From Fibrobacterota bacterium (lineage in GTDB: Bacteria > Fibrobacterota > Chitinivibrionia > Chitinivibrionales > FEN-1185), in assembly GCA_003165595.1 (NCBI GenBank), contig PLWQ01000010.1, forward strand, positions 50,226 to 114,225: a stretch of 64,000 nucleotides of DNA, written 5' to 3'. Of this stretch, positions 1-64,000 are shown piece by piece (positions within the stretch are counted from its first letter, which is position 1; each line of letters starts with the position of its first letter). The notes under the pieces are model-generated. The model saw only the letters and a list, made by a program, of their open reading frames with translations, was not told the origin of the DNA and ran no database searches. A program made the translations under genes and the position numbers.

Positions 1-2
1 AT

Positions 3-566
3 TGGGCGGTCTTTATGGACGCCCCTGCGTACCACTTTGCACTTGCCAGAGAATACCTGCAAAAAGGCGACAAATCGAAGGCGGCCGCCGAATTGAAAAG
101 GGGAAATACATTCTTGAATTTTGAAAAGAACCGCATTTCTTTTGCGGAAAAGCAAATCGAGGCGTTATCGAATGGCATATCATCCGGTAAGGAAAAGGAC
201 CTTGCCAAGCTGGATGCCGAGACATCGACGGCGCTCAACATCGTCAACCGCAAGTATGCCATGATTCCGGTTGAAATTGACGCGACTTCCGTTTTTGAGG
301 ATGCGTACAGGTACCATTTCGACATGGCAAAATCAAAACTGCAGGAAAACGACAGGGCCGGATCCGCTTCCGAACTCCGGAGAGTCGCCGCATTCCTGAG
401 GCTTAATGGCGCGTACATGGGCCACGTGGCAAATACCGAAATGGATTCGGCGGAAAATGCTTTAAAGGAAATGGCATCAAAAGTAGAATCCGGTACCGTC
501 AAGGACGTAAAAGAGTTGGAACAAGCGTTTGAAAAGGCGGTCTCGGTTGTTTCCAGGAAGAGATAG
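3..566 (+). CDS. Hypothetical helical protein, 5' end outside the window
   Basis: The frame is open to the left edge, so the start is not in the window; an ATG at 15 exists but is probably internal. The protein is built of two copies of a unit of about 80 residues: the first begins VFMDAPAYHF and the second VFEDAYRYHF, and both continue with a K/R-rich helix, a middle helix and a VNRKY/VSRKR end. The match of the two copies runs upstream of the ATG at 15, which is why I treat the gene as truncated by the window. No signal peptide or named domain is visible. The next gene, an HtrA protease, starts 18 bp downstream, so the two are probably co-transcribed and this may be a periplasmic stress protein; that is inference. 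Confidence 0.7.
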   Translation, partial: WAVFMDAPAYHFALAREYLQKGDKSKAAAELKRGNTFLNFEKNRISFAEKQIEALSNGISSGKEKDLAKLDAETSTALNIVNRKYAMIPVEIDATSVFEDAYRYHFDMAKSKLQENDRAGSASELRRVAAFLRLNGAYMGHVANTEMDSAENALKEMASKVESGTVKDVKELEQAFEKAVSVVSRKR

Positions 567-584
567 TGGAAGGAGGAAAATCCT

Positions 585-2156
585 ATGAAACGCGCCTTTT
601 CCCACAGCAGAAGCGCAAGTTTGTTTGTTGTTTGTCTATTGTCCTCCAGTCTCCTTTGTTCTCCGGGCAATTCCCAAACGCCGGTACCGGCTTCACCGCC
701 GGCGGTGTCCGGTCCGATCGCAAAAGCAATTGGATCGGACAATTTCAAGACCATATTCGCGGATATCGCGGCGAAGATAACGCCGAGCGTAGTGTCCGTA
801 ATTCTTACCAAGATCGACACGGTCGCTTATTCCCAGAATCCGTTCTACAATTTTTTCAACGACAGCTCAATGGACAACCCGTTTCAATTCTTTTTTGGCG
901 CGCCACAGCAGCAGCCCCAAAACAAAAGGGGCCCGGGAGTTGAAAAACGCGAATTCCGGCAGCAGGGGCTCGGCTCGGGAGTTATCGTCTCGGAGGATGG
1001 GTACATCCTTACAAACTACCACGTGGTTTCCGGCGCGAGCGAGATCCGGGTGAAACTGTCCGACGATCGCGCGTATGAGGCAAAAATTGTCGGCACGGAC
1101 TCGCTGTCAGATGTCGCGGTTATCAAGATCAAGGAAAAGGTGCACCATCTGCCCGTGGCCGAGCTTGGCGACGCCTCACAACTGCGGCCCGGAGATTGGG
1201 TGCTCGCAATAGGTAATCCTTTCAGCCTCACCTCCACCGTGACGCTGGGAATCGTGTCGGCTCTCGGACGCGAAGTAGGCAACCCGAACCTGTATCAGAA
1301 CTACATCCAGACCGACGCGGCAATCAATCCGGGCAATTCAGGCGGTGCGCTTGTCAACATTGACGGAAAGGTGATAGGCATCAATGCCATGATCTACACC
1401 CAGACCGGCGGATTCATGGGAATCGGATTCGCCATTCCCATTAACATGGCGCAAAAGGTGATGGACGACATAATCCATAAAGGGAAGGTGACGCGCGGGT
1501 GGATCGGCGTTTCTATTCAGAACATCAACGAGGCGACGCGCGAGGCCCTCAACCTCGGGGAACACAAAGGTGTCTTGGTGAGCGACGTTTACAAGAATCA
1601 GCCTGCTTTCGAGGCGGGAATCAAGCGCGGGGACGTCATCATTTCGATAGGCGGAAAGAATGTTGAGAATTCGAATCAGCTCCGCAACTCCGTGGCCGAC
1701 CTCGCGCCGGGCAAGGGCGTGCCGGTGGTTATCATCCGCAACGGCCGGGAACAGACGATAACACTAACGCCGAGGGAGCGCAATGAGAAGGAAATCGCCG
1801 CGCTCAACCGGGGCGAGGCGGGAAAGAACGAGAGTGCCGCCTCCGTAGTGAAGGAACAGCGCCTTGGATTTTCGGTCGCGAACCTCACCTCGGAACTCAG
1901 GAAGAAATACGGAATCGGCGAAAACATACGCGGTGTGGTGATCGAGACCGTGGACCAATTGCTGGCCGACGCCCGTGCCGGTCTCAAGGAAGGGGACGTC
2001 ATCGAGCAGGTCAAGGTGAAGAACAGCGACTTCCAGACAGTCGTATCGGTAAATGAATTCGACGCGATCGTCAAGAGTGTCAAGAAGGACGACTCGGTGA
2101 TGCTCCTTGTCGCGCGGGGAGAAACCACATTCTTCACTGCGTTCACGCTCAGGTGA
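585..2156 (+). CDS. htrA: DegP/HtrA-family periplasmic serine protease with two PDZ domains
   Basis: Periplasmic protease/chaperone of the S1C family that degrades or holds misfolded envelope proteins. The 523 residues start with a Sec signal peptide (a hydrophobic stretch at about 11-25). The trypsin-like domain has the catalytic triad His146 (in TNYHVV), Asp176 (in SLSDVAVIKI) and Ser252 (in NPGNSGGAL). It is followed by a first PDZ domain at about 300-395 and a second, more divergent one at about 425-523. Length and order match DegP/DegQ. An insert rich in Phe, Gln and Asn at about 84-113 corresponds to the flexible LA loop. An AGGAGG-type ribosome-binding site lies just before the ATG. 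It probably shares a transcript with the preceding gene. Confidence 0.93.
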   Translation: MKRAFSHSRSASLFVVCLLSSSLLCSPGNSQTPVPASPPAVSGPIAKAIGSDNFKTIFADIAAKITPSVVSVILTKIDTVAYSQNPFYNFFNDSSMDNPFQFFFGAPQQQPQNKRGPGVEKREFRQQGLGSGVIVSEDGYILTNYHVVSGASEIRVKLSDDRAYEAKIVGTDSLSDVAVIKIKEKVHHLPVAELGDASQLRPGDWVLAIGNPFSLTSTVTLGIVSALGREVGNPNLYQNYIQTDAAINPGNSGGALVNIDGKVIGINAMIYTQTGGFMGIGFAIPINMAQKVMDDIIHKGKVTRGWIGVSIQNINEATREALNLGEHKGVLVSDVYKNQPAFEAGIKRGDVIISIGGKNVENSNQLRNSVADLAPGKGVPVVIIRNGREQTITLTPRERNEKEIAALNRGEAGKNESAASVVKEQRLGFSVANLTSELRKKYGIGENIRGVVIETVDQLLADARAGLKEGDVIEQVKVKNSDFQTVVSVNEFDAIVKSVKKDDSVMLLVARGETTFFTAFTLR

Positions 2157-2675
2157 CGGGATCTTCGGCCTTTGTGCGACCCGTCCGGTGCGGTATCTCC
2201 GCGGGTCGCTGGAGGCCGACGTGGATTAAGAATCTCATCCGGGCTGTTTCCTGCACCTTTGTGGATCGCATGCGAGAATCGGTCAAGAACAGCTCCGATG
2301 TTGAGCCTGCAAAAGGTCCTGACGTGGAACACCCGGGCAGTTGGTGATTGGAACGAATCGAAAAGGAATTTGGAAACGAGTCGAAGGGATTCTTATTAAC
2401 TGGAAAGGAATTCCGGGAAACAATGATTCTTCTGAATCTGTGAACAACCACTCGACAGATATGTGAACAAATGCTGTGGCACAGGTATTGCATTCGCTAT
2501 AGTTTAGCGGTCGACTCAATCGTCTTGACCCCACAGGCGGCTTTGCTTCATCGCGCCAGATGCAACCGTGCAGGTCGCCACGAGCGAATATACTGCCGCG
2601 AATGGATTTTGCCATTTAAGATTATGGGGGAGGAATCATGAATTTTCAAAATGGTGCAACAAAAGGACATCTCGT
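2157..2675. other. Intergenic region, no gene recognised
   Basis: About 520 bp between htrA and the small membrane protein. Short open frames are present on both strands but none has a good ribosome-binding site, domain or sensible composition. The stretch probably carries the promoter of the following gene run; I cannot point to one with confidence. Confidence 0.5.
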
Positions 2676-2810
2676 ATGAACCATATGATGAACTTTTCAA
2701 ACGGATGGATGGGCGGCTGGATGGGTGGAGGAACGTGGCTTTGGACGACGATAGGCGTACTCGTGGTTGTCCTGCTGATCGTCGTTATTGTCAAACAACT
2801 CAAGAAATAG
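2676..2810 (+). CDS. 44-residue single-pass membrane protein
   Basis: A short protein beginning MNHMMNFSNGWMGGWMGGG, followed by one strongly hydrophobic helix (about residues 20-39, TTIGVLVVVLLIVVIV) and a Lys-rich end (KQLKK), so it is probably N-out/C-in. An AAAAGGAC ribosome-binding site sits 8-10 bp before this ATG, which is why it is preferred over the upstream ATG at 2568. The Trp/Met/Gly-rich N-terminus resembles small SHOCT-like or energy-stress membrane peptides, but I do not recognise a family. It lies directly before an aquaporin and a P-type ATPase and may act with them. Confidence 0.6.
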   Translation: MNHMMNFSNGWMGGWMGGGTWLWTTIGVLVVVLLIVVIVKQLKK

Positions 2811-2877
2811 CAAAAGGTTTTCACTTTATGGAAGAGGAATGCGGTGTGAAATCAGTGACGAGACAGACTTCAAATTT

Positions 2878-3645
2878 ATGTCGAATGAGCACATGCTACA
2901 CCGCCAGAGGCCGCCCGATTTCCTCGACTATTCGCTTGAATGGCGTCGTTTGTTTGCCGAGGCTTGGGGCACTTTCTTACTTGTCATGGTGGCGGCCGGC
3001 GCGGGTGTGGTTGCCGCAAAATCCGGTGGCGCGGTAACTTTGGAGATGGCAGTTGTCGCTCCAGGACTCATGGTGATGGCAATTATTTACTTCATGGGAA
3101 CAGTGAGCGGGGCGCATCTGAATCCGGCCGTCACTTTTGCTTTTGCTTTGCGCAGAAATTTCCCCTGGCGGCGCGTGCCTGGGTATATCCTCGCGCAGAT
3201 AGCCGGGGGTATCGCAGCGGCATTTTTTCTCAAAACGTTGTTTGGCACAACCGCTGCTTTGGGTGCAACTTTGCCCGGAAAACAAGTGAACGATTTTACA
3301 GCACTTGCCATCGAAATCGTTTTGACCACGGGGTTGGTAAGCACAATCCTCGGTACCGCATCGGGAGCCCGCAATATCGGCACCAACGGCGCTATTGCCG
3401 TGGGCGGATATATTGCCCTCGCGGGGCTCTGGGCTGCGCCGATCAGTGGAGCATCGATGAATCCGATTCGGTCTTTTGCGCCTGACTTTGTTCGCGGCAA
3501 TTTGAGCATTACATGGATCTATATCGTCGGACCCTTTGTTGGTGCTCTTATCGGGGTTGCTTTCGAATGGGTTCTCAAAGGAAAAGCCACAACCGCAGGT
3601 TCAATGGCGGCCCAGGGCACACTCCGCAAAACTGCAAAGAACTGA
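2878..3645 (+). CDS. Aquaporin / MIP-family channel
   Basis: Six-helix channel for water or small neutral solutes in the inner membrane. The first pore motif is NPAVTF at residues 82-87; the second is NPIRSF at 195-200, with Ile instead of the usual Ala. The Arg after the second motif (R198) that forms the selectivity filter is kept. The start is uncertain: the frame is open back to 2788 (overlapping the small membrane gene) and to 2839, but 2878 gives the usual short N-terminal tail before EWRRLFAEAWGTF. The gene ends 13 bp before the P-type ATPase and is probably in its operon. Glycerol or water specificity cannot be told from the sequence. Confidence 0.88.
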   Translation: MSNEHMLHRQRPPDFLDYSLEWRRLFAEAWGTFLLVMVAAGAGVVAAKSGGAVTLEMAVVAPGLMVMAIIYFMGTVSGAHLNPAVTFAFALRRNFPWRRVPGYILAQIAGGIAAAFFLKTLFGTTAALGATLPGKQVNDFTALAIEIVLTTGLVSTILGTASGARNIGTNGAIAVGGYIALAGLWAAPISGASMNPIRSFAPDFVRGNLSITWIYIVGPFVGALIGVAFEWVLKGKATTAGSMAAQGTLRKTAKN

Positions 3646-3658
3646 AAGGCTATCTATT

Positions 3659-6253
3659 ATGAAACCAAAGGTCCCCGAGTCAAATTCGAACACAAAAGAC
3701 GATTTGAAATCCCTGCCCCTTCCCGAAGTGGAAAAAAAACTGGGATCGTCGCCGGAGGGACTCACCCAAGCCGAAGCCCAGAAACGGCTGGCTGAATACG
3801 GGCCAAACGAAATCCAGGAAAAGAAGACCAATCCGCTGCTCAAATTCCTTTCGTACTTTTGGGGACCAATTCCCTGGATGATCGAAGCTGCTGTGATTCT
3901 ATCGGGCGTGGTGAGGCATTGGCCGGATTTTTTCATCATACTTGTCTTGCTGCTAGCCAATGCACTGGTGGGATTCTGGGAAGAACGCGAGGCGGGCAAT
4001 GCGATCGCCGCGCTCAAGTCCAAGCTGGCGGTTAAGGCCCGAGTGAAACGCGACGGGAAGTGGACAACGCCTGCGGCGCGCGAACTGGTTCCGGGCGACG
4101 TTATACGTTTGCGTCTGGGAGACATTGTTCCGGCCGACGCGCGATTGCTCGACGGTGATCCGGTGGAAGTGGACCAGTCCGCCTTGACAGGAGAGTCCTT
4201 ACCCGCAACGCGAAAGCCGGGCGATGCCGTGTTTTCCGGTTCTGTTATACGTCAAGGTGAAGCCGGCGCAATGGTATACGCCACGGGCGCAAAGACATAC
4301 TTCGGAAAAACCGCGCAGTTGGTGCAGGAAGCGCACACCGTCAGCCACTTTCAAAAAGCGGTTTTGAAGATCGGCAATTACCTGATTATTCTCGCTGTGG
4401 CTTTGGTTGCCGTGATTATTACGGTCGCCCTTGTCCGCGGCGATAAGATTCTCACGACTATTCAGTTCGCTTTGGTCCTGACTGTGGCCGCGATACCGGT
4501 TGCAATGCCCACGGTGCTGTCCGTCACCATGGCGGTCGGCGCCCGGCTGCTTGCGAAGAAAAAGGCGATTGTGAGCAAGTTAACCGCCATCGAGGAACTG
4601 GCTGGGGTCGACATACTATGTTCGGACAAGACCGGAACGTTGACGCAGAACAAGTTGACGCTTGGAGACCCATTCGGCGTGAATGGAATTCCTAGCGATC
4701 AAGTCATTCTTAATGCGGCGCTGGCGTCGCGCGCGGAAAACAACGACACCATTGACCTGGCTGTCCTGGGCGGACTCAAGGAAAAAGAAGCGTTAAAATC
4801 CTATAAAGTGGTTCATTTCCAGCCGTTTGACGCGGTGCATAAACGCACCGAAGCAACTGTCAAGGGCTCGGACGGAAAAGAATTCAAGGCGACAAAGGGT
4901 GCGCCCCAGGTGATTCTCGAATTGTCCGCCAATGCCGGCCAGGTGAAGGCGGCGGTGGATAAGGCAGTAACCGAATTTGCCGCCCGGGGTTTTCGATCTC
5001 TTGGTGTAGCTCGGGCGCAGGGAAACGGCCAATGGGAATTTCTTGGCGTGTTGCCCTTGTTCGACCCTCCACGGGACGATGCCAAGGCGACCATCGAAAC
5101 CGCAAGGAACATGGGCGTGAAAGTCAAGATGGTTACCGGTGATGCATTGGCAATTGCACAGGAGACCGCCAAGAAGCTCGGCATGGGCGCAAACATCCTC
5201 GATGCCGCCGGTCTGGGCGATTCGAAAAAGGAAGAGAATGCAGAGACTTCGGAGTCCATTGTCAAGGCCGATGGTTTCGCCCAGGTTTTTCCCGAGCACA
5301 AATTCCACATTGTAGATGTGCTGCAGAAACGAGGTCATATTGTGGGCATGACCGGCGACGGGGTGAATGACGCTCCTGCGCTCAAGAAAGCGGACTGCGG
5401 CATCGCGGTTTCCGGGGCGACGGACGCGGCGCGTGCCGCAGCGGCAATCGTTCTGATGACGCCGGGCTTGTCGGTGATCATCGACGCGATCAAGGAAAGC
5501 AGGAAAATTTTCCAACGCATGAACAGCTACGCGATCTACCGCATTGCCGAGACGCTTCGCGTACTGTTGTTCATGACGGCGGCGATATTGGTCTTCAACT
5601 TCTATCCGCTCACTGCGGTGATGATCGTGATGCTGGCGCTGCTCAACGACGGCGCCATTCTGTCAATCGCATACGACAACGTTCATTACAAGAACCAGCC
5701 GGAGGCCTGGAACATGCGCATGGTGCTGGGGATCGCAGCGGTGCTCGGCGTTATCGGCCCTATCGCCGCGTTCGGTCTGTTTTTCCTCGGCGACCGTGTT
5801 TTCCACCTCGATCATCCGCATCTCCAACCCATGATGTATCTGATGCTGTCGGTGGCCGGACATTTGACTATATTTCTTACGCGAACGCGCGGTCCGTTCT
5901 GGAGCATTCGCCCAGCGCGAATTTTGTGGATGGCCGTGCTCGGCACGCAGGTGCTGGCCACGTTAATCGCGGTCTATGGGTTTCTCATGCCGCCGCTGGG
6001 CTGGGGCTGGGCCGGGTTCGTATGGGGCTATGCGTTGCTGTGGTTTTTCCTGAATGACCGGATCAAGCTGCTTGCGTACCGGATTTTCGATCCGGTCAAG
6101 TCCAAGATCTCGCCAATAACGTCCGATTTGACGCCGCAGATTGCGGCACGGGCCTATGAACTTTACGAACAGGAAGGACGACGCGAAGGAAACGCCGCCG
6201 GGGACTGGGAAAAGGCGGAGAGGGAAATTCGTAAGGACAAGTTGCATAGGTAA
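3659..6253 (+). CDS. Plasma-membrane proton-efflux P-type ATPase (P3A)
   Basis: ATP-driven proton pump of the P3A group, known from fungi, plants, archaea and some bacteria. The 864 residues hold an N-terminal cation-ATPase segment (NPLLKFLSYFWGPIPW), the actuator motif TGES (in SALTGESLPATRKPGD), the phosphorylation site Asp323 in SDKTGTLTQNKLT, the nucleotide-binding region and the hinge motif GDGVNDAPALKKADCGIAV, then C-terminal membrane helices. The start at 3659 has a GAAAGG ribosome-binding site and gives the normal P3A length; the frame is open upstream to 3536 but that part overlaps the aquaporin. It uses ATP to export H+, consistent with acid or energy stress, and is followed 42 bp later by a polyphosphate kinase. 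Confidence 0.93.
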   Translation: MKPKVPESNSNTKDDLKSLPLPEVEKKLGSSPEGLTQAEAQKRLAEYGPNEIQEKKTNPLLKFLSYFWGPIPWMIEAAVILSGVVRHWPDFFIILVLLLANALVGFWEEREAGNAIAALKSKLAVKARVKRDGKWTTPAARELVPGDVIRLRLGDIVPADARLLDGDPVEVDQSALTGESLPATRKPGDAVFSGSVIRQGEAGAMVYATGAKTYFGKTAQLVQEAHTVSHFQKAVLKIGNYLIILAVALVAVIITVALVRGDKILTTIQFALVLTVAAIPVAMPTVLSVTMAVGARLLAKKKAIVSKLTAIEELAGVDILCSDKTGTLTQNKLTLGDPFGVNGIPSDQVILNAALASRAENNDTIDLAVLGGLKEKEALKSYKVVHFQPFDAVHKRTEATVKGSDGKEFKATKGAPQVILELSANAGQVKAAVDKAVTEFAARGFRSLGVARAQGNGQWEFLGVLPLFDPPRDDAKATIETARNMGVKVKMVTGDALAIAQETAKKLGMGANILDAAGLGDSKKEENAETSESIVKADGFAQVFPEHKFHIVDVLQKRGHIVGMTGDGVNDAPALKKADCGIAVSGATDAARAAAAIVLMTPGLSVIIDAIKESRKIFQRMNSYAIYRIAETLRVLLFMTAAILVFNFYPLTAVMIVMLALLNDGAILSIAYDNVHYKNQPEAWNMRMVLGIAAVLGVIGPIAAFGLFFLGDRVFHLDHPHLQPMMYLMLSVAGHLTIFLTRTRGPFWSIRPARILWMAVLGTQVLATLIAVYGFLMPPLGWGWAGFVWGYALLWFFLNDRIKLLAYRIFDPVKSKISPITSDLTPQIAARAYELYEQEGRREGNAAGDWEKAEREIRKDKLHR

Positions 6254-6295
6254 AAGCGTGCAACTCGCCCATTCGATGCAACAAAAGGGGAGAGC

Positions 6296-7159
6296 ATGAA
6301 AATCGATTCGAGTGATTTTCGCGTTCGGCCGGGAGAAAAAGTAAGACTTAAGAAATGGCGCACGCGGATCAAGCCTTACTACAAATCCAAGGAACACTAT
6401 CAGGAAATCCTCGTCGAGCACGTGAGGGAAATGAGCGCGCTGCAGAGCATGCTCTATGCATATGGCCGCTATTCGGTTCTGCTTATTTTCCAGGCCATGG
6501 ATGCGGCGGGCAAGGACGGCGTCATTAAGCACGTGCTATCGGGTGTCAATCCACAGGGCTGCGAAGTCTTCAGCTTCAAGCAGCCGAGCGCAGAGGATTT
6601 GAAGCACGATTTTTTGTGGCGCACCACATGCAGGCTTCCCGAGCGCGGCCGCATCGGCGTGTTCAACCGTTCCTACTACGAGGAGGTGCTCATCGTCCGC
6701 GTGCACCCGGAGATTCTCAAGAGCCAGGGGCTTCCCGATGACTTGCTCGACGAGAAGACAATTTGGAAGGAACGGTTTCGATCCATCGTGGACATGGAAG
6801 ATCATCTCCACCGCAACGGCACGCGAATCATCAAGGTGTTTCTTAACTTGTCAAAGGACGAACAGCGACGACGGTTCATCGAACGCATCGATGAGCCGGA
6901 CAAGAATTGGAAGTTTAGCCTGGCGGACATTCAAGAACGGGGTTACTGGAAGGATTACATGAATGCATATGAAGCGTGCCTGCATGCGACGAGCACGCAT
7001 CACGCGCCCTGGTATGTCGTCCCGGCCGATGACAAAGAGAATGCACGGCTGATTGTTTCCCGCATCGTTCTTGACGCGCTCAACGATCTCGAGATGTCGT
7101 ACCCCAAAACCACGTCGAAACGACGGCGGGAATTGGAAACGATCCGCAAACGTGTCTAA
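6296..7159 (+). CDS. ppk2: Polyphosphate kinase 2 family protein
   Basis: PPK2 enzymes move phosphate between polyphosphate and nucleotides (ADP to ATP or AMP to ADP, depending on class). The 287-residue single-domain protein has the Walker A-like motif AMDAAGKDG at about 67-75, the Walker B/lid region [13 protein letters not shown] at about 120-132 and the FNRSYYE core typical of the family. A GGGGAGAG ribosome-binding site precedes the ATG. It lies between a proton-pumping ATPase and a membrane protease; ATP regeneration from polyphosphate next to an ATP-consuming pump is a reasonable but unproven link. The substrate class cannot be assigned by eye. Confidence 0.92.
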
Positions 7160-7200
7160 ATGATTTTAGCATCACACACTCTTCAAAGAAGGGACATTGA

Positions 7201-7842
7201 ATGGGCTTGACGCATTTGCTGTTTCAGAATCCGCTCCTGTTTGCCGCAGTCGCGGTGGCGCTGTTGTATTCCGTCATCGCCCATGAAGTGGCGCACGGAT
7301 GGGTGGCTCACCTGTTCGGAGACGACACGGCGCTGCGCTATGGGCGCCTCACGTTCAACCCGCTGCCGCATCTTGATATCATAGGAACACTGATGCTGTT
7401 CTTTGTGGGCTTCGGCTGGGCAAAACCCGTGCCCGTGAACTACGGGGCCCTGGAAAGGTCACGGTTCGGACTGATTGCCGTTGCCTTGGCCGGTTGCGCA
7501 ACAAACATTTTGATCGCCTTCGCGGCCATGGCTGTCCTGCAATTTTCCGCCATCGCCGCCATGCCGGAGCTTTCAACCATTCTCTCGGTTGTTGCGCGGA
7601 TAAACATCATCCTTGGAGCGTTCAATTTGATCCCGATTCCACCGCTTGACGGATCGAGAGTCTTGATGCGTCTCCTTCCGCCGGCCGGCCAGGAGGCCCT
7701 GGCGCGCATAGAGCCGTATGGATTCTATATTTTGGCTATTTTCCTTTTCACCGGCCTGCTCAATCCTGTAATCATGTTCATGCAGAACGTTATTTATGGC
7801 CTTATCTCACTTATTATCGGCTCGGTAAGGCCAGGCGTTTAA
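7201..7842 (+). CDS. M50-family (site-2-protease-like) membrane metalloprotease
   Basis: Compact zinc protease of the S2P/M50 group, 213 residues, with several membrane helices. The zinc-binding HEVAH motif is at residues 28-32, inside the first hydrophobic helix, and the third ligand lies in IPPLDGSR (Asp150), also within a hydrophobic segment. The NPLPHLD loop at 53-59 is typical of the short forms without PDZ domains. It follows ppk2 by about 40 bp and probably ends the operon that begins at the small membrane protein. Its substrate is unknown. The next gene converges on it. Confidence 0.9.
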   Translation: MGLTHLLFQNPLLFAAVAVALLYSVIAHEVAHGWVAHLFGDDTALRYGRLTFNPLPHLDIIGTLMLFFVGFGWAKPVPVNYGALERSRFGLIAVALAGCATNILIAFAAMAVLQFSAIAAMPELSTILSVVARINIILGAFNLIPIPPLDGSRVLMRLLPPAGQEALARIEPYGFYILAIFLFTGLLNPVIMFMQNVIYGLISLIIGSVRPGV

Positions 7843-7943
7843 CGAGTTGTATTGACAGGGCAAGCCCGCGACGGTTTTCCCCGCCGCCCCGGTCCTTTTC
7901 CGGGATTGCACATGTCAACATGGTTTCCGCACACGCCCGCCGT

Positions 7944-8480
7944 CTACTTCGCAAGGGCCTTCCATTCGTCGCGTCTGTTCTTGCCGCGGCAAATGTCGTC
8001 CGACACGGGACAGTTGGGAACGGCCGGCCGTTCTTTGCCGTAGGAAGTAATTTCCAGCCTGTCGCCCTTTATTCCATACGTGACGAGATACTCCTTTGAG
8101 GCACGCGCGCGGCGTTCTCCGAGCCCCATATTGTACTCGTCTGAGCCGATTTCGTCGGCATTGCCTTCAATCAAGATACGAACGTCGGGATTTTGCTGAA
8201 GAAAGGACCCTATTTTGCCAAGTGAAGCGATTGCGACATCAGACAATGAGTAATCGTTGAATTTGAAGTAAATGGGCACAAATATGCCTTTCATTTTGGC
8301 GTTGAGGGCTACCGTTTCGAATGAGTCGCTCAGTGCTTGAACTGAAGGCTCAGGAGCCTTTGAAGCGCTCGCCTGCGGACCTGCATTCGCTTCAACCTTT
8401 ACAACCTTCTTGTTGCAGCCGACCGAGAATACCAGAGCTGCGCACAGCACTGCGCTATAAACGACGATTCTACGAAACAT
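7944..8480 (-). CDS. pal: Pal-like OmpA-domain lipoprotein
   Basis: Peptidoglycan-associated lipoprotein, anchoring the outer membrane to the cell wall. A signal peptide ends at a lipobox-like FSVGC (Cys22). After a linker rich in Ala, Ser and Pro, an OmpA-C domain spans about residues 65-165 and holds the peptidoglycan-binding motif NADEIGSDEYNMGLGERRA, a variant of the usual N-x2-D-x2-G-x3-Y-N-x2-L-x2-R-R-A. A GGGAGG ribosome-binding site precedes the start. The usual tolB/tolQRA partners are not beside it. It may be one of several Pal/OmpA proteins in the genome. Confidence 0.88.
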   Translation of the reverse strand: MFRRIVVYSAVLCAALVFSVGCNKKVVKVEANAGPQASASKAPEPSVQALSDSFETVALNAKMKGIFVPIYFKFNDYSLSDVAIASLGKIGSFLQQNPDVRILIEGNADEIGSDEYNMGLGERRARASKEYLVTYGIKGDRLEITSYGKERPAVPNCPVSDDICRGKNRRDEWKALAK

Positions 8481-8572
8481 TTGGCCTCCCTTGAAATAAG
8501 TGTGTGTGAGTGATTGCGGTTACAATAGCCCGTTAGTAAAACATCTTACTTCCCGCCAATTCCCTTCCGCCC

Positions 8573-9139
8573 CTACAGGCCGTTCAAACTCTGTAGGGTC
8601 TCGATGAGTGCATTCCCCAGCGCGCTGCGAATCAGCTTCCCGGAATTTCGGCCCGAATTGAAAACGGCGCGGGATCTTTCACTGTCAATGTCAAAACTGC
8701 GCACGACCTGCGACGTGCGTGCATCGACCAACCCCACTCTCAATTGCACGGAAGCCGCAATGGTTTGATAGAAGAAATGCGGCGTTTCTTTTAGAGAAAA
8801 GCCCAGAATGGAAACACGGATGAGATATGTTGCGGAATTGCGATCCAGGGCGGCGGCCCCTTTCTTTTCGAGAAACGTTTGCAGCGACTGCTCGACTGCC
8901 GCCGCGGGCAGCGGATGGCAAATTATCGCCCTCGGATGACCCAGCCGGGTGTGCACATAGCCCACCAGCCCGGAATCGGCCCGGCCGCGAACGGTGTCGC
9001 TTACCACGTCGACAAAGAACTTCGCGCCGGCCTTCACATCAGGAAAACTGTCGTAATTTGCTATGGTGGGATCAACGGTCTGTTGATCCGCCTGGGCGGG
9101 AAGCCACGCGGAGGCGACAGCGAAAAGAATGAATCCCAC
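8573..9139 (-). CDS. Hypothetical secreted protein, possibly YajG-like
   Basis: I place the start at a GTG (9139) because it begins directly with a good signal peptide (GFILFAVASAWLPAQA) and because the longer open frame, to 9508, runs through two hairpin repeats that are unlikely to be coding. The mature part of about 165 residues alternates short beta-strands with helices (KAGAKFFVDVVSDTV, SATYLIRVSILGFSL, IRSALGNALIETLQSL), a layout like YajG-type lipoproteins, although no lipobox Cys is present. No enzyme motif is visible. It is co-directional with the Pal-like gene about 90 bp downstream. Confidence 0.55.
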   Translation of the reverse strand: MGFILFAVASAWLPAQADQQTVDPTIANYDSFPDVKAGAKFFVDVVSDTVRGRADSGLVGYVHTRLGHPRAIICHPLPAAAVEQSLQTFLEKKGAAALDRNSATYLIRVSILGFSLKETPHFFYQTIAASVQLRVGLVDARTSQVVRSFDIDSERSRAVFNSGRNSGKLIRSALGNALIETLQSLNGL

Positions 9140-9151
9140 AGCGACCGCATG

Positions 9152-9239
9152 CCTCGGAGCTTGCTCCGGGGCTAGCGAGCGACTATAAGTATGTCTTTTT
9201 TCCAGAGGGATGGAAGATACCTCGCAGCTTGCTGCGAGG
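9152..9239. repeat. Pair of REP-like hairpins
   Basis: Two near-identical inverted repeats with the same two-base loop. The first, 9152-9171, has arms CCTCGGAGC and GCTCCGGGG with one wobble pair. The second, 9220-9239, has arms CCTCGCAGC and GCTGCGAGG and is perfect. Both have the loop TT and lie 48 bp apart in the same orientation. Paired palindromes of this size resemble REP/BIME elements mobilised by RAYT transposases. They lie just upstream of the secreted-protein start at 9139. Confidence 0.6.
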
Positions 9240-9582
9240 TTCTTCAATGCGAAATTTCCCCGTGTGTTCATCGGCTCACTCCCTTCGGCTGTGCTCGGCC
9301 AGGTGTTTGGTCCGGGGCACGATAAGCACGCTCTTAAAACAATGCAACAAATATGCCAGACGTCTCCGGCTACTGGTTCGTATTTGGTACGATGCACCGA
9401 TTTGGTGAATGCGGAAAAAGGACAAAATTCCCCTACGAGGCGGTATGCTGGGACTTTTGTCCCAGGATGGCAAGAGATTGAGGCTTCCTGCGGATCGGGG
9501 CGCCTCAATCTTCACTCAAATCGCATCGCGAGGAACTCTATTGTCTCTTTAACTTCGTGGAAACGAGCAAAGTTCACGTCGG

Positions 9583-9912
9583 CTAGTTTGGTTTGGTCTT
9601 CATCGTCATTCCCGTCACCTTTGTCGCCAATTTCTGCCCGTTCTTCATCGCATACCAAACGTTGACCTTCATGTCGGGCTTGAGATCATCGGCGCTCATC
9701 TTCATCTTGCCCATCAGGAATTTTGTATTCGGGGTGATCTTGATGGTGTCCTCCACCTTGTCCTTAACGATTAAAGAACTGTCCATCATACTATAGAACT
9801 CCACAGTGCCGTGCAATTCATGCGTTGCGCCGGATTTACTTCCAGCCCAACTTGCCGTTGAAATCATTGCAAGGCAAACAGCTGCCGCGATCAGAATTTT
9901 GGTCGACTTCAT
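9583..9912 (-). CDS. Small secreted protein, DUF5666-like
   Basis: A 109-residue exported protein. The start at 9912 is chosen because AAGGAGG lies 6-7 bp before it; the frame is open a little further upstream. The signal peptide (STKILIAAAVCLAMISTASWA) is clear. The mature part holds one small beta-barrel-like domain: HELHGTVEFYSMMDSSLIV, then IKITPNTKFLMGK, DDLKPDMKVNVWYAMKNGQ and ATKVTGM, the pattern of DUF5666-type OB-like folds in which two short sheets describe a modifiable value (GTV, TKF, GxKV). It is unusually Met- and Lys-rich. Function unknown; metal binding is possible but not shown. Confidence 0.72.
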   Translation of the reverse strand: MKSTKILIAAAVCLAMISTASWAGSKSGATHELHGTVEFYSMMDSSLIVKDKVEDTIKITPNTKFLMGKMKMSADDLKPDMKVNVWYAMKNGQKLATKVTGMTMKTKPN

Positions 9913-9948
9913 ACAAGACCTCCTTGGGTGGATAAATTGGGATTTCAA

Positions 9949-10168
9949 AACCCAGAGTTTCTACGCGCCCAAGATAGCCCGCAAATTCTGTTCCAAGATT
10001 TATGGGAAGAGGTTGGTTGAGAAGAGCAATATAATAACGCAGCGCGACGCCGCCCGTACCGTTCGCGGGCAACGGCCGAACACCGAGTACTGCGCTATCG
10101 ACCTGTTGGGCTACATCAACCCTTGTGTCAAGAGAGGCGCGTTGTTCCCGCCCACGTCTTCAGCCTAT
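9949..10168. other. Short intergenic region, nothing recognised
   Basis: Both flanking genes read leftward, so this lies 5' of the small secreted protein and 3' of the GH76-like gene. Open frames on either strand lack coding character. A GC-rich stretch at about 10045-10085 could form a weak hairpin but no clear terminator is visible. Confidence 0.4.
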
Positions 10169-11455
10169 TTAGCGATTCTGTTTATTCTCTGCTGACGCGG
10201 CGGCGTCTTTCGTTTTTTCAATCCCGCGCGTATGGAAATAGGCGAATACGCCGAACGCACGGGCCGCTTCGCCTTGCGCATGAACCGTGCCCACTTCTCC
10301 AACGCCATAACCGTCCTCTCCGCCAACAGGATTCCACCCGTTGCGGATGCCGTCATCGCTTGTTCGATGGAGTACCACCACCGCTTTTCCATGGTTGTTG
10401 GTCCAGACGTGTTCCAGCATTGCCTGGACCTTGGGCAGAATATCCTGCAGTTTGTCCGGCGCGATTTCATACGCATCAAGCAGAAAGTTCACGAAAGCCC
10501 CGCCGCCGTCCATCCGAAGCTGGTAATAGTCCTTGGGCGCAACCCAGCCGGTCTTGGGGTCCATAATGCGTCGGGCGGTGGCCACAGCGATGGTCCGGTA
10601 TTTTTCGTTGTGTGTTGCCTTGTACAGGGCAGCCAGGACCGAACAGTATCCGGTTCCGTCCCAGGGGAGTTGTTTGCTGAATGCCGCCGAAGTGCCGGAG
10701 CCCTCCCACCTGCCATTGCCACGGTAGAATGTCTTTTCGATGCCGGGTATATGGCCATCACCGTTCCATATTTTAAGAGCATCGTCGAGGAACCGCCGGT
10801 TGTTGGTAGCTTCATACAATTTGCAGGCCACGGTTACCATTTGGTTCATGTTGGAGTTGGTATAGATGTGCTCGTTTACGCCGGATTGCGGGGGCCAGTT
10901 GTACCAACTCCAGAACCCTTCGTGCGATGAGAGCCGGCCCTGCGTTTTGGCTTCGTCGTACCGGTAAATCGCATCGGCAACGAGATCCTGGCGCGTTTTC
11001 CCGGTTACGTTCCACCACTTGAGCTCGGCGAGGCAAACCCAGGCGCGATCGTCGACCCATCTGCCTTCACACATCTTTTTGAGATCGTGATCGACCAGGT
11101 GAAACCGCAGCAGAGCGGAGTCGCCGGTTGCGGCAAACAGGTAGGCGTCCCCAATCGCGCCGTAGGCTCCTTCCCAGCATGGCGTATATACGCGATGAAA
11201 CTGCGCAGTCACGGCCAACGCTCGCTGGAGCCAGAGGTCGTTGGTTTTGAACGTATCGATCGGCTCTGCCGGCGCAGGAAGGGCAGCCTCTACCTGACGC
11301 ACAGGCTCAGGAGACGATGTCACTATCTTCACGGTAATAATGCCTCCCGCGATTATGGCGACCGCGATCGCAGCCTCAATCTTCCATAAAGACTTTGTCT
11401 TCGCCGGTGCGGTTTTAGACGGAGTCTTCGATTGCTGTTTCCTTTTCTTGGCCAT
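10169..11455 (-). CDS. Membrane-anchored GH76-like (alpha/alpha)6-barrel protein
   Basis: A 428-residue protein with a basic N-terminus (KKRKQQSK) and one membrane helix at about 27-46 (IEAAIAVAIIAGGIITVKIV), so the large domain lies in the periplasm. That domain is Trp-rich and made of helical hairpins, as in (alpha/alpha)6 glycosidases. The segment GRWVDDRAWVCLAELKWWNVTG resembles the paired-Asp active site of GH76 alpha-1,6-mannanases. Later pieces (NSNMNQMVTVACKLYEATN; YYQLRMDGGGAFVNFLLDAY) fit barrel helices. An AGGAG ribosome-binding site precedes the ATG. GH76 is a fold-level assignment; other helical-barrel families (GH88/GH105, epimerases) remain possible. Confidence 0.7.
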   Translation of the reverse strand: MAKKRKQQSKTPSKTAPAKTKSLWKIEAAIAVAIIAGGIITVKIVTSSPEPVRQVEAALPAPAEPIDTFKTNDLWLQRALAVTAQFHRVYTPCWEGAYGAIGDAYLFAATGDSALLRFHLVDHDLKKMCEGRWVDDRAWVCLAELKWWNVTGKTRQDLVADAIYRYDEAKTQGRLSSHEGFWSWYNWPPQSGVNEHIYTNSNMNQMVTVACKLYEATNNRRFLDDALKIWNGDGHIPGIEKTFYRGNGRWEGSGTSAAFSKQLPWDGTGYCSVLAALYKATHNEKYRTIAVATARRIMDPKTGWVAPKDYYQLRMDGGGAFVNFLLDAYEIAPDKLQDILPKVQAMLEHVWTNNHGKAVVVLHRTSDDGIRNGWNPVGGEDGYGVGEVGTVHAQGEAARAFGVFAYFHTRGIEKTKDAAASAENKQNR

Positions 11456-11553
11456 TTGTTTCTCCTGTTATTTGGTTGGAATATGATCTCAATCGATAAG
11501 AATTCGTTTACGATCTTATGTCCCCGGCTATTTGTTTTTTCGCGCCGCCGTTC

Positions 11554-12729
11554 CTAGAAACTCCATTTTCCCCGGATCACGGCAACGGTGCCGTATCCGC
11601 CGAACGCAGTGTTCCTTTCACCGAAGAATCCCTGGCACACGAGGTCGAGATCGATATTGTCGGTGATGGAAAAGGTGACACTGGGCCCGGCCACGCCGGA
11701 TCCGTCGATCGGATTTGCCATTGCGAACGCGTCGAGGTGCACAAGCGGCGTAATCTGGTCGGCGCATTCGCCGAACAGCGTGAGGGCGGCGGGCGAAAGA
11801 TGCTTGGCCAGCGGGCCGTCCATGGGAATTGCCGCATAGGTATCGCGCTTCTTTGAACTGCCTGCGCTATTGTAAAGCGCGCTTCCCTGCGCGTACACGT
11901 TGTGGGGAAACGTGTAGTCGCCGGACACGCTCGCCGCGACCGATTCGCGGCGGCCGGCCTTGTCAAGCACCGGACGAAAATAGGTGAGCTCGCCGCGGAA
12001 CGCGCCGCCGCCGATCTGGCCCGACCATCCGAGTCCGGCGCACCCGTCGCTTTTGACAACACCTGCCAGGACCTGCATGTCGTAGTTCCACACGTTCCAC
12101 CGCGCCAATGCCGCGCCGCCCATTGCGGCGAGCGAATCGCCTGCCTCGTACACTGCCGAAACCTGCGACGTGGCGGCCGGGTACCAGGTGACGCTCGCGC
12201 CGTCGGTGCCCTGCTTTTCCTCGTAGTCGAAATCCAGGTACGACGAGGGGTTGAATACGTCGTTGGGATTCCACACCAGGTTCATGCCCCAGTTGACGCG
12301 GGCGCGGCCCGCGCGCGCCTGGAACCTGTCGGACGCGTATTGCGCGTACAAACGGTCCAGCTCGCTTGTCAACCGATAGGAGGGGCCGCTCGAAAACGTC
12401 CGGTTGAGGCCGAAGAATCCCGGCGTCACCGCGGTGAGCTGGGCCGGGCCGGCCCCGCCGGCGGCGGTATCGCCGTAGAGCAGAAGGTTGCGCATGCCGG
12501 CGGTGATGGAGAACGGTCCGTTGGGCAGCACGGTCACGTCGAACCGGTTGTGCAGCAGCCCGAACACCGCCCACGGGTCGTGCAGGCCCTGGCCCACGGT
12601 GATCTGGAGGACTTTCACATATCCTTTTGCGGTCACGAAATCGGACAGGCGAGAAGAATCGGGCGCCGCGGCGTGCCCAACGGCCCACGCGACAAGAAGC
12701 GTCTGCAGGCCGCGGCGCAGCGCGGTCAT
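11554..12729 (-). CDS. Predicted outer-membrane beta-barrel protein of the Lol-like operon
   Basis: A 391-residue exported protein with a signal peptide (LQTLLVAWAVGHAAA) and a mature part of alternating amphipathic strands rich in Gly, Ala and aromatic residues, ending in the aromatic residue Phe (RGKWSF), as outer-membrane barrels do. A periplasmic-looking segment RVNWGMNLVWNPNDVFNPSSYLDFD recalls the plug motif of DUF1302-type barrels. Its ATG overlaps the stop of the upstream ABC ATPase in an ATGA, so translation is coupled. It is probably the outer-membrane part or client of the transporter encoded upstream. Confidence 0.72.
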   Translation of the reverse strand: MTALRRGLQTLLVAWAVGHAAAPDSSRLSDFVTAKGYVKVLQITVGQGLHDPWAVFGLLHNRFDVTVLPNGPFSITAGMRNLLLYGDTAAGGAGPAQLTAVTPGFFGLNRTFSSGPSYRLTSELDRLYAQYASDRFQARAGRARVNWGMNLVWNPNDVFNPSSYLDFDYEEKQGTDGASVTWYPAATSQVSAVYEAGDSLAAMGGAALARWNVWNYDMQVLAGVVKSDGCAGLGWSGQIGGGAFRGELTYFRPVLDKAGRRESVAASVSGDYTFPHNVYAQGSALYNSAGSSKKRDTYAAIPMDGPLAKHLSPAALTLFGECADQITPLVHLDAFAMANPIDGSGVAGPSVTFSITDNIDLDLVCQGFFGERNTAFGGYGTVAVIRGKWSF

Positions 12730-13409
12730 ACCGTCTGGTCCTTGAGCACTTTTCCGTCTTCCAGGGTTATAATGCGCCTCGCCTTGTGCATCACGCGCGC
12801 GTCGTGCGTGGAGAAGATAAAGGTGACGTTTTCGTCTTTGTTAAGTTTGCCCATGATGTCGAGCAGGTTCTCCGCCGACTTTGAATCGAGGTTGGCCGTG
12901 GGCTCGTCGGCGAGCACGAAGCGCGGCCTCGACGCGAGCGCCCGCGCCACGGCCACGCGCTGCTGCTGGCCGCCGGACAACTGGCCCGGCCTGCTTGCCG
13001 CCCGGTCCGGTATACCAACCTGCGCAAGAAGCTCCTGCGCGCGTGCCGAGCGCTGCGCCCTGGGCTTACCCTGGAGCTGCATAATGAACTCGATATTCTC
13101 CTGGGCGGAAAGGACCGGAATAAGATTGTACGACTGGAACACAAACCCGATGTTGTGCAGCCGGAAGCGCGTGAGGTCCCGGGACGACAACGTTCCCATG
13201 TTTGTTCCCGCGATGTCGATGGCGCCGCCGCTGGGAACGTCCAGGCCGCCCAGAATGTTGAGCAGGGTGGTCTTTCCCGAGCCGGACGGCCCCACGATCG
13301 CGGTGAACTCGCCCTCCTCAAATGTCAAGTCTATCCCGTTGAGGGCATACACCGGGACCGATGTTTCGTCGTATACCTTGGTAAGATTCTTGATAGTGAT
13401 GATGCTCAT
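12726..13409 (-). CDS. LolD/MacB-type ABC transporter ATP-binding protein
   Basis: ATPase subunit of a type VII (MacB/LolCDE-like) ABC transporter. The 227 residues contain Walker A GPSGSGKTT at 40-48, the signature LSGGQQQRVAVARAL at about 140-154 and Walker B RFVLADEPTANLD. The Q-loop region (FVFQSYNLIPVLSAQENI) is typical of LolD. The gene lies between an FtsX permease and the barrel gene in the same orientation and drives the two permeases encoded upstream. It overlaps the next gene by 4 bp. Confidence 0.93.
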   Translation of the reverse strand: MSIITIKNLTKVYDETSVPVYALNGIDLTFEEGEFTAIVGPSGSGKTTLLNILGGLDVPSGGAIDIAGTNMGTLSSRDLTRFRLHNIGFVFQSYNLIPVLSAQENIEFIMQLQGKPRAQRSARAQELLAQVGIPDRAASRPGQLSGGQQQRVAVARALASRPRFVLADEPTANLDSKSAENLLDIMGKLNKDENVTFIFSTHDARVMHKARRIITLEDGKVLKDQTV

Positions 13410-13424
13410 GAGCGTTCTCCGGTA

Positions 13425-13550
13425 CTAATTGAAGATTCCAGATTCCAGATTCCAAATTGCATAGTCTGAGGTCTAAAGGTCTTAAGGTCGAAAGTCCAAG
13501 TTTCTTCTCTGTGATCTCTGAGTCTCTGTGGTGAATCTTTTCTTCTTCCT
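13425..13550. repeat. Intergenic tract of 7-8 bp periodic repeats
   Basis: Between the ABC ATPase and the FtsX gene the sequence runs in units of about seven bases (GATTCCA three times in a row, then GGTCTAA, GGTCTTAA) and then holds the complement of a CACAGAG-type series. The same style of tract recurs at 14770, 19790 and 35950. It interrupts an otherwise tight operon. Confidence 0.65.
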
Positions 13551-14768
13551 CTAAATAGTCCTTATCGCCTTTGCCGGTTGCAGCCGCAGGGCGCGCAGCG
13601 CGGGATACACCGATGATGCGATGCCGGTGGCCATGATGAGAATGCTCAGCGCCACATAGAACGCAACGTCCATCTGGGGATATACCAGCGACCCGTATCC
13701 CAGGGCCGACAGACCCCGCGACACCGACGACAAGTCGATGCCTTTGTTCCCAAAGTAGGCGATGGCGGCCGCGGACGCGGCCATACCGGCTGCGCCGCCG
13801 GTGAGGCACAAGAGCACCGTTTCCACCATGATCATCGCGAAAATCCGCGTCTTGGTCATGCCGATAGCCATGAGCATGCCGAGCTCGCGCGTCCGTTCCA
13901 GTATCGCCATGAGCATTGTGTTGACAATGCCGAACGCCAGCGCAACCAGAATGATGACCAGAAACAGGAACATCATATAGGTCATGATGCTTTCCAGAAG
14001 CGCCAGCTCCGGGCTCGACTTTTCCCACGATTCCACTACGAGGCTCCCGAACATCGCCTGCAGCCGCGCCGCCGCGGCCGGGGCGGCGCGTGAATCGGCA
14101 GTGCGGACCGCTATCTCCTGCACCGCGTCCTTGCTTAGTCCCGTCAAGACCCGCAGATCGGCGGCAACGGAGAAAACGGCGGTCTCGTCAAAGGCGGAAT
14201 TATCTGTTTTGTAAATTCCAGCGATCTTGAAGGCGCCGCCGGTTATGGCGCCGTCCGCGGCTTGCATGGTGAGCACGATTTTCGACCCCAGGCGCACCCT
14301 GAGCTTCTGCGCCAGCTTCGCGCCGACCACGATATCGTTGCGGCCGCCGTCCGCAAGATAGCCGCCTTGCCCAACCCGGTCCGCAATCGAGGAAACGGCA
14401 CGCTCGTCCGCGGGGTCGATGCCGTACAGCACAACCCCCGTGCCCGTAGTTGCGCTGGCCGCCATGGCGTTAATCTTAATACGACTGGACCAATGCGAAA
14501 CTCCCGGCAGCGCGGACAGCCGCGCGATCACAGCCCGGGGCGCCGGAATGGTATCGAGGATCTCACCCTTTGCCAGAAACTCCGGCGAGTGAATCTGGAT
14601 ATCGGCCACCTCGGTGGATATTGCGCTGCGGATGCGCTGCAGGCTCATGCCATTTGTGAAGGCCATGGAAAACACGCCGCCAAAGAGCCCCAGGCAAATG
14701 GCGCACAGCACCACAAGGCTTCGCTGCGGCGAGCGCCAGATGTTGCGCCATGCAATGGAGAAGATCAT
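13551..14768 (-). CDS. FtsX-family ABC permease (LolC/E-like), copy 1
   Basis: A 405-residue permease of the MacB/LolCE type: one N-terminal membrane helix (SIAWRNIWRSPQRSLVVLCAICLGLFGGVF), a large periplasmic domain of about 225 residues, then three C-terminal helices forming the FtsX domain (MMFLFLVIILVALAFGIVNTML, a coupling stretch ERTRELGMLMAIGMTKTRIFAMI, and two more). The start at 14768 fits the AWRNIWR opening that its neighbour also has; the frame is open to 14852 but that part reads through the periodic repeat tract. It is a paralogue of the next gene and the two probably form a heterodimer with the LolD-like ATPase. Confidence 0.9.
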   Translation of the reverse strand: MIFSIAWRNIWRSPQRSLVVLCAICLGLFGGVFSMAFTNGMSLQRIRSAISTEVADIQIHSPEFLAKGEILDTIPAPRAVIARLSALPGVSHWSSRIKINAMAASATTGTGVVLYGIDPADERAVSSIADRVGQGGYLADGGRNDIVVGAKLAQKLRVRLGSKIVLTMQAADGAITGGAFKIAGIYKTDNSAFDETAVFSVAADLRVLTGLSKDAVQEIAVRTADSRAAPAAAARLQAMFGSLVVESWEKSSPELALLESIMTYMMFLFLVIILVALAFGIVNTMLMAILERTRELGMLMAIGMTKTRIFAMIMVETVLLCLTGGAAGMAASAAAIAYFGNKGIDLSSVSRGLSALGYGSLVYPQMDVAFYVALSILIMATGIASSVYPALRALRLQPAKAIRTI

Positions 14769-14769
14769 G

Positions 14770-14930
14770 GAATCATTCCTTTTGTCCGGTCTAAACGTCC
14801 AAAGGTCTAAAGGTTCAAAGTCAAAAGTCAAAATTGCAGATCGCAAATTCAAGGTTGAAAAGGAAATCTACGATTCGCGACAAGACTTTCAGACATTCTG
14901 ACTTTTAGACCTTTTGACTCTTTTTCTCCA
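14770..14930. repeat. Intergenic tract of 7-8 bp periodic repeats
   Basis: Units such as GTCTAAA, GTCCAAAG, GTCTAAAG, TTCAAAG and GTCAAAA follow one another with a period of 7-8 bases, then a partly complementary series ends in TTTTAGACCTTTTGACTC. It lies between the two FtsX genes. Confidence 0.65.
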
Positions 14931-14935
14931 CCTCT

Positions 14936-16156
14936 TCACGACCGCAACGCGCTTGCCACCCTCAGCCGCCCTATCACCCACAGCGGAAACAGGGCGCATA
15001 CCAGGGTGGCGGCCAGGACAATTCCCGCATGCGCCGCATACATTGACGGATCGAACAGAAACGGCATTACGGGCTCAATGCCGAACTGCACCATCATTGT
15101 GGCGGCTTCGCCGGTAAGGCGTATGGGGTGCGAATGAAAGTACCAGACCACCGGCGTGGCGCCCAACATGCCGACGGCGATGCCTACCAGCGAAATCATC
15201 AAGGTTTCAAGCAGGACGGTGCCTGCGAGAAGCGCCTTGTCCATGCCAAGGGCGACAACGACGCCGAATTCCCTGCGGCGCTCCACTGTCATCATGGATA
15301 TTGTTCCGAAAATCCCGAATATGACGATGACATACAGGACTCCGAGCATGATGAGTCCGGCGGCATTGTCCGACTGTATCTCCTGCACAACTTCCAGCAG
15401 CATCTGGTCCCAGGTCATAACCTCGTACGCCGAGGGATCAAGGATCTTTCGCAAATCGCCTGCGATTGCGTGCGCGTGTTTGGGCCGGTCAACCACCAGC
15501 GCCAGCGACGTGACTCTTCCGGGCGCGGAATAGAAATCGCGGCATGCGCCAAGCGTCATGTACACCATCCGGTTGTTAAGGTCCGGAGACCCGAAATGAA
15601 CGATGCCGCGCACCGGAAACGCGCCGGCGGCGCTCATGCCGTGGAATCCCTGGCCGAGTAAAACAAGAGAATCTCCCACGGAAAGACCGAGGTCATGTGC
15701 CGCTCCTTCGGCGAGCAGCGCGCCGCGGTCGTCGCCGGTGAGCATTGTCCCGCGCCTGATGCGCGAGGCCACTGCCGTGAGACGGTTGTCCAGCGCAGGG
15801 TCGGTACCCACCACCAGAACTCCTTTCGTCCGGACGCCGGCCGAGGCGAGCGCGAACGATTCGAGACGAGGAATGGGACAGGACACGCCCTTGACATGCT
15901 CGACTTTACGGACAAGCGCGGTATCGGCGACAAAGCTGCGGTCGAGGCTCTTGTCGTCCCAATAGCCTTGTGCGTGGACCTGGATGTAGCCGGTGTAGAA
16001 TTCCACCACGTTGCTCACGATCTTGTCGTACGATCCGAGCTGCATCGACCGCATGATGAGCGCGAGGAACACCGCGGTAAAGATGGACGCGGCGGTGAGA
16101 AGGGTCCTCCGCTTGTTGCGCCAGATGTTTCGCCATGCAAGTGACAAGAGCTCCAT
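14936..16156 (-). CDS. FtsX-family ABC permease (LolC/E-like), copy 2
   Basis: A 406-residue permease with the same plan as the downstream copy: N-terminal helix after LSLAWRNIWRNKRRTLL, a periplasmic domain of about 230 residues, and three C-terminal helices with the coupling stretch ERRREFGVVVALGMDKALLAG. The start at 16156 mirrors the copy-1 start (AWRNIWR) and lies only 4 bp after the stop of the LolA-like gene. With the ATPase it probably forms a LolCDE-like complex for extracting lipoproteins or another amphiphile from the inner membrane. Confidence 0.9.
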   Translation of the reverse strand: MELLSLAWRNIWRNKRRTLLTAASIFTAVFLALIMRSMQLGSYDKIVSNVVEFYTGYIQVHAQGYWDDKSLDRSFVADTALVRKVEHVKGVSCPIPRLESFALASAGVRTKGVLVVGTDPALDNRLTAVASRIRRGTMLTGDDRGALLAEGAAHDLGLSVGDSLVLLGQGFHGMSAAGAFPVRGIVHFGSPDLNNRMVYMTLGACRDFYSAPGRVTSLALVVDRPKHAHAIAGDLRKILDPSAYEVMTWDQMLLEVVQEIQSDNAAGLIMLGVLYVIVIFGIFGTISMMTVERRREFGVVVALGMDKALLAGTVLLETLMISLVGIAVGMLGATPVVWYFHSHPIRLTGEAATMMVQFGIEPVMPFLFDPSMYAAHAGIVLAATLVCALFPLWVIGRLRVASALRS

Positions 16157-16160
16157 ATGC

Positions 16161-16910
16161 CTACCGCGCGCGTTTGAGGTTCTGCAGGGAGAAGAAATCG
16201 TCGGCAATGGGCTTGTCGAACCAGATCGACGTGATGGCAAGCACGGTTTTGCATCCCGGCTTGGCCGCCGGCGTCATTTCCATGCGCGCGGGAATGGTCC
16301 TACCGCCCAAGGCACGGATATCGGAGAAGCGCTCGGTATTGACAAGCGCTCCGTCTTCGTCGTAGTATTCCGCTTTTACCTCGATGTCGCCCTGCACGGT
16401 GATCCACGCCACAACCTTGCCCCACACCACCGCGGCGTTGGCCAGCGGCGCAAGCGCCACGCGCCAGCATGCGCGTCCGTCAATTGTGTCACGGCCGGTG
16501 ACGGCGTGGGAATAATCCTTCACGGTGGACGATTCCTTGATCAGGTCGTCGTTGGTGAAATCGGAGCCCATCCACGATTGCGACATCATGGACGGCGGAA
16601 TCTTGATGACACGGTCTATTGCGGGAACCCAGTTCCACATTTCCACGCCGCGCTTGAGGAACGCCTGGCCCTGCTGCTTTGCGGGCGCGGTGATGAGGGT
16701 AAGGGAATACGTGCGGCCCTTATCCCATCCCTTCATGCTCACCGTTCTGCTCCAGTCGGGGCGGATTACCGTCATGGTCATATCGCTGTAGTTGGTTGAG
16801 CCGCGCATGTTGGCGTCGGCCCGACGCACAATCTCGTCCGCGTCGGGAAAATTCTGCGGTGCCGGCGCTACCGCGACGACCGCACAAACGATGAGCAGGA
16901 GCGCATGCAA
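16161..16910 (-). CDS. LolA-like outer-membrane lipoprotein-sorting protein
   Basis: A 249-residue periplasmic protein with a signal peptide (HALLLIVCAVVAVAPAP). The mature part has the half-barrel pattern of the LolA/LolB fold: ADEIVRRADANMRG at the start, then strands in YSDMTMTVIRPDWSRTVSMKGWDKGRTYSLTLITAP, WNWVPAIDRVIKIPPSMMSQSWMGSDFTNDDL, and a C-terminal IWFDKPIADDFFSLQNLKR. The central IPPSMMSQSWMGSDF segment is typical of the TP0789/LolA-like family. It is the first gene of the operon with two FtsX permeases and a LolD-like ATPase, so it is probably the periplasmic carrier. Confidence 0.85.
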   Translation of the reverse strand: MHALLLIVCAVVAVAPAPQNFPDADEIVRRADANMRGSTNYSDMTMTVIRPDWSRTVSMKGWDKGRTYSLTLITAPAKQQGQAFLKRGVEMWNWVPAIDRVIKIPPSMMSQSWMGSDFTNDDLIKESSTVKDYSHAVTGRDTIDGRACWRVALAPLANAAVVWGKVVAWITVQGDIEVKAEYYDEDGALVNTERFSDIRALGGRTIPARMEMTPAAKPGCKTVLAITSIWFDKPIADDFFSLQNLKRAR

Positions 16911-16990
16911 GGCTTCTCACGGTATCATCTCCTGTGCAAATTTTGTCCCGGCCACCTTAGAAAATGGAACATGGGGTGTTGAAAATCGGG

Positions 16991-17437
16991 CTATCGCGGA
17001 TTCTTGAAATATGCCGTTAGCAGGGCGATTGCCCACACTATGGCGGAAACGGGCACAACGACCGCCGAATAGCGCAACCAATACTTCACTGTCAATCGCG
17101 CTCCGTCGGTGGAACGCTCTTCCAGGAATCTAATATCTGAATACCGCGCGGCCAAGAGGCTCACGACACACATCCAATATAGAACGTGCAGGAAAAGAGT
17201 GGATTTGAAGTACGCCGACCCGATGACGATGGCCAGGATTACCAGCAAGACGTTGCCGACAAGAAACCAATAGAGCCGAATCAGCGCACCGGGTATCGAA
17301 ATGTTCTGGATGACAATCTGATCGTCCTCAGGGGCGTCCGGACACGGCAATTCGCTACTTTCCCCTCTTTCCAGCGGCGGATTATTTTTCGTTGTGAGCA
17401 TGCCGGCGTCGACTTCCATGGTAATTATTGCATGCAA
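16991..17437 (-). CDS. Hypothetical three-helix membrane protein
   Basis: A protein of up to 148 residues with an acidic cytoplasmic N-terminus (ESSELPCPDAPEDDQ) followed by three hydrophobic helices: about 47-70 (ALIRLYWFLVGNVLLVILAI), 72-94 and 119-142. ATGs at 17437, 17419 and 17401 are all possible; the last has GGAAG about 10 bp upstream. No domain is recognised. It is co-directional with the Lol-like operon and about 80 bp upstream of it. Confidence 0.55.
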   Translation of the reverse strand: MHAIITMEVDAGMLTTKNNPPLERGESSELPCPDAPEDDQIVIQNISIPGALIRLYWFLVGNVLLVILAIVIGSAYFKSTLFLHVLYWMCVVSLLAARYSDIRFLEERSTDGARLTVKYWLRYSAVVVPVSAIVWAIALLTAYFKNPR

Positions 17438-18001
17438 CTAGCACGCCAATCCTCGTACAGGGATGTATAAGCATTGTTGTGTCGCTGGAAACGAGGCAAG
17501 AGTGAGGTTTATCTGAATTCTCTTCCGGGACAATTGTCCCAGATCTCAAATGCGCAGGCCGCAAACTGATCCGTTGTAGAGTTGGAGCGCCAGAGAGTTG
17601 GAGTGTTCGAGCGTGAATGGGTGGATGCGAGAATGCGTATGCTGGTGGAATTCGAAGAAAACAAATGTGAAACGTCCCTTGGGAAGAAGAATCCACCAGC
17701 CGAAGCGACAATTATTCCGAGGACCGCCCAAATTCTGGCATTAATGTAAACCGCCCGCGTTTTCGGTATTTGCCGCCGCGGTCTTCTGCCTTTGTTTTGC
17801 AGCGTCCCTCTTAGCATTGATTCGCCGGTGTATGGAACTGCGTCGGCGGGCATATTGCTTGTGAAAAAGGGAATATTGATAATTGCAAATAATGAGCTTT
17901 TTGCAGGCATGGACCGCAACAGAGCTCACGATTATAGTGTCGAATAAAACGCGCGGGCACAAAACCAGATGAACGTGAAACAAGAACACTCAAAATAAAT
18001 A
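17438..18001. other. Intergenic region with weak coding remnants
   Basis: No convincing gene. A leftward open frame (17919-17509) has a short stretch resembling a membrane-protein N-terminus (ARIWAVLGIIVASAGGFFF), then degenerates into low-complexity sequence with periodic GAGAGTTGGAGTG units near 17580-17610. This may be a decayed gene. Confidence 0.35.
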
Positions 18002-18030
18002 TTGACGGCTGGCGACACAGATTGGATAAT
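18002..18030 (+). promoter_or_regulatory. Sigma70-type promoter of the lipoprotein gene
   Basis: TTGACG (18002-18007), a 17-bp spacer and GATAAT (18025-18030), about 37 bp before the ATG at 18067. A strong AGGAGG ribosome-binding site follows at 18053-18058. Confidence 0.75.
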
Positions 18031-18066
18031 TGTGTGAATACTTGTGCTTTATAGGAGGATATTGAC

Positions 18067-19425
18067 ATGCTTTATTATGCGTCTCGATTCTTGCTAGCTG
18101 TATCGCTCTTGGTTGTATTGAGTTGCACCAAGACCAGCCCAGGCATAGACCAGGCGAAGAACACGACTGGTATCGCGACAATTACAGGAAGGCTCAACCG
18201 GACAGGCCTGGCAAAAAGCAAGGCGACCATGACCTTCGATAGAATATGGGCAACACCTCTGCCGGGAGGAAATGTCACCGCCATTTCATCGCTTCTGGGC
18301 AGTAGCAAACTTTGCGATATCGACTCGGCCGGAAATTTTGCCCTCGACATCAACAAGTCGTTCGGAAATTACCTGCTTCTTCTTATCGATTCGAAACAAA
18401 CTGATAAAACAATGCAGGTGCAGGGTTACGTTACCGTGGGTATGGGGGATGCATGCATGTTGAGGCTGCCCATTGACAAAATGTCGGGAGACAGCCTCAA
18501 CTTGGGCAACCTCAACAATAGCACACATCCGGAGGAATTCGCGTCTGATACATCTCTTTCACAGCAATTCACCTTGTCGGCAGAGGACCTGCTTAGAATC
18601 GCCCGTAATGACGAAAGCCTTCGCGCGATAAAAAATGTCTATCTTAATTATAACCCGGCAGATGGATCGTATATAGCGATGACGCCGACTTTCCGTTGGA
18701 ACGCGGCCTATATTCCGGCTATTACAAATACATACTACGACCCCACTCTTATAGCCTCTGCGGTTAAGATGTATTACTTTGGCATCACCGACACCAATTT
18801 AGCGTTCGACTCTTCAACCGTGAGTCTGGAAGCACCCGGGCCCGTGAGCCTCCTACTTAATTTGCTCGATGGCACAAAAGAAAACCTTGGAACGTCGGTC
18901 GGAGGTAACTATTTCCTGTTTGGGCCAAACAAGAACTCATGCGAATCTCCGTATTTTACGGATGCAATCCCAGCGGGTTATTGGACACTCAAAGTAAGCG
19001 GCCAACAGGTTGCGGTTTTCGATATCGGTTGCGCCTATCAGACCGACAGCATGGGCTTGCCGAAAATATTCATTCCCGCCCCCCGCCTGACCATAGGATC
19101 CGACAGTATTGTAACCGCCGTGGATATAAAGTGGTACGGATACTCTCATAACGGCTACGAGGAAATTTCCGATCCCCAGCTTCTTGCAAGCATGATACAA
19201 GGCAAGGTTGGGGTAGGCCTCAATAATTATACCCATTCCATAAACGATAATACTTCTTATGAAATTGGTCCTATCAGTATAGGCAGCCTGTCGCATTCCT
19301 GGGCCGTGGGCGCCGATCACAGTGCATCCAGTTTCATTCTGGAGGAAGTTACAATCGATTACCAGATGAACGGTCTTTTTTACAGACTCAATTTTAAAGC
19401 TCGTGAAGACCTGTACGGTAAGTAA
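18067..19425 (+). CDS. Large hypothetical lipoprotein
   Basis: A 452-residue lipoprotein: signal peptide with lipobox VVLSC (Cys20), preceded by a very good ribosome-binding site (AGGAGG) and a near-consensus promoter. After a Thr/Gly-rich linker the N-terminal domain reads like a carboxypeptidase-regulatory/Ig-like fold (ATITGRLNRTGLAKSKATMTF, NVTAISSLLG, CDIDSAGNFALDIN). The C-terminal 250 residues are strand-rich with many Asp, Ser, Tyr and Asn residues (VDIKWYGYSHNGYEEISDPQLL). Similar lipoproteins with a TxxDSxGxFxL unit are common in Fibrobacterota genomes as surface proteins; no function is known to me. Confidence 0.8.
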   Translation: MLYYASRFLLAVSLLVVLSCTKTSPGIDQAKNTTGIATITGRLNRTGLAKSKATMTFDRIWATPLPGGNVTAISSLLGSSKLCDIDSAGNFALDINKSFGNYLLLLIDSKQTDKTMQVQGYVTVGMGDACMLRLPIDKMSGDSLNLGNLNNSTHPEEFASDTSLSQQFTLSAEDLLRIARNDESLRAIKNVYLNYNPADGSYIAMTPTFRWNAAYIPAITNTYYDPTLIASAVKMYYFGITDTNLAFDSSTVSLEAPGPVSLLLNLLDGTKENLGTSVGGNYFLFGPNKNSCESPYFTDAIPAGYWTLKVSGQQVAVFDIGCAYQTDSMGLPKIFIPAPRLTIGSDSIVTAVDIKWYGYSHNGYEEISDPQLLASMIQGKVGVGLNNYTHSINDNTSYEIGPISIGSLSHSWAVGADHSASSFILEEVTIDYQMNGLFYRLNFKAREDLYGK

Positions 19426-19519
19426 TTCTTGTTCCTCGTCCGTAAATTCTCCCAGCCGGAACAAAGGCTGAAGGCGGAAGGATGAAGGATGAATTTTCAA
19501 AAACGCAATCCTTCCGGCC

Positions 19520-19747
19520 TCAAAAGATGCTTTCTAGACAAAAGCAACTCAATTCCCCCACACTATCCCATTCTTTGCACGTTTTCGGGTTCCTGCAATT
19601 CCTGCACAGTTCCTCACGTTCAAGAATTGATTTCGATAGCGTGCCCTTTTGTTCGTGCAGTGCGTGGAGTTCTTTGAGGTATTTGCCTGCCACCAGCCTG
19701 TGCAGGCCGCACAGCGACGCGAAGCGGTTTTCCCACCACCACAACAT
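19520..19747 (-). CDS. Possible small Cys-rich protein
   Basis: A short frame whose product looks more protein-like than its surroundings: a helical N-terminus (WWWENRFASLCGLHRLVAGKYLKELHALHEQ) followed by a Cys cluster (LCRNCRNPKTC, then SCFC) that could bind zinc or an iron-sulfur centre. The start could be 19747 (GGGG a few bases upstream) or 19777. No known family is recognised and it has no operon context. Confidence 0.3.
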   Translation of the reverse strand: MLWWWENRFASLCGLHRLVAGKYLKELHALHEQKGTLSKSILEREELCRNCRNPKTCKEWDSVGELSCFCLESIF

Positions 19748-19789
19748 GATCCCCGCCAAACGCAACTTGCAATTCATCCTGAAAAATCC

Positions 19790-19945
19790 AGTTCACCGCA
19801 AAGGCGCGAAGTACGCTAAGGTACGCAAAGGAAAGTGGATTGAAAGTCAATAATTTGCAGACAACGAAAATGAGACTTCAAAACCCTATCGGATTAAGCG
19901 TCGGCAACGGTAAAAACGTCATGAGACTATTTCTTTGCGGGCTTT
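19790..19945. repeat. Periodic CGCAAAG-type intergenic repeat
   Basis: The sequence contains a CGCAAAG/CGCTAAG series (ACCGCAAAGGCGCGAAG, ACGCTAAGG, TACGCAAAGG) and later GGCTTTGCGTCTTTGCGG, its complement. The same motif series recurs at 36019-36060. Confidence 0.6.
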
Positions 19946-20043
19946 GCGTCTTTGCGGTGAGAATTATCTTTGGAATTTAGGATTCACACGCTTTCACGCC
20001 GGTAGATAGTATCTTATCTTTGTCTCGCAAACAACTCAAGGGT

Positions 20044-20258
20044 GCGCCGGATTCGACCGGTGCAGGTTTTTCGGGATGGTCGGGCCGCCATCCGGTTTAT
20101 CTTAAAAGGATAGATTGGATGTGCCCCGTGCAAGAAAGTTTGAATTCTCATTCCCCGGCATCATCCGTTGCCAATCTCGCCTGCTCGGGTTTCTCGTTCA
20201 CCATTTCCGGTGTGATAGCTCATCGTGTAAGACCAGGCTTTGTATTTGTGGCAAAGCC
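20044..20258 (+). promoter_or_regulatory. Hairpin-rich leader of nhaD, candidate cis-regulatory RNA
   Basis: Three strong hairpins lie between the upstream region and the nhaD start. The first is 20044-20063 (GCGCCGG, loop ATTCGA, CCGGTGC). The second is 20074-20093 (GGATGG, 8-base loop, CCATCC). The third is 20236-20258 (GGCTTTG, 9-base loop, CAAAGCC), ending 34 bp before the ATG. Ion-responsive riboswitches are known upstream of Na+/H+ antiporter genes, but I cannot match this to a specific family by eye. Confidence 0.4.
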
Positions 20259-20292
20259 GCCGGTTCCATCTTTCGCTTCAAGAGGGATTTGA

Positions 20293-21573
20293 ATGGCATT
20301 CGTGATAACTGCGGCTTTTGTAGTCGGATACATTTTCATCGCGACCGAGCATTTCACTAAAATCAACAAGTCGGCCGCGGCACTTCTCACCGGGGTGGTA
20401 TGCTGGACTGTGTATGCGCTGGGCGCGCCCGGCGGTCATGACGCGGGAACGCAGCTTATGGGACAGGTCGCGGACATTACGGGCATTCTCTTCTTCCTCA
20501 TGGGCGCCATGACCATCGTGGAAATAATCGATGCGCACAACGGATTCGAGACCGTCACCGCAATCCTGTCCGCAGGAAGCAAGCTGCGGTTGCTGTGGCT
20601 CACGACCATCGCCGGTTTCTTTTTGTCCGCGGTGCTCGACAACCTGACTACCACCATCGTCATGGTTTCGCTCTTGTCAAAGATTCTGTCGAAACGCGAA
20701 GACCTCCTGCTGTTCACCGGCCTGGTGATCATTGCGGTGAACGCGGGCGGCGCATGGACCCCCATCGGCGACGTCACCACCACGATGCTGTGGATCGGCG
20801 GCCGCATATCCAGCTTCGCCATTATCAAAATCCTGCTGGCGCCCAGCCTGGTGTGCGCGGCGGTTCCCCTGCTGTGGATTTCCTTTCGTTTTAAGGACGG
20901 CAAGGATAAGATCAAATTCCGGGGGGAAAACCTCTTGACGGTGCAGGAACAACGCGCGGGCAGGCTCGTCTTTCTGGTCGGCGTCGGGGTCCTGCTCCTG
21001 GTACCGGTTTTCAAGGCCGTCACGCACCTCCCGCCGTTTATCGGCATGATATTCGGGCTTGGGATTTTGTGGGTCTTTACCGAGGTTCTGCATCGAAAGG
21101 GCGACGAAGAAAAAAGGCACAGGCATTCGGCAACCAGGGCGTTGCAGCGTATCGACATGCCGAGCGTCATGTTTTTTTTGGGAATTCTCCTCTGTATTTC
21201 GGCGTTGCAGTCTGTCGGCGTCCTTCCGGCTCTCGCCCTGTGGCTTGATCGTTTCGTCGGCAATACCAAAATCATTGTCCTGGCAATCGGGCTTCTCTCC
21301 GCAATCGTGGATAATGTTCCGCTTGTTGCCGGTGCAATCAAGATGTATCCGCTGTCACAGTTCGGCGCGGATCATCATTTCTGGTCGTTCTTGTCGTATT
21401 GCGCAGGGACGGGCGGCAGCATGCTTGTGATCGGATCGGCCGCCGGCGTCGCCGCCATGGGAATGGCCAGGATCGATTTTTTCTGGTACCTGAAGAAGAT
21501 TACGCCGCTGGCGCTGGCCGGGTATATCGCGGGCGCCGCCGTGTACATTTTACAGGAGAGAATATTCCTCTAA
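20293..21573 (+). CDS. nhaD: NhaD-family Na+/H+ antiporter
   Basis: A 426-residue inner-membrane antiporter of the ion-transporter superfamily, exporting Na+ (or Li+) in exchange for H+. Characteristic NhaD segments are visible: FFLMGAMTIVEIIDAHNGFETVT, SAVLDNLTTTIVMVSLLSKIL, NAGGAWTPIGDVTTTMLWIGG and, near the C-terminus, IVDNVPLVAGAIKMYPL with its paired LDN/VDN motifs in the re-entrant hairpins. About 11-12 membrane helices are present. It stands alone, behind a long hairpin-rich leader that may regulate it. Confidence 0.93.
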   Translation: MAFVITAAFVVGYIFIATEHFTKINKSAAALLTGVVCWTVYALGAPGGHDAGTQLMGQVADITGILFFLMGAMTIVEIIDAHNGFETVTAILSAGSKLRLLWLTTIAGFFLSAVLDNLTTTIVMVSLLSKILSKREDLLLFTGLVIIAVNAGGAWTPIGDVTTTMLWIGGRISSFAIIKILLAPSLVCAAVPLLWISFRFKDGKDKIKFRGENLLTVQEQRAGRLVFLVGVGVLLLVPVFKAVTHLPPFIGMIFGLGILWVFTEVLHRKGDEEKRHRHSATRALQRIDMPSVMFFLGILLCISALQSVGVLPALALWLDRFVGNTKIIVLAIGLLSAIVDNVPLVAGAIKMYPLSQFGADHHFWSFLSYCAGTGGSMLVIGSAAGVAAMGMARIDFFWYLKKITPLALAGYIAGAAVYILQERIFL

Positions 21574-21655
21574 AGAAATCCCACGCCGGCAACGAAATCA
21601 TGGCATCGATATTCCCCCCGCGAACGGTCTGAGAAATGCAGATGCCGCACGCAGG

Positions 21656-23566
21656 CTATCTTTGCGGAAGGTCATCGATGAGCAGACCCTTTCCGGTGGA
21701 TATGTCGTCCATGAGCTCGCCAAAATTATCATTTGTTACATTGCGCGTTTCATGCTTTATGACCTTTCCCTGTCCGTCCAGGATTGAAAGGTCGATCAGG
21801 ACGTTTTCATTGTTGTCGGTAAGCACCTTGAACCGATAGGGTAGATGTCGTCGCTGGAATTCAAGATCCGTGGCCTGCGCCCTTGTACTAATGGTGCGAA
21901 GGTAGTCCTGCGCGCGTTTGCCGGCCGAAGGTCTTCGGGAGGGCATTGCGCTATTTGTAAATGTGGCCTGAGCCGGGTTTCCGGGAACATTGTTGAGAGC
22001 CGGCTGCGGGGGCAAAACCGCGGCCACTTCTCCGTGACCACCGATTCCACCCGCGTCTTCCCGCGGCGCCGGGACTACGACCACGGATTCTCCGCCCATG
22101 ATGTTGAATGCAGCGAGCGGGGGTATCGTGGATTGCGTAGTATCGGTTGCAGCCGTAATACTCGTATCGGGAACGGTTATTTCGCCGGTAATTTCCGCGG
22201 GTGGAGTGACGGGACCGGCTGCATTCGTTGAAACGCCAACAGTGGCCGCGGTCGGCGGGATGCCGGCTGCGGGAGCAGATGGGACCACCGCAGCATTCGT
22301 GTTTTGCACCGGTGAAGCAACAGGGCCGGCTGCACTCGTTGAAACCCCGGCAGTGACAACGGCCGCAGGCGTAGGGATACCGGCTCCGGTAGCAGGCGGA
22401 ACCACCGCTTCATTCGCATATTGCACCGGTGGGAAGACAGGCGCGGCTTCGGCAATTGAGAGACCGGCCGTATTGACGGCCGCGAGTGTCTGGGCAAAAA
22501 GTTGAGCATTGCCGGGAACCGTGATAGTACTCGCATTTTGGGCCTGCGGGGCAACAGGAGCAGGCGCAGCTGTTGGAAGACCATTTGTGTCGGCAGGCGC
22601 AGGCAGCGAGACGATGACTTCTGCGTAATCGGGGACAAACGCAACGTTCGAATCTTCTCTTGTTTGTGCGCCGGTGTTGTTTATGGCACCCGGAATACCG
22701 GAGGCCTCAGAAGGACTGGGCGGCGGGACATTAACCTGGGCCTCATCGGGAATAAAGGTAACGTTCGTATTTTGTGTGGTCGAAGCGCCGGGACCGTTTT
22801 CAGCACCCGCACTTCCGGCAATGTTAAGAGAAGAAGGAGGCTGGGCAATTCCTGGAGCATTCTCGCGAACCGCGAAGGCGTTGGTGTTCTGCACCGGTGG
22901 AGAGACGATATTGTTGGCAGCCGCTCCAGCGGGAGAGGCGTTCAAACCTGGAGGCGTTAACACGGTCCCCACAGTATTTACAGGAACCGCGGCGACGTCC
23001 AAACTTCTTGCTTGTGGAATAAGCGGGCTCATCGCATCAGTTCCAGCTTGAAATGTGTTTAGAGAGGCTGGTGGCGCGACAACAGGTTCAGCAGCACCGG
23101 TAACCACAGCGGGGTTCACGTTTAGAACCGGTTGAAAAACCTGATCGACCGCTGCCCTTGGACCGCCGGTTTGGTTCAAGGAAGCGGGAGGCGGGACAGC
23201 GATTTTGATAGCCTCGGGAACAACTGTTCCGTTTGTCTTTTGTATAGCTGGAGAAACGGGGCTGTTTGCTGCGCTTGAAATATCGGCAGTTTTCGGGTTG
23301 GCAAACAGCGGAACAGTATTCCGGTTGTCCGCAGGAACATACGACGGGGCGATATTTTGAGCATGAGCGGCAACCAGGGCATCGTTCGCTTTTTGTCTTA
23401 ATCGGTAGGCAAGCGTGGTTGAGGCATTTAGACCGACATTTGGGTTCGGTGCAGCAATTGCCTGATCGCTAACGTTGTGGTTAACCGGAGCAGCGGCACT
23501 ATTCGTGTCTTGCCCCAGTTGAAACCCTCCGCTGTTTGTTGCGTTTGAAAGAGCCGATATATCCAT
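21656..23566 (-). CDS. FlaG-like protein with a long Pro/Ala/Asn repeat region
   Basis: A 636-residue protein in two parts. Residues 1 to about 520 are low complexity, made of imperfect repeats of a pattern like PPASLNxAGxxxAxxPVVQNTNAxxVP (20-45 residues per unit), with no signal peptide. The last 85 or so residues form a FlaG-like domain: AQATDLEFQRRHLPYRFKV, LIDLSILDGQGKVIKHE, as in flagellin-associated FlaG where a helix precedes the VKVID...GEVIRQIP sheet. FlaG proteins are usually only about 120 residues and lie near flagellin and fliD genes, which are absent here. It may affect filament length or have a new role. Confidence 0.75.
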   Translation of the reverse strand: MDISALSNATNSGGFQLGQDTNSAAAPVNHNVSDQAIAAPNPNVGLNASTTLAYRLRQKANDALVAAHAQNIAPSYVPADNRNTVPLFANPKTADISSAANSPVSPAIQKTNGTVVPEAIKIAVPPPASLNQTGGPRAAVDQVFQPVLNVNPAVVTGAAEPVVAPPASLNTFQAGTDAMSPLIPQARSLDVAAVPVNTVGTVLTPPGLNASPAGAAANNIVSPPVQNTNAFAVRENAPGIAQPPSSLNIAGSAGAENGPGASTTQNTNVTFIPDEAQVNVPPPSPSEASGIPGAINNTGAQTREDSNVAFVPDYAEVIVSLPAPADTNGLPTAAPAPVAPQAQNASTITVPGNAQLFAQTLAAVNTAGLSIAEAAPVFPPVQYANEAVVPPATGAGIPTPAAVVTAGVSTSAAGPVASPVQNTNAAVVPSAPAAGIPPTAATVGVSTNAAGPVTPPAEITGEITVPDTSITAATDTTQSTIPPLAAFNIMGGESVVVVPAPREDAGGIGGHGEVAAVLPPQPALNNVPGNPAQATFTNSAMPSRRPSAGKRAQDYLRTISTRAQATDLEFQRRHLPYRFKVLTDNNENVLIDLSILDGQGKVIKHETRNVTNDNFGELMDDISTGKGLLIDDLPQR

Positions 23567-23990
23567 AGGTTGCCCGCTTCACTGTGTATATATTACGCCG
23601 GCAGCAGCCGATTTGTTGCCATGGGCGCCCAGCTACATCAATAAGATGAAGAACTGGGCGTTCCGCTGCTGGAGAAGCCGAACCGCGGGAACAGTGCGCC
23701 TCCCTCCCTTTTCTTAGGCAATGACCTTTTCTTTCTTGTTGGGCTTCCCTTTGCCATTAGCAATCAGGTTCTTCAAAAGCAGCAAGAAATGTGCCCTGTC
23801 CCGCCGCTAGCGTTCTCACAATGAACTGCCAACGATAGCCGAAGCCGTCCGTCTTCATCTATATTTGTCCCATGGAAACCCTCAATACATCACAGGAGGT
23901 GAACTTCCCAAAAAAAGAAATGGTCCGGTATGCCAGGATGGTCTTTGAAAAAAGGGGGAAAGCACTATTCCAAGAAAAGGAGCTACCGAT
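23567..23990. other. Intergenic region with a short copy of the GC-rich element
   Basis: Divergent interval between the FlaG-like gene and the following secreted-protein gene. It contains the truncated element copy at 23623-23680. A small rightward open frame starting at 23872, with CACAGGAGGTG inside it, could be a leader but is not supported by a domain. Confidence 0.45.
23623..23680 (+). repeat. Truncated GC-rich dispersed element (copy A)
   Basis: Begins GGGCGCCC and continues with CATCAATAAGATGAAGAACTGGGCGTT, matching the left end of the full copies at 24944, 28105 and 48601 (CATCAACAAAATGAAG, TTGGGCGTT), and is then lost. Confidence 0.65.
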
Positions 23991-24905
23991 ATGTTACATC
24001 ACGTTAGATTTTACTTCCAAGCCATTGTCTGCTTTTTGTTCGCCTCCATGGCCGGCGCCGCCATTCCAACCGGATACACGGGCACGCCGTACGCAGGCGA
24101 CACGCTCCTGGGCAAACCGGAACAGCTTCCGGGCGTCATCAAGGAAATATTCGTCGATGTCGGCGGCGGCAGCGTAACCACGCAGGCCTACAGCAACTGG
24201 GATTACGACTGCCTTGGCTACGGAAACAACGGGCAGCTCGATTCTTCGGTAAATGCCACGCACCCAACCTCGCATCTTGCATATATGAACGCGGGGCTGA
24301 ATCCGAAATATACGGTCCACGTCAACACGGCAGGCACCTACTACGTCGACTTCAAACTTGCTAATGTCAACGCTCCCCCGAACCTCATCACGCTCACCTA
24401 CTACGACGGGGCAAAGGTTCATAGTGATTCGGTTAAAAACCTTCCCGCGGTCGTGCTTGTGGTTCCTCCGCCCGGCGGAGTAACGGAAATCTGGCATAAT
24501 TGGACCGTCAACTTCAATGTTGATTCCGTCAAGCTCGACACGGGGCTGCAGGTTGTTCAAATTACGTTTGCTCAAGGAGGCTGGAATTCCGATTGGGCGC
24601 GATTCCGGCTCGCCGGCGGAACCGGCATCCGGACGGCAGCGCCGGCGCACGCCGCCCAGGCCGGCCTCAAGCTGGAGGCAATCGCAAACGGCCGGCTGTC
24701 GGTTTCCTGCAATGCAGCCGGTCCGGTGAAGATTTTCCTCGTGGATTGCGAGGGCAGAACCGTTTTGAAGACGCAGCAGCTTCTCCCTTCCGCCGGCGCG
24801 CATGAACTGGTGCTTCCGATCGCCGGAATACTCCACGGCGTCTATGTGCTGCGGTTGGAGCAGAACGGCATCACAGCCGAATCGCGGTTTTTGCATATGC
24901 AGTAG
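23991..24905 (+). CDS. Secreted protein with CBM-like domain and T9SS type A sorting domain
   Basis: A 304-residue protein with a signal peptide (AIVCFLFASMAGAA) and a GGAGCTACC ribosome-binding site. Residues of about 25-215 form a beta-sandwich domain reminiscent of CBM6/35: FVDVGGGSVTTQAYSNWDYDCLGYGNNG, then YTVHVNTAGTYYVDFKLANVN and QVVQITFAQGGWNSDWARFRL. The last 80 or so residues look like a T9SS type A C-terminal domain (GPVKIFLVDCEGRTVL, then LHGVYVLRLEQNG and a final basic strand), so the protein would be secreted through the type IX system and attached to the surface. Ligand unknown; carbohydrate binding is likely. Confidence 0.8.
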   Translation: MLHHVRFYFQAIVCFLFASMAGAAIPTGYTGTPYAGDTLLGKPEQLPGVIKEIFVDVGGGSVTTQAYSNWDYDCLGYGNNGQLDSSVNATHPTSHLAYMNAGLNPKYTVHVNTAGTYYVDFKLANVNAPPNLITLTYYDGAKVHSDSVKNLPAVVLVVPPPGGVTEIWHNWTVNFNVDSVKLDTGLQVVQITFAQGGWNSDWARFRLAGGTGIRTAAPAHAAQAGLKLEAIANGRLSVSCNAAGPVKIFLVDCEGRTVLKTQQLLPSAGAHELVLPIAGILHGVYVLRLEQNGITAESRFLHMQ

Positions 24906-24943
24906 ATTTCATTGATAAATCGGTAATAACAAGATAAAGATTT

Positions 24944-25456
24944 GGGCGCCCCGCAGCATCAACAAAATGAAGACTTGGGCGTTCCCCTCGCTACGCTCGG
25001 GTCGTTTATAACACGCCCTTCCTGTTGGGCGTGTTGAATCTCTGGGCTCGGCTGATCAGCCTCGGTACCGCCTGCCACTATGGTCCTTTGGACCGTGGTC
25101 AGGCGGTACTGCTCTCTAGAGCACCCGCCGGTCCAACCTGGCGCGGCGCAGGCGAAAGACTGCCAATCGTCAACAATGGCTCTCGCGAATCAATCCGAAT
25201 TGCATTGGTCTTTGTATTCCGCCATCAGCGCCGCCTCATGAGACCGGCAGATTGGTCCGCTCGCGTCGTTCAAGGCCGGCATCTTTTGAGGATTGGAAAA
25301 ATGTCCTGCCGGACGCGTTTGCGAGCGGCCTGCCGGCCTCATGGATACCGGCGGTGCTGCAGGCGCGGCGCGGGGTTCCAAGGGGAGTTCGCTGAAGAAC
25401 TCCCCTAGGTCGGGGTGCCGGGGCAGAAGGCCCCGGCTCTGCATACGCGAAGGCCG
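24944..25456 (+). repeat. GC-rich dispersed element, full copy B
   Basis: Starts GGGCGCCCCGC and ends GCGAAGGCCG, as do copies C and D. It carries a shared block near 25223-25267 (GCCATCAGCGCCGCC, then GAGACCGGCAGATTGGTCCG) and two hairpins: 25381-25406 (AGGGGAGTTC, loop GCTGAA) and 25417-25437 (GCCGGGGC, loop AGAAG). No protein-coding potential is visible; it lies 38 bp after the stop of the T9SS cargo gene. Confidence 0.75.
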
Positions 25457-25653
25457 ACTTCACTGCGATTTATTGCCATCATCGATGGCGCGGATGCGCG
25501 GAAGTTATGAAGAGGAAGGCTCTCCAACCGCGCAACCGCCCTTCACTTTGTTCGCCGATCTCACTCCACGAGATCACGGAGATTAATAATTTGGTTTCCA
25601 CAGTGCCATTTGCGTAAAGCCGCGGCAAATCGTTATTTATAAAGCAAGACAGC

Positions 25654-26385
25654 ATGAACAAATACATCAAGAACTTCGCTCCAACCATTCTTTCCGCGCA
25701 AGAGCTTGTCGCTATTTCCGTCAGGCTCTGCCGCATTGCGGCCGCGCACGCGCCGGACGACAAAGTCGTTAATACGTTCGTCGAGCGGATACAAGCCTCG
25801 GTGGTGTGCCTGGGAAAGGCGCTGCAATCTCCAAAGGCCAACCCGTTGACAAAAGACCTCGCGTCCAACGACGCCGCCCGGTGCTCTGCGCTCAAGACCC
25901 TTTCCGGTTTTCTCGCAGAAATGGCGCGTCTTGAGAGCAGGCCGCAGTCAAAGCAGAGCGCAACCTTTCTCTTAAGAATCATCAGGGGAGAGCGGGCGAG
26001 AATCGACAGGATCAGCTACGCAAGAAGAAGCGGCGCGATCTCCATGATCCTTAGCGCACTAAACAAACCCGAAGCCAAGACCTGTATCGTCAGCCTGCAA
26101 ATTCAAGACCTCGTTTCCGCGTTGGCAACTGCGCAAAACGCGTTCGAACAAACGTACCGGAAAAGGATAACCGCCGGCGTGAAACGCGATCCGTCCCTCA
26201 CCATACGATGACAACGCCCGGAAACCGCCTACTACCTTACCGGCCTCTTGAGCTATGTTGACGCCTGCTACAATAGATTTCCGTCGTTCCCGCCCATGGT
26301 GGCACAGCTCAACGGGGCGATTAGCGATGTGATGGGGAAGGCGAGGGCGAGAAGGACGAGGAGGAGATCGGCTGCTCGGAAATAA
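25654..26385 (+). pseudogene. DUF6261-like gene interrupted by an in-frame TGA
   Basis: Residues 1-185 (25654-26208) form an all-helical protein like the DUF6261 family of Bacteroidota. A TGA stop lies at 26209-26211, but the same frame stays open for 57 more codons to a TAA at 26383-26385, and the continuation is protein-like (PETAYYLTGLLSYVDACYN, then PMVAQLNGAISDVMG), resembling the C-terminal helix pair expected for the family. So this is either a nonsense-mutated gene or a read-through stop. TGA is a normal stop elsewhere in the window, which argues against recoding. The GC-rich element B lies just upstream. Confidence 0.6.
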
Positions 26386-26564
26386 AATAAGAAATAAAAA
26401 TTATGCGTGCGTTGCGGCACGGGTCTTGAACTCTTGATTCTTGCGCCGGTCTTCGCCTGACCCAAGGATGGGCGAAGGCATCGAAGTACTTTTCAAATAA
26501 GAAATTATCGTTTCATAAAAAAAGCGTCAAATTATTGTGATACATGCTTTGGTAAACAAAAACC

Positions 26565-26918
26565 CTATACAGACGGCTTCTTAAGGTCGGCAAGGAACAA
26601 TTGAATCTTCGGTTGGAAAACGGGCAATTCGTCTTTTACCGCTGACCAGACTATTTTGTAATTTATTCCCCAATATGCATGAATACATTTGTCCCGCATG
26701 CGGGACATGTCGGACCAGGGTATGTCGGGACGCATTCCTTGTATGGCTGCGGGAATGCTTTTTGTTGCTTCACCGATAATTTCAAAACACCGGATAACCG
26801 CATAGGCAGTCTTTCGGTCCGCAGTAAATTCTTCAAATGACATAGGCCCGATAAAACTGACAGCCTGAGCCATATTTTCGACGATATCTGAAAGGTAAAC
26901 AGAATAATCCCGCATCAT
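26565..26918 (-). CDS. hepT: HepT-like RNase toxin (DUF86)
   Basis: A 117-residue HEPN toxin with the catalytic RX4HXY motif RDKCIHAY (Arg75, His80, Tyr82) in a helical domain. Typical HepT features are present: YAVIRCFEIIGEATKSIPA and PDIPWSDMSRMRDKCIHAYWGI. HepT is an RNase that its partner MntA neutralises by AMPylation of the Tyr. Its ATG overlaps the stop of mntA by 4 bp (ATGA), so the pair is translationally coupled and makes up a type VII toxin-antitoxin system. Confidence 0.9.
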   Translation of the reverse strand: MMRDYSVYLSDIVENMAQAVSFIGPMSFEEFTADRKTAYAVIRCFEIIGEATKSIPAAIQGMRPDIPWSDMSRMRDKCIHAYWGINYKIVWSAVKDELPVFQPKIQLFLADLKKPSV

Positions 26919-27208
26919 ACCCGCACAGCCTCTGCATAAATGCTTTCCTTGAGCGCAGGACGAACATCCTCTCGCGGAACCAGATCGACTTCTACGCCCA
27001 GGAGGGCAATAAGGTAGTTCTCAGCGGAGCAGAGTTTAAACAACCCGATCGGACGGTCGAAAACCGCCAGAAGATCCACGTCACTGTCCGCATTTGCCTC
27101 GCAACGAACCACTGACCCGAACACTGAAAGTTCGGATATACCATACTTCTCGTGGAGTTCGGAGGCATGCGCACGGAGGATTGATTTTATTTCGGATAAG
27201 GTTTTCAT
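26915..27208 (-). CDS. mntA: MntA-like nucleotidyltransferase antitoxin
   Basis: A 97-residue minimal nucleotidyltransferase with GSX10DXD: GSVVRCEANADSDVDLL (Ser32, Asp43, Asp45) and the third carboxylate in GVEVDLVPREDV. MntA AMPylates the HepT toxin. The start at 27208 follows GAAGG by about 7 bp; a TTG at 27226 is an alternative. It is the first gene of the pair. In several known systems hepT comes first, so the order here is the reverse. Confidence 0.88.
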   Translation of the reverse strand: MKTLSEIKSILRAHASELHEKYGISELSVFGSVVRCEANADSDVDLLAVFDRPIGLFKLCSAENYLIALLGVEVDLVPREDVRPALKESIYAEAVRV

Positions 27209-27366
27209 GAGTATGCCTTCAATCAAAATACTATTTATCGCCCTGGGGTGCGCCCGATAAACCGGGATGCCAGCCTACACAGCTTGTTGCGGGGTTCTCC
27301 AATTGCACGATTTGCACGACAGCGCGAGGCCAATATATGGAGATTTACGTCTACGACAAGAACAAG

Positions 27367-27546
27367 TCAAATGAGAAGCGTTGCGGGCTTGGCTTGCAGT
27401 GCAATGTGCTGGTCGTCAACGGCGATAAAAACATCCATATCGCCGGTTGCTCGCGGCGCTCCATAAATTCCAACGGCCCAACCGCCAATATACCATTGCT
27501 TTGGGTTATTGTCAATCTTAGTGGTCCAACGCCTGATCTTGTCGTA
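27367..27546 (-). pseudogene. Fragment of a nucleotidyltransferase gene
   Basis: The leftward frame reads LNYDKIRRWTTKIDNNPKQW, then YIGGWAVGIYGAPRATGDMD and VFIAVDDQHIALQ, the N-terminal core of a nucleotidyltransferase (GG...GxxRxTxDxD pattern). It ends soon after and has no C-terminal half. A possible original start with GGAGG ribosome-binding site lies near 27815, on the far side of a GC-rich repeat, so the gene was probably split by that insertion. A second decayed copy of its LNYDKIRRWTTKIDNNPKQ segment is at about 28033-28100. Confidence 0.55.
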
Positions 27547-27558
27547 ATTAAGAAATAT

Positions 27559-27769
27559 GGGCCCCCCGCCTTCGGCGGCGGTCCTCCGTTCATGCTTCGC
27601 ATCCAGCTCCGGGTCCTTTGCGCCACTGGCGCGACCAAGCCTCGGGCTGCCTTCGGCAGTGGTCTTCGCACATCCTGTGCTTCGGCTCAGGCTCGGCTGG
27701 TCAGCCTCGGTGCCGCCTACCACTATGGCGTTCACGCTCCGCATCCAGCTCCGCGCCCTTCAGGTCCCG
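27559..27769. repeat. GC-rich dispersed element, diverged copy G
   Basis: Starts GGGCCCCCCGCC and carries pieces shared with the other copies: GGTCAGCCTCGGTGCCGCC (compare 25046 in copy B) and CTCCGCATCCAGCTCCGCGCC, the complement of a block in copies C and F. It interrupts the nucleotidyltransferase remnant. Confidence 0.55.
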
Positions 27770-28104
27770 ATGGTTTTCTGGTCAGTGAATCCGACATCTG
27801 TCCTGTCCATTTTCATACATTCCTCCAAGCTTGTTACTAAAATACATTCATTATGTCGTTAACGCCTGTGCGGGGTCTTTTCCGAATGGTGCACCTGTAT
27901 TTTGCACGCTTGGCATACTCGTAGAATATTTCTTCTTCTATGGTTTTGATTGCTTTTGGAGGCATGGCGCCCATCAGGGGGTTTTGTCAAAGAATCGCGG
28001 CAGAAGTATCATCCGGCAACGGTACTGGATCAACATTACAATATAGCATTGCTTGGAGTGATTGTCAATCTTAGTAGTCCGGCGCTTGGTTTAGTTAAGA
28101 GAAT
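27770..28104. other. Non-coding interval with decayed nucleotidyltransferase copy
   Basis: Contains a leftward ATG with GGAGG ribosome-binding site near 27815 (a lost gene start) and, at about 28033-28100 on the minus strand, a degraded copy of the nucleotidyltransferase N-terminus with an in-frame stop. No intact gene is visible. Confidence 0.45.
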
Positions 28105-28909
28105 TGGGCGCCCCGCTGCATCAACAAAATGAAGGCTTGGGCGTTGCCCTCGCCACGCTCGGGTCGTTTATAACACGCCCTTCCTGTTGGGCGTGTTGAA
28201 TCTCCGTGCTCGGCCATGCGGCCTCGTTGCCGGTCCGCCCTATGCGCCTTTGGCGCGGGCCGGCCGGCAACGCGCTCCAGCGCGCACTCCGGTCCAGCTA
28301 ACGCGGCGCAGAGGAGTGTTGGCCAATCGTCAATGAAGGCCAATGCGATTTAGATTTGTCTATTCTTGGGCTTGATTTCCGCCATCAGCGCCGCCCCATG
28401 AGACCGGCAGATTGGTCCGCTCGCGCTGTTTGCACCAGCGGCACTGCAAGCGCGGTTTCGCCACTGATGGAGGAAGAGAAGACGGCGCAATTGGTTTTTG
28501 CCCAATCCTTTTTTCGACGTCGATACCTCCGATGTTCTCGGGCATCGTGCATTTGGTCTTGTGTTCCCCCTCAGCGGCGGCCCGGAGGCCGGAGGTTTGG
28601 CCGCCTTGTGTTGTCCGAGTTCGGCATCTTGGTACAAAGTCTGCTGTTGTCCTGCCGGGTGAGCCGGAGCACAGGATGTGCGGAGACCACTGCCGAAGGC
28701 AGCCCGGAGGGCGCGGAGCTGGATGCGGAGCGTGAATTCACAAGCGGCCCGACGGCCGAAGGATCAGCCGACGCTGCGGGGCGGCGTTTTTTGCTCACTT
28801 TCTTTCGCTGCAGAAAGAAAGTGAGTCTGGGTTCGGGAGTGAAGCTCCCGACTCTGTTGGTCGCAGGTGCCGGGGGGCGACCCTCCCGGCTCCGAATATG
28901 CGAAGGCCG
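28105..28909 (+). repeat. GC-rich dispersed element, long copy C
   Basis: Same ends as copies B and D (GGGCGCCCCGC on the left, GCGAAGGCCG on the right) but about 800 bp because of extra internal blocks. Hairpin 1 is 28794-28825 (CTCACTTTCTTTC, loop GCTGCA, then the complement), with a stem unrelated to those in B and D but the same loop as D. Hairpin 2 is 28833-28851 (TCGGGAG, loop TGAAG, CTCCCGA). It lies about 120 bp before the promoter of the first giant gene. Confidence 0.75.
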
Positions 28910-29030
28910 TTTTACTTCCCTCTTATCAGCCCGAACGCAACAGGGTAGTGCCCACCGGCAGCGCCGGGAATCCCCACAAATTGTCATTTGTTCATCGCTT
29001 TGCAACAAAGGTACCGTAATTGATTTGAGG

Positions 29031-29059
29031 TTGTCTGAATCACTGCTTCATGGTATAAT
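29031..29059 (+). promoter_or_regulatory. Sigma70-type promoter of giant gene A1
   Basis: TTGTCT (29031-29036), a 17-bp spacer and a perfect TATAAT (29054-29059), about 99 bp upstream of the ATG at 29158. The same design is found before A2 and B2. Confidence 0.7.
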
Positions 29060-29157
29060 AAAGGGATGGCAATACGATCAGCCATTGCATCAGCGAAGCA
29101 ACCTCATTTCCCTGTGCGTGCCCAGCCGTATCATAGCTGCTTTCTCGAGACGACCCA

Positions 29158-32100
29158 ATGCTAGACGCCGCCATTTTCCGGCCGCTGTTCGCTTTATCGC
29201 TGGTTGTGCTGGCTATGCTGCCGGGTCCGATCATGGCGGCAAATACCCTTGACAACCTGGGGCTGAGTTCAGGGACTCCGGCTGCCGGGGCATATTCCGT
29301 CCGGAAATTGAGCAGCAGTTATGCCGGCAATGCAATCTCGGTGCGGCGCAGCAGCGACAACACGGCGCAGGACATCGGGTTTACGGCCGGCGGCGACCTG
29401 AATCAGGCGGTATTGCTTTCCTTTGTGGGGTCGGGCAGCGGCTATGTCGCCACCTGGTACGACCAGAGCGGTAACGGCGCCGACATAACCCAGGCAACCG
29501 CCGCAAATCAGCCGAGGATTATTGCCGGCGGGGTGATTGAAACAAACAATATCAGGCCTGCCGTTCGTTTCGGCGGCGCTGTCCAAAACTTGACGGTTGC
29601 AACTCCGGTGAGCACATACCCCGTTTCCATTTCCGTCATGGCAAGTACTGCGGGCGGCTCGACAAACGGCGCTTTTGTGAAAATTGGGCAACCTGCCGCG
29701 CCCAATTGCGGAATAGCAATCGGCGTCGGCAATCCGGATCTTGACGGCGCGGGGACTTTCGTGGTTGGACTCAAGGAATACTCGGCCTGGTGTGAATCCA
29801 ATCCGACCGTCAGTTATCCGGCATCGCCTTTCACCATGGTTGCCATCCACCAGAACGCCGCAGGCGGGAACACCTTCTCGGCCTATCTGGACGGCGCCAA
29901 TGTTCCTTTGAACGGCGCGACGACCGCTCCCAACGGGACCATAGCCGGCAATCTGTATGTTGGCGGTTACGTGAGCAATACGCCAACCAACAGGTTCGCC
30001 CTGGCCTGGCAATCCGAGGTACTCATTTTCGGGTCTGCGCTGTCCAACGCGGACCGGCAGACCATTGAGTGCAACCAGCAATCTTATTATGCCATCGTGG
30101 CGCCTGCAACGGTTGGGGTCGCGCAATCCATTTGCGGTTCGCTCACAAGCAACAGTCTTGGCGGCAACACGCCGAGCCTGGGCAGCGGCGCATGGAGCAA
30201 GGTGTCCGGCCCGGGGACTGCTAGTTTCAGCGCGCCTGCGGCGGGGAATTCCACGGCCACGGCGAGCGTGTCGGGAACCTATGTGCTGCGCTGGACAATC
30301 ACCTACAACACCTGCGCAAGCTCCGCCGACATTACCGTCAATTTTCTTGGCTCGGGCACGCTGCCCACGGCCAATGTAACCGGCAGCGCGTCGATTTGTC
30401 CCGGCGTCCCCACAAATGTATCCGTGTCGTTGACCGGAACTGCACCCTGGAGCCTCACGTACAGCGACGGCACCAACCCGACCAATGTGACCGGGATCGC
30501 GAGTTCGCCGTATATTTTCAGCGTGGCGCCAACGACGGCAAAGACATACACGGTCACGGCATTGACTGATGCTTCCTGTTCGGCACAACCATCCGGCCTC
30601 ACCGGCTCCGCGGCAATAACCATCGTCAACGGTACGCTTGGAACAACCCAGAATGCAGCAGGAGCCTATTCGTTGCGGAAGGTGAACAGTTGCTACGCCG
30701 GCTATGCCATAACGGTACGGCGCAGCAGCGACAACACCACGCAGGACATCGGGTTTACCGCAGGCGGCGACCTGAATCAGCCGGCTCTGCTTTCCTTTGT
30801 CGGAGCGGGCAGCGGATACGTTGCCAAATGGTATGACCAGAGCGGCAATGGCGCGGATATCACCCAGGCAACGGCGGCAAATCAGCCGAGGGTTGTCAAT
30901 GCCGGGATAGTAGAAACGATCAACGGCAAGCCCGCGGTTTACTTTGGCGGTCCTTCCCAGAATCTGTTTGTTTCCGTGCCGGTAGCAGCGTACCCGATTA
31001 CGGTGTCGATTCTGGGAAACACGGTCGGCGGCTCGTCGAATGGTGCATTTGTAAAGGTCGGGCAGGATCAGGCGCCCAATTGCGGGATAGGAATCGGCAT
31101 TGGAAACGGGACCATGGACGCCTCGGGAACCGCCGTGATAGGCCTCAAGGAAAACGCCTCCTGGTGCCCGTCGAATCCGACCGTGGCTTACCCTGCATCG
31201 GCATTCACCATGGTTGCCATCCAGCAGAGCGCGGCGGGCGGAAGCGGCCTTACCGCGTATCTGAACGGCGCAGCCGTCACCCTGAACAGTGCCGCAACCG
31301 CCACGAACGGAATCACGATCACCGGCAACTTGTATGTGGGAGGATACCTGGCAAACGGATCGAACAACAGGTATCCGGTGGGCTGGGAATCGGAAGTGAT
31401 TGTATTCGGCTCAGCGCTTTCCGACGGAGACCGTCAGACCGTCGAGTGCAGCCAGCAGTCGTATTACGGTATCACTGCAAAAGCCGCGGCGGGAGTGGCC
31501 CAATCCATATGCGGTTCCTTGACAAGCAATAGTCTTGGCGGCAACACCCCGGCCCCGGGCAGCGGCGCATGGAGCAAGGTGTCCGGCCCGGGGACCGTTA
31601 TTTTCAGCGCGCCTGCGGCGGGGAATTCCACGGCCACGGCGAGCGTGTCCGGAACCTATGTGCTGCGCTGGACAATCACCTACAACACCTGTACAAGCTC
31701 CGCCGACATTACCGTCAATTTTCTCGGCTCGGGCACGCTGCCTACCGCCAACGTCACCGGCAGCGCATCGATATGCCCGGGCGCTGCAACCAACGTCTCG
31801 GTCGCGCTCACCGGAACGTCGCCCTGGAGCCTTACGTACTTTGACGGGACCACCTCGACGAATGTGACCGGAATCGTCGCTTCGCCCTATGTTTTCGGTG
31901 TGGCGCCGACGGTCACAAAGACCTATACGGTAACGGCGCTCACGGATGCCAGCTGTTCGGCCCAGCCTTCCGGACTCACCGGGTCGGCGGTGATCACCAT
32001 AAGTAATCCGGTTCTGGGAACAACCCAGAACGCCGCGGCCGCCTATTCGGTGCGAAAAATAGCCGGCTGCTACAGCGGCAATGCCCTCACGGTGCGGCGC

Positions 32101-34164
32101 AGCAGCGACAACGCAACGCAGGATATCGGTTTTACGGCGGGCGGCGATCTGAATCAGGCCGCATTGCTCGCATTTGTCGGGTCGAGCAGCGGGTATGTTG
32201 TCAAATGGTATGACCAGAGCGGCAACGGCAATCATATCGTTCAGGCAACAACGGCAAATCAACCGAGGATCGTCAACGCCGGTGTCGTGGATCAGATCGG
32301 CAACAGACCCACGCTTTACTTTAGCGGACCTTCTCAAAATCTGGCCGTTGCCGTGCCGGTGACGGCATATCCCCTCACGGTTTCCATTCTGGCGAACACG
32401 TCCGGCGGTTCGTCTAACGGCGCGTTTATAAAGATAGGGCAGGACGCGTCGCCCAATTGCGGAATAGGCATCGGCATTGGAAACGGCACCTTGGACGCTG
32501 CCGGGACAGCCGTGATCGGCCTCAAGGAAAATGCCGCCTGGTGTCCGTCCAATCCGGTGGTCAATTATCCGGCGGCGGCGTTTACCCTGGTCGCCATCCA
32601 GCAAAGCGTGGCAGGGGGCAGCGGCCTTACGGATTATCTCAACGGCACTGCCGTGCCATTGACAAGTGCGACAACCGCCACCAACGGAACCACTATCATC
32701 GGCAACTTGTATGTGGGCGGCTATCTCGCCAACGGGACCAGCAACCGCTTCCCGGTAGTCATGGAATCCGAGGTGATCCTTTTCGGCTCCGCACTTTCGG
32801 ACCCGGATCGGGGAACTATAGAAACCAGCCAGAAGAACTATTTCGGGATCGTTCCCGTGGCACCAACCGCCTCGAACGTTTCTTTCAGCGGAGCGTTCAG
32901 TATCGGCAGCGTCGAAACAGGATCGTACACCTATTCCGACGGCAACGGTGATCCCCAGGCAACCTCAACCTTCAAATGGTACCGGTCCAACGACGCGCTC
33001 GGTACGGGGAAGACCGCAATTGCCGGCGCAACAAGCCTTACCTACACTCTCACGAGTTCGGATGACGCCAAGTACATCAGCTTTGAGGTGACACCGGTGT
33101 CTTCTGTCGCGCCGACCACGGGCACACCGGTGGAAAGTGCGCTCCGCGGCCCGATGAATCAAATTTCTTCGGTCTGGAGCATGACCTCGCTCGGGGCCAT
33201 TTTGGGCGGCGCAATAGGCGATAACTCGCTCTTCCTCGGCACCGGGTCCGCCAAGCAGCTTCTGTCACGACAGCTTTCTAACGGTAATTCCCTCTGGTCC
33301 TATGCAACGCCAAATGGAAATTGCGGTTCACCGAGCTATGCTTTTGTCGGTTCAAACTACGACCTCGTTGCAGCGAATGGAACCTATGTAGTCGGCGTAC
33401 AGGACAACGGTGGAAGTTACACTGAACTGTTTACACCAAAGAATCTCGGATTCGCAGTTGGCAATCCCTACATCAGCATCGACAACAGCTCGTTCTTTTT
33501 CGTATGCAACAACACGATGTACGCAAAGAGCCTTGCCACGGGCGCCACCTTGTGGACGGCGCCCCTGTCCAACGCTTCGACCGGATCCGATATCGTCGTC
33601 TCCAGCGACTACATTTACGCACCGGCTTCCGATGGCGTTGTCAAGGGGGATGTGGTCGATTTTACGCCGCTTTCCAAATATACCATAGCCGGAAATCCCG
33701 GCATCAACCTGCCGCTTTCGGTTATGCACGACACGCTGTATGTTACCCCGAACAGCAATAAGCTGTATGGCGTGAGCGTGACGAACATGACGACTCTCTA
33801 TTGGCAAGCGACACTCGGGGCAACCAACTCCGCTCCTGCTTTTCCCGTATACAACTCGAGCAGTGTTTATGTAGGCGCCGGGACCGCAGTTCAGAAAGTG
33901 CAGGGCGGGTCCGTGGTGTGGACGTACGATGTGGGTGCGACGATAACCGGCGGGCCCATCATGATGAACGGCGTCGTCTATTTCGGCACAAGTACCGGCA
34001 AATATTATGCCGCGCGTGACAATGGCGCAACGTATGCCGCCGTTGCCAAGTGGCCGGTGACTACCGCGTCGGGAAGCTGCACCTGCGTGTGGATCGATCA
34101 AACGAACAGCCGGGTAATTTTCAGCACCGACGGCGGCAACCTTGATGCGTTCCCGCTGCAGTAG
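29158..34164 (+). CDS. Giant secreted protein A1: three GH54/LamG-like modules plus beta-propeller
   Basis: A 1668-residue exported protein (signal peptide LFALSLVVLAMLPGPIMAA). Three tandem modules of about 460 residues begin near residues 40, 495 and 955. Each contains the pattern YSVRKLxxxYxGxAxxVRRSSD, then QDIGFTAGGDLNQA and WYDQSGNGxxxxQAT, as in the catalytic/LamG-like domain of GH54 alpha-L-arabinofuranosidases and related lectin-like proteins. The first two modules are followed by Ig/PKD-like segments (GSGAWSKVSGPGTxxFSAP). After another Ig-like domain (about 1240-1325) comes a PQQ-like propeller from about 1335 to the end (VWSMTSLGAILGG at its start, NLDAF near its end), shared with A2 and A3. 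No T9SS sorting domain is visible. B1 follows after a short gap. Confidence 0.85.
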   Translation: MLDAAIFRPLFALSLVVLAMLPGPIMAANTLDNLGLSSGTPAAGAYSVRKLSSSYAGNAISVRRSSDNTAQDIGFTAGGDLNQAVLLSFVGSGSGYVATWYDQSGNGADITQATAANQPRIIAGGVIETNNIRPAVRFGGAVQNLTVATPVSTYPVSISVMASTAGGSTNGAFVKIGQPAAPNCGIAIGVGNPDLDGAGTFVVGLKEYSAWCESNPTVSYPASPFTMVAIHQNAAGGNTFSAYLDGANVPLNGATTAPNGTIAGNLYVGGYVSNTPTNRFALAWQSEVLIFGSALSNADRQTIECNQQSYYAIVAPATVGVAQSICGSLTSNSLGGNTPSLGSGAWSKVSGPGTASFSAPAAGNSTATASVSGTYVLRWTITYNTCASSADITVNFLGSGTLPTANVTGSASICPGVPTNVSVSLTGTAPWSLTYSDGTNPTNVTGIASSPYIFSVAPTTAKTYTVTALTDASCSAQPSGLTGSAAITIVNGTLGTTQNAAGAYSLRKVNSCYAGYAITVRRSSDNTTQDIGFTAGGDLNQPALLSFVGAGSGYVAKWYDQSGNGADITQATAANQPRVVNAGIVETINGKPAVYFGGPSQNLFVSVPVAAYPITVSILGNTVGGSSNGAFVKVGQDQAPNCGIGIGIGNGTMDASGTAVIGLKENASWCPSNPTVAYPASAFTMVAIQQSAAGGSGLTAYLNGAAVTLNSAATATNGITITGNLYVGGYLANGSNNRYPVGWESEVIVFGSALSDGDRQTVECSQQSYYGITAKAAAGVAQSICGSLTSNSLGGNTPAPGSGAWSKVSGPGTVIFSAPAAGNSTATASVSGTYVLRWTITYNTCTSSADITVNFLGSGTLPTANVTGSASICPGAATNVSVALTGTSPWSLTYFDGTTSTNVTGIVASPYVFGVAPTVTKTYTVTALTDASCSAQPSGLTGSAVITISNPVLGTTQNAAAAYSVRKIAGCYSGNALTVRRSSDNATQDIGFTAGGDLNQAALLAFVGSSSGYVVKWYDQSGNGNHIVQATTANQPRIVNAGVVDQIGNRPTLYFSGPSQNLAVAVPVTAYPLTVSILANTSGGSSNGAFIKIGQDASPNCGIGIGIGNGTLDAAGTAVIGLKENAAWCPSNPVVNYPAAAFTLVAIQQSVAGGSGLTDYLNGTAVPLTSATTATNGTTIIGNLYVGGYLANGTSNRFPVVMESEVILFGSALSDPDRGTIETSQKNYFGIVPVAPTASNVSFSGAFSIGSVETGSYTYSDGNGDPQATSTFKWYRSNDALGTGKTAIAGATSLTYTLTSSDDAKYISFEVTPVSSVAPTTGTPVESALRGPMNQISSVWSMTSLGAILGGAIGDNSLFLGTGSAKQLLSRQLSNGNSLWSYATPNGNCGSPSYAFVGSNYDLVAANGTYVVGVQDNGGSYTELFTPKNLGFAVGNPYISIDNSSFFFVCNNTMYAKSLATGATLWTAPLSNASTGSDIVVSSDYIYAPASDGVVKGDVVDFTPLSKYTIAGNPGINLPLSVMHDTLYVTPNSNKLYGVSVTNMTTLYWQATLGATNSAPAFPVYNSSSVYVGAGTAVQKVQGGSVVWTYDVGATITGGPIMMNGVVYFGTSTGKYYAARDNGATYAAVAKWPVTTASGSCTCVWIDQTNSRVIFSTDGGNLDAFPLQ

Positions 34165-34220
34165 GGGAGAGAAATAGACTGTGCGGGTATTTGACGGACA
34201 GTAATCGGAGAATGATTTCT

Positions 34221-35948
34221 ATGGTACGTTTCCGCGGACCGAGCATCACTCGAAAAATCCTTGGCACCAGCCTGTTCACTCTGGCATTTGCCGGCGCTCA
34301 TGCATTCGCGGATTCCTGGCCCTGTTTTCGGGGCAACCCGCAACGTACCGGCTTTTGCCGCGAAACAGTTGGAATCCCGTCTGGAAAGCCTGCGTGGAAA
34401 CTTGCCCTGGGTTGCAATCTGGTCAGTTCACCGTCGGTGGTTGATGGCGTGCTGTACATCGGCGGCAGGGACAGTGCGCTGTACGCAATCAGCGCCGCCG
34501 ACGGAACCGTACAATGGAGATGCAAGACCGGCAACTGGGTTGACGCTTCGCCGCTTGTGCATGGAAACAGCGTGATTGTCGGGAGCAGAGACAACAGCAT
34601 CTACGTCGTTGACAAGCTCACGGGAAACGTTGCGGGCCGCCTGCCTGCCGGGATACAACTGTCTTCGCCATGCATCACGGATGCCGGCATGCTGCTCTCC
34701 GGGATCGGTCTGCCGGCGGGCGGCGTTGCCGCCTTCGGCATCGATCCGTCGCAACTGAAAAAGGCAAAGGCCCTATCGTCGATATCTCTTCCGCAATACA
34801 CCTATTCGTCGCCGGCGGTGTTCGGTCAGGCCGCCGTGGTCGGCTCGACAAACGGATTCCTTTATGGCATCGACGTGGGCGGAATGGATACGATCTGGAG
34901 CCTGCCGACGGCAGGCGGGACCTATCTCTCAACACCTGCGATAGACAATACAACTGTGTATTTCGCGCCAGGCGATGCGGACAAATGCGTGTATGCCGCG
35001 GACCTTTTGACAGGCAGGGTTGTCTGGAAAAGTCAAACCGCAACACAGCCGGAAACGATGTCGAATGTATTGGGAAAGAAGGTCGCCGCAGGGACCGTTC
35101 CATCCTCGTTCCTGGCGCAACTGCCGAGAATGAGCCCGGCAAATCGCAGGCAAACAATAGAACGTCTTCGCAACCTGGGCTTTGAGCTGCCGGGGCCGGG
35201 GGCTGTGGGTCTGGGCAAGAAGTCAGAAGACAGCAGCCGGACTTTCATTGCGCTCGATGAGATAAAGACGTCATCCGTCGCCGTGAATCAGGAAAACGTC
35301 TTCGTCATCCAGAAACAACTTGGATACGTGCTCGCAAACGACAGTACGGTTGACGACAAGCAGGAATTCAGGATGCAAGCTCTTGACAAAAAGACAGGTA
35401 CATCCGTGTGGAGTTTTAGCGAGTGCCGCAGCTGCATCCATCTGGGCTATTGCTCTTCCCCCGTTGCAACGAAGAATACGGTTTTTTTCGGCTGGGGAGA
35501 AGGCAGGCTGTACGGGCTTGCCGCACAGACCGGTGAGGTGCTTTGGATGGATTCCGTTCAGGGAAATGTCATCTCATCTCCGGCAATTTCTTCGGGACGT
35601 CTTTTCGTTGCAACGATGGACGGATTTGTGTATGCCTACAATCTCGATGCTACCGCTCCCGGCCTCGATTTTCAAACCAGCACCTATTGCTATCCCAATC
35701 CTGCACGCGGCAGCGTTTCCCATTTGCAGATGTACGTGAACAAGGCAGGCGTTGCGGACGTGACGCTGTACAACACCGCCGAAAAGCCCGTGCTCAGGTT
35801 CTCCCGCCAGCTCGCTGCGGGCGAAAAGGACGTCTACGACTGGGACATCTCGCGTGTCGCCAACGGGGTGTATTTTGCATTGGTAAAGGTGCAATACGCG
35901 GACGGCTTAAGCGACAGGAAGCTCGTCAAGGTGGCGGTGCTGCATTAA
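34221..35948 (+). CDS. Secreted PQQ-like propeller protein B1 with T9SS sorting domain
   Basis: A 575-residue exported protein: signal peptide (ILGTSLFTLAFAGAHAFA), then WPCFRGNPQRTG and a propeller of PQQ-type blades (LYIGGRDSALYAISAADGTVQW, SSPAVFGQAAVVGSTNGFLYGIDV, YFAPGDADKCVYAADLLTGRVVW). The last 85 residues form a T9SS type A domain (STYCYPNPARGSVSHLQMYV, then DISRVANGVYFALVKVQYADG). ATG 34221 is chosen because GGAG lies 10 bp upstream; an ATG at 34212 is too close to it. The gene follows A1 by about 55 bp, in an operon. It is a paralogue of B2. Such proteins bind or display rather than catalyse; no quinone-dehydrogenase residues are recognisable. Confidence 0.85.
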   Translation: MVRFRGPSITRKILGTSLFTLAFAGAHAFADSWPCFRGNPQRTGFCRETVGIPSGKPAWKLALGCNLVSSPSVVDGVLYIGGRDSALYAISAADGTVQWRCKTGNWVDASPLVHGNSVIVGSRDNSIYVVDKLTGNVAGRLPAGIQLSSPCITDAGMLLSGIGLPAGGVAAFGIDPSQLKKAKALSSISLPQYTYSSPAVFGQAAVVGSTNGFLYGIDVGGMDTIWSLPTAGGTYLSTPAIDNTTVYFAPGDADKCVYAADLLTGRVVWKSQTATQPETMSNVLGKKVAAGTVPSSFLAQLPRMSPANRRQTIERLRNLGFELPGPGAVGLGKKSEDSSRTFIALDEIKTSSVAVNQENVFVIQKQLGYVLANDSTVDDKQEFRMQALDKKTGTSVWSFSECRSCIHLGYCSSPVATKNTVFFGWGEGRLYGLAAQTGEVLWMDSVQGNVISSPAISSGRLFVATMDGFVYAYNLDATAPGLDFQTSTYCYPNPARGSVSHLQMYVNKAGVADVTLYNTAEKPVLRFSRQLAAGEKDVYDWDISRVANGVYFALVKVQYADGLSDRKLVKVAVLH

Positions 35949-35949
35949 C

Positions 35950-36112
35950 ACAGAGAAGAAGAGAAGATTCACCACAGAGACACAGAGGACACAGAGAAGA
36001 GGAAAAAAAAGGAAGATTCACCGCAAAGGCGCTAAGGACGCAAAAGAACGCAAAGAAGAAAAGATTCACCACAGAGAACACAGAGAAGGCCGCAAAGAAG
36101 AAATGGAATCAG
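35950..36112. repeat. Periodic CACAGAG / CGCAAAG intergenic tract
   Basis: Units of 7-9 bp: CACAGAG and ACACAGAGG series, then CGCTAAGG and CGCAAAG series, then CACAGAG again, each set introduced by AAGATTCAC. These are the same periodic words as in the tracts at 13425 and 19790. Confidence 0.75.
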
Positions 36113-36130
36113 ATTTTCTAAAGCGATTTA

Positions 36131-36356
36131 GTTGACGTGTGGCAATCAAACCCGTTGCCCAGCGCCAGGTAGGACTGGAACGTGCGCGGAGCGCAGTGCC
36201 GCCTGACCACGGCCCGCAGGGCCTTTGTGGCAGGCGGTACCGAGGCTATGCGGCCGAGCGTGAAAGCCGGAGACCACGCACGAAGTGCGCCCAACGGGCG
36301 CGTAGCTGGATGCGGAGTGTGAACGAGGGCCGCCGCTGCGCAGCAGCGGGGCGCCC
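36131..36356 (-). repeat. GC-rich dispersed element, inverted partial copy F
   Basis: Complement of the left half of copy B: it reads GTTGACGTGTGGCAATC (compare GTTGACGATTGGCAGTC on the complement of B), then the GCCGCCTGACCACGG block, and ends GGGGCGCCC at 36356. It lies 18 bp from the stop of A2. Confidence 0.7.
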
Positions 36357-36374
36357 AGGATTTGCATTAATTCT

Positions 36375-39300
36375 TCATTGAATCTTAAACGCATCGAGAT
36401 TATTTCCCGACGTCCCGAAGATTACCAGCGAATCGGACCCGGTGGGAAGATATATCCATGGCCCGGTATTTGAATTTCCGCTCGCGCCTGTGTACGGCCA
36501 ATTGGTCTTGGCGCCGTGCGAGGTATCGTTCACCGCGTAGTACCAGCCGTTGCCTGCGCCGAAGTAGATATATCCCTTGATGGGTATCGGTCCGGACGAG
36601 ACCGTGCCTGCCGCGGTGTAGGTCCAATCCAGGCTTCCGCCGGCCCCGTTGTCCGTTGCGCGGCAAACGTTTGTGCCTGCCGCGAGGTAAACATGCTTGC
36701 TGGCCGAATCCATGAACAAGGGTCCGGTATTGGGCGCCGGGAGAAGCAGGTCGCTTGCCCACTTGCGGGCCATGTTGGATGAGTTGACGGCGTACAACTT
36801 GCTAACATTGGGGGTGGCATAGAGCGTGGTGCCTACGAGCATGAGCGGCAACTGGATCGCGGCGCCCGTGCCGGGGTCGAACGTTGACAAAGGCGTAAAA
36901 TCGTACGAATCTCCCTTGAGCAGCTTTCCGTCGGTGGTTCCCACATACACGTTGTCCTTTTGCACTACCATGTCGGCCGCCGTGCTGATGTTCGGCACCG
37001 CCACCGGAAAGTTCGCAATGGCTCCGCCGTCGGCGATTCGCCGTTTTGTCAAGTTCCCGCCGTATGCCACGTAGAAGCTCGAATCGTCGGGACTGGTGTA
37101 GGGCGTGCCGGTAGCGGAGGACAGGTTCAGGTCGAACAGGTCGGCGCAGGACGAACCGTCGTCGCGCCTGCCCAGCACGTAGGTGCCGGCGTTCACGACC
37201 ACCACATATTTGCCGCCCACAAAGACGTAGGTGGGCATGCCCGTGGTGCCGTAGGTGCCCGTGTAGGCGGCCCAGTTCTGGGCGCCCGTGGCGGCGGTGA
37301 TGCTGTAGATGCTGTCTTTACTTCCGGTTATATACATCACGCTTTGCCCCAGGGAACCGCCCCGAATCGCTCCCAGATTGGTTTTGCTCCACACCGCGGT
37401 TATCGACGACACCGTGGTTGCGTTGGTATCCGGAAGCGCTACCGTGTTTCCCCAGGAGTCGATCGCCCAGATCTTGAAATAGTATTTCTTCTGGGAAAGC
37501 AATCCGGTGATGGAGGTGGTCGAATCAGTCGCGGTGCCCAGGGCCGGCTCCTTGGTGTTGTCCCACAGGTTTCCCAGCCTGTTCTGGACGTTGCTTTCTA
37601 TGGTGTCGTACCGCAACTCGTAGTTCTTGAAATTCACGTCCGTGGCCGGGGTCCAGCCCAGCGTCACGCTGTACACGCCGACGGCAGTCGGTCTGAGATT
37701 GGCAAGGCCGGAAGGCGCCTTGGTGTCGACAAAGAACGGCGAAGTCTGACTGGTGTCCTTATTGGTTCCGTCGGATGCGATTACACGCACAACGTAATTT
37801 GCCTCCACGCCGGCTCCGGGTTCCGAGCTCACCTTCCATCGCAGGGATTTGTTCGAGGTGACGATGGTGTCGATGCCGGCACCCGCGGCTCCGGTCGCCG
37901 TCGATATTGCCGTCCAAGAACCTCCAACTGCCGTCTTGTATTGCGCCGATATCGTTACACTGGAATTGTTGGGGTCGGTGGTGCGGTAGCTTGCGACACC
38001 CGTGTCCTTGTCGCGCTGATAGGCGGTGGCCGCGCTGGAATCGTTGATACCCCACACGATCGGGTTGACAAGATTCACCGTTCGGGAGTTCTGCACCTGG
38101 GTCCCGTAGCACAGGGCGATCCAGTCCGCCGAACGCGCGACGCCCGCCATGGTGACTTCGTCAAGCGAGCCGGTCCACTTTATGCCCCAGGCGAGTCCCC
38201 GCCCGATTTCCCACGCGGTCGCGGAATTGGCCGTGGTGCCCGAACATCCGGCGCCGATTGACGCATTGTTCGTTGCCTGCAACACGCCGTCCACGTACAC
38301 CAGATAGTTGGATGTCCCGCTTCGCACGCCCGTAATCAGATGCCAGTTGCCGTCCGCGATATTTGTGCTGCCCTGGGCTCCGTATTCGCAGGTGGGACCG
38401 TCGCTCGAATAATACACGTTTCCGTTGGCGTTGTTGGTGCTGCCGTAGTATCCGACGTCGAGGCTCAAGGAACGGTCAGCGGCGTTTTGTCGATTTGTCA
38501 ATACCATGCCGGCGCTGGTGCTGGACGTTTTCACCCACGCGCCTTCGGTCCAATCGCTCAAGTTTGCAGCGGGAGCGGCGATTCCGGTGAAGTACTGGGT
38601 CGTTCCGTTAAAACTGTACGCGTTTCCAATGTTCCCTGCCGAGGAGGCAGGGGCGGGGGAGGAACTGCTTGCCTTGAATGCGTTGAAGGTGGCATCGGTG
38701 GTGTCGGTGAGATGCCAGACGCCCCTGAATCCGTTTGCGGTGTCGAATACGGCGGGACCGTTTGTCATATCGGTTGCGGAGCCCTTGCCCCAGTACATGA
38801 CAATCGCCTGAATCTTCGACGATTTCACAATGGAAGGAACGAGCACCCAGCATGCCGCGGTTTGCGTTCCGCTGTTCCAAAACTCTTTCTGGTACTTGAG
38901 GTGTGTTCCGTCGAGAAGCGAAAATCGTATGTCCTGGCCGCTGGCCTGGCACTGTCCGAACCCGGTGGAGAAATTCGCGGCATTGAGCTGAACGCAAACC
39001 GGAAAATTGGCGACGGTGACGCCTATGGCCGTGCCCTGGCTTGTGGTGTTGAAATACACCTTTTGACGATGCTGCCACGTGGAATAGTCGTCGAAATCGA
39101 AGTTCCAATTGGTATTGTTTCCGCCGTTTTGGCAAACGTATCCGTTGCCCGGGGAAACCTTCGCGTAGTTGTAGCTTATAGAATCGTAGGTCGCCGAAAG
39201 CGTACCGGAAACGGCGAGAGTGTCGTACCCGGCCGACGCCAGATACAGCAGCGTGGAACTGCTTTGACCCGTGAGCGTCGCGTTTCCGCCCGCGGTGATT

Positions 39301-41195
39301 TTCCGGCCGGTGGTAAACCCGGCCAGGGAAGTGTGGTTGCCGTTCGCAATTGCAAAGTTACCGGTTACCGAAATATCATGTCCGTTGAGATTGAGGGTGC
39401 CCGCGGTTTGCGAAAACGAGGCCGCGCTCAAATTCGCGCCGGAAATCTGCAGCGTGCCCGGGCCGGATTGCACAATGCCGGGAAGCGTTTGGCCGGAAGC
39501 GAGCGTGAGCACTTGTGTGCCGCTGCCGGCAAACCACAGCGTGCCGCCGCCGGACGTTATGGACATGCCCGCAAAATTGACGGATGCTCCCGTGTCGACA
39601 AGGATCGAAGAACCGAAGTCCAGCGTTCCCGAGCCGGAAATACTTCCCGCAGTGTCAAGAAACCCGCTGCCCAGGCCGAAGGTTCCGGAAAGGATGGTGA
39701 GCTTAACCGTGCTGAACCCCGCGCCGGTGACCGTGGTTGCGCCTGTCCCCGCCCTCACGATTTCGGGGAAAAGCTGTCCCGGCTTGGGCGTAAAGTTTTC
39801 CGAGTACCTGAATTGAAGAACTCCCGAAGCCGGAATGATTGATCCTCCGGTGGAAAAGTCGGCGCTGCTCAGAACGGTAAGAGTATCGGTTGTAAAGACG
39901 AACGTTCCGGCGTATGCCGGTTTGAAAGTGACGGTGAACGCTTTGGCGTTGACGTCGAGCGTACAGCTCTTTGCGGATGTGATGTCGAAAAGAACGTTGC
40001 TGGTCGAATCGGGAACGGTCTGGCCGAACCAGTTGTTCGCGTCACTCCATTTGCCGCCGGTTCCCGAACCGGTCCACGTTTTGTACTGCGGCATAACGGC
40101 AGTTTCGGACCCTATAACAAGCGCGTTTGCCGTTGCTTTCTGGGTATTGTACGCCAGCGTGATCCAGTCGGCCGATCGCGCCACCTTGGACATGCTCAAC
40201 TCATCGATCGATCCGTTGAATTCGACCGCCCACGCGAGCCCGCGGCCGATTTCCCAGGTTGTTAAAGCCGTGGCGGAAGCTGTATTGCAGCCGCTGCCCG
40301 CAGACGCGTTGTTGGTCGCCTGAAGAGCGCCATCGACGTAGATCGAGTAGTTTGTGCTGCCGCTTCTTGTCCCGGCGACAAAATGCCAGTTCCCATCGGC
40401 GATATTCGTTGTGCCCTGGGCTCCGTATTCGCAGCCCGCGCCGTCGTTGGAAAAGTACGCGTTGCCGTTGGACGCGGCGACTCCAGCCCACCATCCGACG
40501 TGCAGGCTCAGGGAACGGTCATTGGCATTCTGGCGATTGGTGATTACCATGCCTGCGGAAGTGCTCGACGTTTTTACCCAGGCGGCTTCCGTCCAGTCGC
40601 TCATGTTCGCTGGCGGCGCCGCAATGCCGGTAAAGTATTGCGTGGAGCCGTTAAACGAATATCCTTTGGCGACATCGCCGGCGGCTGATGTCGGCGCGGG
40701 CGAGGAAGACGACGCCTTGTACCCGTTGGCAGTTGCGTCGGTGGTGTCCGAAAGATGCCAAGCGCCTACATAGCCGCTTCCGGTGTCGAACACAACCTTG
40801 CCGTTCGAACTGTCGGCCGCGGAGCCTTTCCCATAGAACATTTGGAACATGTACACCGAATCGCTGGCGTGGACCGAGTCTATCCGAACCCAGATTTCAG
40901 CCGAGTCATTGCTTACCCAGCGCTCGATCTGATAGGGAATATGGTTGCCGTTGGTGTCGGCGAATCGAATGTCGCCGCCGTTTGCCTGCGCATTGCTAAA
41001 AGAGAAGTTTGAGGTGTTGAGCCGTACCAGGAAAGGGAAACGGGTTACGGGAGTGGTAATGTTTGCACCGCTCGCCTTGGTGTTGATGGAGCACTTGCGG
41101 TAATAGTTCCACGCCCCGTAGTTGTCCTGAGCGGCCGTTTGGACCGCAACCAGCGAGAAAAAGAGGAGTGCGGCGCACGCAAATTTCGCGCTCAT
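36375..41195 (-). CDS. Giant secreted protein A2: duplicated DUF2341/LamG modules plus beta-propeller
   Basis: A 1606-residue exported protein (signal peptide ACAALLFFSLVAVQTAA). Order by residue: DUF2341 at about 30-137 (FPFLVRLNTSNFSFSNA, then EIWVRIDSV), a LamG/concanavalin-like domain to about 365, a beta-rich stretch at 370-690 of Gly/Ser repeats with NLNGHDISVTGNFAIANG, a second DUF2341 at 705-822, a second LamG to about 1035, an Ig-like domain at 1050-1155, a fibronectin-III-like domain at 1158-1262 (SVTLGWTPATDVNFKNYEL) and the shared propeller from 1267 (VWSKTNLGAIRGG) to NLDAFKIQ. The two DUF2341/LamG halves are close copies. No T9SS sorting domain is visible. It diverges from B2 and is a paralogue of A3. 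Confidence 0.85.
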   Translation of the reverse strand: MSAKFACAALLFFSLVAVQTAAQDNYGAWNYYRKCSINTKASGANITTPVTRFPFLVRLNTSNFSFSNAQANGGDIRFADTNGNHIPYQIERWVSNDSAEIWVRIDSVHASDSVYMFQMFYGKGSAADSSNGKVVFDTGSGYVGAWHLSDTTDATANGYKASSSSPAPTSAAGDVAKGYSFNGSTQYFTGIAAPPANMSDWTEAAWVKTSSTSAGMVITNRQNANDRSLSLHVGWWAGVAASNGNAYFSNDGAGCEYGAQGTTNIADGNWHFVAGTRSGSTNYSIYVDGALQATNNASAGSGCNTASATALTTWEIGRGLAWAVEFNGSIDELSMSKVARSADWITLAYNTQKATANALVIGSETAVMPQYKTWTGSGTGGKWSDANNWFGQTVPDSTSNVLFDITSAKSCTLDVNAKAFTVTFKPAYAGTFVFTTDTLTVLSSADFSTGGSIIPASGVLQFRYSENFTPKPGQLFPEIVRAGTGATTVTGAGFSTVKLTILSGTFGLGSGFLDTAGSISGSGTLDFGSSILVDTGASVNFAGMSITSGGGTLWFAGSGTQVLTLASGQTLPGIVQSGPGTLQISGANLSAASFSQTAGTLNLNGHDISVTGNFAIANGNHTSLAGFTTGRKITAGGNATLTGQSSSTLLYLASAGYDTLAVSGTLSATYDSISYNYAKVSPGNGYVCQNGGNNTNWNFDFDDYSTWQHRQKVYFNTTSQGTAIGVTVANFPVCVQLNAANFSTGFGQCQASGQDIRFSLLDGTHLKYQKEFWNSGTQTAACWVLVPSIVKSSKIQAIVMYWGKGSATDMTNGPAVFDTANGFRGVWHLTDTTDATFNAFKASSSSPAPASSAGNIGNAYSFNGTTQYFTGIAAPAANLSDWTEGAWVKTSSTSAGMVLTNRQNAADRSLSLDVGYYGSTNNANGNVYYSSDGPTCEYGAQGSTNIADGNWHLITGVRSGTSNYLVYVDGVLQATNNASIGAGCSGTTANSATAWEIGRGLAWGIKWTGSLDEVTMAGVARSADWIALCYGTQVQNSRTVNLVNPIVWGINDSSAATAYQRDKDTGVASYRTTDPNNSSVTISAQYKTAVGGSWTAISTATGAAGAGIDTIVTSNKSLRWKVSSEPGAGVEANYVVRVIASDGTNKDTSQTSPFFVDTKAPSGLANLRPTAVGVYSVTLGWTPATDVNFKNYELRYDTIESNVQNRLGNLWDNTKEPALGTATDSTTSITGLLSQKKYYFKIWAIDSWGNTVALPDTNATTVSSITAVWSKTNLGAIRGGSLGQSVMYITGSKDSIYSITAATGAQNWAAYTGTYGTTGMPTYVFVGGKYVVVVNAGTYVLGRRDDGSSCADLFDLNLSSATGTPYTSPDDSSFYVAYGGNLTKRRIADGGAIANFPVAVPNISTAADMVVQKDNVYVGTTDGKLLKGDSYDFTPLSTFDPGTGAAIQLPLMLVGTTLYATPNVSKLYAVNSSNMARKWASDLLLPAPNTGPLFMDSASKHVYLAAGTNVCRATDNGAGGSLDWTYTAAGTVSSGPIPIKGYIYFGAGNGWYYAVNDTSHGAKTNWPYTGASGNSNTGPWIYLPTGSDSLVIFGTSGNNLDAFKIQ

Positions 41196-41250
41196 GCAAG
41201 TAACCCTGGACGATTATGACGCATTGTGCGGACAACGGACACTTTGCTCT

Positions 41251-41279
41251 ATTATAGGGCAAATTACGCCGATCGACAA
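41251..41279 (-). promoter_or_regulatory. Sigma70-type promoter of A2
   Basis: On the minus strand TTGTCG (41279-41274), a 17-bp spacer and a perfect TATAAT (41256-41251), about 55 bp before the A2 start at 41195. Confidence 0.7.
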
Positions 41280-41330
41280 GGGAAATCGCCCGCATTATGT
41301 GAAAAATCAACCCAGTACAACCGACTCTTG

Positions 41331-41359
41331 TTGATTTCGCGGCTTACTAGCGGTATAAT
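41331..41359 (+). promoter_or_regulatory. Sigma70-type promoter of B2
   Basis: TTGATT (41331-41336), a 17-bp spacer and a perfect TATAAT (41354-41359). The MITE at 41370 starts 10 bp after it, so the transcript would start at or just inside the MITE. Confidence 0.65.
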
Positions 41360-41369
41360 TGTAGTCATA

Positions 41370-41556
41370 GGGGAACCTGGAAATTGCCGCAATGTCATTG
41401 CGAGGAGCGAAGCGACGCGGCAATCTCCCGTAATTCATTACAAAAACGCAAGATTCGCGGACGCGTCTACTCCCGTAGTGCTGTATGCAGTTTTAGTCGT
41501 GGTGCTTCACTTCGTTCGCAATGACAAAACGCGTTTTTGAATCTTTGTAGGTCCCC
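41370..41556 (+). mobile_element. MITE-like element, diverged copy (187 bp)
   Basis: Starts GGGGAACCTGGAAA and ends TTTGTAGGTCCCC, imperfect inverted ends matching the perfect ones of the 140-bp copy at 58348. Both share an internal CATTGCGAGGAGC block and an AATGACAAAACGCGTTTTTGAAT block. This copy has about 45 extra bases in the middle. It codes for no transposase and would depend on one in trans. Confidence 0.8.
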
Positions 41557-41618
41557 ATACGAGAACTGCCCCGTTTCCTCACTCCCTTAACGCGGTTTGC
41601 GTAGACTAGGGTATTCGC

Positions 41619-43292
41619 ATGAGTATTGCAATCTGCAGGATGATTTTTCTGACAGTGGCGCTTGCAACGGCTACGTGCATGGCTGCAGACTGGCCCACGT
41701 TCCGGGGAAACCCTCAGCGAACGGGATATTATCCGGATCCGGCCGGATATCCCCAGGATAAGACTCTCCTTTTGCATCTGCCGTCCGTGCCGTTCGTTTC
41801 GTCTCCGTCGGTCGTAAGCGGCATTCTTTATATAGGGGCACGAGACAGCACGTTGTATGCGGTGGATGCAACAAACGGAAACGTGGTATGGAAGAAAAAA
41901 ACCGCGGGCTGGGTCGACTCATCCCCGCTCCTCTTCGACGACAATGTCGTTGTAGGCAGCCGTGACGCAACGGTGTATATGCTCGATTCCCGCAGCGGCG
42001 CCCAGGTGTCGCTGCTGGAAGGCGGGATACAGCTTTCTTCCCCTGCGGTTCTTGCCAGCGGAGTGATCATAACGGGCCTCGGACCGCCTTTTGCCGGGGT
42101 ATCGGGCTACATACGGGGACTGGAAAAAAGGTCAAAGGCCCAGCGCGTGCAGGCGGCATGGTCCCTCAGCCTCCCGCAGATGTCGTACTCGTCGGCCGCG
42201 ACGTACGGCCAGTTCGCGGCGATCGGGGCGGATGACGGAAGGCTGTACGGGCTTGACGGACAGGAAGGGAGAATAGTGTGGAGTCTTCCCACGGGCGGAG
42301 GCGTGTACTTGTCCACGCCCGCCATCGACACGCGGGAACTTGCCGTGTATTTCGCTCCCGGTGAGGAAGATTACTCCGTGTACGCCGTGCGCTTGACAGA
42401 CGGTAAGCTGTTGTGGCAAAGCGAAGGTGCGCCGGCCCGGGCCCTGTCCAAGAGACTCCGCGCCAGTCCGATTTCCTATTCCCGGATGGAGAGCCTGCTT
42501 CGTCTGAGCCCCAAGGACCGCCGGCAAGCCCTCGGCAAAACCCAGGGGAAACTTTCGGCCCTTGCGGATGCCGACAGCTGGATCGCCACCGGCGGCGCCA
42601 AAACCTCCTCAGTCGCCGTTGACGACCGGAATGTGTACGTGGTGCAGAAAGCCCTTGGCCTGCTTCAAACGAACGATACACAGGGAACAGGTCTTTCGTA
42701 CATGCCCCGTTTTACTCTTCTGGCTCTTGACAAAAAGACCGGTTCCGAGAAGTGGCGTTTTTCCGAACTCGCAAACTGCGTGAGGGTGGGATATTCCTCG
42801 TCGCCGGTGGTTACGGATCACATAATTTTCGCAGGCTGGGGCGGCGGCATGCTTCACGCGGTGGACAAGGAAAGCGGAAAATGCATGTGGTCCGACACAC
42901 TGGCCGGCGACATCATTTCTTCTCCGGCCATCGCCGGCGGCAGGCTGTATGTCGCCACGATGAACGGTTACCTCTATTCCTACAATCTTGCCGCTACCGC
43001 ACCCGGACTCGATTTTCAAAGAAGCACCTACTGCTATCCGAATCCGGCCAGGGGTACGGTTTCGCATGTCCAGGTGTACGTTTCCCGGTCTGCAACCGTA
43101 GACATAACGGTCTACAATTCCGCAGACAAGGCCGTGGTCACAATTTCGCGCCCGTATTCGGCGGGGGAGAAATCTCCCTGCGACTGGGACATCTCGCATG
43201 TCGCCAACGGCGTGTACTTCGCTCTTGTGAAGGTGAAATACGCCGACGGCACCAGCGAAAAGAAAGTTCTGAAGGTGGCGGTGCTGCATTAG
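41619..43292 (+). CDS. Secreted PQQ-like propeller protein B2 with T9SS sorting domain
   Basis: A 557-residue paralogue of B1. A signal peptide (ICRMIFLTVALATATCMAA) is followed by WPTFRGNPQRTG, then propeller blades (LYIGARDSTLYAVDATNGNVVW, AAIGADDGRLYGLDG, IFAGWGGGMLHAVDKESGKCMW) and a T9SS type A domain (STYCYPNPARGTVSHVQVYV, then DISHVANGVYFALVKVKYADG). The ends of B1 and B2 are almost identical (KVAVLH). Its promoter and a MITE lie in the 423-bp region shared with the divergent A2. A3 follows 407 bp downstream. Confidence 0.85.
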   Translation: MSIAICRMIFLTVALATATCMAADWPTFRGNPQRTGYYPDPAGYPQDKTLLLHLPSVPFVSSPSVVSGILYIGARDSTLYAVDATNGNVVWKKKTAGWVDSSPLLFDDNVVVGSRDATVYMLDSRSGAQVSLLEGGIQLSSPAVLASGVIITGLGPPFAGVSGYIRGLEKRSKAQRVQAAWSLSLPQMSYSSAATYGQFAAIGADDGRLYGLDGQEGRIVWSLPTGGGVYLSTPAIDTRELAVYFAPGEEDYSVYAVRLTDGKLLWQSEGAPARALSKRLRASPISYSRMESLLRLSPKDRRQALGKTQGKLSALADADSWIATGGAKTSSVAVDDRNVYVVQKALGLLQTNDTQGTGLSYMPRFTLLALDKKTGSEKWRFSELANCVRVGYSSSPVVTDHIIFAGWGGGMLHAVDKESGKCMWSDTLAGDIISSPAIAGGRLYVATMNGYLYSYNLAATAPGLDFQRSTYCYPNPARGTVSHVQVYVSRSATVDITVYNSADKAVVTISRPYSAGEKSPCDWDISHVANGVYFALVKVKYADGTSEKKVLKVAVLH

Positions 43293-43504
43293 AAAAAGGA
43301 GCGAGAATCGAGTAGCGAGAATATTAAATTAGAAAAAGATTCATCTGGATTGCTGAGCCCGTGCGGCGTGGTAGGGACCGCTGCGAGACCAAAACTTCTG
43401 CTGCGCGCACGATAGAAACGCCCGGTGAAACAAGATCAAAGACAACTATTTCCGAGTTTGATATTCTGCTTTGCCAAGCTCAACGGTTTGGCATTAACCC
43501 GTTT

Positions 43505-43642
43505 GTCCAGCGCCAGGGCGGACGGCAGAGTGCGCTGGAGCGCAGGGCTGCCTGACCGCGCCGTGAGGCCTAGCGGCAGGCAGCACCGAGGCCTTGGCCG
43601 AGCTCGTACGGAGGCCCGCCGCCGCAACGCGGCGGGGCGCCC
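43505..43642 (-). repeat. GC-rich dispersed element, inverted partial copy E
   Basis: Complement of the left part of the element: GCGCCAGGGCGGACGG, GCAGGCAGCACCGAGG, ending GCGGCGGGGCGCCC at 43642. It lies within a 407-bp interval, 57 bp before the start of A3. Confidence 0.65.
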
Positions 43643-43699
43643 AGATCTCTATTTTTCAAAAAAATATTTGTTTGCGCGCACAGTAGAAATACCCGATTC

Positions 43700-46600
43700 A
43701 TGAAATCGAAATGCCTAGACAAAATACAATTCGCGAAAAGGCATTTCCGCCATTCTCTTTCCATTGCGGTAATTATTGTCCCCTGCGTATTCCTGTCGAG
43801 TTCTGCCCAGGAAAACTACGGCAACTGGAGCTATTATTGCAAATGTTCCATCAACACCAAAGCAAGCGGCGCCAATGTGCCCGGCGGGGTTGGCCGTTTT
43901 CCCCTGCTGGTGCGGCTTACTGCTTCCAATTTCAGCTTTGCACATGCACTTGCCAGCGGCGGCGATCTGCGGTTTGCCGACACGACCGGGAAACATCTGC
44001 CGTATCAACTGGAACGCTGGAGCTACAATGATTCCGCAGAAGTATGGGTCAGAATCGACTCGGCAAAGGGAAACGATTCGTCCTTTGCGTTCTTTATCTA
44101 TTACGGCAATTCCGCCGCGGTCGATAGCTCCAGCGGCAGCGCGGTATTCGATACAGGAAACGGTTTTTATTCATTGTGGCATTGCAACCAGTCGCCGTCC
44201 ATCCTCGACGCAACGGCGAACGCGAGCACCGGCATGGTGCAGGGAACCGCCTCGGTCGCCCGTTGCGTGATAGGCAACGGCCTTGTTCTCGACGGAAACA
44301 GCGCGTACTTCTATGGATCGAAACAAACGTCGGCCAACCCCAATCCTTTTACCCTGTCGGCCTGGTTCAAGACCGCGGCCTCGTTCAGCTCCGGCGGAAA
44401 AATCATTGGGCTGGGAAGCAGCAATGTCGGCAACAGCTCCTCCTACGACCGCCACATCTGGATCAATGATGACGGAAAGCTTTACTACGGTTGCTATCCG
44501 AATTCCGCCAAGACCATAGGCAGCACGTCAACCTACAAGGACGGTGCATGGCACTACGTTGTTGGAACTTTGTCAACCGCCGGCGAAATCCTGTACGTCG
44601 ACGGGCAGCAAGTCGGCATCGATGCTACGACAACCGCGGCCTGGCCCAATTACACTGCTCCTTACTGGAGGGTTGGCCAGGACAATCTCAATAGTTGGGC
44701 TCCGACGCCTTCCGGAAACTGGTATTTCAACGGTTCCCTTGATGAAGTGAGCATTGCCGCTGTCGCTCGCAGTTCCAGCTGGGTCGCCTTGTGCTATGGT
44801 TCACAAAAACCCGGCTCCAACGCCATTGCCATCGGCGCGGAAGTCGCCAATGTTCCGCAGTACATTACCTGGGTGGGCAACGGCGCCGATTGCAAATGGA
44901 GTACCGCCAATAACTGGTACGGGCAGGTGGTGCCCGATTCAACCATGAACGTCAAATTCGATGTGACGTCGAGCAAGACATGTAGTCTTGACGTAACGGG
45001 AAAAGCAAAAACGATCACCTTTACAGGCCAGTACACGGGCAATTTCTGCTTCACAAACGATACGCTTGCGGTGTACGGTGCCGCAAGTTTCTCGACAGGA
45101 GGGGCTGTTTCGGCCGGCACGGGCGTTCTCAAATTCGTGAACTCGCAGGTTTTTATTCCCGCAACGGGACAGACATTCCCAACCGTCCTGCGATCGGGGG
45201 CGGGAACAACGACGCTGCAAACAACCGGGCTTGTGGCGTCAAGCGTGATTGTCCAGGCTGGCACCTTTTCGCTCGGCGTCGGGCTTGCCCACACGGTGGT
45301 TGCGATCTCGGGATCGGGCGCTCTCGACTTTGGATCGTCATCGCTCACCGATACCGGCGCGAGTCTCGACCTGAGCACGTTCTCTTCGGTAACCGCCGGA
45401 AGCGGAACGCTTGCGTTTGCCAGAAACAACAGCCAGACGTTGACTCTTAAGAGCGGACTCACCCTGCCGTCAATCGTTCATTCCGGATCCGGAACTCTCC
45501 AGATCGCCGGCGCCAACCTGAGCGCCGCTTCGTTTTCGCAAACAGCGGGCACCATCGATCTCAACGGCCACGACATCCAGGTGACCGGGAATTTCTCCAT
45601 CGCCAACGGCACCCACACGAGTTTCGCGGGCTACGCCACCGGTCGCACGATTTCGGTGGGAGGGAACGCCACGCTCAACGGCTTGTCGAGCACGACGCTT
45701 TTGTATATGGCATCCGCGGGGTACGATACCATGGCGGTTACCGGAACACTCACGGGAACCTACGATTCCATCGATTATAATTACGCGAAAATCTCCCAGG
45801 GATACGTGTCAAACAGCATTGACGGGACGCATAACTATCATTGGAACTTCGATCCCGACAATTACGGTAGCTGGAGCTACCGGCGCGCGGTATTCCTCAA
45901 CACCACGGTGCAAGGGACAAAGATATCTTCATCGATATCCCAGTTTCCCGTTTGCATAAAGCTGAGCGGTTCCAACTTCGATTTTACCCAGCCCTCCGAC
46001 CCCAACGGCGCCGACATGCGTTTTTCCCTGCCGGACGGGACGCACTTGAGTTACGAAAAAGAATACTGGAACAAGGCTTCCTCCACGGCGGCTCTCTGGG
46101 TGCTGTTGCCTACCGTGCAGGCAAATATCAAGACGCAGTTCATTATCATGTACTGGGGGTCCGGCAGCGGTGTCGACCGTTCCAGTCCGTCAACGGTATT
46201 CAACACCGGGAGCGGCTACTTCGGGGTGTGGCACATGACGCAAGCCACTCCCAACATGCTTGACGCAACCAGCAACGGGGATACCGGCAAGGCGCAGAAT
46301 GCTCCCGTGGCGGCAACGGGAGTTGTCGGCCAGGCACTCACGCTCAACGGTTCGAGCCAGTACCTCTATGGCCTGAAAACCGCCGCCGTCAATCCAAATC
46401 CTTTCACGATTTCCACCTGGTTCAAGACCGGCGCGTCCTTCTCGACCGGCGGCAAACTGATCGGTCTGGGGACCAGCAGTACCGGCAACAGCGGTTCTTA
46501 CGACCGGCACATATGGATCCACGATGACGGCAAAATCTACTTCGGGTGCTGGATCGGCAGCGCGTCAACCGTCGGGAGCTCTTCCGCGTATAAAGACGGG

Positions 46601-48577
46601 AACTGGCACTATGCGGCCGCGACACTGTCGTCATCAGGACAGTTTTTGTACATCGACGGGCAACAGGTGAGTTCGAGCGGCAACACGACCGCCTACACCT
46701 ATGGATCGGCGCCCTATTGGCGCGTGGGTCAGGATGCGCTTGGCGGATGGACCCCGACTCCGGGCTCCACCTATTTCAACGGGACGCTTGACGAAGTCCG
46801 CATGGAGACCTCGGCGCGTAGCACAGACTGGATCGCTTTGAGTTACGGAACGCAGTGCAACGGACAACCGCCCGTAAATTACCAGAAACCCGTAGTGTTC
46901 GGGCCGGGCGGCGTAACCAACGATTCGGCGTTTCAAACGACAAAGGATACCGTTGCGTTGCTTTATCGCATGGACGATCCGGACACCAAGACGGACACGG
47001 TTTCCGCGCAGGTGAAAGTTACCGCCGGCGGCACGTGGTTCGGAGTGACCAACACCGCGGGAAACAGCGGACCGGTTGACACAGCATATTCTACGGATCG
47101 AACGATCAAATGGAGCGTCCGCAGCCAGCTTGTCGACACGGCGGAAGGTTACTATAGCATTCGTGTTATCGCGGTTGACGCCGGCGGCAACCGGGACACA
47201 AGCACGAGTTCTTCGTTTTACATCGACACGCGGCCGCCCGTCGGCCTGGCGAATTTCCGTCCCACCCTGGAAGGTGTGTCAAGCATAACGCTCGGGTGGA
47301 CTTCCGCCGCAGACCCACATTTCGATCACTACGAAATCTGGTACGACACCGACTCGCTCAAAGCGGTCACTCACGCCGGAAACACCTGGAATCAGACAAA
47401 TGACCCGGCCTTTATCACCGCGACGACATCGGCAACCACGATAACGGGATTGGGGCTGACGACAAAGTACTATTTCAAACTGTGGGCGTTTGACAGTTGG
47501 GGCAACGGTTCCACGGTGAAGGACACCAGCGCGAGCACGACGCCGACGGTAGCGTCCAAGTGGAGCGTGAACACCCTCGGTGCGATTGCCGGCGGGGCGA
47601 TGGGGCAGAACGCTCTGTACATCTCGGGAATCGGGTCTGGTTCCGCAGACAGCATCTACAGCATAAACGCGGCGACCGGCGCAGAGAATTGGTCCTACTA
47701 CGTAGGAGGCTATGGGACGCCGGGTTATCCGACCATGACCTATTACGGCGGGAGTTACAAAGTTCTGGAGAGTGTTGGAAGCACGGTGGTTGGACTCACC
47801 GACAATGGCGGGAATGCAACGCAGTTGTTTGCACCGCTCAACCTGGGGGCGGTGACGGTGGGAGTGCCTTACGCGAGTCCGGACGACAGCAGTTTCTACG
47901 TTCCGTACACGGGTAACTTGACTAAGAGGAGATTGAAAGACGGATCACAACTGTGGACCGTTGCCGTTGGCAATATCAGCGCCAATGCCGACATCGCGGT
48001 CTTTCGGGACCTGGTATATTTTGCGGCGACTGATTCGGTTGTCAAGGCAGATGCGTATGATCTCACCCCGATGTCCGCCTACAACACGGGCTCGACTATT
48101 GCCTTGCCGCTTCTGGTGCTCGATTCGACGATGTATGTGACGCCGAACAATAACAAGCTGTATGCGGTGAAGACTTCAAGCATGGCCTCCAAGTGGACGA
48201 GCGCTTTTACGCTTCCCGCTGCCAACACCGGTCCGGCATTTTACGACAATGGTTCAGTCTATGCATCGGCCGGAAGCTACGTGGTAAAAGTGAGCGATGG
48301 GGGGGTGTCCGGCAGTCTGGTGTGGCAGTTCGGCGCCAGCGGCACGGTAAACTCGGGAGCCACCTCCTACGGGAAAACGATCTATTTCGGAACGAGCACC
48401 GGGTATTATTACGCACTAGACGATGTGTCGCATGGTGTAAAGACAAACTGGCCCCGTACGGGAGCAAGCGGCAACGCCAACGCGGGGCCCTGGATCTATG
48501 TACCCACAAGCTCAAGCGACACGCTGGTGATTTTCGGAACGAGTGGGAACAATCTCGACGCGTTTAAGAAACCATAA
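43700..48577 (+). CDS. Giant secreted protein A3: duplicated DUF2341/LamG modules plus beta-propeller
   Basis: A 1625-residue paralogue of A2 with the same order of parts: signal peptide (SLSIAVIIVPCVFLSSSA), DUF2341 (FPLLVRLTASNFSFAHA), LamG, a beta-rich stretch (IDLNGHDIQVTGNFSIANG), a second DUF2341 and LamG, an Ig-like domain, a fibronectin-III-like domain (SITLGWTSAADPHFDHYEI) and the shared propeller (LGAIAGGAMGQNALYISG to NLDAFKKP). Its LamG modules differ in detail from those of A2 (KTAASFSSGGKIIGLGSSN), so ligands may differ. No clear ribosome-binding site precedes the ATG. No T9SS sorting domain is visible. Element copies E and D flank it. Confidence 0.85.
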   Translation: MKSKCLDKIQFAKRHFRHSLSIAVIIVPCVFLSSSAQENYGNWSYYCKCSINTKASGANVPGGVGRFPLLVRLTASNFSFAHALASGGDLRFADTTGKHLPYQLERWSYNDSAEVWVRIDSAKGNDSSFAFFIYYGNSAAVDSSSGSAVFDTGNGFYSLWHCNQSPSILDATANASTGMVQGTASVARCVIGNGLVLDGNSAYFYGSKQTSANPNPFTLSAWFKTAASFSSGGKIIGLGSSNVGNSSSYDRHIWINDDGKLYYGCYPNSAKTIGSTSTYKDGAWHYVVGTLSTAGEILYVDGQQVGIDATTTAAWPNYTAPYWRVGQDNLNSWAPTPSGNWYFNGSLDEVSIAAVARSSSWVALCYGSQKPGSNAIAIGAEVANVPQYITWVGNGADCKWSTANNWYGQVVPDSTMNVKFDVTSSKTCSLDVTGKAKTITFTGQYTGNFCFTNDTLAVYGAASFSTGGAVSAGTGVLKFVNSQVFIPATGQTFPTVLRSGAGTTTLQTTGLVASSVIVQAGTFSLGVGLAHTVVAISGSGALDFGSSSLTDTGASLDLSTFSSVTAGSGTLAFARNNSQTLTLKSGLTLPSIVHSGSGTLQIAGANLSAASFSQTAGTIDLNGHDIQVTGNFSIANGTHTSFAGYATGRTISVGGNATLNGLSSTTLLYMASAGYDTMAVTGTLTGTYDSIDYNYAKISQGYVSNSIDGTHNYHWNFDPDNYGSWSYRRAVFLNTTVQGTKISSSISQFPVCIKLSGSNFDFTQPSDPNGADMRFSLPDGTHLSYEKEYWNKASSTAALWVLLPTVQANIKTQFIIMYWGSGSGVDRSSPSTVFNTGSGYFGVWHMTQATPNMLDATSNGDTGKAQNAPVAATGVVGQALTLNGSSQYLYGLKTAAVNPNPFTISTWFKTGASFSTGGKLIGLGTSSTGNSGSYDRHIWIHDDGKIYFGCWIGSASTVGSSSAYKDGNWHYAAATLSSSGQFLYIDGQQVSSSGNTTAYTYGSAPYWRVGQDALGGWTPTPGSTYFNGTLDEVRMETSARSTDWIALSYGTQCNGQPPVNYQKPVVFGPGGVTNDSAFQTTKDTVALLYRMDDPDTKTDTVSAQVKVTAGGTWFGVTNTAGNSGPVDTAYSTDRTIKWSVRSQLVDTAEGYYSIRVIAVDAGGNRDTSTSSSFYIDTRPPVGLANFRPTLEGVSSITLGWTSAADPHFDHYEIWYDTDSLKAVTHAGNTWNQTNDPAFITATTSATTITGLGLTTKYYFKLWAFDSWGNGSTVKDTSASTTPTVASKWSVNTLGAIAGGAMGQNALYISGIGSGSADSIYSINAATGAENWSYYVGGYGTPGYPTMTYYGGSYKVLESVGSTVVGLTDNGGNATQLFAPLNLGAVTVGVPYASPDDSSFYVPYTGNLTKRRLKDGSQLWTVAVGNISANADIAVFRDLVYFAATDSVVKADAYDLTPMSAYNTGSTIALPLLVLDSTMYVTPNNNKLYAVKTSSMASKWTSAFTLPAANTGPAFYDNGSVYASAGSYVVKVSDGGVSGSLVWQFGASGTVNSGATSYGKTIYFGTSTGYYYALDDVSHGVKTNWPRTGASGNANAGPWIYVPTSSSDTLVIFGTSGNNLDAFKKP

Positions 48578-48600
48578 CGCAAATATCAATTAGAAGATAT

Positions 48601-49073
48601 GGGCGCCCCGCTGCATCAACAAAATGAAGGGTTGGGCGTTACCCTCGCTATGCTCGGGTCGTTCTCCCTGCGGGCTCGGCTATTCGCCTCGGTGCTGCCT
48701 GCCCTATGGCCTGTCGGCCCGGGTCAGGCAGCCCTGCGCTCTCGCGCACCACTCCGGTCCAACTAACGCGGCGCAGAGGAATGTTGGCTATACGCCAATC
48801 ACTGCTTTTTCCGATTCGCTTTGATTTTCTCTTTCGTATTCCGCCATCAGCGACGCCCCTGAGGCCGGCAGATTGGTCCGCTCGCGTCGTTCAAGGCCGG
48901 CATCTTTTGAGGATTGGGAAGATATCCTGCCGGACGCGTTTGCGAGCGGCCTGGCGGCCTCAGGAATTGGCGGCGCTGCGGGCGCGGCGCGGGGTTCCAA
49001 GGGGAGTTCGCTGCAGAACTCCCCTTGGTCGGGGTTCGGGGGTGAAGCTCCCGACATGGTTTGTGCGAAGGCC
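48601..49073 (+). repeat. GC-rich dispersed element, full copy D
   Basis: Starts GGGCGCCCCGC 23 bp after the A3 stop and ends GCGAAGGCCG. It holds the block GACCGGCAGATTGGTCCG in the form GGCCGGCAGATTGGTCCG, hairpin 1 at 48996-49027 (CCAAGGGGAGTTC, loop GCTGCA, perfect 13-bp stem) and hairpin 2 at 49035-49053 (loop TGAAG). Confidence 0.75.
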
Positions 49074-49159
49074 GCTCTTTATATTCCTTGGCGACCTACA
49101 CAGAAAAAGATTATTGCTCGGCAGCCGAATACGAAATGATAGTGAGTCCCTCGCGGTTC

Positions 49160-50317
49160 TCAGAAGTAATGCCCTTGCACGTGCTCAACCACCTCGCCGC
49201 CGAGAATATAGTATCTGTCAAGTCTCGTGCTCAGCCCGCACAGGATTTCGTAGGCGATGGTGCCGCACTGCAGAGCGACCTCGTCGGGCGTGATGCATTC
49301 TGTTCCCTGGCAGCCGATGGCGACCGCCTCGTCGCCGACGCGGATATCGGTTGACGGCCCGATGTCGGCCATTACATAGTCCATGGTGACCGTGCCCGTC
49401 ATCGCATAGCGCCTGCCGCCCAGGAGCACCGATCCGACGCCCGTGAGCTTTCGGGGAAGGCCGATGCCGTAGCCGAGGGGGATCGTGGCGATATGGGTTT
49501 CCCGGGTCGTTACGTATCTGCCGCCGTAGCTCACCGGCGTGCCCGCCGGGACCAGCTTGATTTTGGAGACAGCTGCCTTGAGCGACACTGCCGGCCGCAG
49601 CAGGAGCGGAAATTCCTGGGCCGGGTCCGGCTTGCACCCGTACAGGGTAATGCCCGGCCTCACCAGATTGCATTCCGGGGTAATGGGATATCGCATGAGG
49701 GCGGCGCTGTTGGCATAATGGATGTAGCGCGGGGATATGCCGTTCTGGCGGAACAGGTCGAGCGCGGCGCGGAATTTCTTCAACTGGGCCTCTACCGGGC
49801 TTGCCGACGGGCCATCGGCGCAGGCAAGGTGCGTGTATGCGCCTTCGCACACCAGCCTCGGTGTGCTGCGAATTTTCCCGACCGCCTCGGAAAGTTCGGA
49901 TGAAAGCAGGCCGAGCCTTCCCATCCCGGTGTCGATGTTCACGTGAAAGCGGACTGTCCCGCCAGGACCGGCAAAGCCGGCAAGGTCCTGCGCATCGTTG
50001 AGGGAAATGCTCACGTTGTTTTCGCAGGCCCAGGCCAATTCGTCTTTGTCGCATGCGCCGAGCACCAGCACCGGCAGGGCGATCCCGCCGTCGCGGATCG
50101 TGCGTGCCTCGGCCGCGGTTGCCACCGTGAGCCACGAAACGCCGTTGGCTTCAAGCGTCCTGCTCACGGCCACAGAGCCGCACCCGTAGGCGAGGTCCTT
50201 GACAACGGCCATGATGCCTTTTGCAGGACCAATTGCACCGCGGATTTCGGCAAGGTTGTTTAGAATGTTGTCGAGCGAAACTTCGATGCGGGGAGTGGAG
50301 GGCGGCGGCCGGTTCAT
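49160..50317 (-). CDS. alr: Alanine racemase-like PLP enzyme with altered active-site motif
   Basis: A 385-residue fold-III PLP enzyme interconverting L- and D-alanine for peptidoglycan. The PLP Lys is at residue 40, in VVKDLAYGCG; the usual motif is VKADAYGHG, so three positions around it are changed. Other marks are kept: HVNIDTGMGRLG, LVRPGITLYG, IPLGYGIGLPR with the catalytic Tyr, and MTGTVTMDYVMADIG. The start at 50317 overlaps the stop of the aldolase gene in ATGA; the open frame further upstream lies inside that gene. It is the last gene of the proB-proA-hisI-eda-alr run. It may be a racemase for another amino acid. Confidence 0.83.
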   Translation of the reverse strand: MNRPPPSTPRIEVSLDNILNNLAEIRGAIGPAKGIMAVVKDLAYGCGSVAVSRTLEANGVSWLTVATAAEARTIRDGGIALPVLVLGACDKDELAWACENNVSISLNDAQDLAGFAGPGGTVRFHVNIDTGMGRLGLLSSELSEAVGKIRSTPRLVCEGAYTHLACADGPSASPVEAQLKKFRAALDLFRQNGISPRYIHYANSAALMRYPITPECNLVRPGITLYGCKPDPAQEFPLLLRPAVSLKAAVSKIKLVPAGTPVSYGGRYVTTRETHIATIPLGYGIGLPRKLTGVGSVLLGGRRYAMTGTVTMDYVMADIGPSTDIRVGDEAVAIGCQGTECITPDEVALQCGTIAYEILCGLSTRLDRYYILGGEVVEHVQGHYF

Positions 50318-50970
50318 GGAACTATCCTTCGTGATGCAGCCACCGCGGCCGCAAGGCTGCGGGCCTGCTGCGTGATTTGATCGAAGCGGCCCTCGTCGAT
50401 AAGGCGTTTGTTGATAAGCGAGGATCCGGCAAAGATCGCCCTGGCGCCGGCGGCAAAGTACGCCGCCGCGTTTGCGGCGTTGACCCCGCCGCACGGAAAC
50501 AGACGCGCGAGGGGAAACGGGGCGAGCAGTGCGCGGATGTAGTCAGGTCCGCCCACCGCGTTGCACGGGAACACCTTTACCGCGTCGGCGCCCGCCTGCA
50601 TTGCCCGGGCGATTTCGGTAGGAGTGAGAGCGCCGGGGAACACCGGTACACCGCACCTCTTGCATTCGTCAATAACTGCCACGTCGAGATTCGGGGCTAC
50701 AATATAGCGGGCGCCCGCGGCCGTGGCATCCCGAACCGTGCTCGCGTCGAGCACGGTCCCGGCGCCCAGAAGCAGCGTGTCGCCCAAGGTGTTGGCGATT
50801 GCTTCGAGCAGTGCAAGCGATCCGGGAGGCGACAGGGATATTTCCAGGACCGGAATGTTACCCGCAATAAGAGCGTTTGCAACGGCTGCGGCCTTGGCCG
50901 CGTCGGATATCCGCATGATGGGGATGATGCCGGTGTCAAGAAGGCGGGCAAAGGTGTCGGAATGTGTCAT
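50314..50970 (-). CDS. eda: KDPG/KHG aldolase (Eda-like)
   Basis: A 218-residue class I aldolase cleaving 2-keto-3-deoxy-6-phosphogluconate to pyruvate and glyceraldehyde 3-phosphate, or the 4-hydroxy-2-oxoglutarate reaction. The Schiff-base Lys is 132, in ADAVKVFPCNAVGGPDYIRAL; the catalytic Glu is 43, in VLEISL. GAGTVLDAS and CGGVNAANAAAYFAAGA complete the phosphate-binding parts of the TIM barrel. The stop overlaps the alr start by 4 bp. Its neighbours hisI, proA and proB are amino-acid genes, which may favour a hydroxyoxoglutarate role (hydroxyproline or proline catabolism) over Entner-Doudoroff; no edd is nearby. Confidence 0.9.
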   Translation of the reverse strand: MTHSDTFARLLDTGIIPIMRISDAAKAAAVANALIAGNIPVLEISLSPPGSLALLEAIANTLGDTLLLGAGTVLDASTVRDATAAGARYIVAPNLDVAVIDECKRCGVPVFPGALTPTEIARAMQAGADAVKVFPCNAVGGPDYIRALLAPFPLARLFPCGGVNAANAAAYFAAGARAIFAGSSLINKRLIDEGRFDQITQQARSLAAAVAASRRIVP

Positions 50971-50988
50971 GCGAGTCGCCGGCCCTTG

Positions 50989-51345
50989 TTACGACGGTTT
51001 TGCGTCGGCGATTTTCCAATCCTCGCCGGTTTTTCTTCTAAAGAAGCACGAGAAATACCCCTCGTGGCACGCCGCTCCCGCCTGATCTATCAGAAACAGC
51101 ACCGCGTCGCCGTCGCAGTCGATGCGAACTTCACGTACGGTCTGAAAGTGCCCGGAGGTCTCGCCCTTGAGCCAGCGCTTCTTTCGGGAGCGGCTGTAAT
51201 AAACCATTTTCCCTGTGGAAAGCGTTTCCTGGAGCGTTTCACGATTCATGTATGCAACCATAAGCACGCGGTTTGTCGCGGCGTCCTGAGCGATGGCCGT
51301 CACAAGCCCGTTTGCGTCGAATTTAATAGAGTCGATAAGATTCAA
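50989..51345 (-). CDS. hisI: Phosphoribosyl-AMP cyclohydrolase
   Basis: A 118-residue single-domain HisI for step 3 of histidine synthesis (opening of the adenine ring of PR-AMP). It shows [38 protein letters not shown] and the metal-binding motif [21 protein letters not shown] with its Asp and Cys ligands. Unlike many bacteria there is no HisE part fused, and no other his gene is in the window. It lies 30 bp after proA and 18 bp before eda. Confidence 0.95.
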
Positions 51346-51375
51346 GGTAAATCACTTTCTTTTAACTTTCAACTT

Positions 51376-52641
51376 TTAACTTCTTATCTGCCCGTTCCCC
51401 TTCACGATCCATTTGTACGTCGTCAAGTCCGCCACGCCCATGGGGCCGCGGGCGTGGAGTTTGTCGGTGGAAATGCCGATTTCGGCGCCCAGGCCGTATT
51501 CGCCACCGTCTGAGAAACGGGTGCTGGCGTTGACCATGACGCTCGAAGAGTCAACCAGGCGCAAGAACAGGTCGGCTTCCTTTTTCGCCTCCGTGACGAT
51601 GGCATCGGTGTGATGCGAGCCGAAGGTGTTGATATGCTGGATTGCCTCGTTCACGTCCCGCACAACACGGACCGCGAGCCGCAAGTCGAGGTATTCGGCG
51701 CGCCAGTCGTCTTCTGTGGCGCGCTTGACGCCAACGACGAGTTTCCGCGTCGCGTAGTCGCCGAACAGCACAACGCCTTTGTCGATGAGCGCGTCGAGGA
51801 GCCGCTTCTTGCTTGCGTCCGGCAGCGACGCGTCGAGCAGGAGCGTCTCCATGGCGTTGCACACGGAAGGTCGCTGCACCTTGGCATTCACGACAATGGG
51901 AAGGGCTTTGCTGATGTCGGCGCGCCGGGACACAAACACGTGGCACACGCCCTTATAGTGCTTAATCACCGGAATCCGCGATTTTTCCACAACTGCCCGG
52001 ATCAAGCCTTCGCCGCCGCGGGGAATCACAAGGTCTATTTCCTGGTCTTTGCAAAGAAGAAGATCGATCGCCTTCCGGTCCGTGGTTGGCACGAGCTGGA
52101 CAACGCCGAGGGGGAGGCCCGCGCGTTCGCAGGCCCTGCCGAACAGCGCGGCGAGCGCCTTATTGGTAAAGAACGCTTCGCTCCCGCCGCGGAGTATCAC
52201 CGCGTTGCCGGATTTGAGGCACAGCGACGCGGCGTCGACGGTCACGTTCGGACGCGATTCGTAGATGATTGCGATGACGCCGATGGGTACGCGCATTTTG
52301 TAAATGGTGAGGCCGTTGGGCCGCACTCGCTCGTCGAAGGTTGCGCCGACTGGAGTGGAAAGCGCCGCCACTTCCTTGAGGCCGCGCTTCATGGACTCGA
52401 AGGTTTTGTCGGAAATGGTGAGCCGTTCGATCATGGGGCCGCTGAGCCTCTTGTCTTTGGTGAGCGCCAGGTCCTTGCGGTTTGCCTTTGCGATTGCGGC
52501 TTTCTGCTCGTCGAGAAGCGTGGCCACAATGCGCAGGCAATCGCCGATTTTGTCCGGGTCCACGTTCATCAGCAGGCGGCTTGCCGCGCGCGCCTTCTTC
52601 GCGATGGCATCGATGGTTTTCGCAAGCGTCAAGGAAGACAC
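51376..52641 (-). CDS. proA: Gamma-glutamyl phosphate reductase
   Basis: NADPH-dependent reduction of glutamyl-5-phosphate to glutamate-5-semialdehyde, the second step of proline synthesis. The 421 residues match ProA: PNGLTIYKMRVPIGVIAIIYESRPNVT, the cofactor-binding stretch GNAVILRGGSEAF, the catalytic Cys in QRPSVCNAMETLL, and a C-terminal FGSHHTDAIVTEAKKEADLFLR and STRFSDGGEYGLGAEIGISTDKLHARGPMG. It lies about 100 bp after proB. Confidence 0.97.
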   Translation of the reverse strand: MSSLTLAKTIDAIAKKARAASRLLMNVDPDKIGDCLRIVATLLDEQKAAIAKANRKDLALTKDKRLSGPMIERLTISDKTFESMKRGLKEVAALSTPVGATFDERVRPNGLTIYKMRVPIGVIAIIYESRPNVTVDAASLCLKSGNAVILRGGSEAFFTNKALAALFGRACERAGLPLGVVQLVPTTDRKAIDLLLCKDQEIDLVIPRGGEGLIRAVVEKSRIPVIKHYKGVCHVFVSRRADISKALPIVVNAKVQRPSVCNAMETLLLDASLPDASKKRLLDALIDKGVVLFGDYATRKLVVGVKRATEDDWRAEYLDLRLAVRVVRDVNEAIQHINTFGSHHTDAIVTEAKKEADLFLRLVDSSSVMVNASTRFSDGGEYGLGAEIGISTDKLHARGPMGVADLTTYKWIVKGNGQIRS

Positions 52642-52744
52642 AATGGCCTCCGTCCGGTACAGGTATCGATCGCGGGGGGCGCCGCGGCGCGGCGCCTTTG
52701 GGGTCGCCGTCGGCGACGCGGGTAAAAATACCTCGTGTGCGGGG

Positions 52745-53863
52745 TTACAGGATAACCAGATTGTCGCGGTGGACGATTTCGTCGAACGTCTTCTGGCCGA
52801 GCCGTTGCGCTATGTCAACTGTTTTGCAGCCGGCGATTTTTTCCGCCTCGTCGGAGGAATAATTGACAAGGCCGCGAGCGACCGCCTGCCTATTCTCGGT
52901 CTGGATGTCCACCATGTCGCCCGGCTTGAAGCTGCCGACGATATTTCTGATACCCGCCGGCAAAAGGCTTTTTCCCTGTTTTGCAATGGCGTGCGCGGCG
53001 CCATCGTCTATAATGAGCACGCCGGCGGGCTGACCGGTAAATGCGATCCACCGGTGGCGCGCCGGCATCTTTTTCGCCCTCGGAAGAAACAGCGTGCCGG
53101 CCTTCGGATCGAGGAGCGCTTCGAGCAGCGTGCGGTGGTACCCGTCTCCGATGAGTGCGAAAATGCCCGCTTTCGAGGCGATTTCCGCGGCGCGGAGTTT
53201 GGTGGCCATGCCGCCCACGCTTATGTCGCTCACGCTGCCGGAAGCAAGCTTGTGGACGGCAGCCGTGATGTTCTCCACCAGGGGAATCTGCTGTGCGCCG
53301 GGCGTGGTGGTCGGGTTGGCGTCGTACAATCCGTTGATGTCGGTGAGGTTGACAAAAAGGTCGGCCTGCACGAGCAGCGAAATCTGCGCGGCGAGCGTGT
53401 CGTTCTCCCCGAAACGGATTTCTTCCACGCCCACCGAATCGTTCTCGTTGATAATGGGGACTGCGCCGCAGTCGAGGAGCTGGAAGAGCGTGTTCCGCAG
53501 GTTGAGATACCGTTGCTTGTCCCGCAGGTCGTCCCAGGTGAGCAGCACCTGGCCGATGGGAATATGGTGCCGGGTGAAATGGGTGTCGTAGCCGTTCATG
53601 AGCCGGATCTGGCCCACGGCCGCGCATGCCTGTTTCGCCGGGATGGTTGCGGGCCGTTTTGCGAGTCCCAGCACCTGCATGCCGTGGGCGATTGCGCCCG
53701 ACGACACGAGCAGGACCCGCTTTCCCGAACGCTTGAGTATTGCAATGGAGTCGACAAGAGAGCGGAGACGCCTGGTGTGCGGCACATTGTCCGGTGACGT
53801 GAGGATCCTGCTGCCGACTTTGACGACTATGGTTGTGCTGTGTGCGATTTCCTGTCGAAACAC
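52745..53863 (-). CDS. proB: Glutamate 5-kinase with PUA domain
   Basis: First step of proline synthesis, ATP-dependent phosphorylation of glutamate. I take the GTG at 53863 as start because GAAAGG lies 9 bp before it and because it gives FRQEIAHSTTIVVKVGSRIL at the N-terminus; the longer open frame to 54082 overlaps the lipoprotein gene. Kinase motifs are VVKVGSRIL, LLVSSGAIAHGM, INENDSVGVEEIRFGENDTLAAQISLL and GGMATKLRAAEIASKAG. A PUA domain occupies the last 90 residues, as in most bacterial ProB (372 residues here). Confidence 0.95.
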   Translation of the reverse strand: MFRQEIAHSTTIVVKVGSRILTSPDNVPHTRRLRSLVDSIAILKRSGKRVLLVSSGAIAHGMQVLGLAKRPATIPAKQACAAVGQIRLMNGYDTHFTRHHIPIGQVLLTWDDLRDKQRYLNLRNTLFQLLDCGAVPIINENDSVGVEEIRFGENDTLAAQISLLVQADLFVNLTDINGLYDANPTTTPGAQQIPLVENITAAVHKLASGSVSDISVGGMATKLRAAEIASKAGIFALIGDGYHRTLLEALLDPKAGTLFLPRAKKMPARHRWIAFTGQPAGVLIIDDGAAHAIAKQGKSLLPAGIRNIVGSFKPGDMVDIQTENRQAVARGLVNYSSDEAEKIAGCKTVDIAQRLGQKTFDEIVHRDNLVIL

Positions 53864-54002
53864 GTGAGAAAAACCTTTCGGTTTATAATCTGTTGGACGC
53901 CGAATGCTTCTCCGCAACGAGGTGAAAGACGCTCCGGAAAGGAATCTCTTGTCTGGCGGCTGGTCGGTACGGCCTTTGCGACTGGCGCCGCCGGGAGCAT
54001 GG

Positions 54003-54605
54003 TCAGCGGGTCTTTTCCATTTTGACAATTGTCTGTTCGAGTTCGCTGATCTTCTTGAGCAGGGCCGATTTCTCCAGGTCAAGCGAATCGCGCTCGGTTG
54101 AGCACCGCTGGATAGATTCGAGTAAAGTGTCGAGACTGCCGGTCGCGGCTGCGGACTTGTACTGGAGCCGTTTCACCCGGGCCGTTGTTTCGTCGTATTG
54201 CTCTTCGAAGCTTTTGAGGACCACCAGTATTTTGGAATAGGTGTTTACCTCGCCGATGAGTTTGTCATCGGCGTACCTCACCCGGTACGAATTGAATGCA
54301 TCCAGCGAAGCCTTCGGATCTGCCTTGGGATTGTCGTAATAAATATTGATGTAACCGATTTTGAACAATGCCTGCTTGGCGGCCTCGGTTTGCGAATACG
54401 ACGGAGAGCTAACGAGTTCCTGATAAATCTTGAGAGCTTCGGCATACCGCTTCTGGTCGAATTTCTCATCGGCATCCGCCAGAAGCCGGCGCTCGTAGGT
54501 GTACTGCGCCACGCGATTGGCCGCGCAGCCGCACACGGTGATGCATGCGAGCACGACCGTAAACCTCAGTACAGACGTCACGAGTGCTGTTGTTCTCGAG
54601 GGCAT
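54003..54605 (-). CDS. TPR/coiled-coil lipoprotein
   Basis: A 200-residue lipoprotein: lipobox ITVCGC, Cys at about residue 25-27. The middle (about 37-120) holds TPR-like helices (ADADEKFDQKRYAEALKIYQELV, TEAAKQALFKIGYINIYYDNP, KASLDAFNSYRVRYADD), as in BamD-like or YbgF-like envelope proteins, and the last 60 residues form a coiled coil (EKSALLKKISELEQTIVKMEK). It lies 33 bp after the truncated kinase gene and may work with it; no known family is certain. Confidence 0.75.
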   Translation of the reverse strand: MPSRTTALVTSVLRFTVVLACITVCGCAANRVAQYTYERRLLADADEKFDQKRYAEALKIYQELVSSPSYSQTEAAKQALFKIGYINIYYDNPKADPKASLDAFNSYRVRYADDKLIGEVNTYSKILVVLKSFEEQYDETTARVKRLQYKSAAATGSLDTLLESIQRCSTERDSLDLEKSALLKKISELEQTIVKMEKTR

Positions 54606-54638
54606 CGCTGTTTCCTTACCTGCATGGAGTCAAGGCGG

Positions 54639-55772
54639 TCAATTTTCCGCCGACTTGTCGAGGTTGATCATCTGTTCACCGCTCGACGTGTATTCTTCCA
54701 CGATGGGATTGCGTATTTCGCGGAGTTTGCGCGTGACGTTGGATATCCGCTCGGTTTCTTCCAGGATCACCTTCACCCGTTCCTTCATTTCTTCGGGATA
54801 GTCGGTCATCGACATTTCGAGAAACTGCGCGTTACCCGAAATAATCATGAGGGGATTGTTGATTTCGTGATTTACCGATGCAACTACTTCGCCGATTGCG
54901 GCCAGCCGCTTGGATTTCACCAGTTCTTCCTGCGCTTTTCTCAGATCGAGGGCCATGTCGTGGAACGCGCCGGCCAGGTCACCGATCTCGTCGCCAGGGT
55001 AGCCCGAAGGGTCGAAGGAGAAGTCGCCTTTGCCGATGGCGCTCGCCGACACCTTGAGGCGGCGCAGCGAATTGGTCATGAGGCGTGAGAAAAACAAGGC
55101 AAACCAGACCGCGACGAAGATCACGATCCCCAGAATGATCATCGTCATCTGTTTGATTTCGGTGATCCGCCGTTCGGCGTCTTTGATGACGCTCTTGGTC
55201 TGCTCATCGATAAGGGCATCGGTTTCCTTGAGGGACTTGTTGACCATTTGGTCGGCCGAATCGAGCACGAGGGTAAGCGGAACGCCCTTGTCGTTGGAGA
55301 TGAGCTTCATGGAATCGGGCGGCTTGCCCGAGAATGCGAGCTGCGCAAACGACTTATCGTACAGTTCTATGTTGTTGACCATGGTTGTCATGAGGGACAG
55401 GAGCTTCATGTGGTTTTCGTAATGCGAGGAGCCCGCAACGTTTTTGTGGAACACCGCGGAATCGAGAGTGGAAATCACGCTCATTTCGTCGCTCACGGAA
55501 TCGAGCAGCTGCAGCACGATTCTGCCCGTCTGCCGGAAATTCTCCACCGATTCCGACTTGCCAATGGCCTCATACGAGGTGAGGCTCCGTCGCTTGTCGC
55601 TTTGGAGATTGGCGACCCGCAGGAGGCCGTTTTTCACCTCGTCCTGCCGCTTGAGGATGTTGGCGACGCCGTTCAAGTCGGACAGCTTATTGACAATCAC
55701 GACATATGTGACGTTGAGGAGGATAACAAAGAGAAATCCCAGAAACAGCTTGGAAGAAATTGTGAGACGCAT
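54639..55772 (-). CDS. HAMP/HisKA sensor protein without an ATPase domain
   Basis: A 377-residue membrane sensor: TM1 at about 8-28, a periplasmic helical domain of about 180 residues, TM2 at about 209-229, a HAMP domain at 230-283 and a DHp (HisKA) domain with the phosphoacceptor H-box AAIGEVVASVNHEINNPLMIISGNAQ (His302). The protein then stops after one more helix pair; the HATPase_c domain is missing and the downstream gene begins 34 bp later, so there is no room for it. The start at 55772 gives a compact N-terminus; 55787 is also possible. It can at most be phosphorylated by another kinase, or act as a scaffold. Confidence 0.82.
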   Translation of the reverse strand: MRLTISSKLFLGFLFVILLNVTYVVIVNKLSDLNGVANILKRQDEVKNGLLRVANLQSDKRRSLTSYEAIGKSESVENFRQTGRIVLQLLDSVSDEMSVISTLDSAVFHKNVAGSSHYENHMKLLSLMTTMVNNIELYDKSFAQLAFSGKPPDSMKLISNDKGVPLTLVLDSADQMVNKSLKETDALIDEQTKSVIKDAERRITEIKQMTMIILGIVIFVAVWFALFFSRLMTNSLRRLKVSASAIGKGDFSFDPSGYPGDEIGDLAGAFHDMALDLRKAQEELVKSKRLAAIGEVVASVNHEINNPLMIISGNAQFLEMSMTDYPEEMKERVKVILEETERISNVTRKLREIRNPIVEEYTSSGEQMINLDKSAEN

Positions 55773-55834
55773 AGCGATGTCGGGCAAACCTCAGCGCTTA
55801 AGTGAGCAGGGCCGCGGCGCGGCAAAAGTTCATC

Positions 55835-58345
55835 TCAAAAATCGTGCCCCGCCGAAAGATAAAACAGGTTCTCGGAAAGAATGTTAAGGTCCGGGTTGAG
55901 ATTGTTCCTCAGGAGCCTTCCCCACGAAAAACGGAGCGGCCCCACCGGCGTTATCCAGGCAATCCCGAGACCCATTCCCACGGGTGCATCGCTCAGGAAC
56001 TCACTACCGAGTACTCCGATGCTTCCGCTTGCCAGCTTGTCGAGCTTCCACCGGTCGTCCCACGGCCAGGCATATCCCCAGTCGATGGAACACAAGAAAT
56101 ATATCCCCTGCTGAATTTGCAAGCGGTAATTGCCGCGCAGGAGAAGCGCGATGTCGCCGGGCAGGGTCCTCTGCCGCAGACCGAAAAACGGAAGACAGTT
56201 ATAAACGTCTATGTCTTTGAATTGTTCTTCCGGTACTGTTCCGCCAAGGTACACCTTTTCGACGTCGGGCATCGACGAGGACGCCCAGACGAAGTGCAAC
56301 TGGGGCGAAAACGTATGAATCTTCGCCACTGTAAAGTATGGAGTCGTCCCGCCGTCGAGCTTGGCAAATGTTTCGGTACCGGTAACCACGTCGTGCGCAA
56401 AGCCTAAGGTAATATAGGTCTTTTGCCCTTTTTCTGGAAAGGGAAATCTGTCAAGGTCGTCGCCGGTGAGCCGCACCATCACATACTGCATGCCCTTTTC
56501 GAACCCGCCGAAGGGGTTTTTGAGCCCGGACGACTCGTACACCGAGAATTTTTCGGCCCGTATGCCGCCTTCCAGCATCAGGAACCGATCGAGTTGCATT
56601 CCCGCGAGCGCCAGCACGCCGCCTCGTACCAAAGTCTGTTCTTCCAGTGTTACCCGGGTGATGGTTGAATCAATCGGGTCCGGGGATTGCTTACGCGTCA
56701 CTACTCCTTCGCGGGAAATGTACCCCTGCACCTGTACCATGTTTGCGAACGCAGAGGAGAAGACATGCGATTGCTGCAGCGCCAACGCATACTTTTCGCG
56801 CAGAAGCCCGTATTGGATATGCAACGTGGTAAGAATGCCGAGTCCGAAGAGATTTTCGTAGGCCGGCTGGATATAACCTTCCAGCAGGTGATACTCATCG
56901 AACCGCAGGCCCACCCTTGCGCGCCAGAATTCCTTTTCGGTAACGGTAACTTCGACAACGCCGTTTGAATCCGGACTTACTTCCACATTCCTGAACAGGC
57001 CCGAAGCATACAAGGCCGAAATCGCTTTGGACAGCGCATGCGTTGTGATGGTATCGCCGACCCTGATGCCGATCATGGACTGAACGGTGGAGAGTCGCGT
57101 TGCGGCGTTTCCGTGTACCGCGACCCTGTGGACCGTGGCCGGAGAAAAGGTGACGATGGTGCCGGAGTCGATTCCGGGCGTAAAATACATATGAGCAAAC
57201 GGGAATCCTTTCTCACCCAGGATGCGGAGAGCCGTCTTCCGAGAGGCATCTCCTGTCAAAGGTCCGCGCGCCTCACTCAGGGCCGCCGACAGCGCTGCTG
57301 CCGTTGCCGGAGGAACGCCGCGGAATCGCAGGGGCAGGGCAAGCGCATCGGCGCTGCGGCACCCGGGGGCCGATACGCCGGTATCGGCCGAAATTGCGGC
57401 GCGGATGTCGGCCATGCGCTGCATCGTGGCAGCGTAGCCGCGGGCGACCATGGTATCGATGCGCGAAAAGTCGGTGTTCACAAATCCGGCGAGGTCGGGC
57501 GTGATCACTGCGGAAGCGAGGGCGCGTTCGGCAGCCTTCTGTTTTTTCAATCCAATATTGACTACCTGGTCCATGAGGCGCACCGGATTGTCCAGCTCCT
57601 GCCTGTTCCACAGGGGAGACGTGACGTCCACGGCGACAACTGCGTAGCCGGGAAACTGCTCGCGGCAGGTTTCCACCGGAATGTTGGAGAGCAGTCCGCC
57701 GTCCATAAGGAGCATGGTGTCAATTTTTACGGGTGAGAAAATGAGCGGAAACCCGCAAGATGCGCGCACGGCGGTAGTCAGGTCGCCCCGGGAGAAGATC
57801 ACCCTGGCGCCGGTGAGGATATTCGTCGACACGATGCGCAGCGGGATGGGCAGGCTGTCGAAGTCTTTGCCGGCGAGGTATTGGACAGACGCGAATCTTG
57901 GTCCCAGCACGTTGTAAAACACCTGGCCGTCGGAAATGGATTGCGGCAGGAGCATGGTGAGGTTCTTGTCGAACCGCACCTCAAAAAGGTAGTTCCCCGA
58001 CGCATCCTTCTGGCTCATGAGAAGGTCTTTGCGGGGCACCGAGTTTACGTAAACACTGCTCCAGTCAAGAGTCTTGGCGAAACGAAGGATGCTGTCCGAA
58101 CTGTAACCGGCTGCATAGAGGCTGCCGATAATTGCGCCCATGCTCGTTCCAACAATTGCATCCGGCCTGATTCCCTGCTGCTCCAGTGCCCGTATCGTTC
58201 CGATCTGGGCGAGTCCCCGGGCGCCGCCGCCACTCAACACGAGAGCGACGCATTTCTTTTGTGCCGATTCGGCAGGCGCGGCGAATGCCGACGCAAACAG
58301 TAAGACCGCGGGGAGCAGATTAACAGGGTGGCGAAACAATGACAT
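55835..58345 (-). CDS. Patatin-like phospholipase fused to BamA-type barrel (PlpD-like)
   Basis: An 836-residue type Vd autotransporter-like protein. A signal peptide (LLPAVLLFASAFAAPAES) is followed by a patatin domain with oxyanion loop GGGARG, nucleophile Ser68 in GTSMG and Asp215 in DGG. Then come a POTRA-like segment (TVQSMIGIRVGDTITTHALSKAI, VEVSPDSNGVVEVTVTEKE) and a 16-strand barrel of the BamA/Omp85 superfamily to the end (GPLRFSWGR, then an aromatic last residue, Phe). The start at 58345 gives the signal peptide; the longer frame upstream is the MITE. It is encoded just upstream of the sensor gene and downstream of the GT39 gene. Confidence 0.92.
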   Translation of the reverse strand: MSLFRHPVNLLPAVLLFASAFAAPAESAQKKCVALVLSGGGARGLAQIGTIRALEQQGIRPDAIVGTSMGAIIGSLYAAGYSSDSILRFAKTLDWSSVYVNSVPRKDLLMSQKDASGNYLFEVRFDKNLTMLLPQSISDGQVFYNVLGPRFASVQYLAGKDFDSLPIPLRIVSTNILTGARVIFSRGDLTTAVRASCGFPLIFSPVKIDTMLLMDGGLLSNIPVETCREQFPGYAVVAVDVTSPLWNRQELDNPVRLMDQVVNIGLKKQKAAERALASAVITPDLAGFVNTDFSRIDTMVARGYAATMQRMADIRAAISADTGVSAPGCRSADALALPLRFRGVPPATAAALSAALSEARGPLTGDASRKTALRILGEKGFPFAHMYFTPGIDSGTIVTFSPATVHRVAVHGNAATRLSTVQSMIGIRVGDTITTHALSKAISALYASGLFRNVEVSPDSNGVVEVTVTEKEFWRARVGLRFDEYHLLEGYIQPAYENLFGLGILTTLHIQYGLLREKYALALQQSHVFSSAFANMVQVQGYISREGVVTRKQSPDPIDSTITRVTLEEQTLVRGGVLALAGMQLDRFLMLEGGIRAEKFSVYESSGLKNPFGGFEKGMQYVMVRLTGDDLDRFPFPEKGQKTYITLGFAHDVVTGTETFAKLDGGTTPYFTVAKIHTFSPQLHFVWASSSMPDVEKVYLGGTVPEEQFKDIDVYNCLPFFGLRQRTLPGDIALLLRGNYRLQIQQGIYFLCSIDWGYAWPWDDRWKLDKLASGSIGVLGSEFLSDAPVGMGLGIAWITPVGPLRFSWGRLLRNNLNPDLNILSENLFYLSAGHDF

Positions 58346-58347
58346 AA

Positions 58348-58487
58348 GGGGACCTCTAAAAATTGTCGCGATGTCATTGCGAGGAGCATAGCGACGCGGC
58401 AATCTCCCGTAGTTCTTTGCAAAAACGCGAGATTGCTTCGCTTTGCTCGCAATGACAAAACGCGTTTTTGAATATTTAGAGGTCCCC
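58348..58487. mobile_element. 140-bp MITE with perfect terminal inverted repeats
   Basis: Bounded by GGGGACCTCTAAA (58348-58360) and TTTAGAGGTCCCC (58475-58487), perfect 13-bp inverted repeats. ATAA flanks it on both sides (58344-58347 and 58488-58491), a likely 4-bp target-site duplication. Inside are CATTGCGAGGAGC and its partial complement GCTCGCAATG. It codes for no protein. On the minus strand its right end supplies AGAGG 7 bp before the patatin ATG. A related 187-bp copy is at 41370. Confidence 0.88.
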
Positions 58488-58496
58488 ATAATACCC

Positions 58497-60053
58497 TTAC
58501 CTCAATGTCCCGGTGAGAATTCCCCAGGCAACAATTTCTTTGGGCCCCTGGTAGAGATTCACCTTGTCCCACAGCGCGTAGGACGAAAAATTCTTTTCGC
58601 AAAGGTTCGTGAGATTGGGGTCATCCGTGGAATGAAGGAAGATAACCTTGGCCGCCACCGGCGGCCGCCTTTCGGGCCATAGGGCGTATTGGCTCCCGCG
58701 CGACGCGAAGTTGAGAGTAAATGTCCGGGGATGATCGGGGAGATAAAATGCCAACAGTGCCGCATCCTGATACCTGTTGGCACAGACGGGAAGGGTGTGG
58801 CTCGGATCGATGCGGGTCCGTACCATGTTTATCTCGCCGGCCAGCGCCTTCCATCCGCGTGCCTGCGCACCAGGATCGTTTTGCGCGGCAAGCGGCAAAA
58901 ACGGTACACGGATCTCCACGAGGACGGCGGCGGTGGTGACGGCCGCAAAGACGATTGAGAACACGGTGAACCGCCGGAGGAACACGCTTTTCTTTGTGTC
59001 AAGGTGCTCAAGGACAATCGGAATAAGCATGAGCCCGCTCATGTATGCGCCTGCGGCCCAGTTCGCCTCGACCTTTTTTTGAAGGCTGGAGAGAAGGAAA
59101 AAGCAAAATGGAACGAGAAAGAATACAACCGGATACAAAGCGTGCGCTCCTCCGGCTTTCTTTCTGAGAATCGAATCCAGAGCGAACCCCAGGAGTATCA
59201 TCGGGACAAGCGATAGCACGCCCAACTGGCCGGCGACAAATTCGCCAAGCAGATCGAAATGCAGCGCCGCGTGCGAATCAACGCCGTGCTGCAATTGGAA
59301 GAGAATGCTTTCCCAGTGATGACGATGGTTCCAGACGAGGTTGGGCATCCACACCAGCGCGCCGATGGCGAAGGAGATCCAGGGTTGCCATCGCCCAATC
59401 CAACGACGGTGGTCTCTTGATATAATGATAAAGACGACGAGCGATGCCGGGAAAAGTACGAAGGTGTATTTCGAAAGCATGCCCAGGCCGCACAATACGC
59501 CCAGCAAAAGCCACCAGAAGGTTTTTGATTCGAACACGGCCTTGTACCCGGCGAGGAGCGACAGCGACCAGAAAAGCACGAGCGGGATGTCCGGCGTTGC
59601 AAGCATCGAACCGACGCCGAAAAGAAGGATGACATTGGACAATACTGCCCAGGTGATAAGGGGAAAGGCAGTTCGCACGAATTTCTTGAGGAGAAGGTAC
59701 GAAGCCACCGAGGCGCCCAGCGCGGCTCCGCACATGAGGAACCTGACGCCCAGGACCGTGTCTCCGAACAGCGCGCGCGACAAGGCTATAAACCATGCAA
59801 TCATGGGCGGGTGGTCGAAATAGCCGAAGGCGGGGCTCCTCGACCATTCCCAGTAGTAAGCTTCGTCGGGCAGGAGACCCAGAAAGCCTGCGTACACCAG
59901 CCGAAAGACGAACAGGGCGGCAAGCAGCGCGTAAACGAGGATGTCGGTACGCTTGGAATCCGGTCGCGCGGTTTCGAACAGCGATGAGGTGTTATCCGGT
60001 TGCCTGTTTATACGAACCCCGCGTTCCTTTAAGGGGGAGATGCCCGTTTGCAC
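58497..60053 (-). CDS. GT39/ArnT-like membrane glycosyltransferase
   Basis: A 518-residue polytopic protein with about 11 membrane helices, the first-loop catalytic motif LLPDEAYYWEWS (Asp63-Glu64) of GT39/GT83 enzymes and a C-terminal soluble part. Such enzymes move a sugar from a polyprenyl-phosphate carrier to a protein or lipid acceptor in the periplasm. A stop at 58497 lies just after the MITE on this strand. Its start is divergent to the next gene; no ATG other than 60053 is near, and a GTG at the VRINRQP position is possible. Acceptor unknown. Confidence 0.88.
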   Translation of the reverse strand: MQTGISPLKERGVRINRQPDNTSSLFETARPDSKRTDILVYALLAALFVFRLVYAGFLGLLPDEAYYWEWSRSPAFGYFDHPPMIAWFIALSRALFGDTVLGVRFLMCGAALGASVASYLLLKKFVRTAFPLITWAVLSNVILLFGVGSMLATPDIPLVLFWSLSLLAGYKAVFESKTFWWLLLGVLCGLGMLSKYTFVLFPASLVVFIIISRDHRRWIGRWQPWISFAIGALVWMPNLVWNHRHHWESILFQLQHGVDSHAALHFDLLGEFVAGQLGVLSLVPMILLGFALDSILRKKAGGAHALYPVVFFLVPFCFFLLSSLQKKVEANWAAGAYMSGLMLIPIVLEHLDTKKSVFLRRFTVFSIVFAAVTTAAVLVEIRVPFLPLAAQNDPGAQARGWKALAGEINMVRTRIDPSHTLPVCANRYQDAALLAFYLPDHPRTFTLNFASRGSQYALWPERRPPVAAKVIFLHSTDDPNLTNLCEKNFSSYALWDKVNLYQGPKEIVAWGILTGTLR

Positions 60054-60164
60054 GCCGGCATCAAATGGTCAAAAAAAAATACTATCCGGCGCGGCGTGAA
60101 ATGCCTTTTGTTAATGGAAAACTTTTCGTATTTTCCATCAGAGATCGCCCCCGGGGGAAAAATC

Positions 60165-61802
60165 GTGAAGATCATAGAGTCTCCGCATCGGCGCCGTTGG
60201 CCTGTCGCGCAGCTTTTCGCGCTCACGTTCTGCTGCGCCGCATGGCCTCTGTCAATCCGCACAACAGTGCTTCCGCGCGATATGCACGAGGCCGAAATCA
60301 TGCTCAGGGAAGGCTCGCTCGATTCCCTCGAATGGGATCTTTTGCAACCGTATTATGTTGCGCCCATCAATGTGCCGCAGGGCGAACTGGCCCTTCTGTG
60401 CGACCTGTTCGACATGCGGCTGGGGAACCTTCCCGTGTCGCAGGAGCAGCTCTCCGTGTACCAGCCCTGGGACACGGCCGCGCGGGACCGTTTCTTTGCC
60501 GACTATCCTGAGCTTGTCAAATACGAACCGATCCTTTCGTTTTCCCGGACCGGGGTCCGGCATGATGCAACCGCGGGCATGGCCGTATCGGCGGATAACC
60601 GGTTGCGCGCCACGGCATCGTCCCGGTTTTCGGTGCAGCCTGCCGCCGGCGTGCTCGTGAACGGCAGCATCGGCCACGGCGATACCGCGGATTTGTGGGT
60701 CAAGCGAAGCGTTTCGGTATCGGTGCCGAACATCCTCTCCATCGTGGCCGGCAATTTTGCAATGGCCGAGGATAACGGACTGTTTTATGGCTATTTTCCC
60801 GGCGGGTCCGGCCCGGTCACCACCTTTTCAAACTGGAAATACTCCGGCTCCCGCGCCTGGAACGGGTTGTGCATCCGGTCCGACCGCTGGAAAGCGGCCC
60901 GGGTCTCGGCTTTTTACCATGAACGTTTCACGGAGCAGGCCCTTGGCATGTTTTGCGACGCAGGGCCGTCGGAAGCGCTGCGGGTAACTACCGGTGTTTC
61001 CAGGATCGCACACGGCGCGTCCGACAGCATGCCGCCCGCAAACGATATCTATTTTCACTGCGGCCTGTCCGGCTCGGCGTCGGGCTTCGACTACTCCGTA
61101 AACGGGGGCTCGGCCAAGAGCAATCCGCTGGCGGTTCCCGTCACCGCGCAATGCGGCCGCAAAAGCGGAAGCGCGTCATTCAGCGTGCTTGTCGCGCGCA
61201 TTCCGGGCGGCCTTGTCCTGTCGCGGAGCAAGATCGCGTTCGACTGCCGCAACGAACTTGACATGAGCGACAGTGCGGCCCGGGGTGACCTTACGGTCGC
61301 CGATTGCCGCACCTCCCTCACGCTCTCCCGCGCCTTTGCTACGTCGTTGTCGATGTCCTACATAGCTTCGGAAAACCGTGAGGCCCTTGCGGCGGGCGCC
61401 GGCGCGTCCGGAAAGGGATGGGTGGATTACCGGGTATCGTATGCGTATCATATGTCCACGGCCTCGCAGCAGGAAACCCACAAGGCAAGTTTTTCAATCG
61501 AGCGGTCCCTGTCACGATTTGTTAGACCCGGGATCTTGGGCGACTGTTACCTCACCAGCGCGGGATTCGGCAGCGTTCGCGGCCGGCTGCCGATGACTGT
61601 GTCGTGGCCGGGCGTGCTGCTTGTGACGCCGTATGCCGAAGTGTATGCGAACACGTCGCAGGCGAGATCGTACACGGCGGGACTCAAAGAGGAACTCCAT
61701 ATTTCCGACAGAACGTGGTGCAATTGCGATGCGTCAACGTCTCTGGATCAAACCAACGCACAGGAGTGGAACATCAATGCGAGGGCTTATTTCTGTTTTT
61801 AG
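60165..61802 (+). CDS. Predicted outer-membrane beta-barrel protein
   Basis: A protein of about 545 residues. I take the GTG at 60165 because GGGGGA lies 6-7 bp before it and because it starts near a signal peptide (WPVAQLFALTFCCAAWPLS); the open frame to 60048 overlaps the divergent GT39 gene. A helical N-terminal region (HEAEIMLREGSLDSLEWDLLQPYYVAPINVPQGEL, possibly a helix-hairpin-helix-like unit) is followed by about 400 residues of alternating strands of barrel type, with the last residue Phe (ARAYFCF). Similar helix-hairpin-helix plus barrel proteins occur in the FCB group, but their role is unknown. It overlaps the next gene by 26 bp. Confidence 0.68.
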   Translation: MKIIESPHRRRWPVAQLFALTFCCAAWPLSIRTTVLPRDMHEAEIMLREGSLDSLEWDLLQPYYVAPINVPQGELALLCDLFDMRLGNLPVSQEQLSVYQPWDTAARDRFFADYPELVKYEPILSFSRTGVRHDATAGMAVSADNRLRATASSRFSVQPAAGVLVNGSIGHGDTADLWVKRSVSVSVPNILSIVAGNFAMAEDNGLFYGYFPGGSGPVTTFSNWKYSGSRAWNGLCIRSDRWKAARVSAFYHERFTEQALGMFCDAGPSEALRVTTGVSRIAHGASDSMPPANDIYFHCGLSGSASGFDYSVNGGSAKSNPLAVPVTAQCGRKSGSASFSVLVARIPGGLVLSRSKIAFDCRNELDMSDSAARGDLTVADCRTSLTLSRAFATSLSMSYIASENREALAAGAGASGKGWVDYRVSYAYHMSTASQQETHKASFSIERSLSRFVRPGILGDCYLTSAGFGSVRGRLPMTVSWPGVLLVTPYAEVYANTSQARSYTAGLKEELHISDRTWCNCDASTSLDQTNAQEWNINARAYFCF

Positions 61803-62652
61803 GTGTGCGGCGGCGTGCGCACTGGTGTGCTCATCGTGCGGCACGCAAGGGCCCGCCTCCGGCGGCCCCGGTCTGCAATTCGTTGTGGTGGACGTAGGCG
61901 AGGGACTGTCGCAAATTGTAACTTCGGGGGGTGAAGCGGTTGTCTTTGACATGGGCGACACCGGCGCTTCGAAACAATGGATGGAAGCCTACGGCCGCCT
62001 GGGCGCGCCGCATATCCGCACCATTGTGATATCGCACAGCCATGTCGACCACATGGGCGGCCTGCGGGCGCTGCCCGACTCGCTGCGCTTTTCCGGCGAC
62101 ATTGCCGCCAGCATCTTCGAAGACACCGCGCTCATTCGCTCCACGTGCGGCGCGTGGGCGCCCCGCGTTCGGTTCAAGACCATTGCCCGCGGCGACACGG
62201 TTGCATTGCCCGGTGAATCGGCCGCACGCTGCCTGTGGCCGCCCAGAAACCTGTCTGTCCAGCTGCCCCTTCTTGACGATGACAAGAATACGTACAGTCT
62301 CTGCTTTCTTGCGCAATATCAATCGACATCGGTGCTTATTACCTCGGACATCGATACAATCGCCGAACAGGAACTTGCCGCGCGGGACGGATTCGGCCTC
62401 ATGGCCGATATCATCGTCGTTCCGCATCACGGGTCGGGCGGGTCGGTGAGCCCGGTGTTCTACGGCTCTGTGGCGCCATCCATCGGCATCATTTCCTGCG
62501 CCGCCCAGAATGCGTACGGCCATCCCGCGGCCATCGTGCTGGACATGCTGTTTCAAATGCACGTAGCCCTGCACCAGACCGCCCTGGAGGGAACAATAAC
62601 GGCCTACACGAATGGATACTATTGGACGGTGGCGGGGGAAAACAGCTATTGA
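61777..62652 (+). CDS. ComEC-like metallo-beta-lactamase lipoprotein
   Basis: A 291-residue lipoprotein (lipobox-like VCSSC, Cys21) with a metallo-beta-lactamase fold: FVVVDVGEGLSQIV, FDMGDTG, the metal motif HSHVDHMGG (His87, His89, Asp91, His92), a later TSDIDT and VPHHGSGGS. This is the hydrolase half of ComEC (DNA-uptake nuclease) without its membrane channel; here it would be an outer-surface or periplasmic enzyme. The start at 61777 has AGGAG about 10 bp before it and overlaps the barrel gene by 26 bp. The open frame further upstream lies in that gene. Confidence 0.85.
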   Translation: MRGLISVFRCAAACALVCSSCGTQGPASGGPGLQFVVVDVGEGLSQIVTSGGEAVVFDMGDTGASKQWMEAYGRLGAPHIRTIVISHSHVDHMGGLRALPDSLRFSGDIAASIFEDTALIRSTCGAWAPRVRFKTIARGDTVALPGESAARCLWPPRNLSVQLPLLDDDKNTYSLCFLAQYQSTSVLITSDIDTIAEQELAARDGFGLMADIIVVPHHGSGGSVSPVFYGSVAPSIGIISCAAQNAYGHPAAIVLDMLFQMHVALHQTALEGTITAYTNGYYWTVAGENSY

Positions 62653-62673
62653 CCGAACCGGAATACAAATGCG

Positions 62674-62710
62674 ACGGGCGCTCGACTGCTTTGCGCAATC
62701 GAGCGCCCGT
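62674..62710. terminator. Strong convergent hairpin
   Basis: ACGGGCGCTCGA (62674-62685) pairs perfectly with TCGAGCGCCCGT (62699-62710), 12 bp with a 13-base loop. It lies between the ComEC-like gene (+) and the RRM gene (-). No clear T-run follows on either side, so it may be a transcription end by structure or a 3'-end stabiliser rather than a classic intrinsic terminator. Confidence 0.65.
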
Positions 62711-62762
62711 TGTATTGATCAATCAAACGGATTTGCTAAATGCTAACTAAATTTCCGTGTGC

Positions 62763-63074
62763 TTACCACGCGCGCTGACCGCCGCCTCTGTTGCCGCGGA
62801 AACCGCCGCCGCCACCACCGCCACGATTCTCGGTGCGGGGTCGGGCCTCGTTCACCGTGAGCGGACGGCCTTTGAAATCCTTGCTGTTCAGGGCCGCGAT
62901 TGCGGCTTGCGCTTCGGCGTCCTGAGGCATTTCGACAAACGCGAATCCCCTGGGCCTACCGGTAAATTTGTCTTCGATGATCGATACGGAAGCGACTTGT
63001 CCGTGGGCCTCAAAAAGCTGCCGAAGGTCACTCTCGCCGGCATCGAACGACAAATTACCAACATAAATGTTCAT
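62763..63074 (-). CDS. RRM-domain RNA-binding protein
   Basis: A 103-residue protein with one RNA recognition motif and a Gly/Arg-rich tail ([14 protein letters not shown]), as in cyanobacterial and other bacterial cold-induced RNA-binding proteins. RNP2 is IYVGNL, right at the N-terminus; RNP1 is RGFAFVEM at about 43-50. GAGAGGTG lies 8 bp before the ATG at 63074; an ATG at 63083 is possible but less good. It probably binds single-stranded RNA in the cytosol, perhaps in cold adaptation. Confidence 0.93.
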
Positions 63075-63233
63075 ACGAAACACCTCTCTTGAAACTGTGA
63101 TTGTAAAGAGCCACCCGGCTCATCGGCACGTTTTGCCTGGATGGGAATATAACTTATTGCGCGGGGGAAGACAATGGAAAGCAAAGAGAAAGTTGCTTTT
63201 TGAGCGAGGCCGGATCGAGCACGCCTCGTCGCA

Positions 63234-63908
63234 TCACCACAAATGATAATTCACCCTGAGCCCGAAACCGGTAAAGTCTCCATAGTATGCGTCAACCAGT
63301 ATTTCGAACCCTTCATATTTGTACCCGGTGCCGACGCAGAGGTTATGGCTCCAGCGTATCCCGGACGATTTCACGCTGTGCCAGCCGCTGTTTCCCAGAT
63401 ACGCCAAATCGGCATTATCCCGGTAGTAGGTGGTCACGCTGTCGCTTTGGTATTCCGTTACGTTCATGAGATAGGTGTAATAGGAGCAGCGAACAAGGAA
63501 GCCGCCAAGGAGCAGCGATACTCCTTCGTCAATACTGCATACCCGTTTTCTTTCGGTTCTGCCGATTGCGCTGTCGAACCGGACGGTGTCAACGAGAACG
63601 GGGTCCGCGGTGTTTCGCGTATCGCGGGTTGACGACCATGCGTCTCCCAGCGTACGATTGTCGTTGGTGCTAAACGGAAGACCGCAGGAAACCGACACCT
63701 CCAGGAGTTTGTTGAAACTCAGGACACCGGCGCCGAAAAGGAAATCATTGGAATAGGATTTTTCCTTGCCGAAAAGATCCGAGGTCCCGTCCGTGAAGGA
63801 ATACCCGGCAAACAGGGTGGTGTTGCTGAAAAAAAGACTCGCAATGTCGTTTGAACCCGCTGAGGAGGATGTTGCAACGAGCAGCAGGACAAACAGGAGA
63901 GTTCGCAT
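63234..63908 (-). CDS. Small predicted outer-membrane barrel protein
   Basis: A 224-residue exported protein (signal peptide TLLFVLLLVATSSSA) of alternating strands rich in Tyr, Ser and Gly, ending in the aromatic residue Trp (RVNYHLW). Strand pairs such as TTLFAGYSFTDGTSD, YSNDFLFGAGVLSFNKLLEVSVSCGLPF and VDAYYGDFTGFGLRVNYHLW fit an 8-10-strand barrel. No family is recognised. It stands alone, reading towards the RRM gene. Confidence 0.65.
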   Translation of the reverse strand: MRTLLFVLLLVATSSSAGSNDIASLFFSNTTLFAGYSFTDGTSDLFGKEKSYSNDFLFGAGVLSFNKLLEVSVSCGLPFSTNDNRTLGDAWSSTRDTRNTADPVLVDTVRFDSAIGRTERKRVCSIDEGVSLLLGGFLVRCSYYTYLMNVTEYQSDSVTTYYRDNADLAYLGNSGWHSVKSSGIRWSHNLCVGTGYKYEGFEILVDAYYGDFTGFGLRVNYHLW

Positions 63909-64000
63909 GAGTTCCTTATTCGGGAAAACGGGACGAGACGCGCACTCGGTCAGATGCTGAATCCCAAAGTTTGCACATTCCCCGAAGGTTCGCTGTCGCG

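Follow-up and report, generated by a model that had tools for sequence, protein, structure and literature searches.

Giant propeller-ended proteins adjoin T9SS-tagged partners in Fibrobacterota-type genomes and may form a two-protein surface display module

Based on our analysis of a 64,000-nucleotide stretch of a Fibrobacterota genome (the window) and of a comparison set of 167 genomes of the phylum (Fibrobacterota-type), we propose that two families of secreted proteins, A and B, act together at the cell surface. B would be an adaptor exported by the T9SS, A would dock by its propeller, and the pair would form a two-protein surface display module within a peptide-linked matrix; we regard this reading, taken as a whole, as having an even chance of being right.

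Results

The window carries three giant A proteins with a common end propeller and two T9SS-tagged B proteins, as the sequence-only reading had described; open reading frames and profiles confirm this arrangement, and profile E-values down to 1e-180 rule out chance. The limits given for the A/B cluster, 28105-49073, fall on intergenic repeats to either side of it. The features are as follows (coordinates, strand, description).

28100-28425, no strand: left-flank intergenic repeat, also at 24938-25265 and 48600-48886 (72-79% identity)
29158-34164, + strand: A1, ORF of 1668 aa, secreted; three GH54-catalytic-like (lectin-fold) units, Ig-like spacers, C-terminal propeller
33169-34161, + strand: A1 C-terminal propeller (LGAILGG ... 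NLDAF)
34191-35948, + strand: B1, 585 aa from TTG; Sec signal, WPCFRGNPQRTG opener, BamB/PQQ-like propeller, T9SS type A tail
35691-35945, + strand: B1 T9SS type A sorting domain (TIGR04183, 29.6 bits against a cut-off of 23)
36375-41195, - strand: A2, ORF of 1606 aa, secreted; DUF2341+LamG twice, C-terminal propeller
36378-37397, - strand: A2 C-terminal propeller
41619-43292, + strand: B2, 557 aa, divergent from A2; Sec signal, WPTFRGNPQRTG opener, propeller, T9SS type A tail
42435-42557, + strand: helical insertion of the B2 propeller (residues 273-313, from the AlphaFold model)
43035-43289, + strand: B2 T9SS type A sorting domain (TIGR04183, 27.7 bits against a cut-off of 23)
43700-48577, + strand: A3, ORF of 1625 aa, secreted; DUF2341+LamG twice, fn3-like, C-terminal propeller
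47555-48574, + strand: A3 C-terminal propeller
48594-49074, no strand: right-flank intergenic repeat, also at 24937-25456 (77% identity)

For B1, translation more likely begins at the in-frame ATG at 34221 than at the TTG at 34191, which would make the A1-to-B1 spacing 57 bp rather than 27 bp.

The propeller shared by A1-A3 spans about 335 residues, from LGAIxGG to NLDAF, with 43-57% identity to that of A2. Every intact A protein scanned ends in this propeller, while the front differs: across genomes, the A N-termini variably carry LamG, DUF2341, PA14, GLEYA or GH54-like domains. These fronts fit the modular adhesion or substrate binding proposed earlier, a role that we continue to infer. The front of A1 has three partial matches to PF09206 (GH54 catalytic), with a repeat unit every ~1375 bp. 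Although PF09206 is over its cut-off, its best stretch covers only profile positions 7-90 of 315; A1 is therefore not a complete GH54 enzyme, and we rejected its assignment as a GH54 arabinofuranosidase. Neither a type A nor a type B T9SS sorting domain was found at the C-terminus of any A protein scanned, which bears out the earlier claim that the A proteins lack the sorting domain of B. The earlier description of B1 and B2 as a different paralogous pair needs one correction: the A propeller is also PQQ-like and a distant homologue of that of B, the A profile matching B proteins at 1e-10 to 1e-17.

B1 and B2 are 50% identical to each other, and both have PQQ_2/BamB-like repeats and a C-terminal TIGR04183 domain. 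By the curated cut-off of that model they are T9SS type A cargo, while Pfam Por_Secre_tail scores them at 20.2 and 26.3, under its cut-off of 27. The T9SS translocon gene SprA is over cut-off in 7 of the 8 genomes tested, among them the genome of the window. The AlphaFold model of B2 (pLDDT 82.9, pTM 0.75) has BamB, YxaL and designed propellers as its nearest folds. By profile and model, B thus has the same fold as the PQQ-like propellers of BamB and YxaL; unlike them, it adds a T9SS tail and the helical insertion, and an enzymatic or BAM role is not indicated. A PQQ-dependent dehydrogenase was rejected, with TIGR03075 at 53 against a cut-off of 480 and poor alignments to full PQQ enzymes.

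Strong A matches occur in 6 of the 167 genomes and B in 7, those 6 included; in the seventh B genome (G157), the contig ends at the start of B. The hypergeometric value for this co-occurrence is 3e-10 naively and 2e-6 at the genus level, from counts that ignore shared ancestry. In all nine readable junctions (window A1-B1, G000:C10, G000:C6, G041:C78, G041:C55, G003, G002, G009 and G007), A lies directly upstream of B on one strand, and the spacing is about -52 to +78 bp. The exceptions to this order are the divergent A2/B2 of the window and those A genes that no B immediately follows, namely A3 and several in G007. The distance matrices of A and B are also correlated (r 0.82, 9 pairs, Mantel p 2e-4). 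Rather than being found mostly apart in related genomes, A and B are thus present or absent together and adjoin wherever a junction can be read. From this joint presence and adjacency, a functional link of B to A is well supported, and to that extent the suggestion that B is an anchor or partner of A stands. As to contact between the two, a linked AlphaFold model (the A propeller of C10 read through into B, on a shallow 10-row alignment) reached a pTM of 0.46; in it the A propeller alone is confident and the arrangement of the domains is not.

The complete module lies outside the window, both on a different contig (C6) of this genome and in relatives, the B genomes being this one and six related bacteria. 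These fuller loci also encode a PorV/PorQ-family barrel beside B and a Cys-rich peptide of ~54 aa with the consensus PKYSPPxVESExIFERRALACGKCRSGPxxQxACMRLPSVS. The peptide is found in exactly the 7 B genomes, with a pN/pS of 0.24; its gene lies immediately before A in G009, G007, G041:C78 and G041:C55. Searches of Pfam and NCBIfam gave no match, so this is a family undescribed in either, and it is almost invariant over several families of the phylum. Weak matches in seven other genomes (E 0.002-0.008) were judged to be chance, six lying in frames of 118-162 aa and one in a frame of 572 aa.

Most fuller loci have, in addition, a PqqD-like chaperone and a radical SAM/SPASM enzyme. The radical SAM/SPASM domains are over their cut-offs (PF04055, 79.6 and 78.2; PF13186, 53.0 and 42.6), as is the PqqD-family protein (PF05402, 44.4 and 40.3 against 23.4), which has homologs also in G002, G003 and G009; no PqqD was detected in G041:C78. 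The radical SAM subfamily occurs in 5 genomes, every one a B genome, and was not detected in G007 or G157; contig ends truncate some of the loci. Radical SAM/SPASM domains, a PqqD-family protein and a conserved small precursor nearby together point to a radical-SAM RiPP system, and the small peptide is probably chemically modified. An HprK-like kinase and an S24-like peptidase are encoded close to the fuller loci or on a separate contig, in most cases together with exopolysaccharide genes; at E-values below 1e-40, the kinase occurs in 6 B genomes out of 7 and nowhere else. The neighbourhood is that of a typical exopolysaccharide locus, with DegT, WbqC, glycosyltransferases, O-antigen ligase, Wzz and Wza. 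The locus barrel scores 90.9 and 97.7 bits with the PorV/PorQ family model NF033709, above its cut-off of 90, and is under the equivalog cut-offs for PorQ (47.8 and 63.9 against 220) and PorV (25-26 against 250). Neither the peptide nor the PorV-like barrel nor the radical SAM enzyme was found in the window or C10, both of which were searched; the A/B copies there therefore do not need the peptide system in cis.

Discussion

We suggest a plausible mechanism for the assembly of this module. A and B both carry Sec signals, the T9SS sorting signal being on B alone. B would leave through the T9SS translocon, pass from it to the PorV/PorQ-family barrel and become attached to the surface. A would be kept there, or brought there, by its invariant C-terminal propeller, via B or a ligand of B, so as to present interchangeable lectin-like arms. 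Given a Cys-rich peptide with PqqD/radical-SAM proteins, an S24-like peptidase and an HprK-like kinase inside an exopolysaccharide locus, the module would most likely assemble a peptide-linked surface matrix. Since the peptide, barrel and exopolysaccharide genes are found at fuller loci elsewhere, the window is an A/B expansion away from them, one that would rely on the single fuller locus on C6. If A needs B for export, this would be T9SS cargo secreted in trans through the signal of its partner.

The strict adjacency and co-occurrence of A and B would be left unexplained if the A propeller itself directed export or sorting, A and B being independent surface proteins that have only their regulation in common. 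That propeller does sit where a signal would, on proteins without a known sorting domain, and A3 stands without a B after it; however, known T9SS sorting signals are C-terminal domains of ~100-235 residues, not propellers (PMC12618676), and we consider this explanation unlikely. We give a similarly low probability to the idea that the A and B propellers are receptors of the matured peptide, a cofactor- or tag-like ligand, as quinoprotein propellers bind PQQ. A strikingly conserved peptide and PqqE/PqqD-type enzymes do co-occur with expanded propellers (5 A, 4 B and a single peptide locus in the genome of the window), as was also the case for mycofactocin and its enzymes, which were recognised by such a pattern (PMC3023750), and the position of the peptide gene right before A agrees with it. 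Against it, B resembles BamB and YxaL rather than full PQQ enzymes, the Cys-rich core is unlike PqqA or MftA, and no binding site was identified.

The typical exopolysaccharide surroundings could also mean that A and B are ordinary T9SS-era adhesins, and that the peptide system shares their island but not their function. Kindred HprK-PqqD-radical SAM-S24 operons, which sit beside flagellin in other genomes, would agree with this; yet the peptide is restricted to B genomes and immediately precedes A at several loci, even in the very divergent second pair of G041, and we hold such a coincidence to be quite improbable.

The proposed display module recalls several known systems. Like SprB-SprF of Flavobacterium johnsoniae, and type B CTD cargo with PorP/SprF shuttles generally (PMC12618676), it has giant adhesin-like cargo encoded beside a dedicated T9SS-partner barrel of the outer membrane; here, however, it is a second protein, B, that bears the signal, of type A, while the giant A has no type B CTD, and the barrel is of the PorV/PorQ family. 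PorV and PorQ belong to the T9SS attachment machinery, and PorZ, as B does, joins propeller domains to a CTD, but our scores are far under the equivalog cut-offs of all three. With PqqE/PqqD, mycofactocin and SynChlorMet-type cassettes, the fuller loci share a small peptide, a PqqD-family chaperone, a radical SAM/SPASM enzyme and, in part, an HprK-like protein. They differ from these cassettes in several ways: every score is under its equivalog cut-off (PqqE 107-129 against 381, mycofactocin 113-122 against 265, ScmE 92-122 against 400, ScmD 23 against 100), the peptide sequence is new, and it is tied to T9SS propellers and exopolysaccharide genes. In the lasso peptides paeninodin and pseudomycoidin, phosphorylation of the C-terminal Ser is followed by hexosylation (PMC8498205). 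Those pathways and ours have in common an HPr-kinase homolog, a nucleotidyltransferase and a peptide with Ser at its end, but here a radical SAM enzyme is present and the neighbours scanned showed no lasso cyclase. It is conceivable, though we think it a long shot, that the Ser-ended radical-SAM peptide is phosphorylated and glycosylated (by the HprK-like kinase and NTP_transf_5), serves as an exopolysaccharide primer or anchor, and is recognised by T9SS-delivered B, and by A through B. If so, a ribosomal peptide would tie polysaccharide to surface proteins.

The fuller module suggests an undescribed way to build a bacterial surface, linking three systems not known to be joined: T9SS surface proteins, a radical-SAM peptide pathway and exopolysaccharide synthesis. 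A literature search on T9SS together with radical SAM/RiPP found nothing relevant. Since the peptide, unlike weapon peptides, is nearly invariant, a structural, cofactor or linking role becomes testable. Of additional note, a profile search of contigs with six closer A-propeller sequences matched two Chitinivibrionales MAGs and one Candidatus Raymondbacteria MAG.

A and B across the phylum

The A proteins, giant secreted proteins, and the B proteins, secreted PQQ-like propeller proteins, are found together in the phylum: of 167 genomes searched, 6 have A (E <= 1e-10) and 7 have B (1e-30), namely all 6 A genomes and G157, in which a contig end falls at the start of B. At 9/9 readable junctions, both genes share a strand and A is immediately 5' of B. 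The sequence-only reading saw in B a possible surface anchor or partner of A, an idea at odds with the two living mostly apart in relatives; since co-occurrence is 6/6 and adjacency 9/9, they do not, although the co-occurrence statistics count related genomes as independent. The divergence of A and B is also correlated (r 0.82), a value to which shared ancestry contributes. Neither was found in G001, the sole other genome of the same genus; the relatives are draft assemblies, several loci end at contig ends, and little weight can be put on an absence from a single contig or from an assembly that is 68-93% complete. The A-positive records bearing names are Chitinivibrionales MAGs and Candidatus Raymondbacteria. 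The window's own assembly (5.39 Mb, 98% complete; the window is on contig C16) holds 2 further A-B pairs, on contigs C10 and C6, giving 5 A and 4 B in total.

Architecture and a proposed mechanism

All five genes described earlier (A1, A2, A3, B1 and B2) are found in the window and bear out that description: A1, A2 and A3 have one propeller in common at their C-termini and unlike front halves (A1 has 3 GH54-like repeats there, A2 and A3 each carry DUF2341/LamG twice), and B1 and B2, 50% identical, combine a BamB/PQQ-like propeller with a T9SS type A tail above the NCBIfam cut-off. A refinement is that the A propeller is likewise PQQ-like, its profile match to B making it a distant relative of the B propeller. 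The GH54 matches in A1 span no more than roughly one quarter of the catalytic domain, which favours a lectin-like role for A1 over an enzymatic one. At other loci, the A fronts match LamG, DUF2341, PA14, GLEYA, fn3, G8-like, Ig-like or no family in Pfam; the same C-terminal propeller follows every front, and the layout of B is nearly constant. Such a pattern would resemble a display arm with a docking unit.

The AlphaFold model of B2 (pLDDT 82.9, pTM 0.75) shows a propeller with inserted helices and, at the C-terminus, a sandwich, with BamB, tetrathionate hydrolase and YxaL as the closest natural folds. At C10, A and B are in one frame, and reading through the A stop (TGA) allowed both to be modelled as one chain, in which the A propeller is confident (mostly 85-95 pLDDT) and the whole-chain pTM of 0.46 is too low to place A and B relative to each other with confidence.

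T9SS cargo requires a C-terminal domain, and type A cargo is carried by PorV (PMC12618676). Such a domain is present in B and absent from A. In the most economical model, B would be exported and anchored via its own C-terminal domain and would hold or carry A through the A propeller.

The fuller locus

In relatives and at C6, A-B is adjoined by a barrel of about 320 residues scoring above the cut-off of the PorV/PorQ family model. Of 8 genomes tested for the T9SS translocon gene SprA, 7 have it above cut-off. Near the barrel and A-B lies a radical SAM/SPASM enzyme, directly preceded by a PqqD-family protein (PF05402; homologs in G000, G002, G003, G009 and G041:C55). This radical SAM subfamily is confined to 5/167 genomes, all with A-B. 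In G041, the divergent A/B pair is directly followed by a third protein that has a T9SS tag and Sortilin/BNR-like repeats (L057:4850-6901 and L057:6935-8485).

The fuller loci also encode a near-invariant ORF of about 54 residues (PKYSPPxVESExIFERRALACGKCRSGPxxQxACMRLPSVS), which stops 10-18 bp ahead of A in G009, G007 and G041:C78. Its pN/pS of 0.24 across the last 39 codons indicates that it is a real, constrained gene. The peptide has no match in Pfam or NCBIfam. By profile search of the 167 genomes, it occurs in precisely the 7 B genomes, with 2 copies in G041, as many as that genome has A-B pairs. It has 3 cysteines, an ALA/ALG-Cys point and, in 7/7 main-family members, a C-terminal serine; it bears the marks of a putative radical-SAM-modified product, and the ALA/ALG-Cys point could suit a signal-peptidase-like enzyme. 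The peptide, barrel and radical SAM/PqqD system were found neither in the window nor at C10, which marks the window as a site of A/B expansion.

The C6 locus runs on into DegT, WbqC, glycosyltransferases, O-antigen ligase, Wzz, polysaccharide export and NTP_transf_5, and given these exopolysaccharide genes a peptide-glycan link is plausible. The C6 locus also has an HprK-like and an S24/signal-peptidase-like protein, calls that rest on weak profile matches and a conserved P-loop. The order NTP_transf_5, HprK-like, S24-like is repeated in G003, G007 and G009 on contigs other than those of A-B; in G157, the HprK-like and S24-like genes adjoin the peptide, B and barrel; and in the very divergent second pair at G041:C55, HprK-like, PqqD, radical SAM, S24-like, peptide, A and B still stand in a row. 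HprK-like matches below 1e-40 are found in 6/7 B genomes and in no other genome.

In G157, the PorV-like barrel is separated from the HprK-like gene by a GldK/PorK-like lipoprotein (TIGR03525, 80.7 bits, under the cut-off of 350; L095:3291-4169). Three relatives with neither A nor B, at G011:C93 (L127), G039:C208 (L128) and G006:C133 (L129), carry a related HprK-like, PqqD, radical SAM/SPASM, S24-like operon directly 3' of a flagellin gene. The C6 locus has two HD-domain (c-di-GMP phosphodiesterase-like) proteins (L063:1397-2752 and L063:15870-16898), one of them separating the radical SAM gene from the peptide; they could provide a c-di-GMP input.

Repeats around the cluster

Dispersed intergenic repeats flank and interrupt the A/B cluster, with further copies elsewhere in the genome, and may have helped it expand.

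Repeats in the window
24937-25456, dispersed intergenic repeat family (copies 72-90% identical)
28100-28425, same family
36131-36358, same family
43486-43655, same family
48594-49074, same family
41381-41562, 182-bp repeat in the spacer of divergent A2/B2, 91% identical to the C10 copy (L096:13942-14123)

Shorter copies of the 182-bp repeat lie at 58347-58490.
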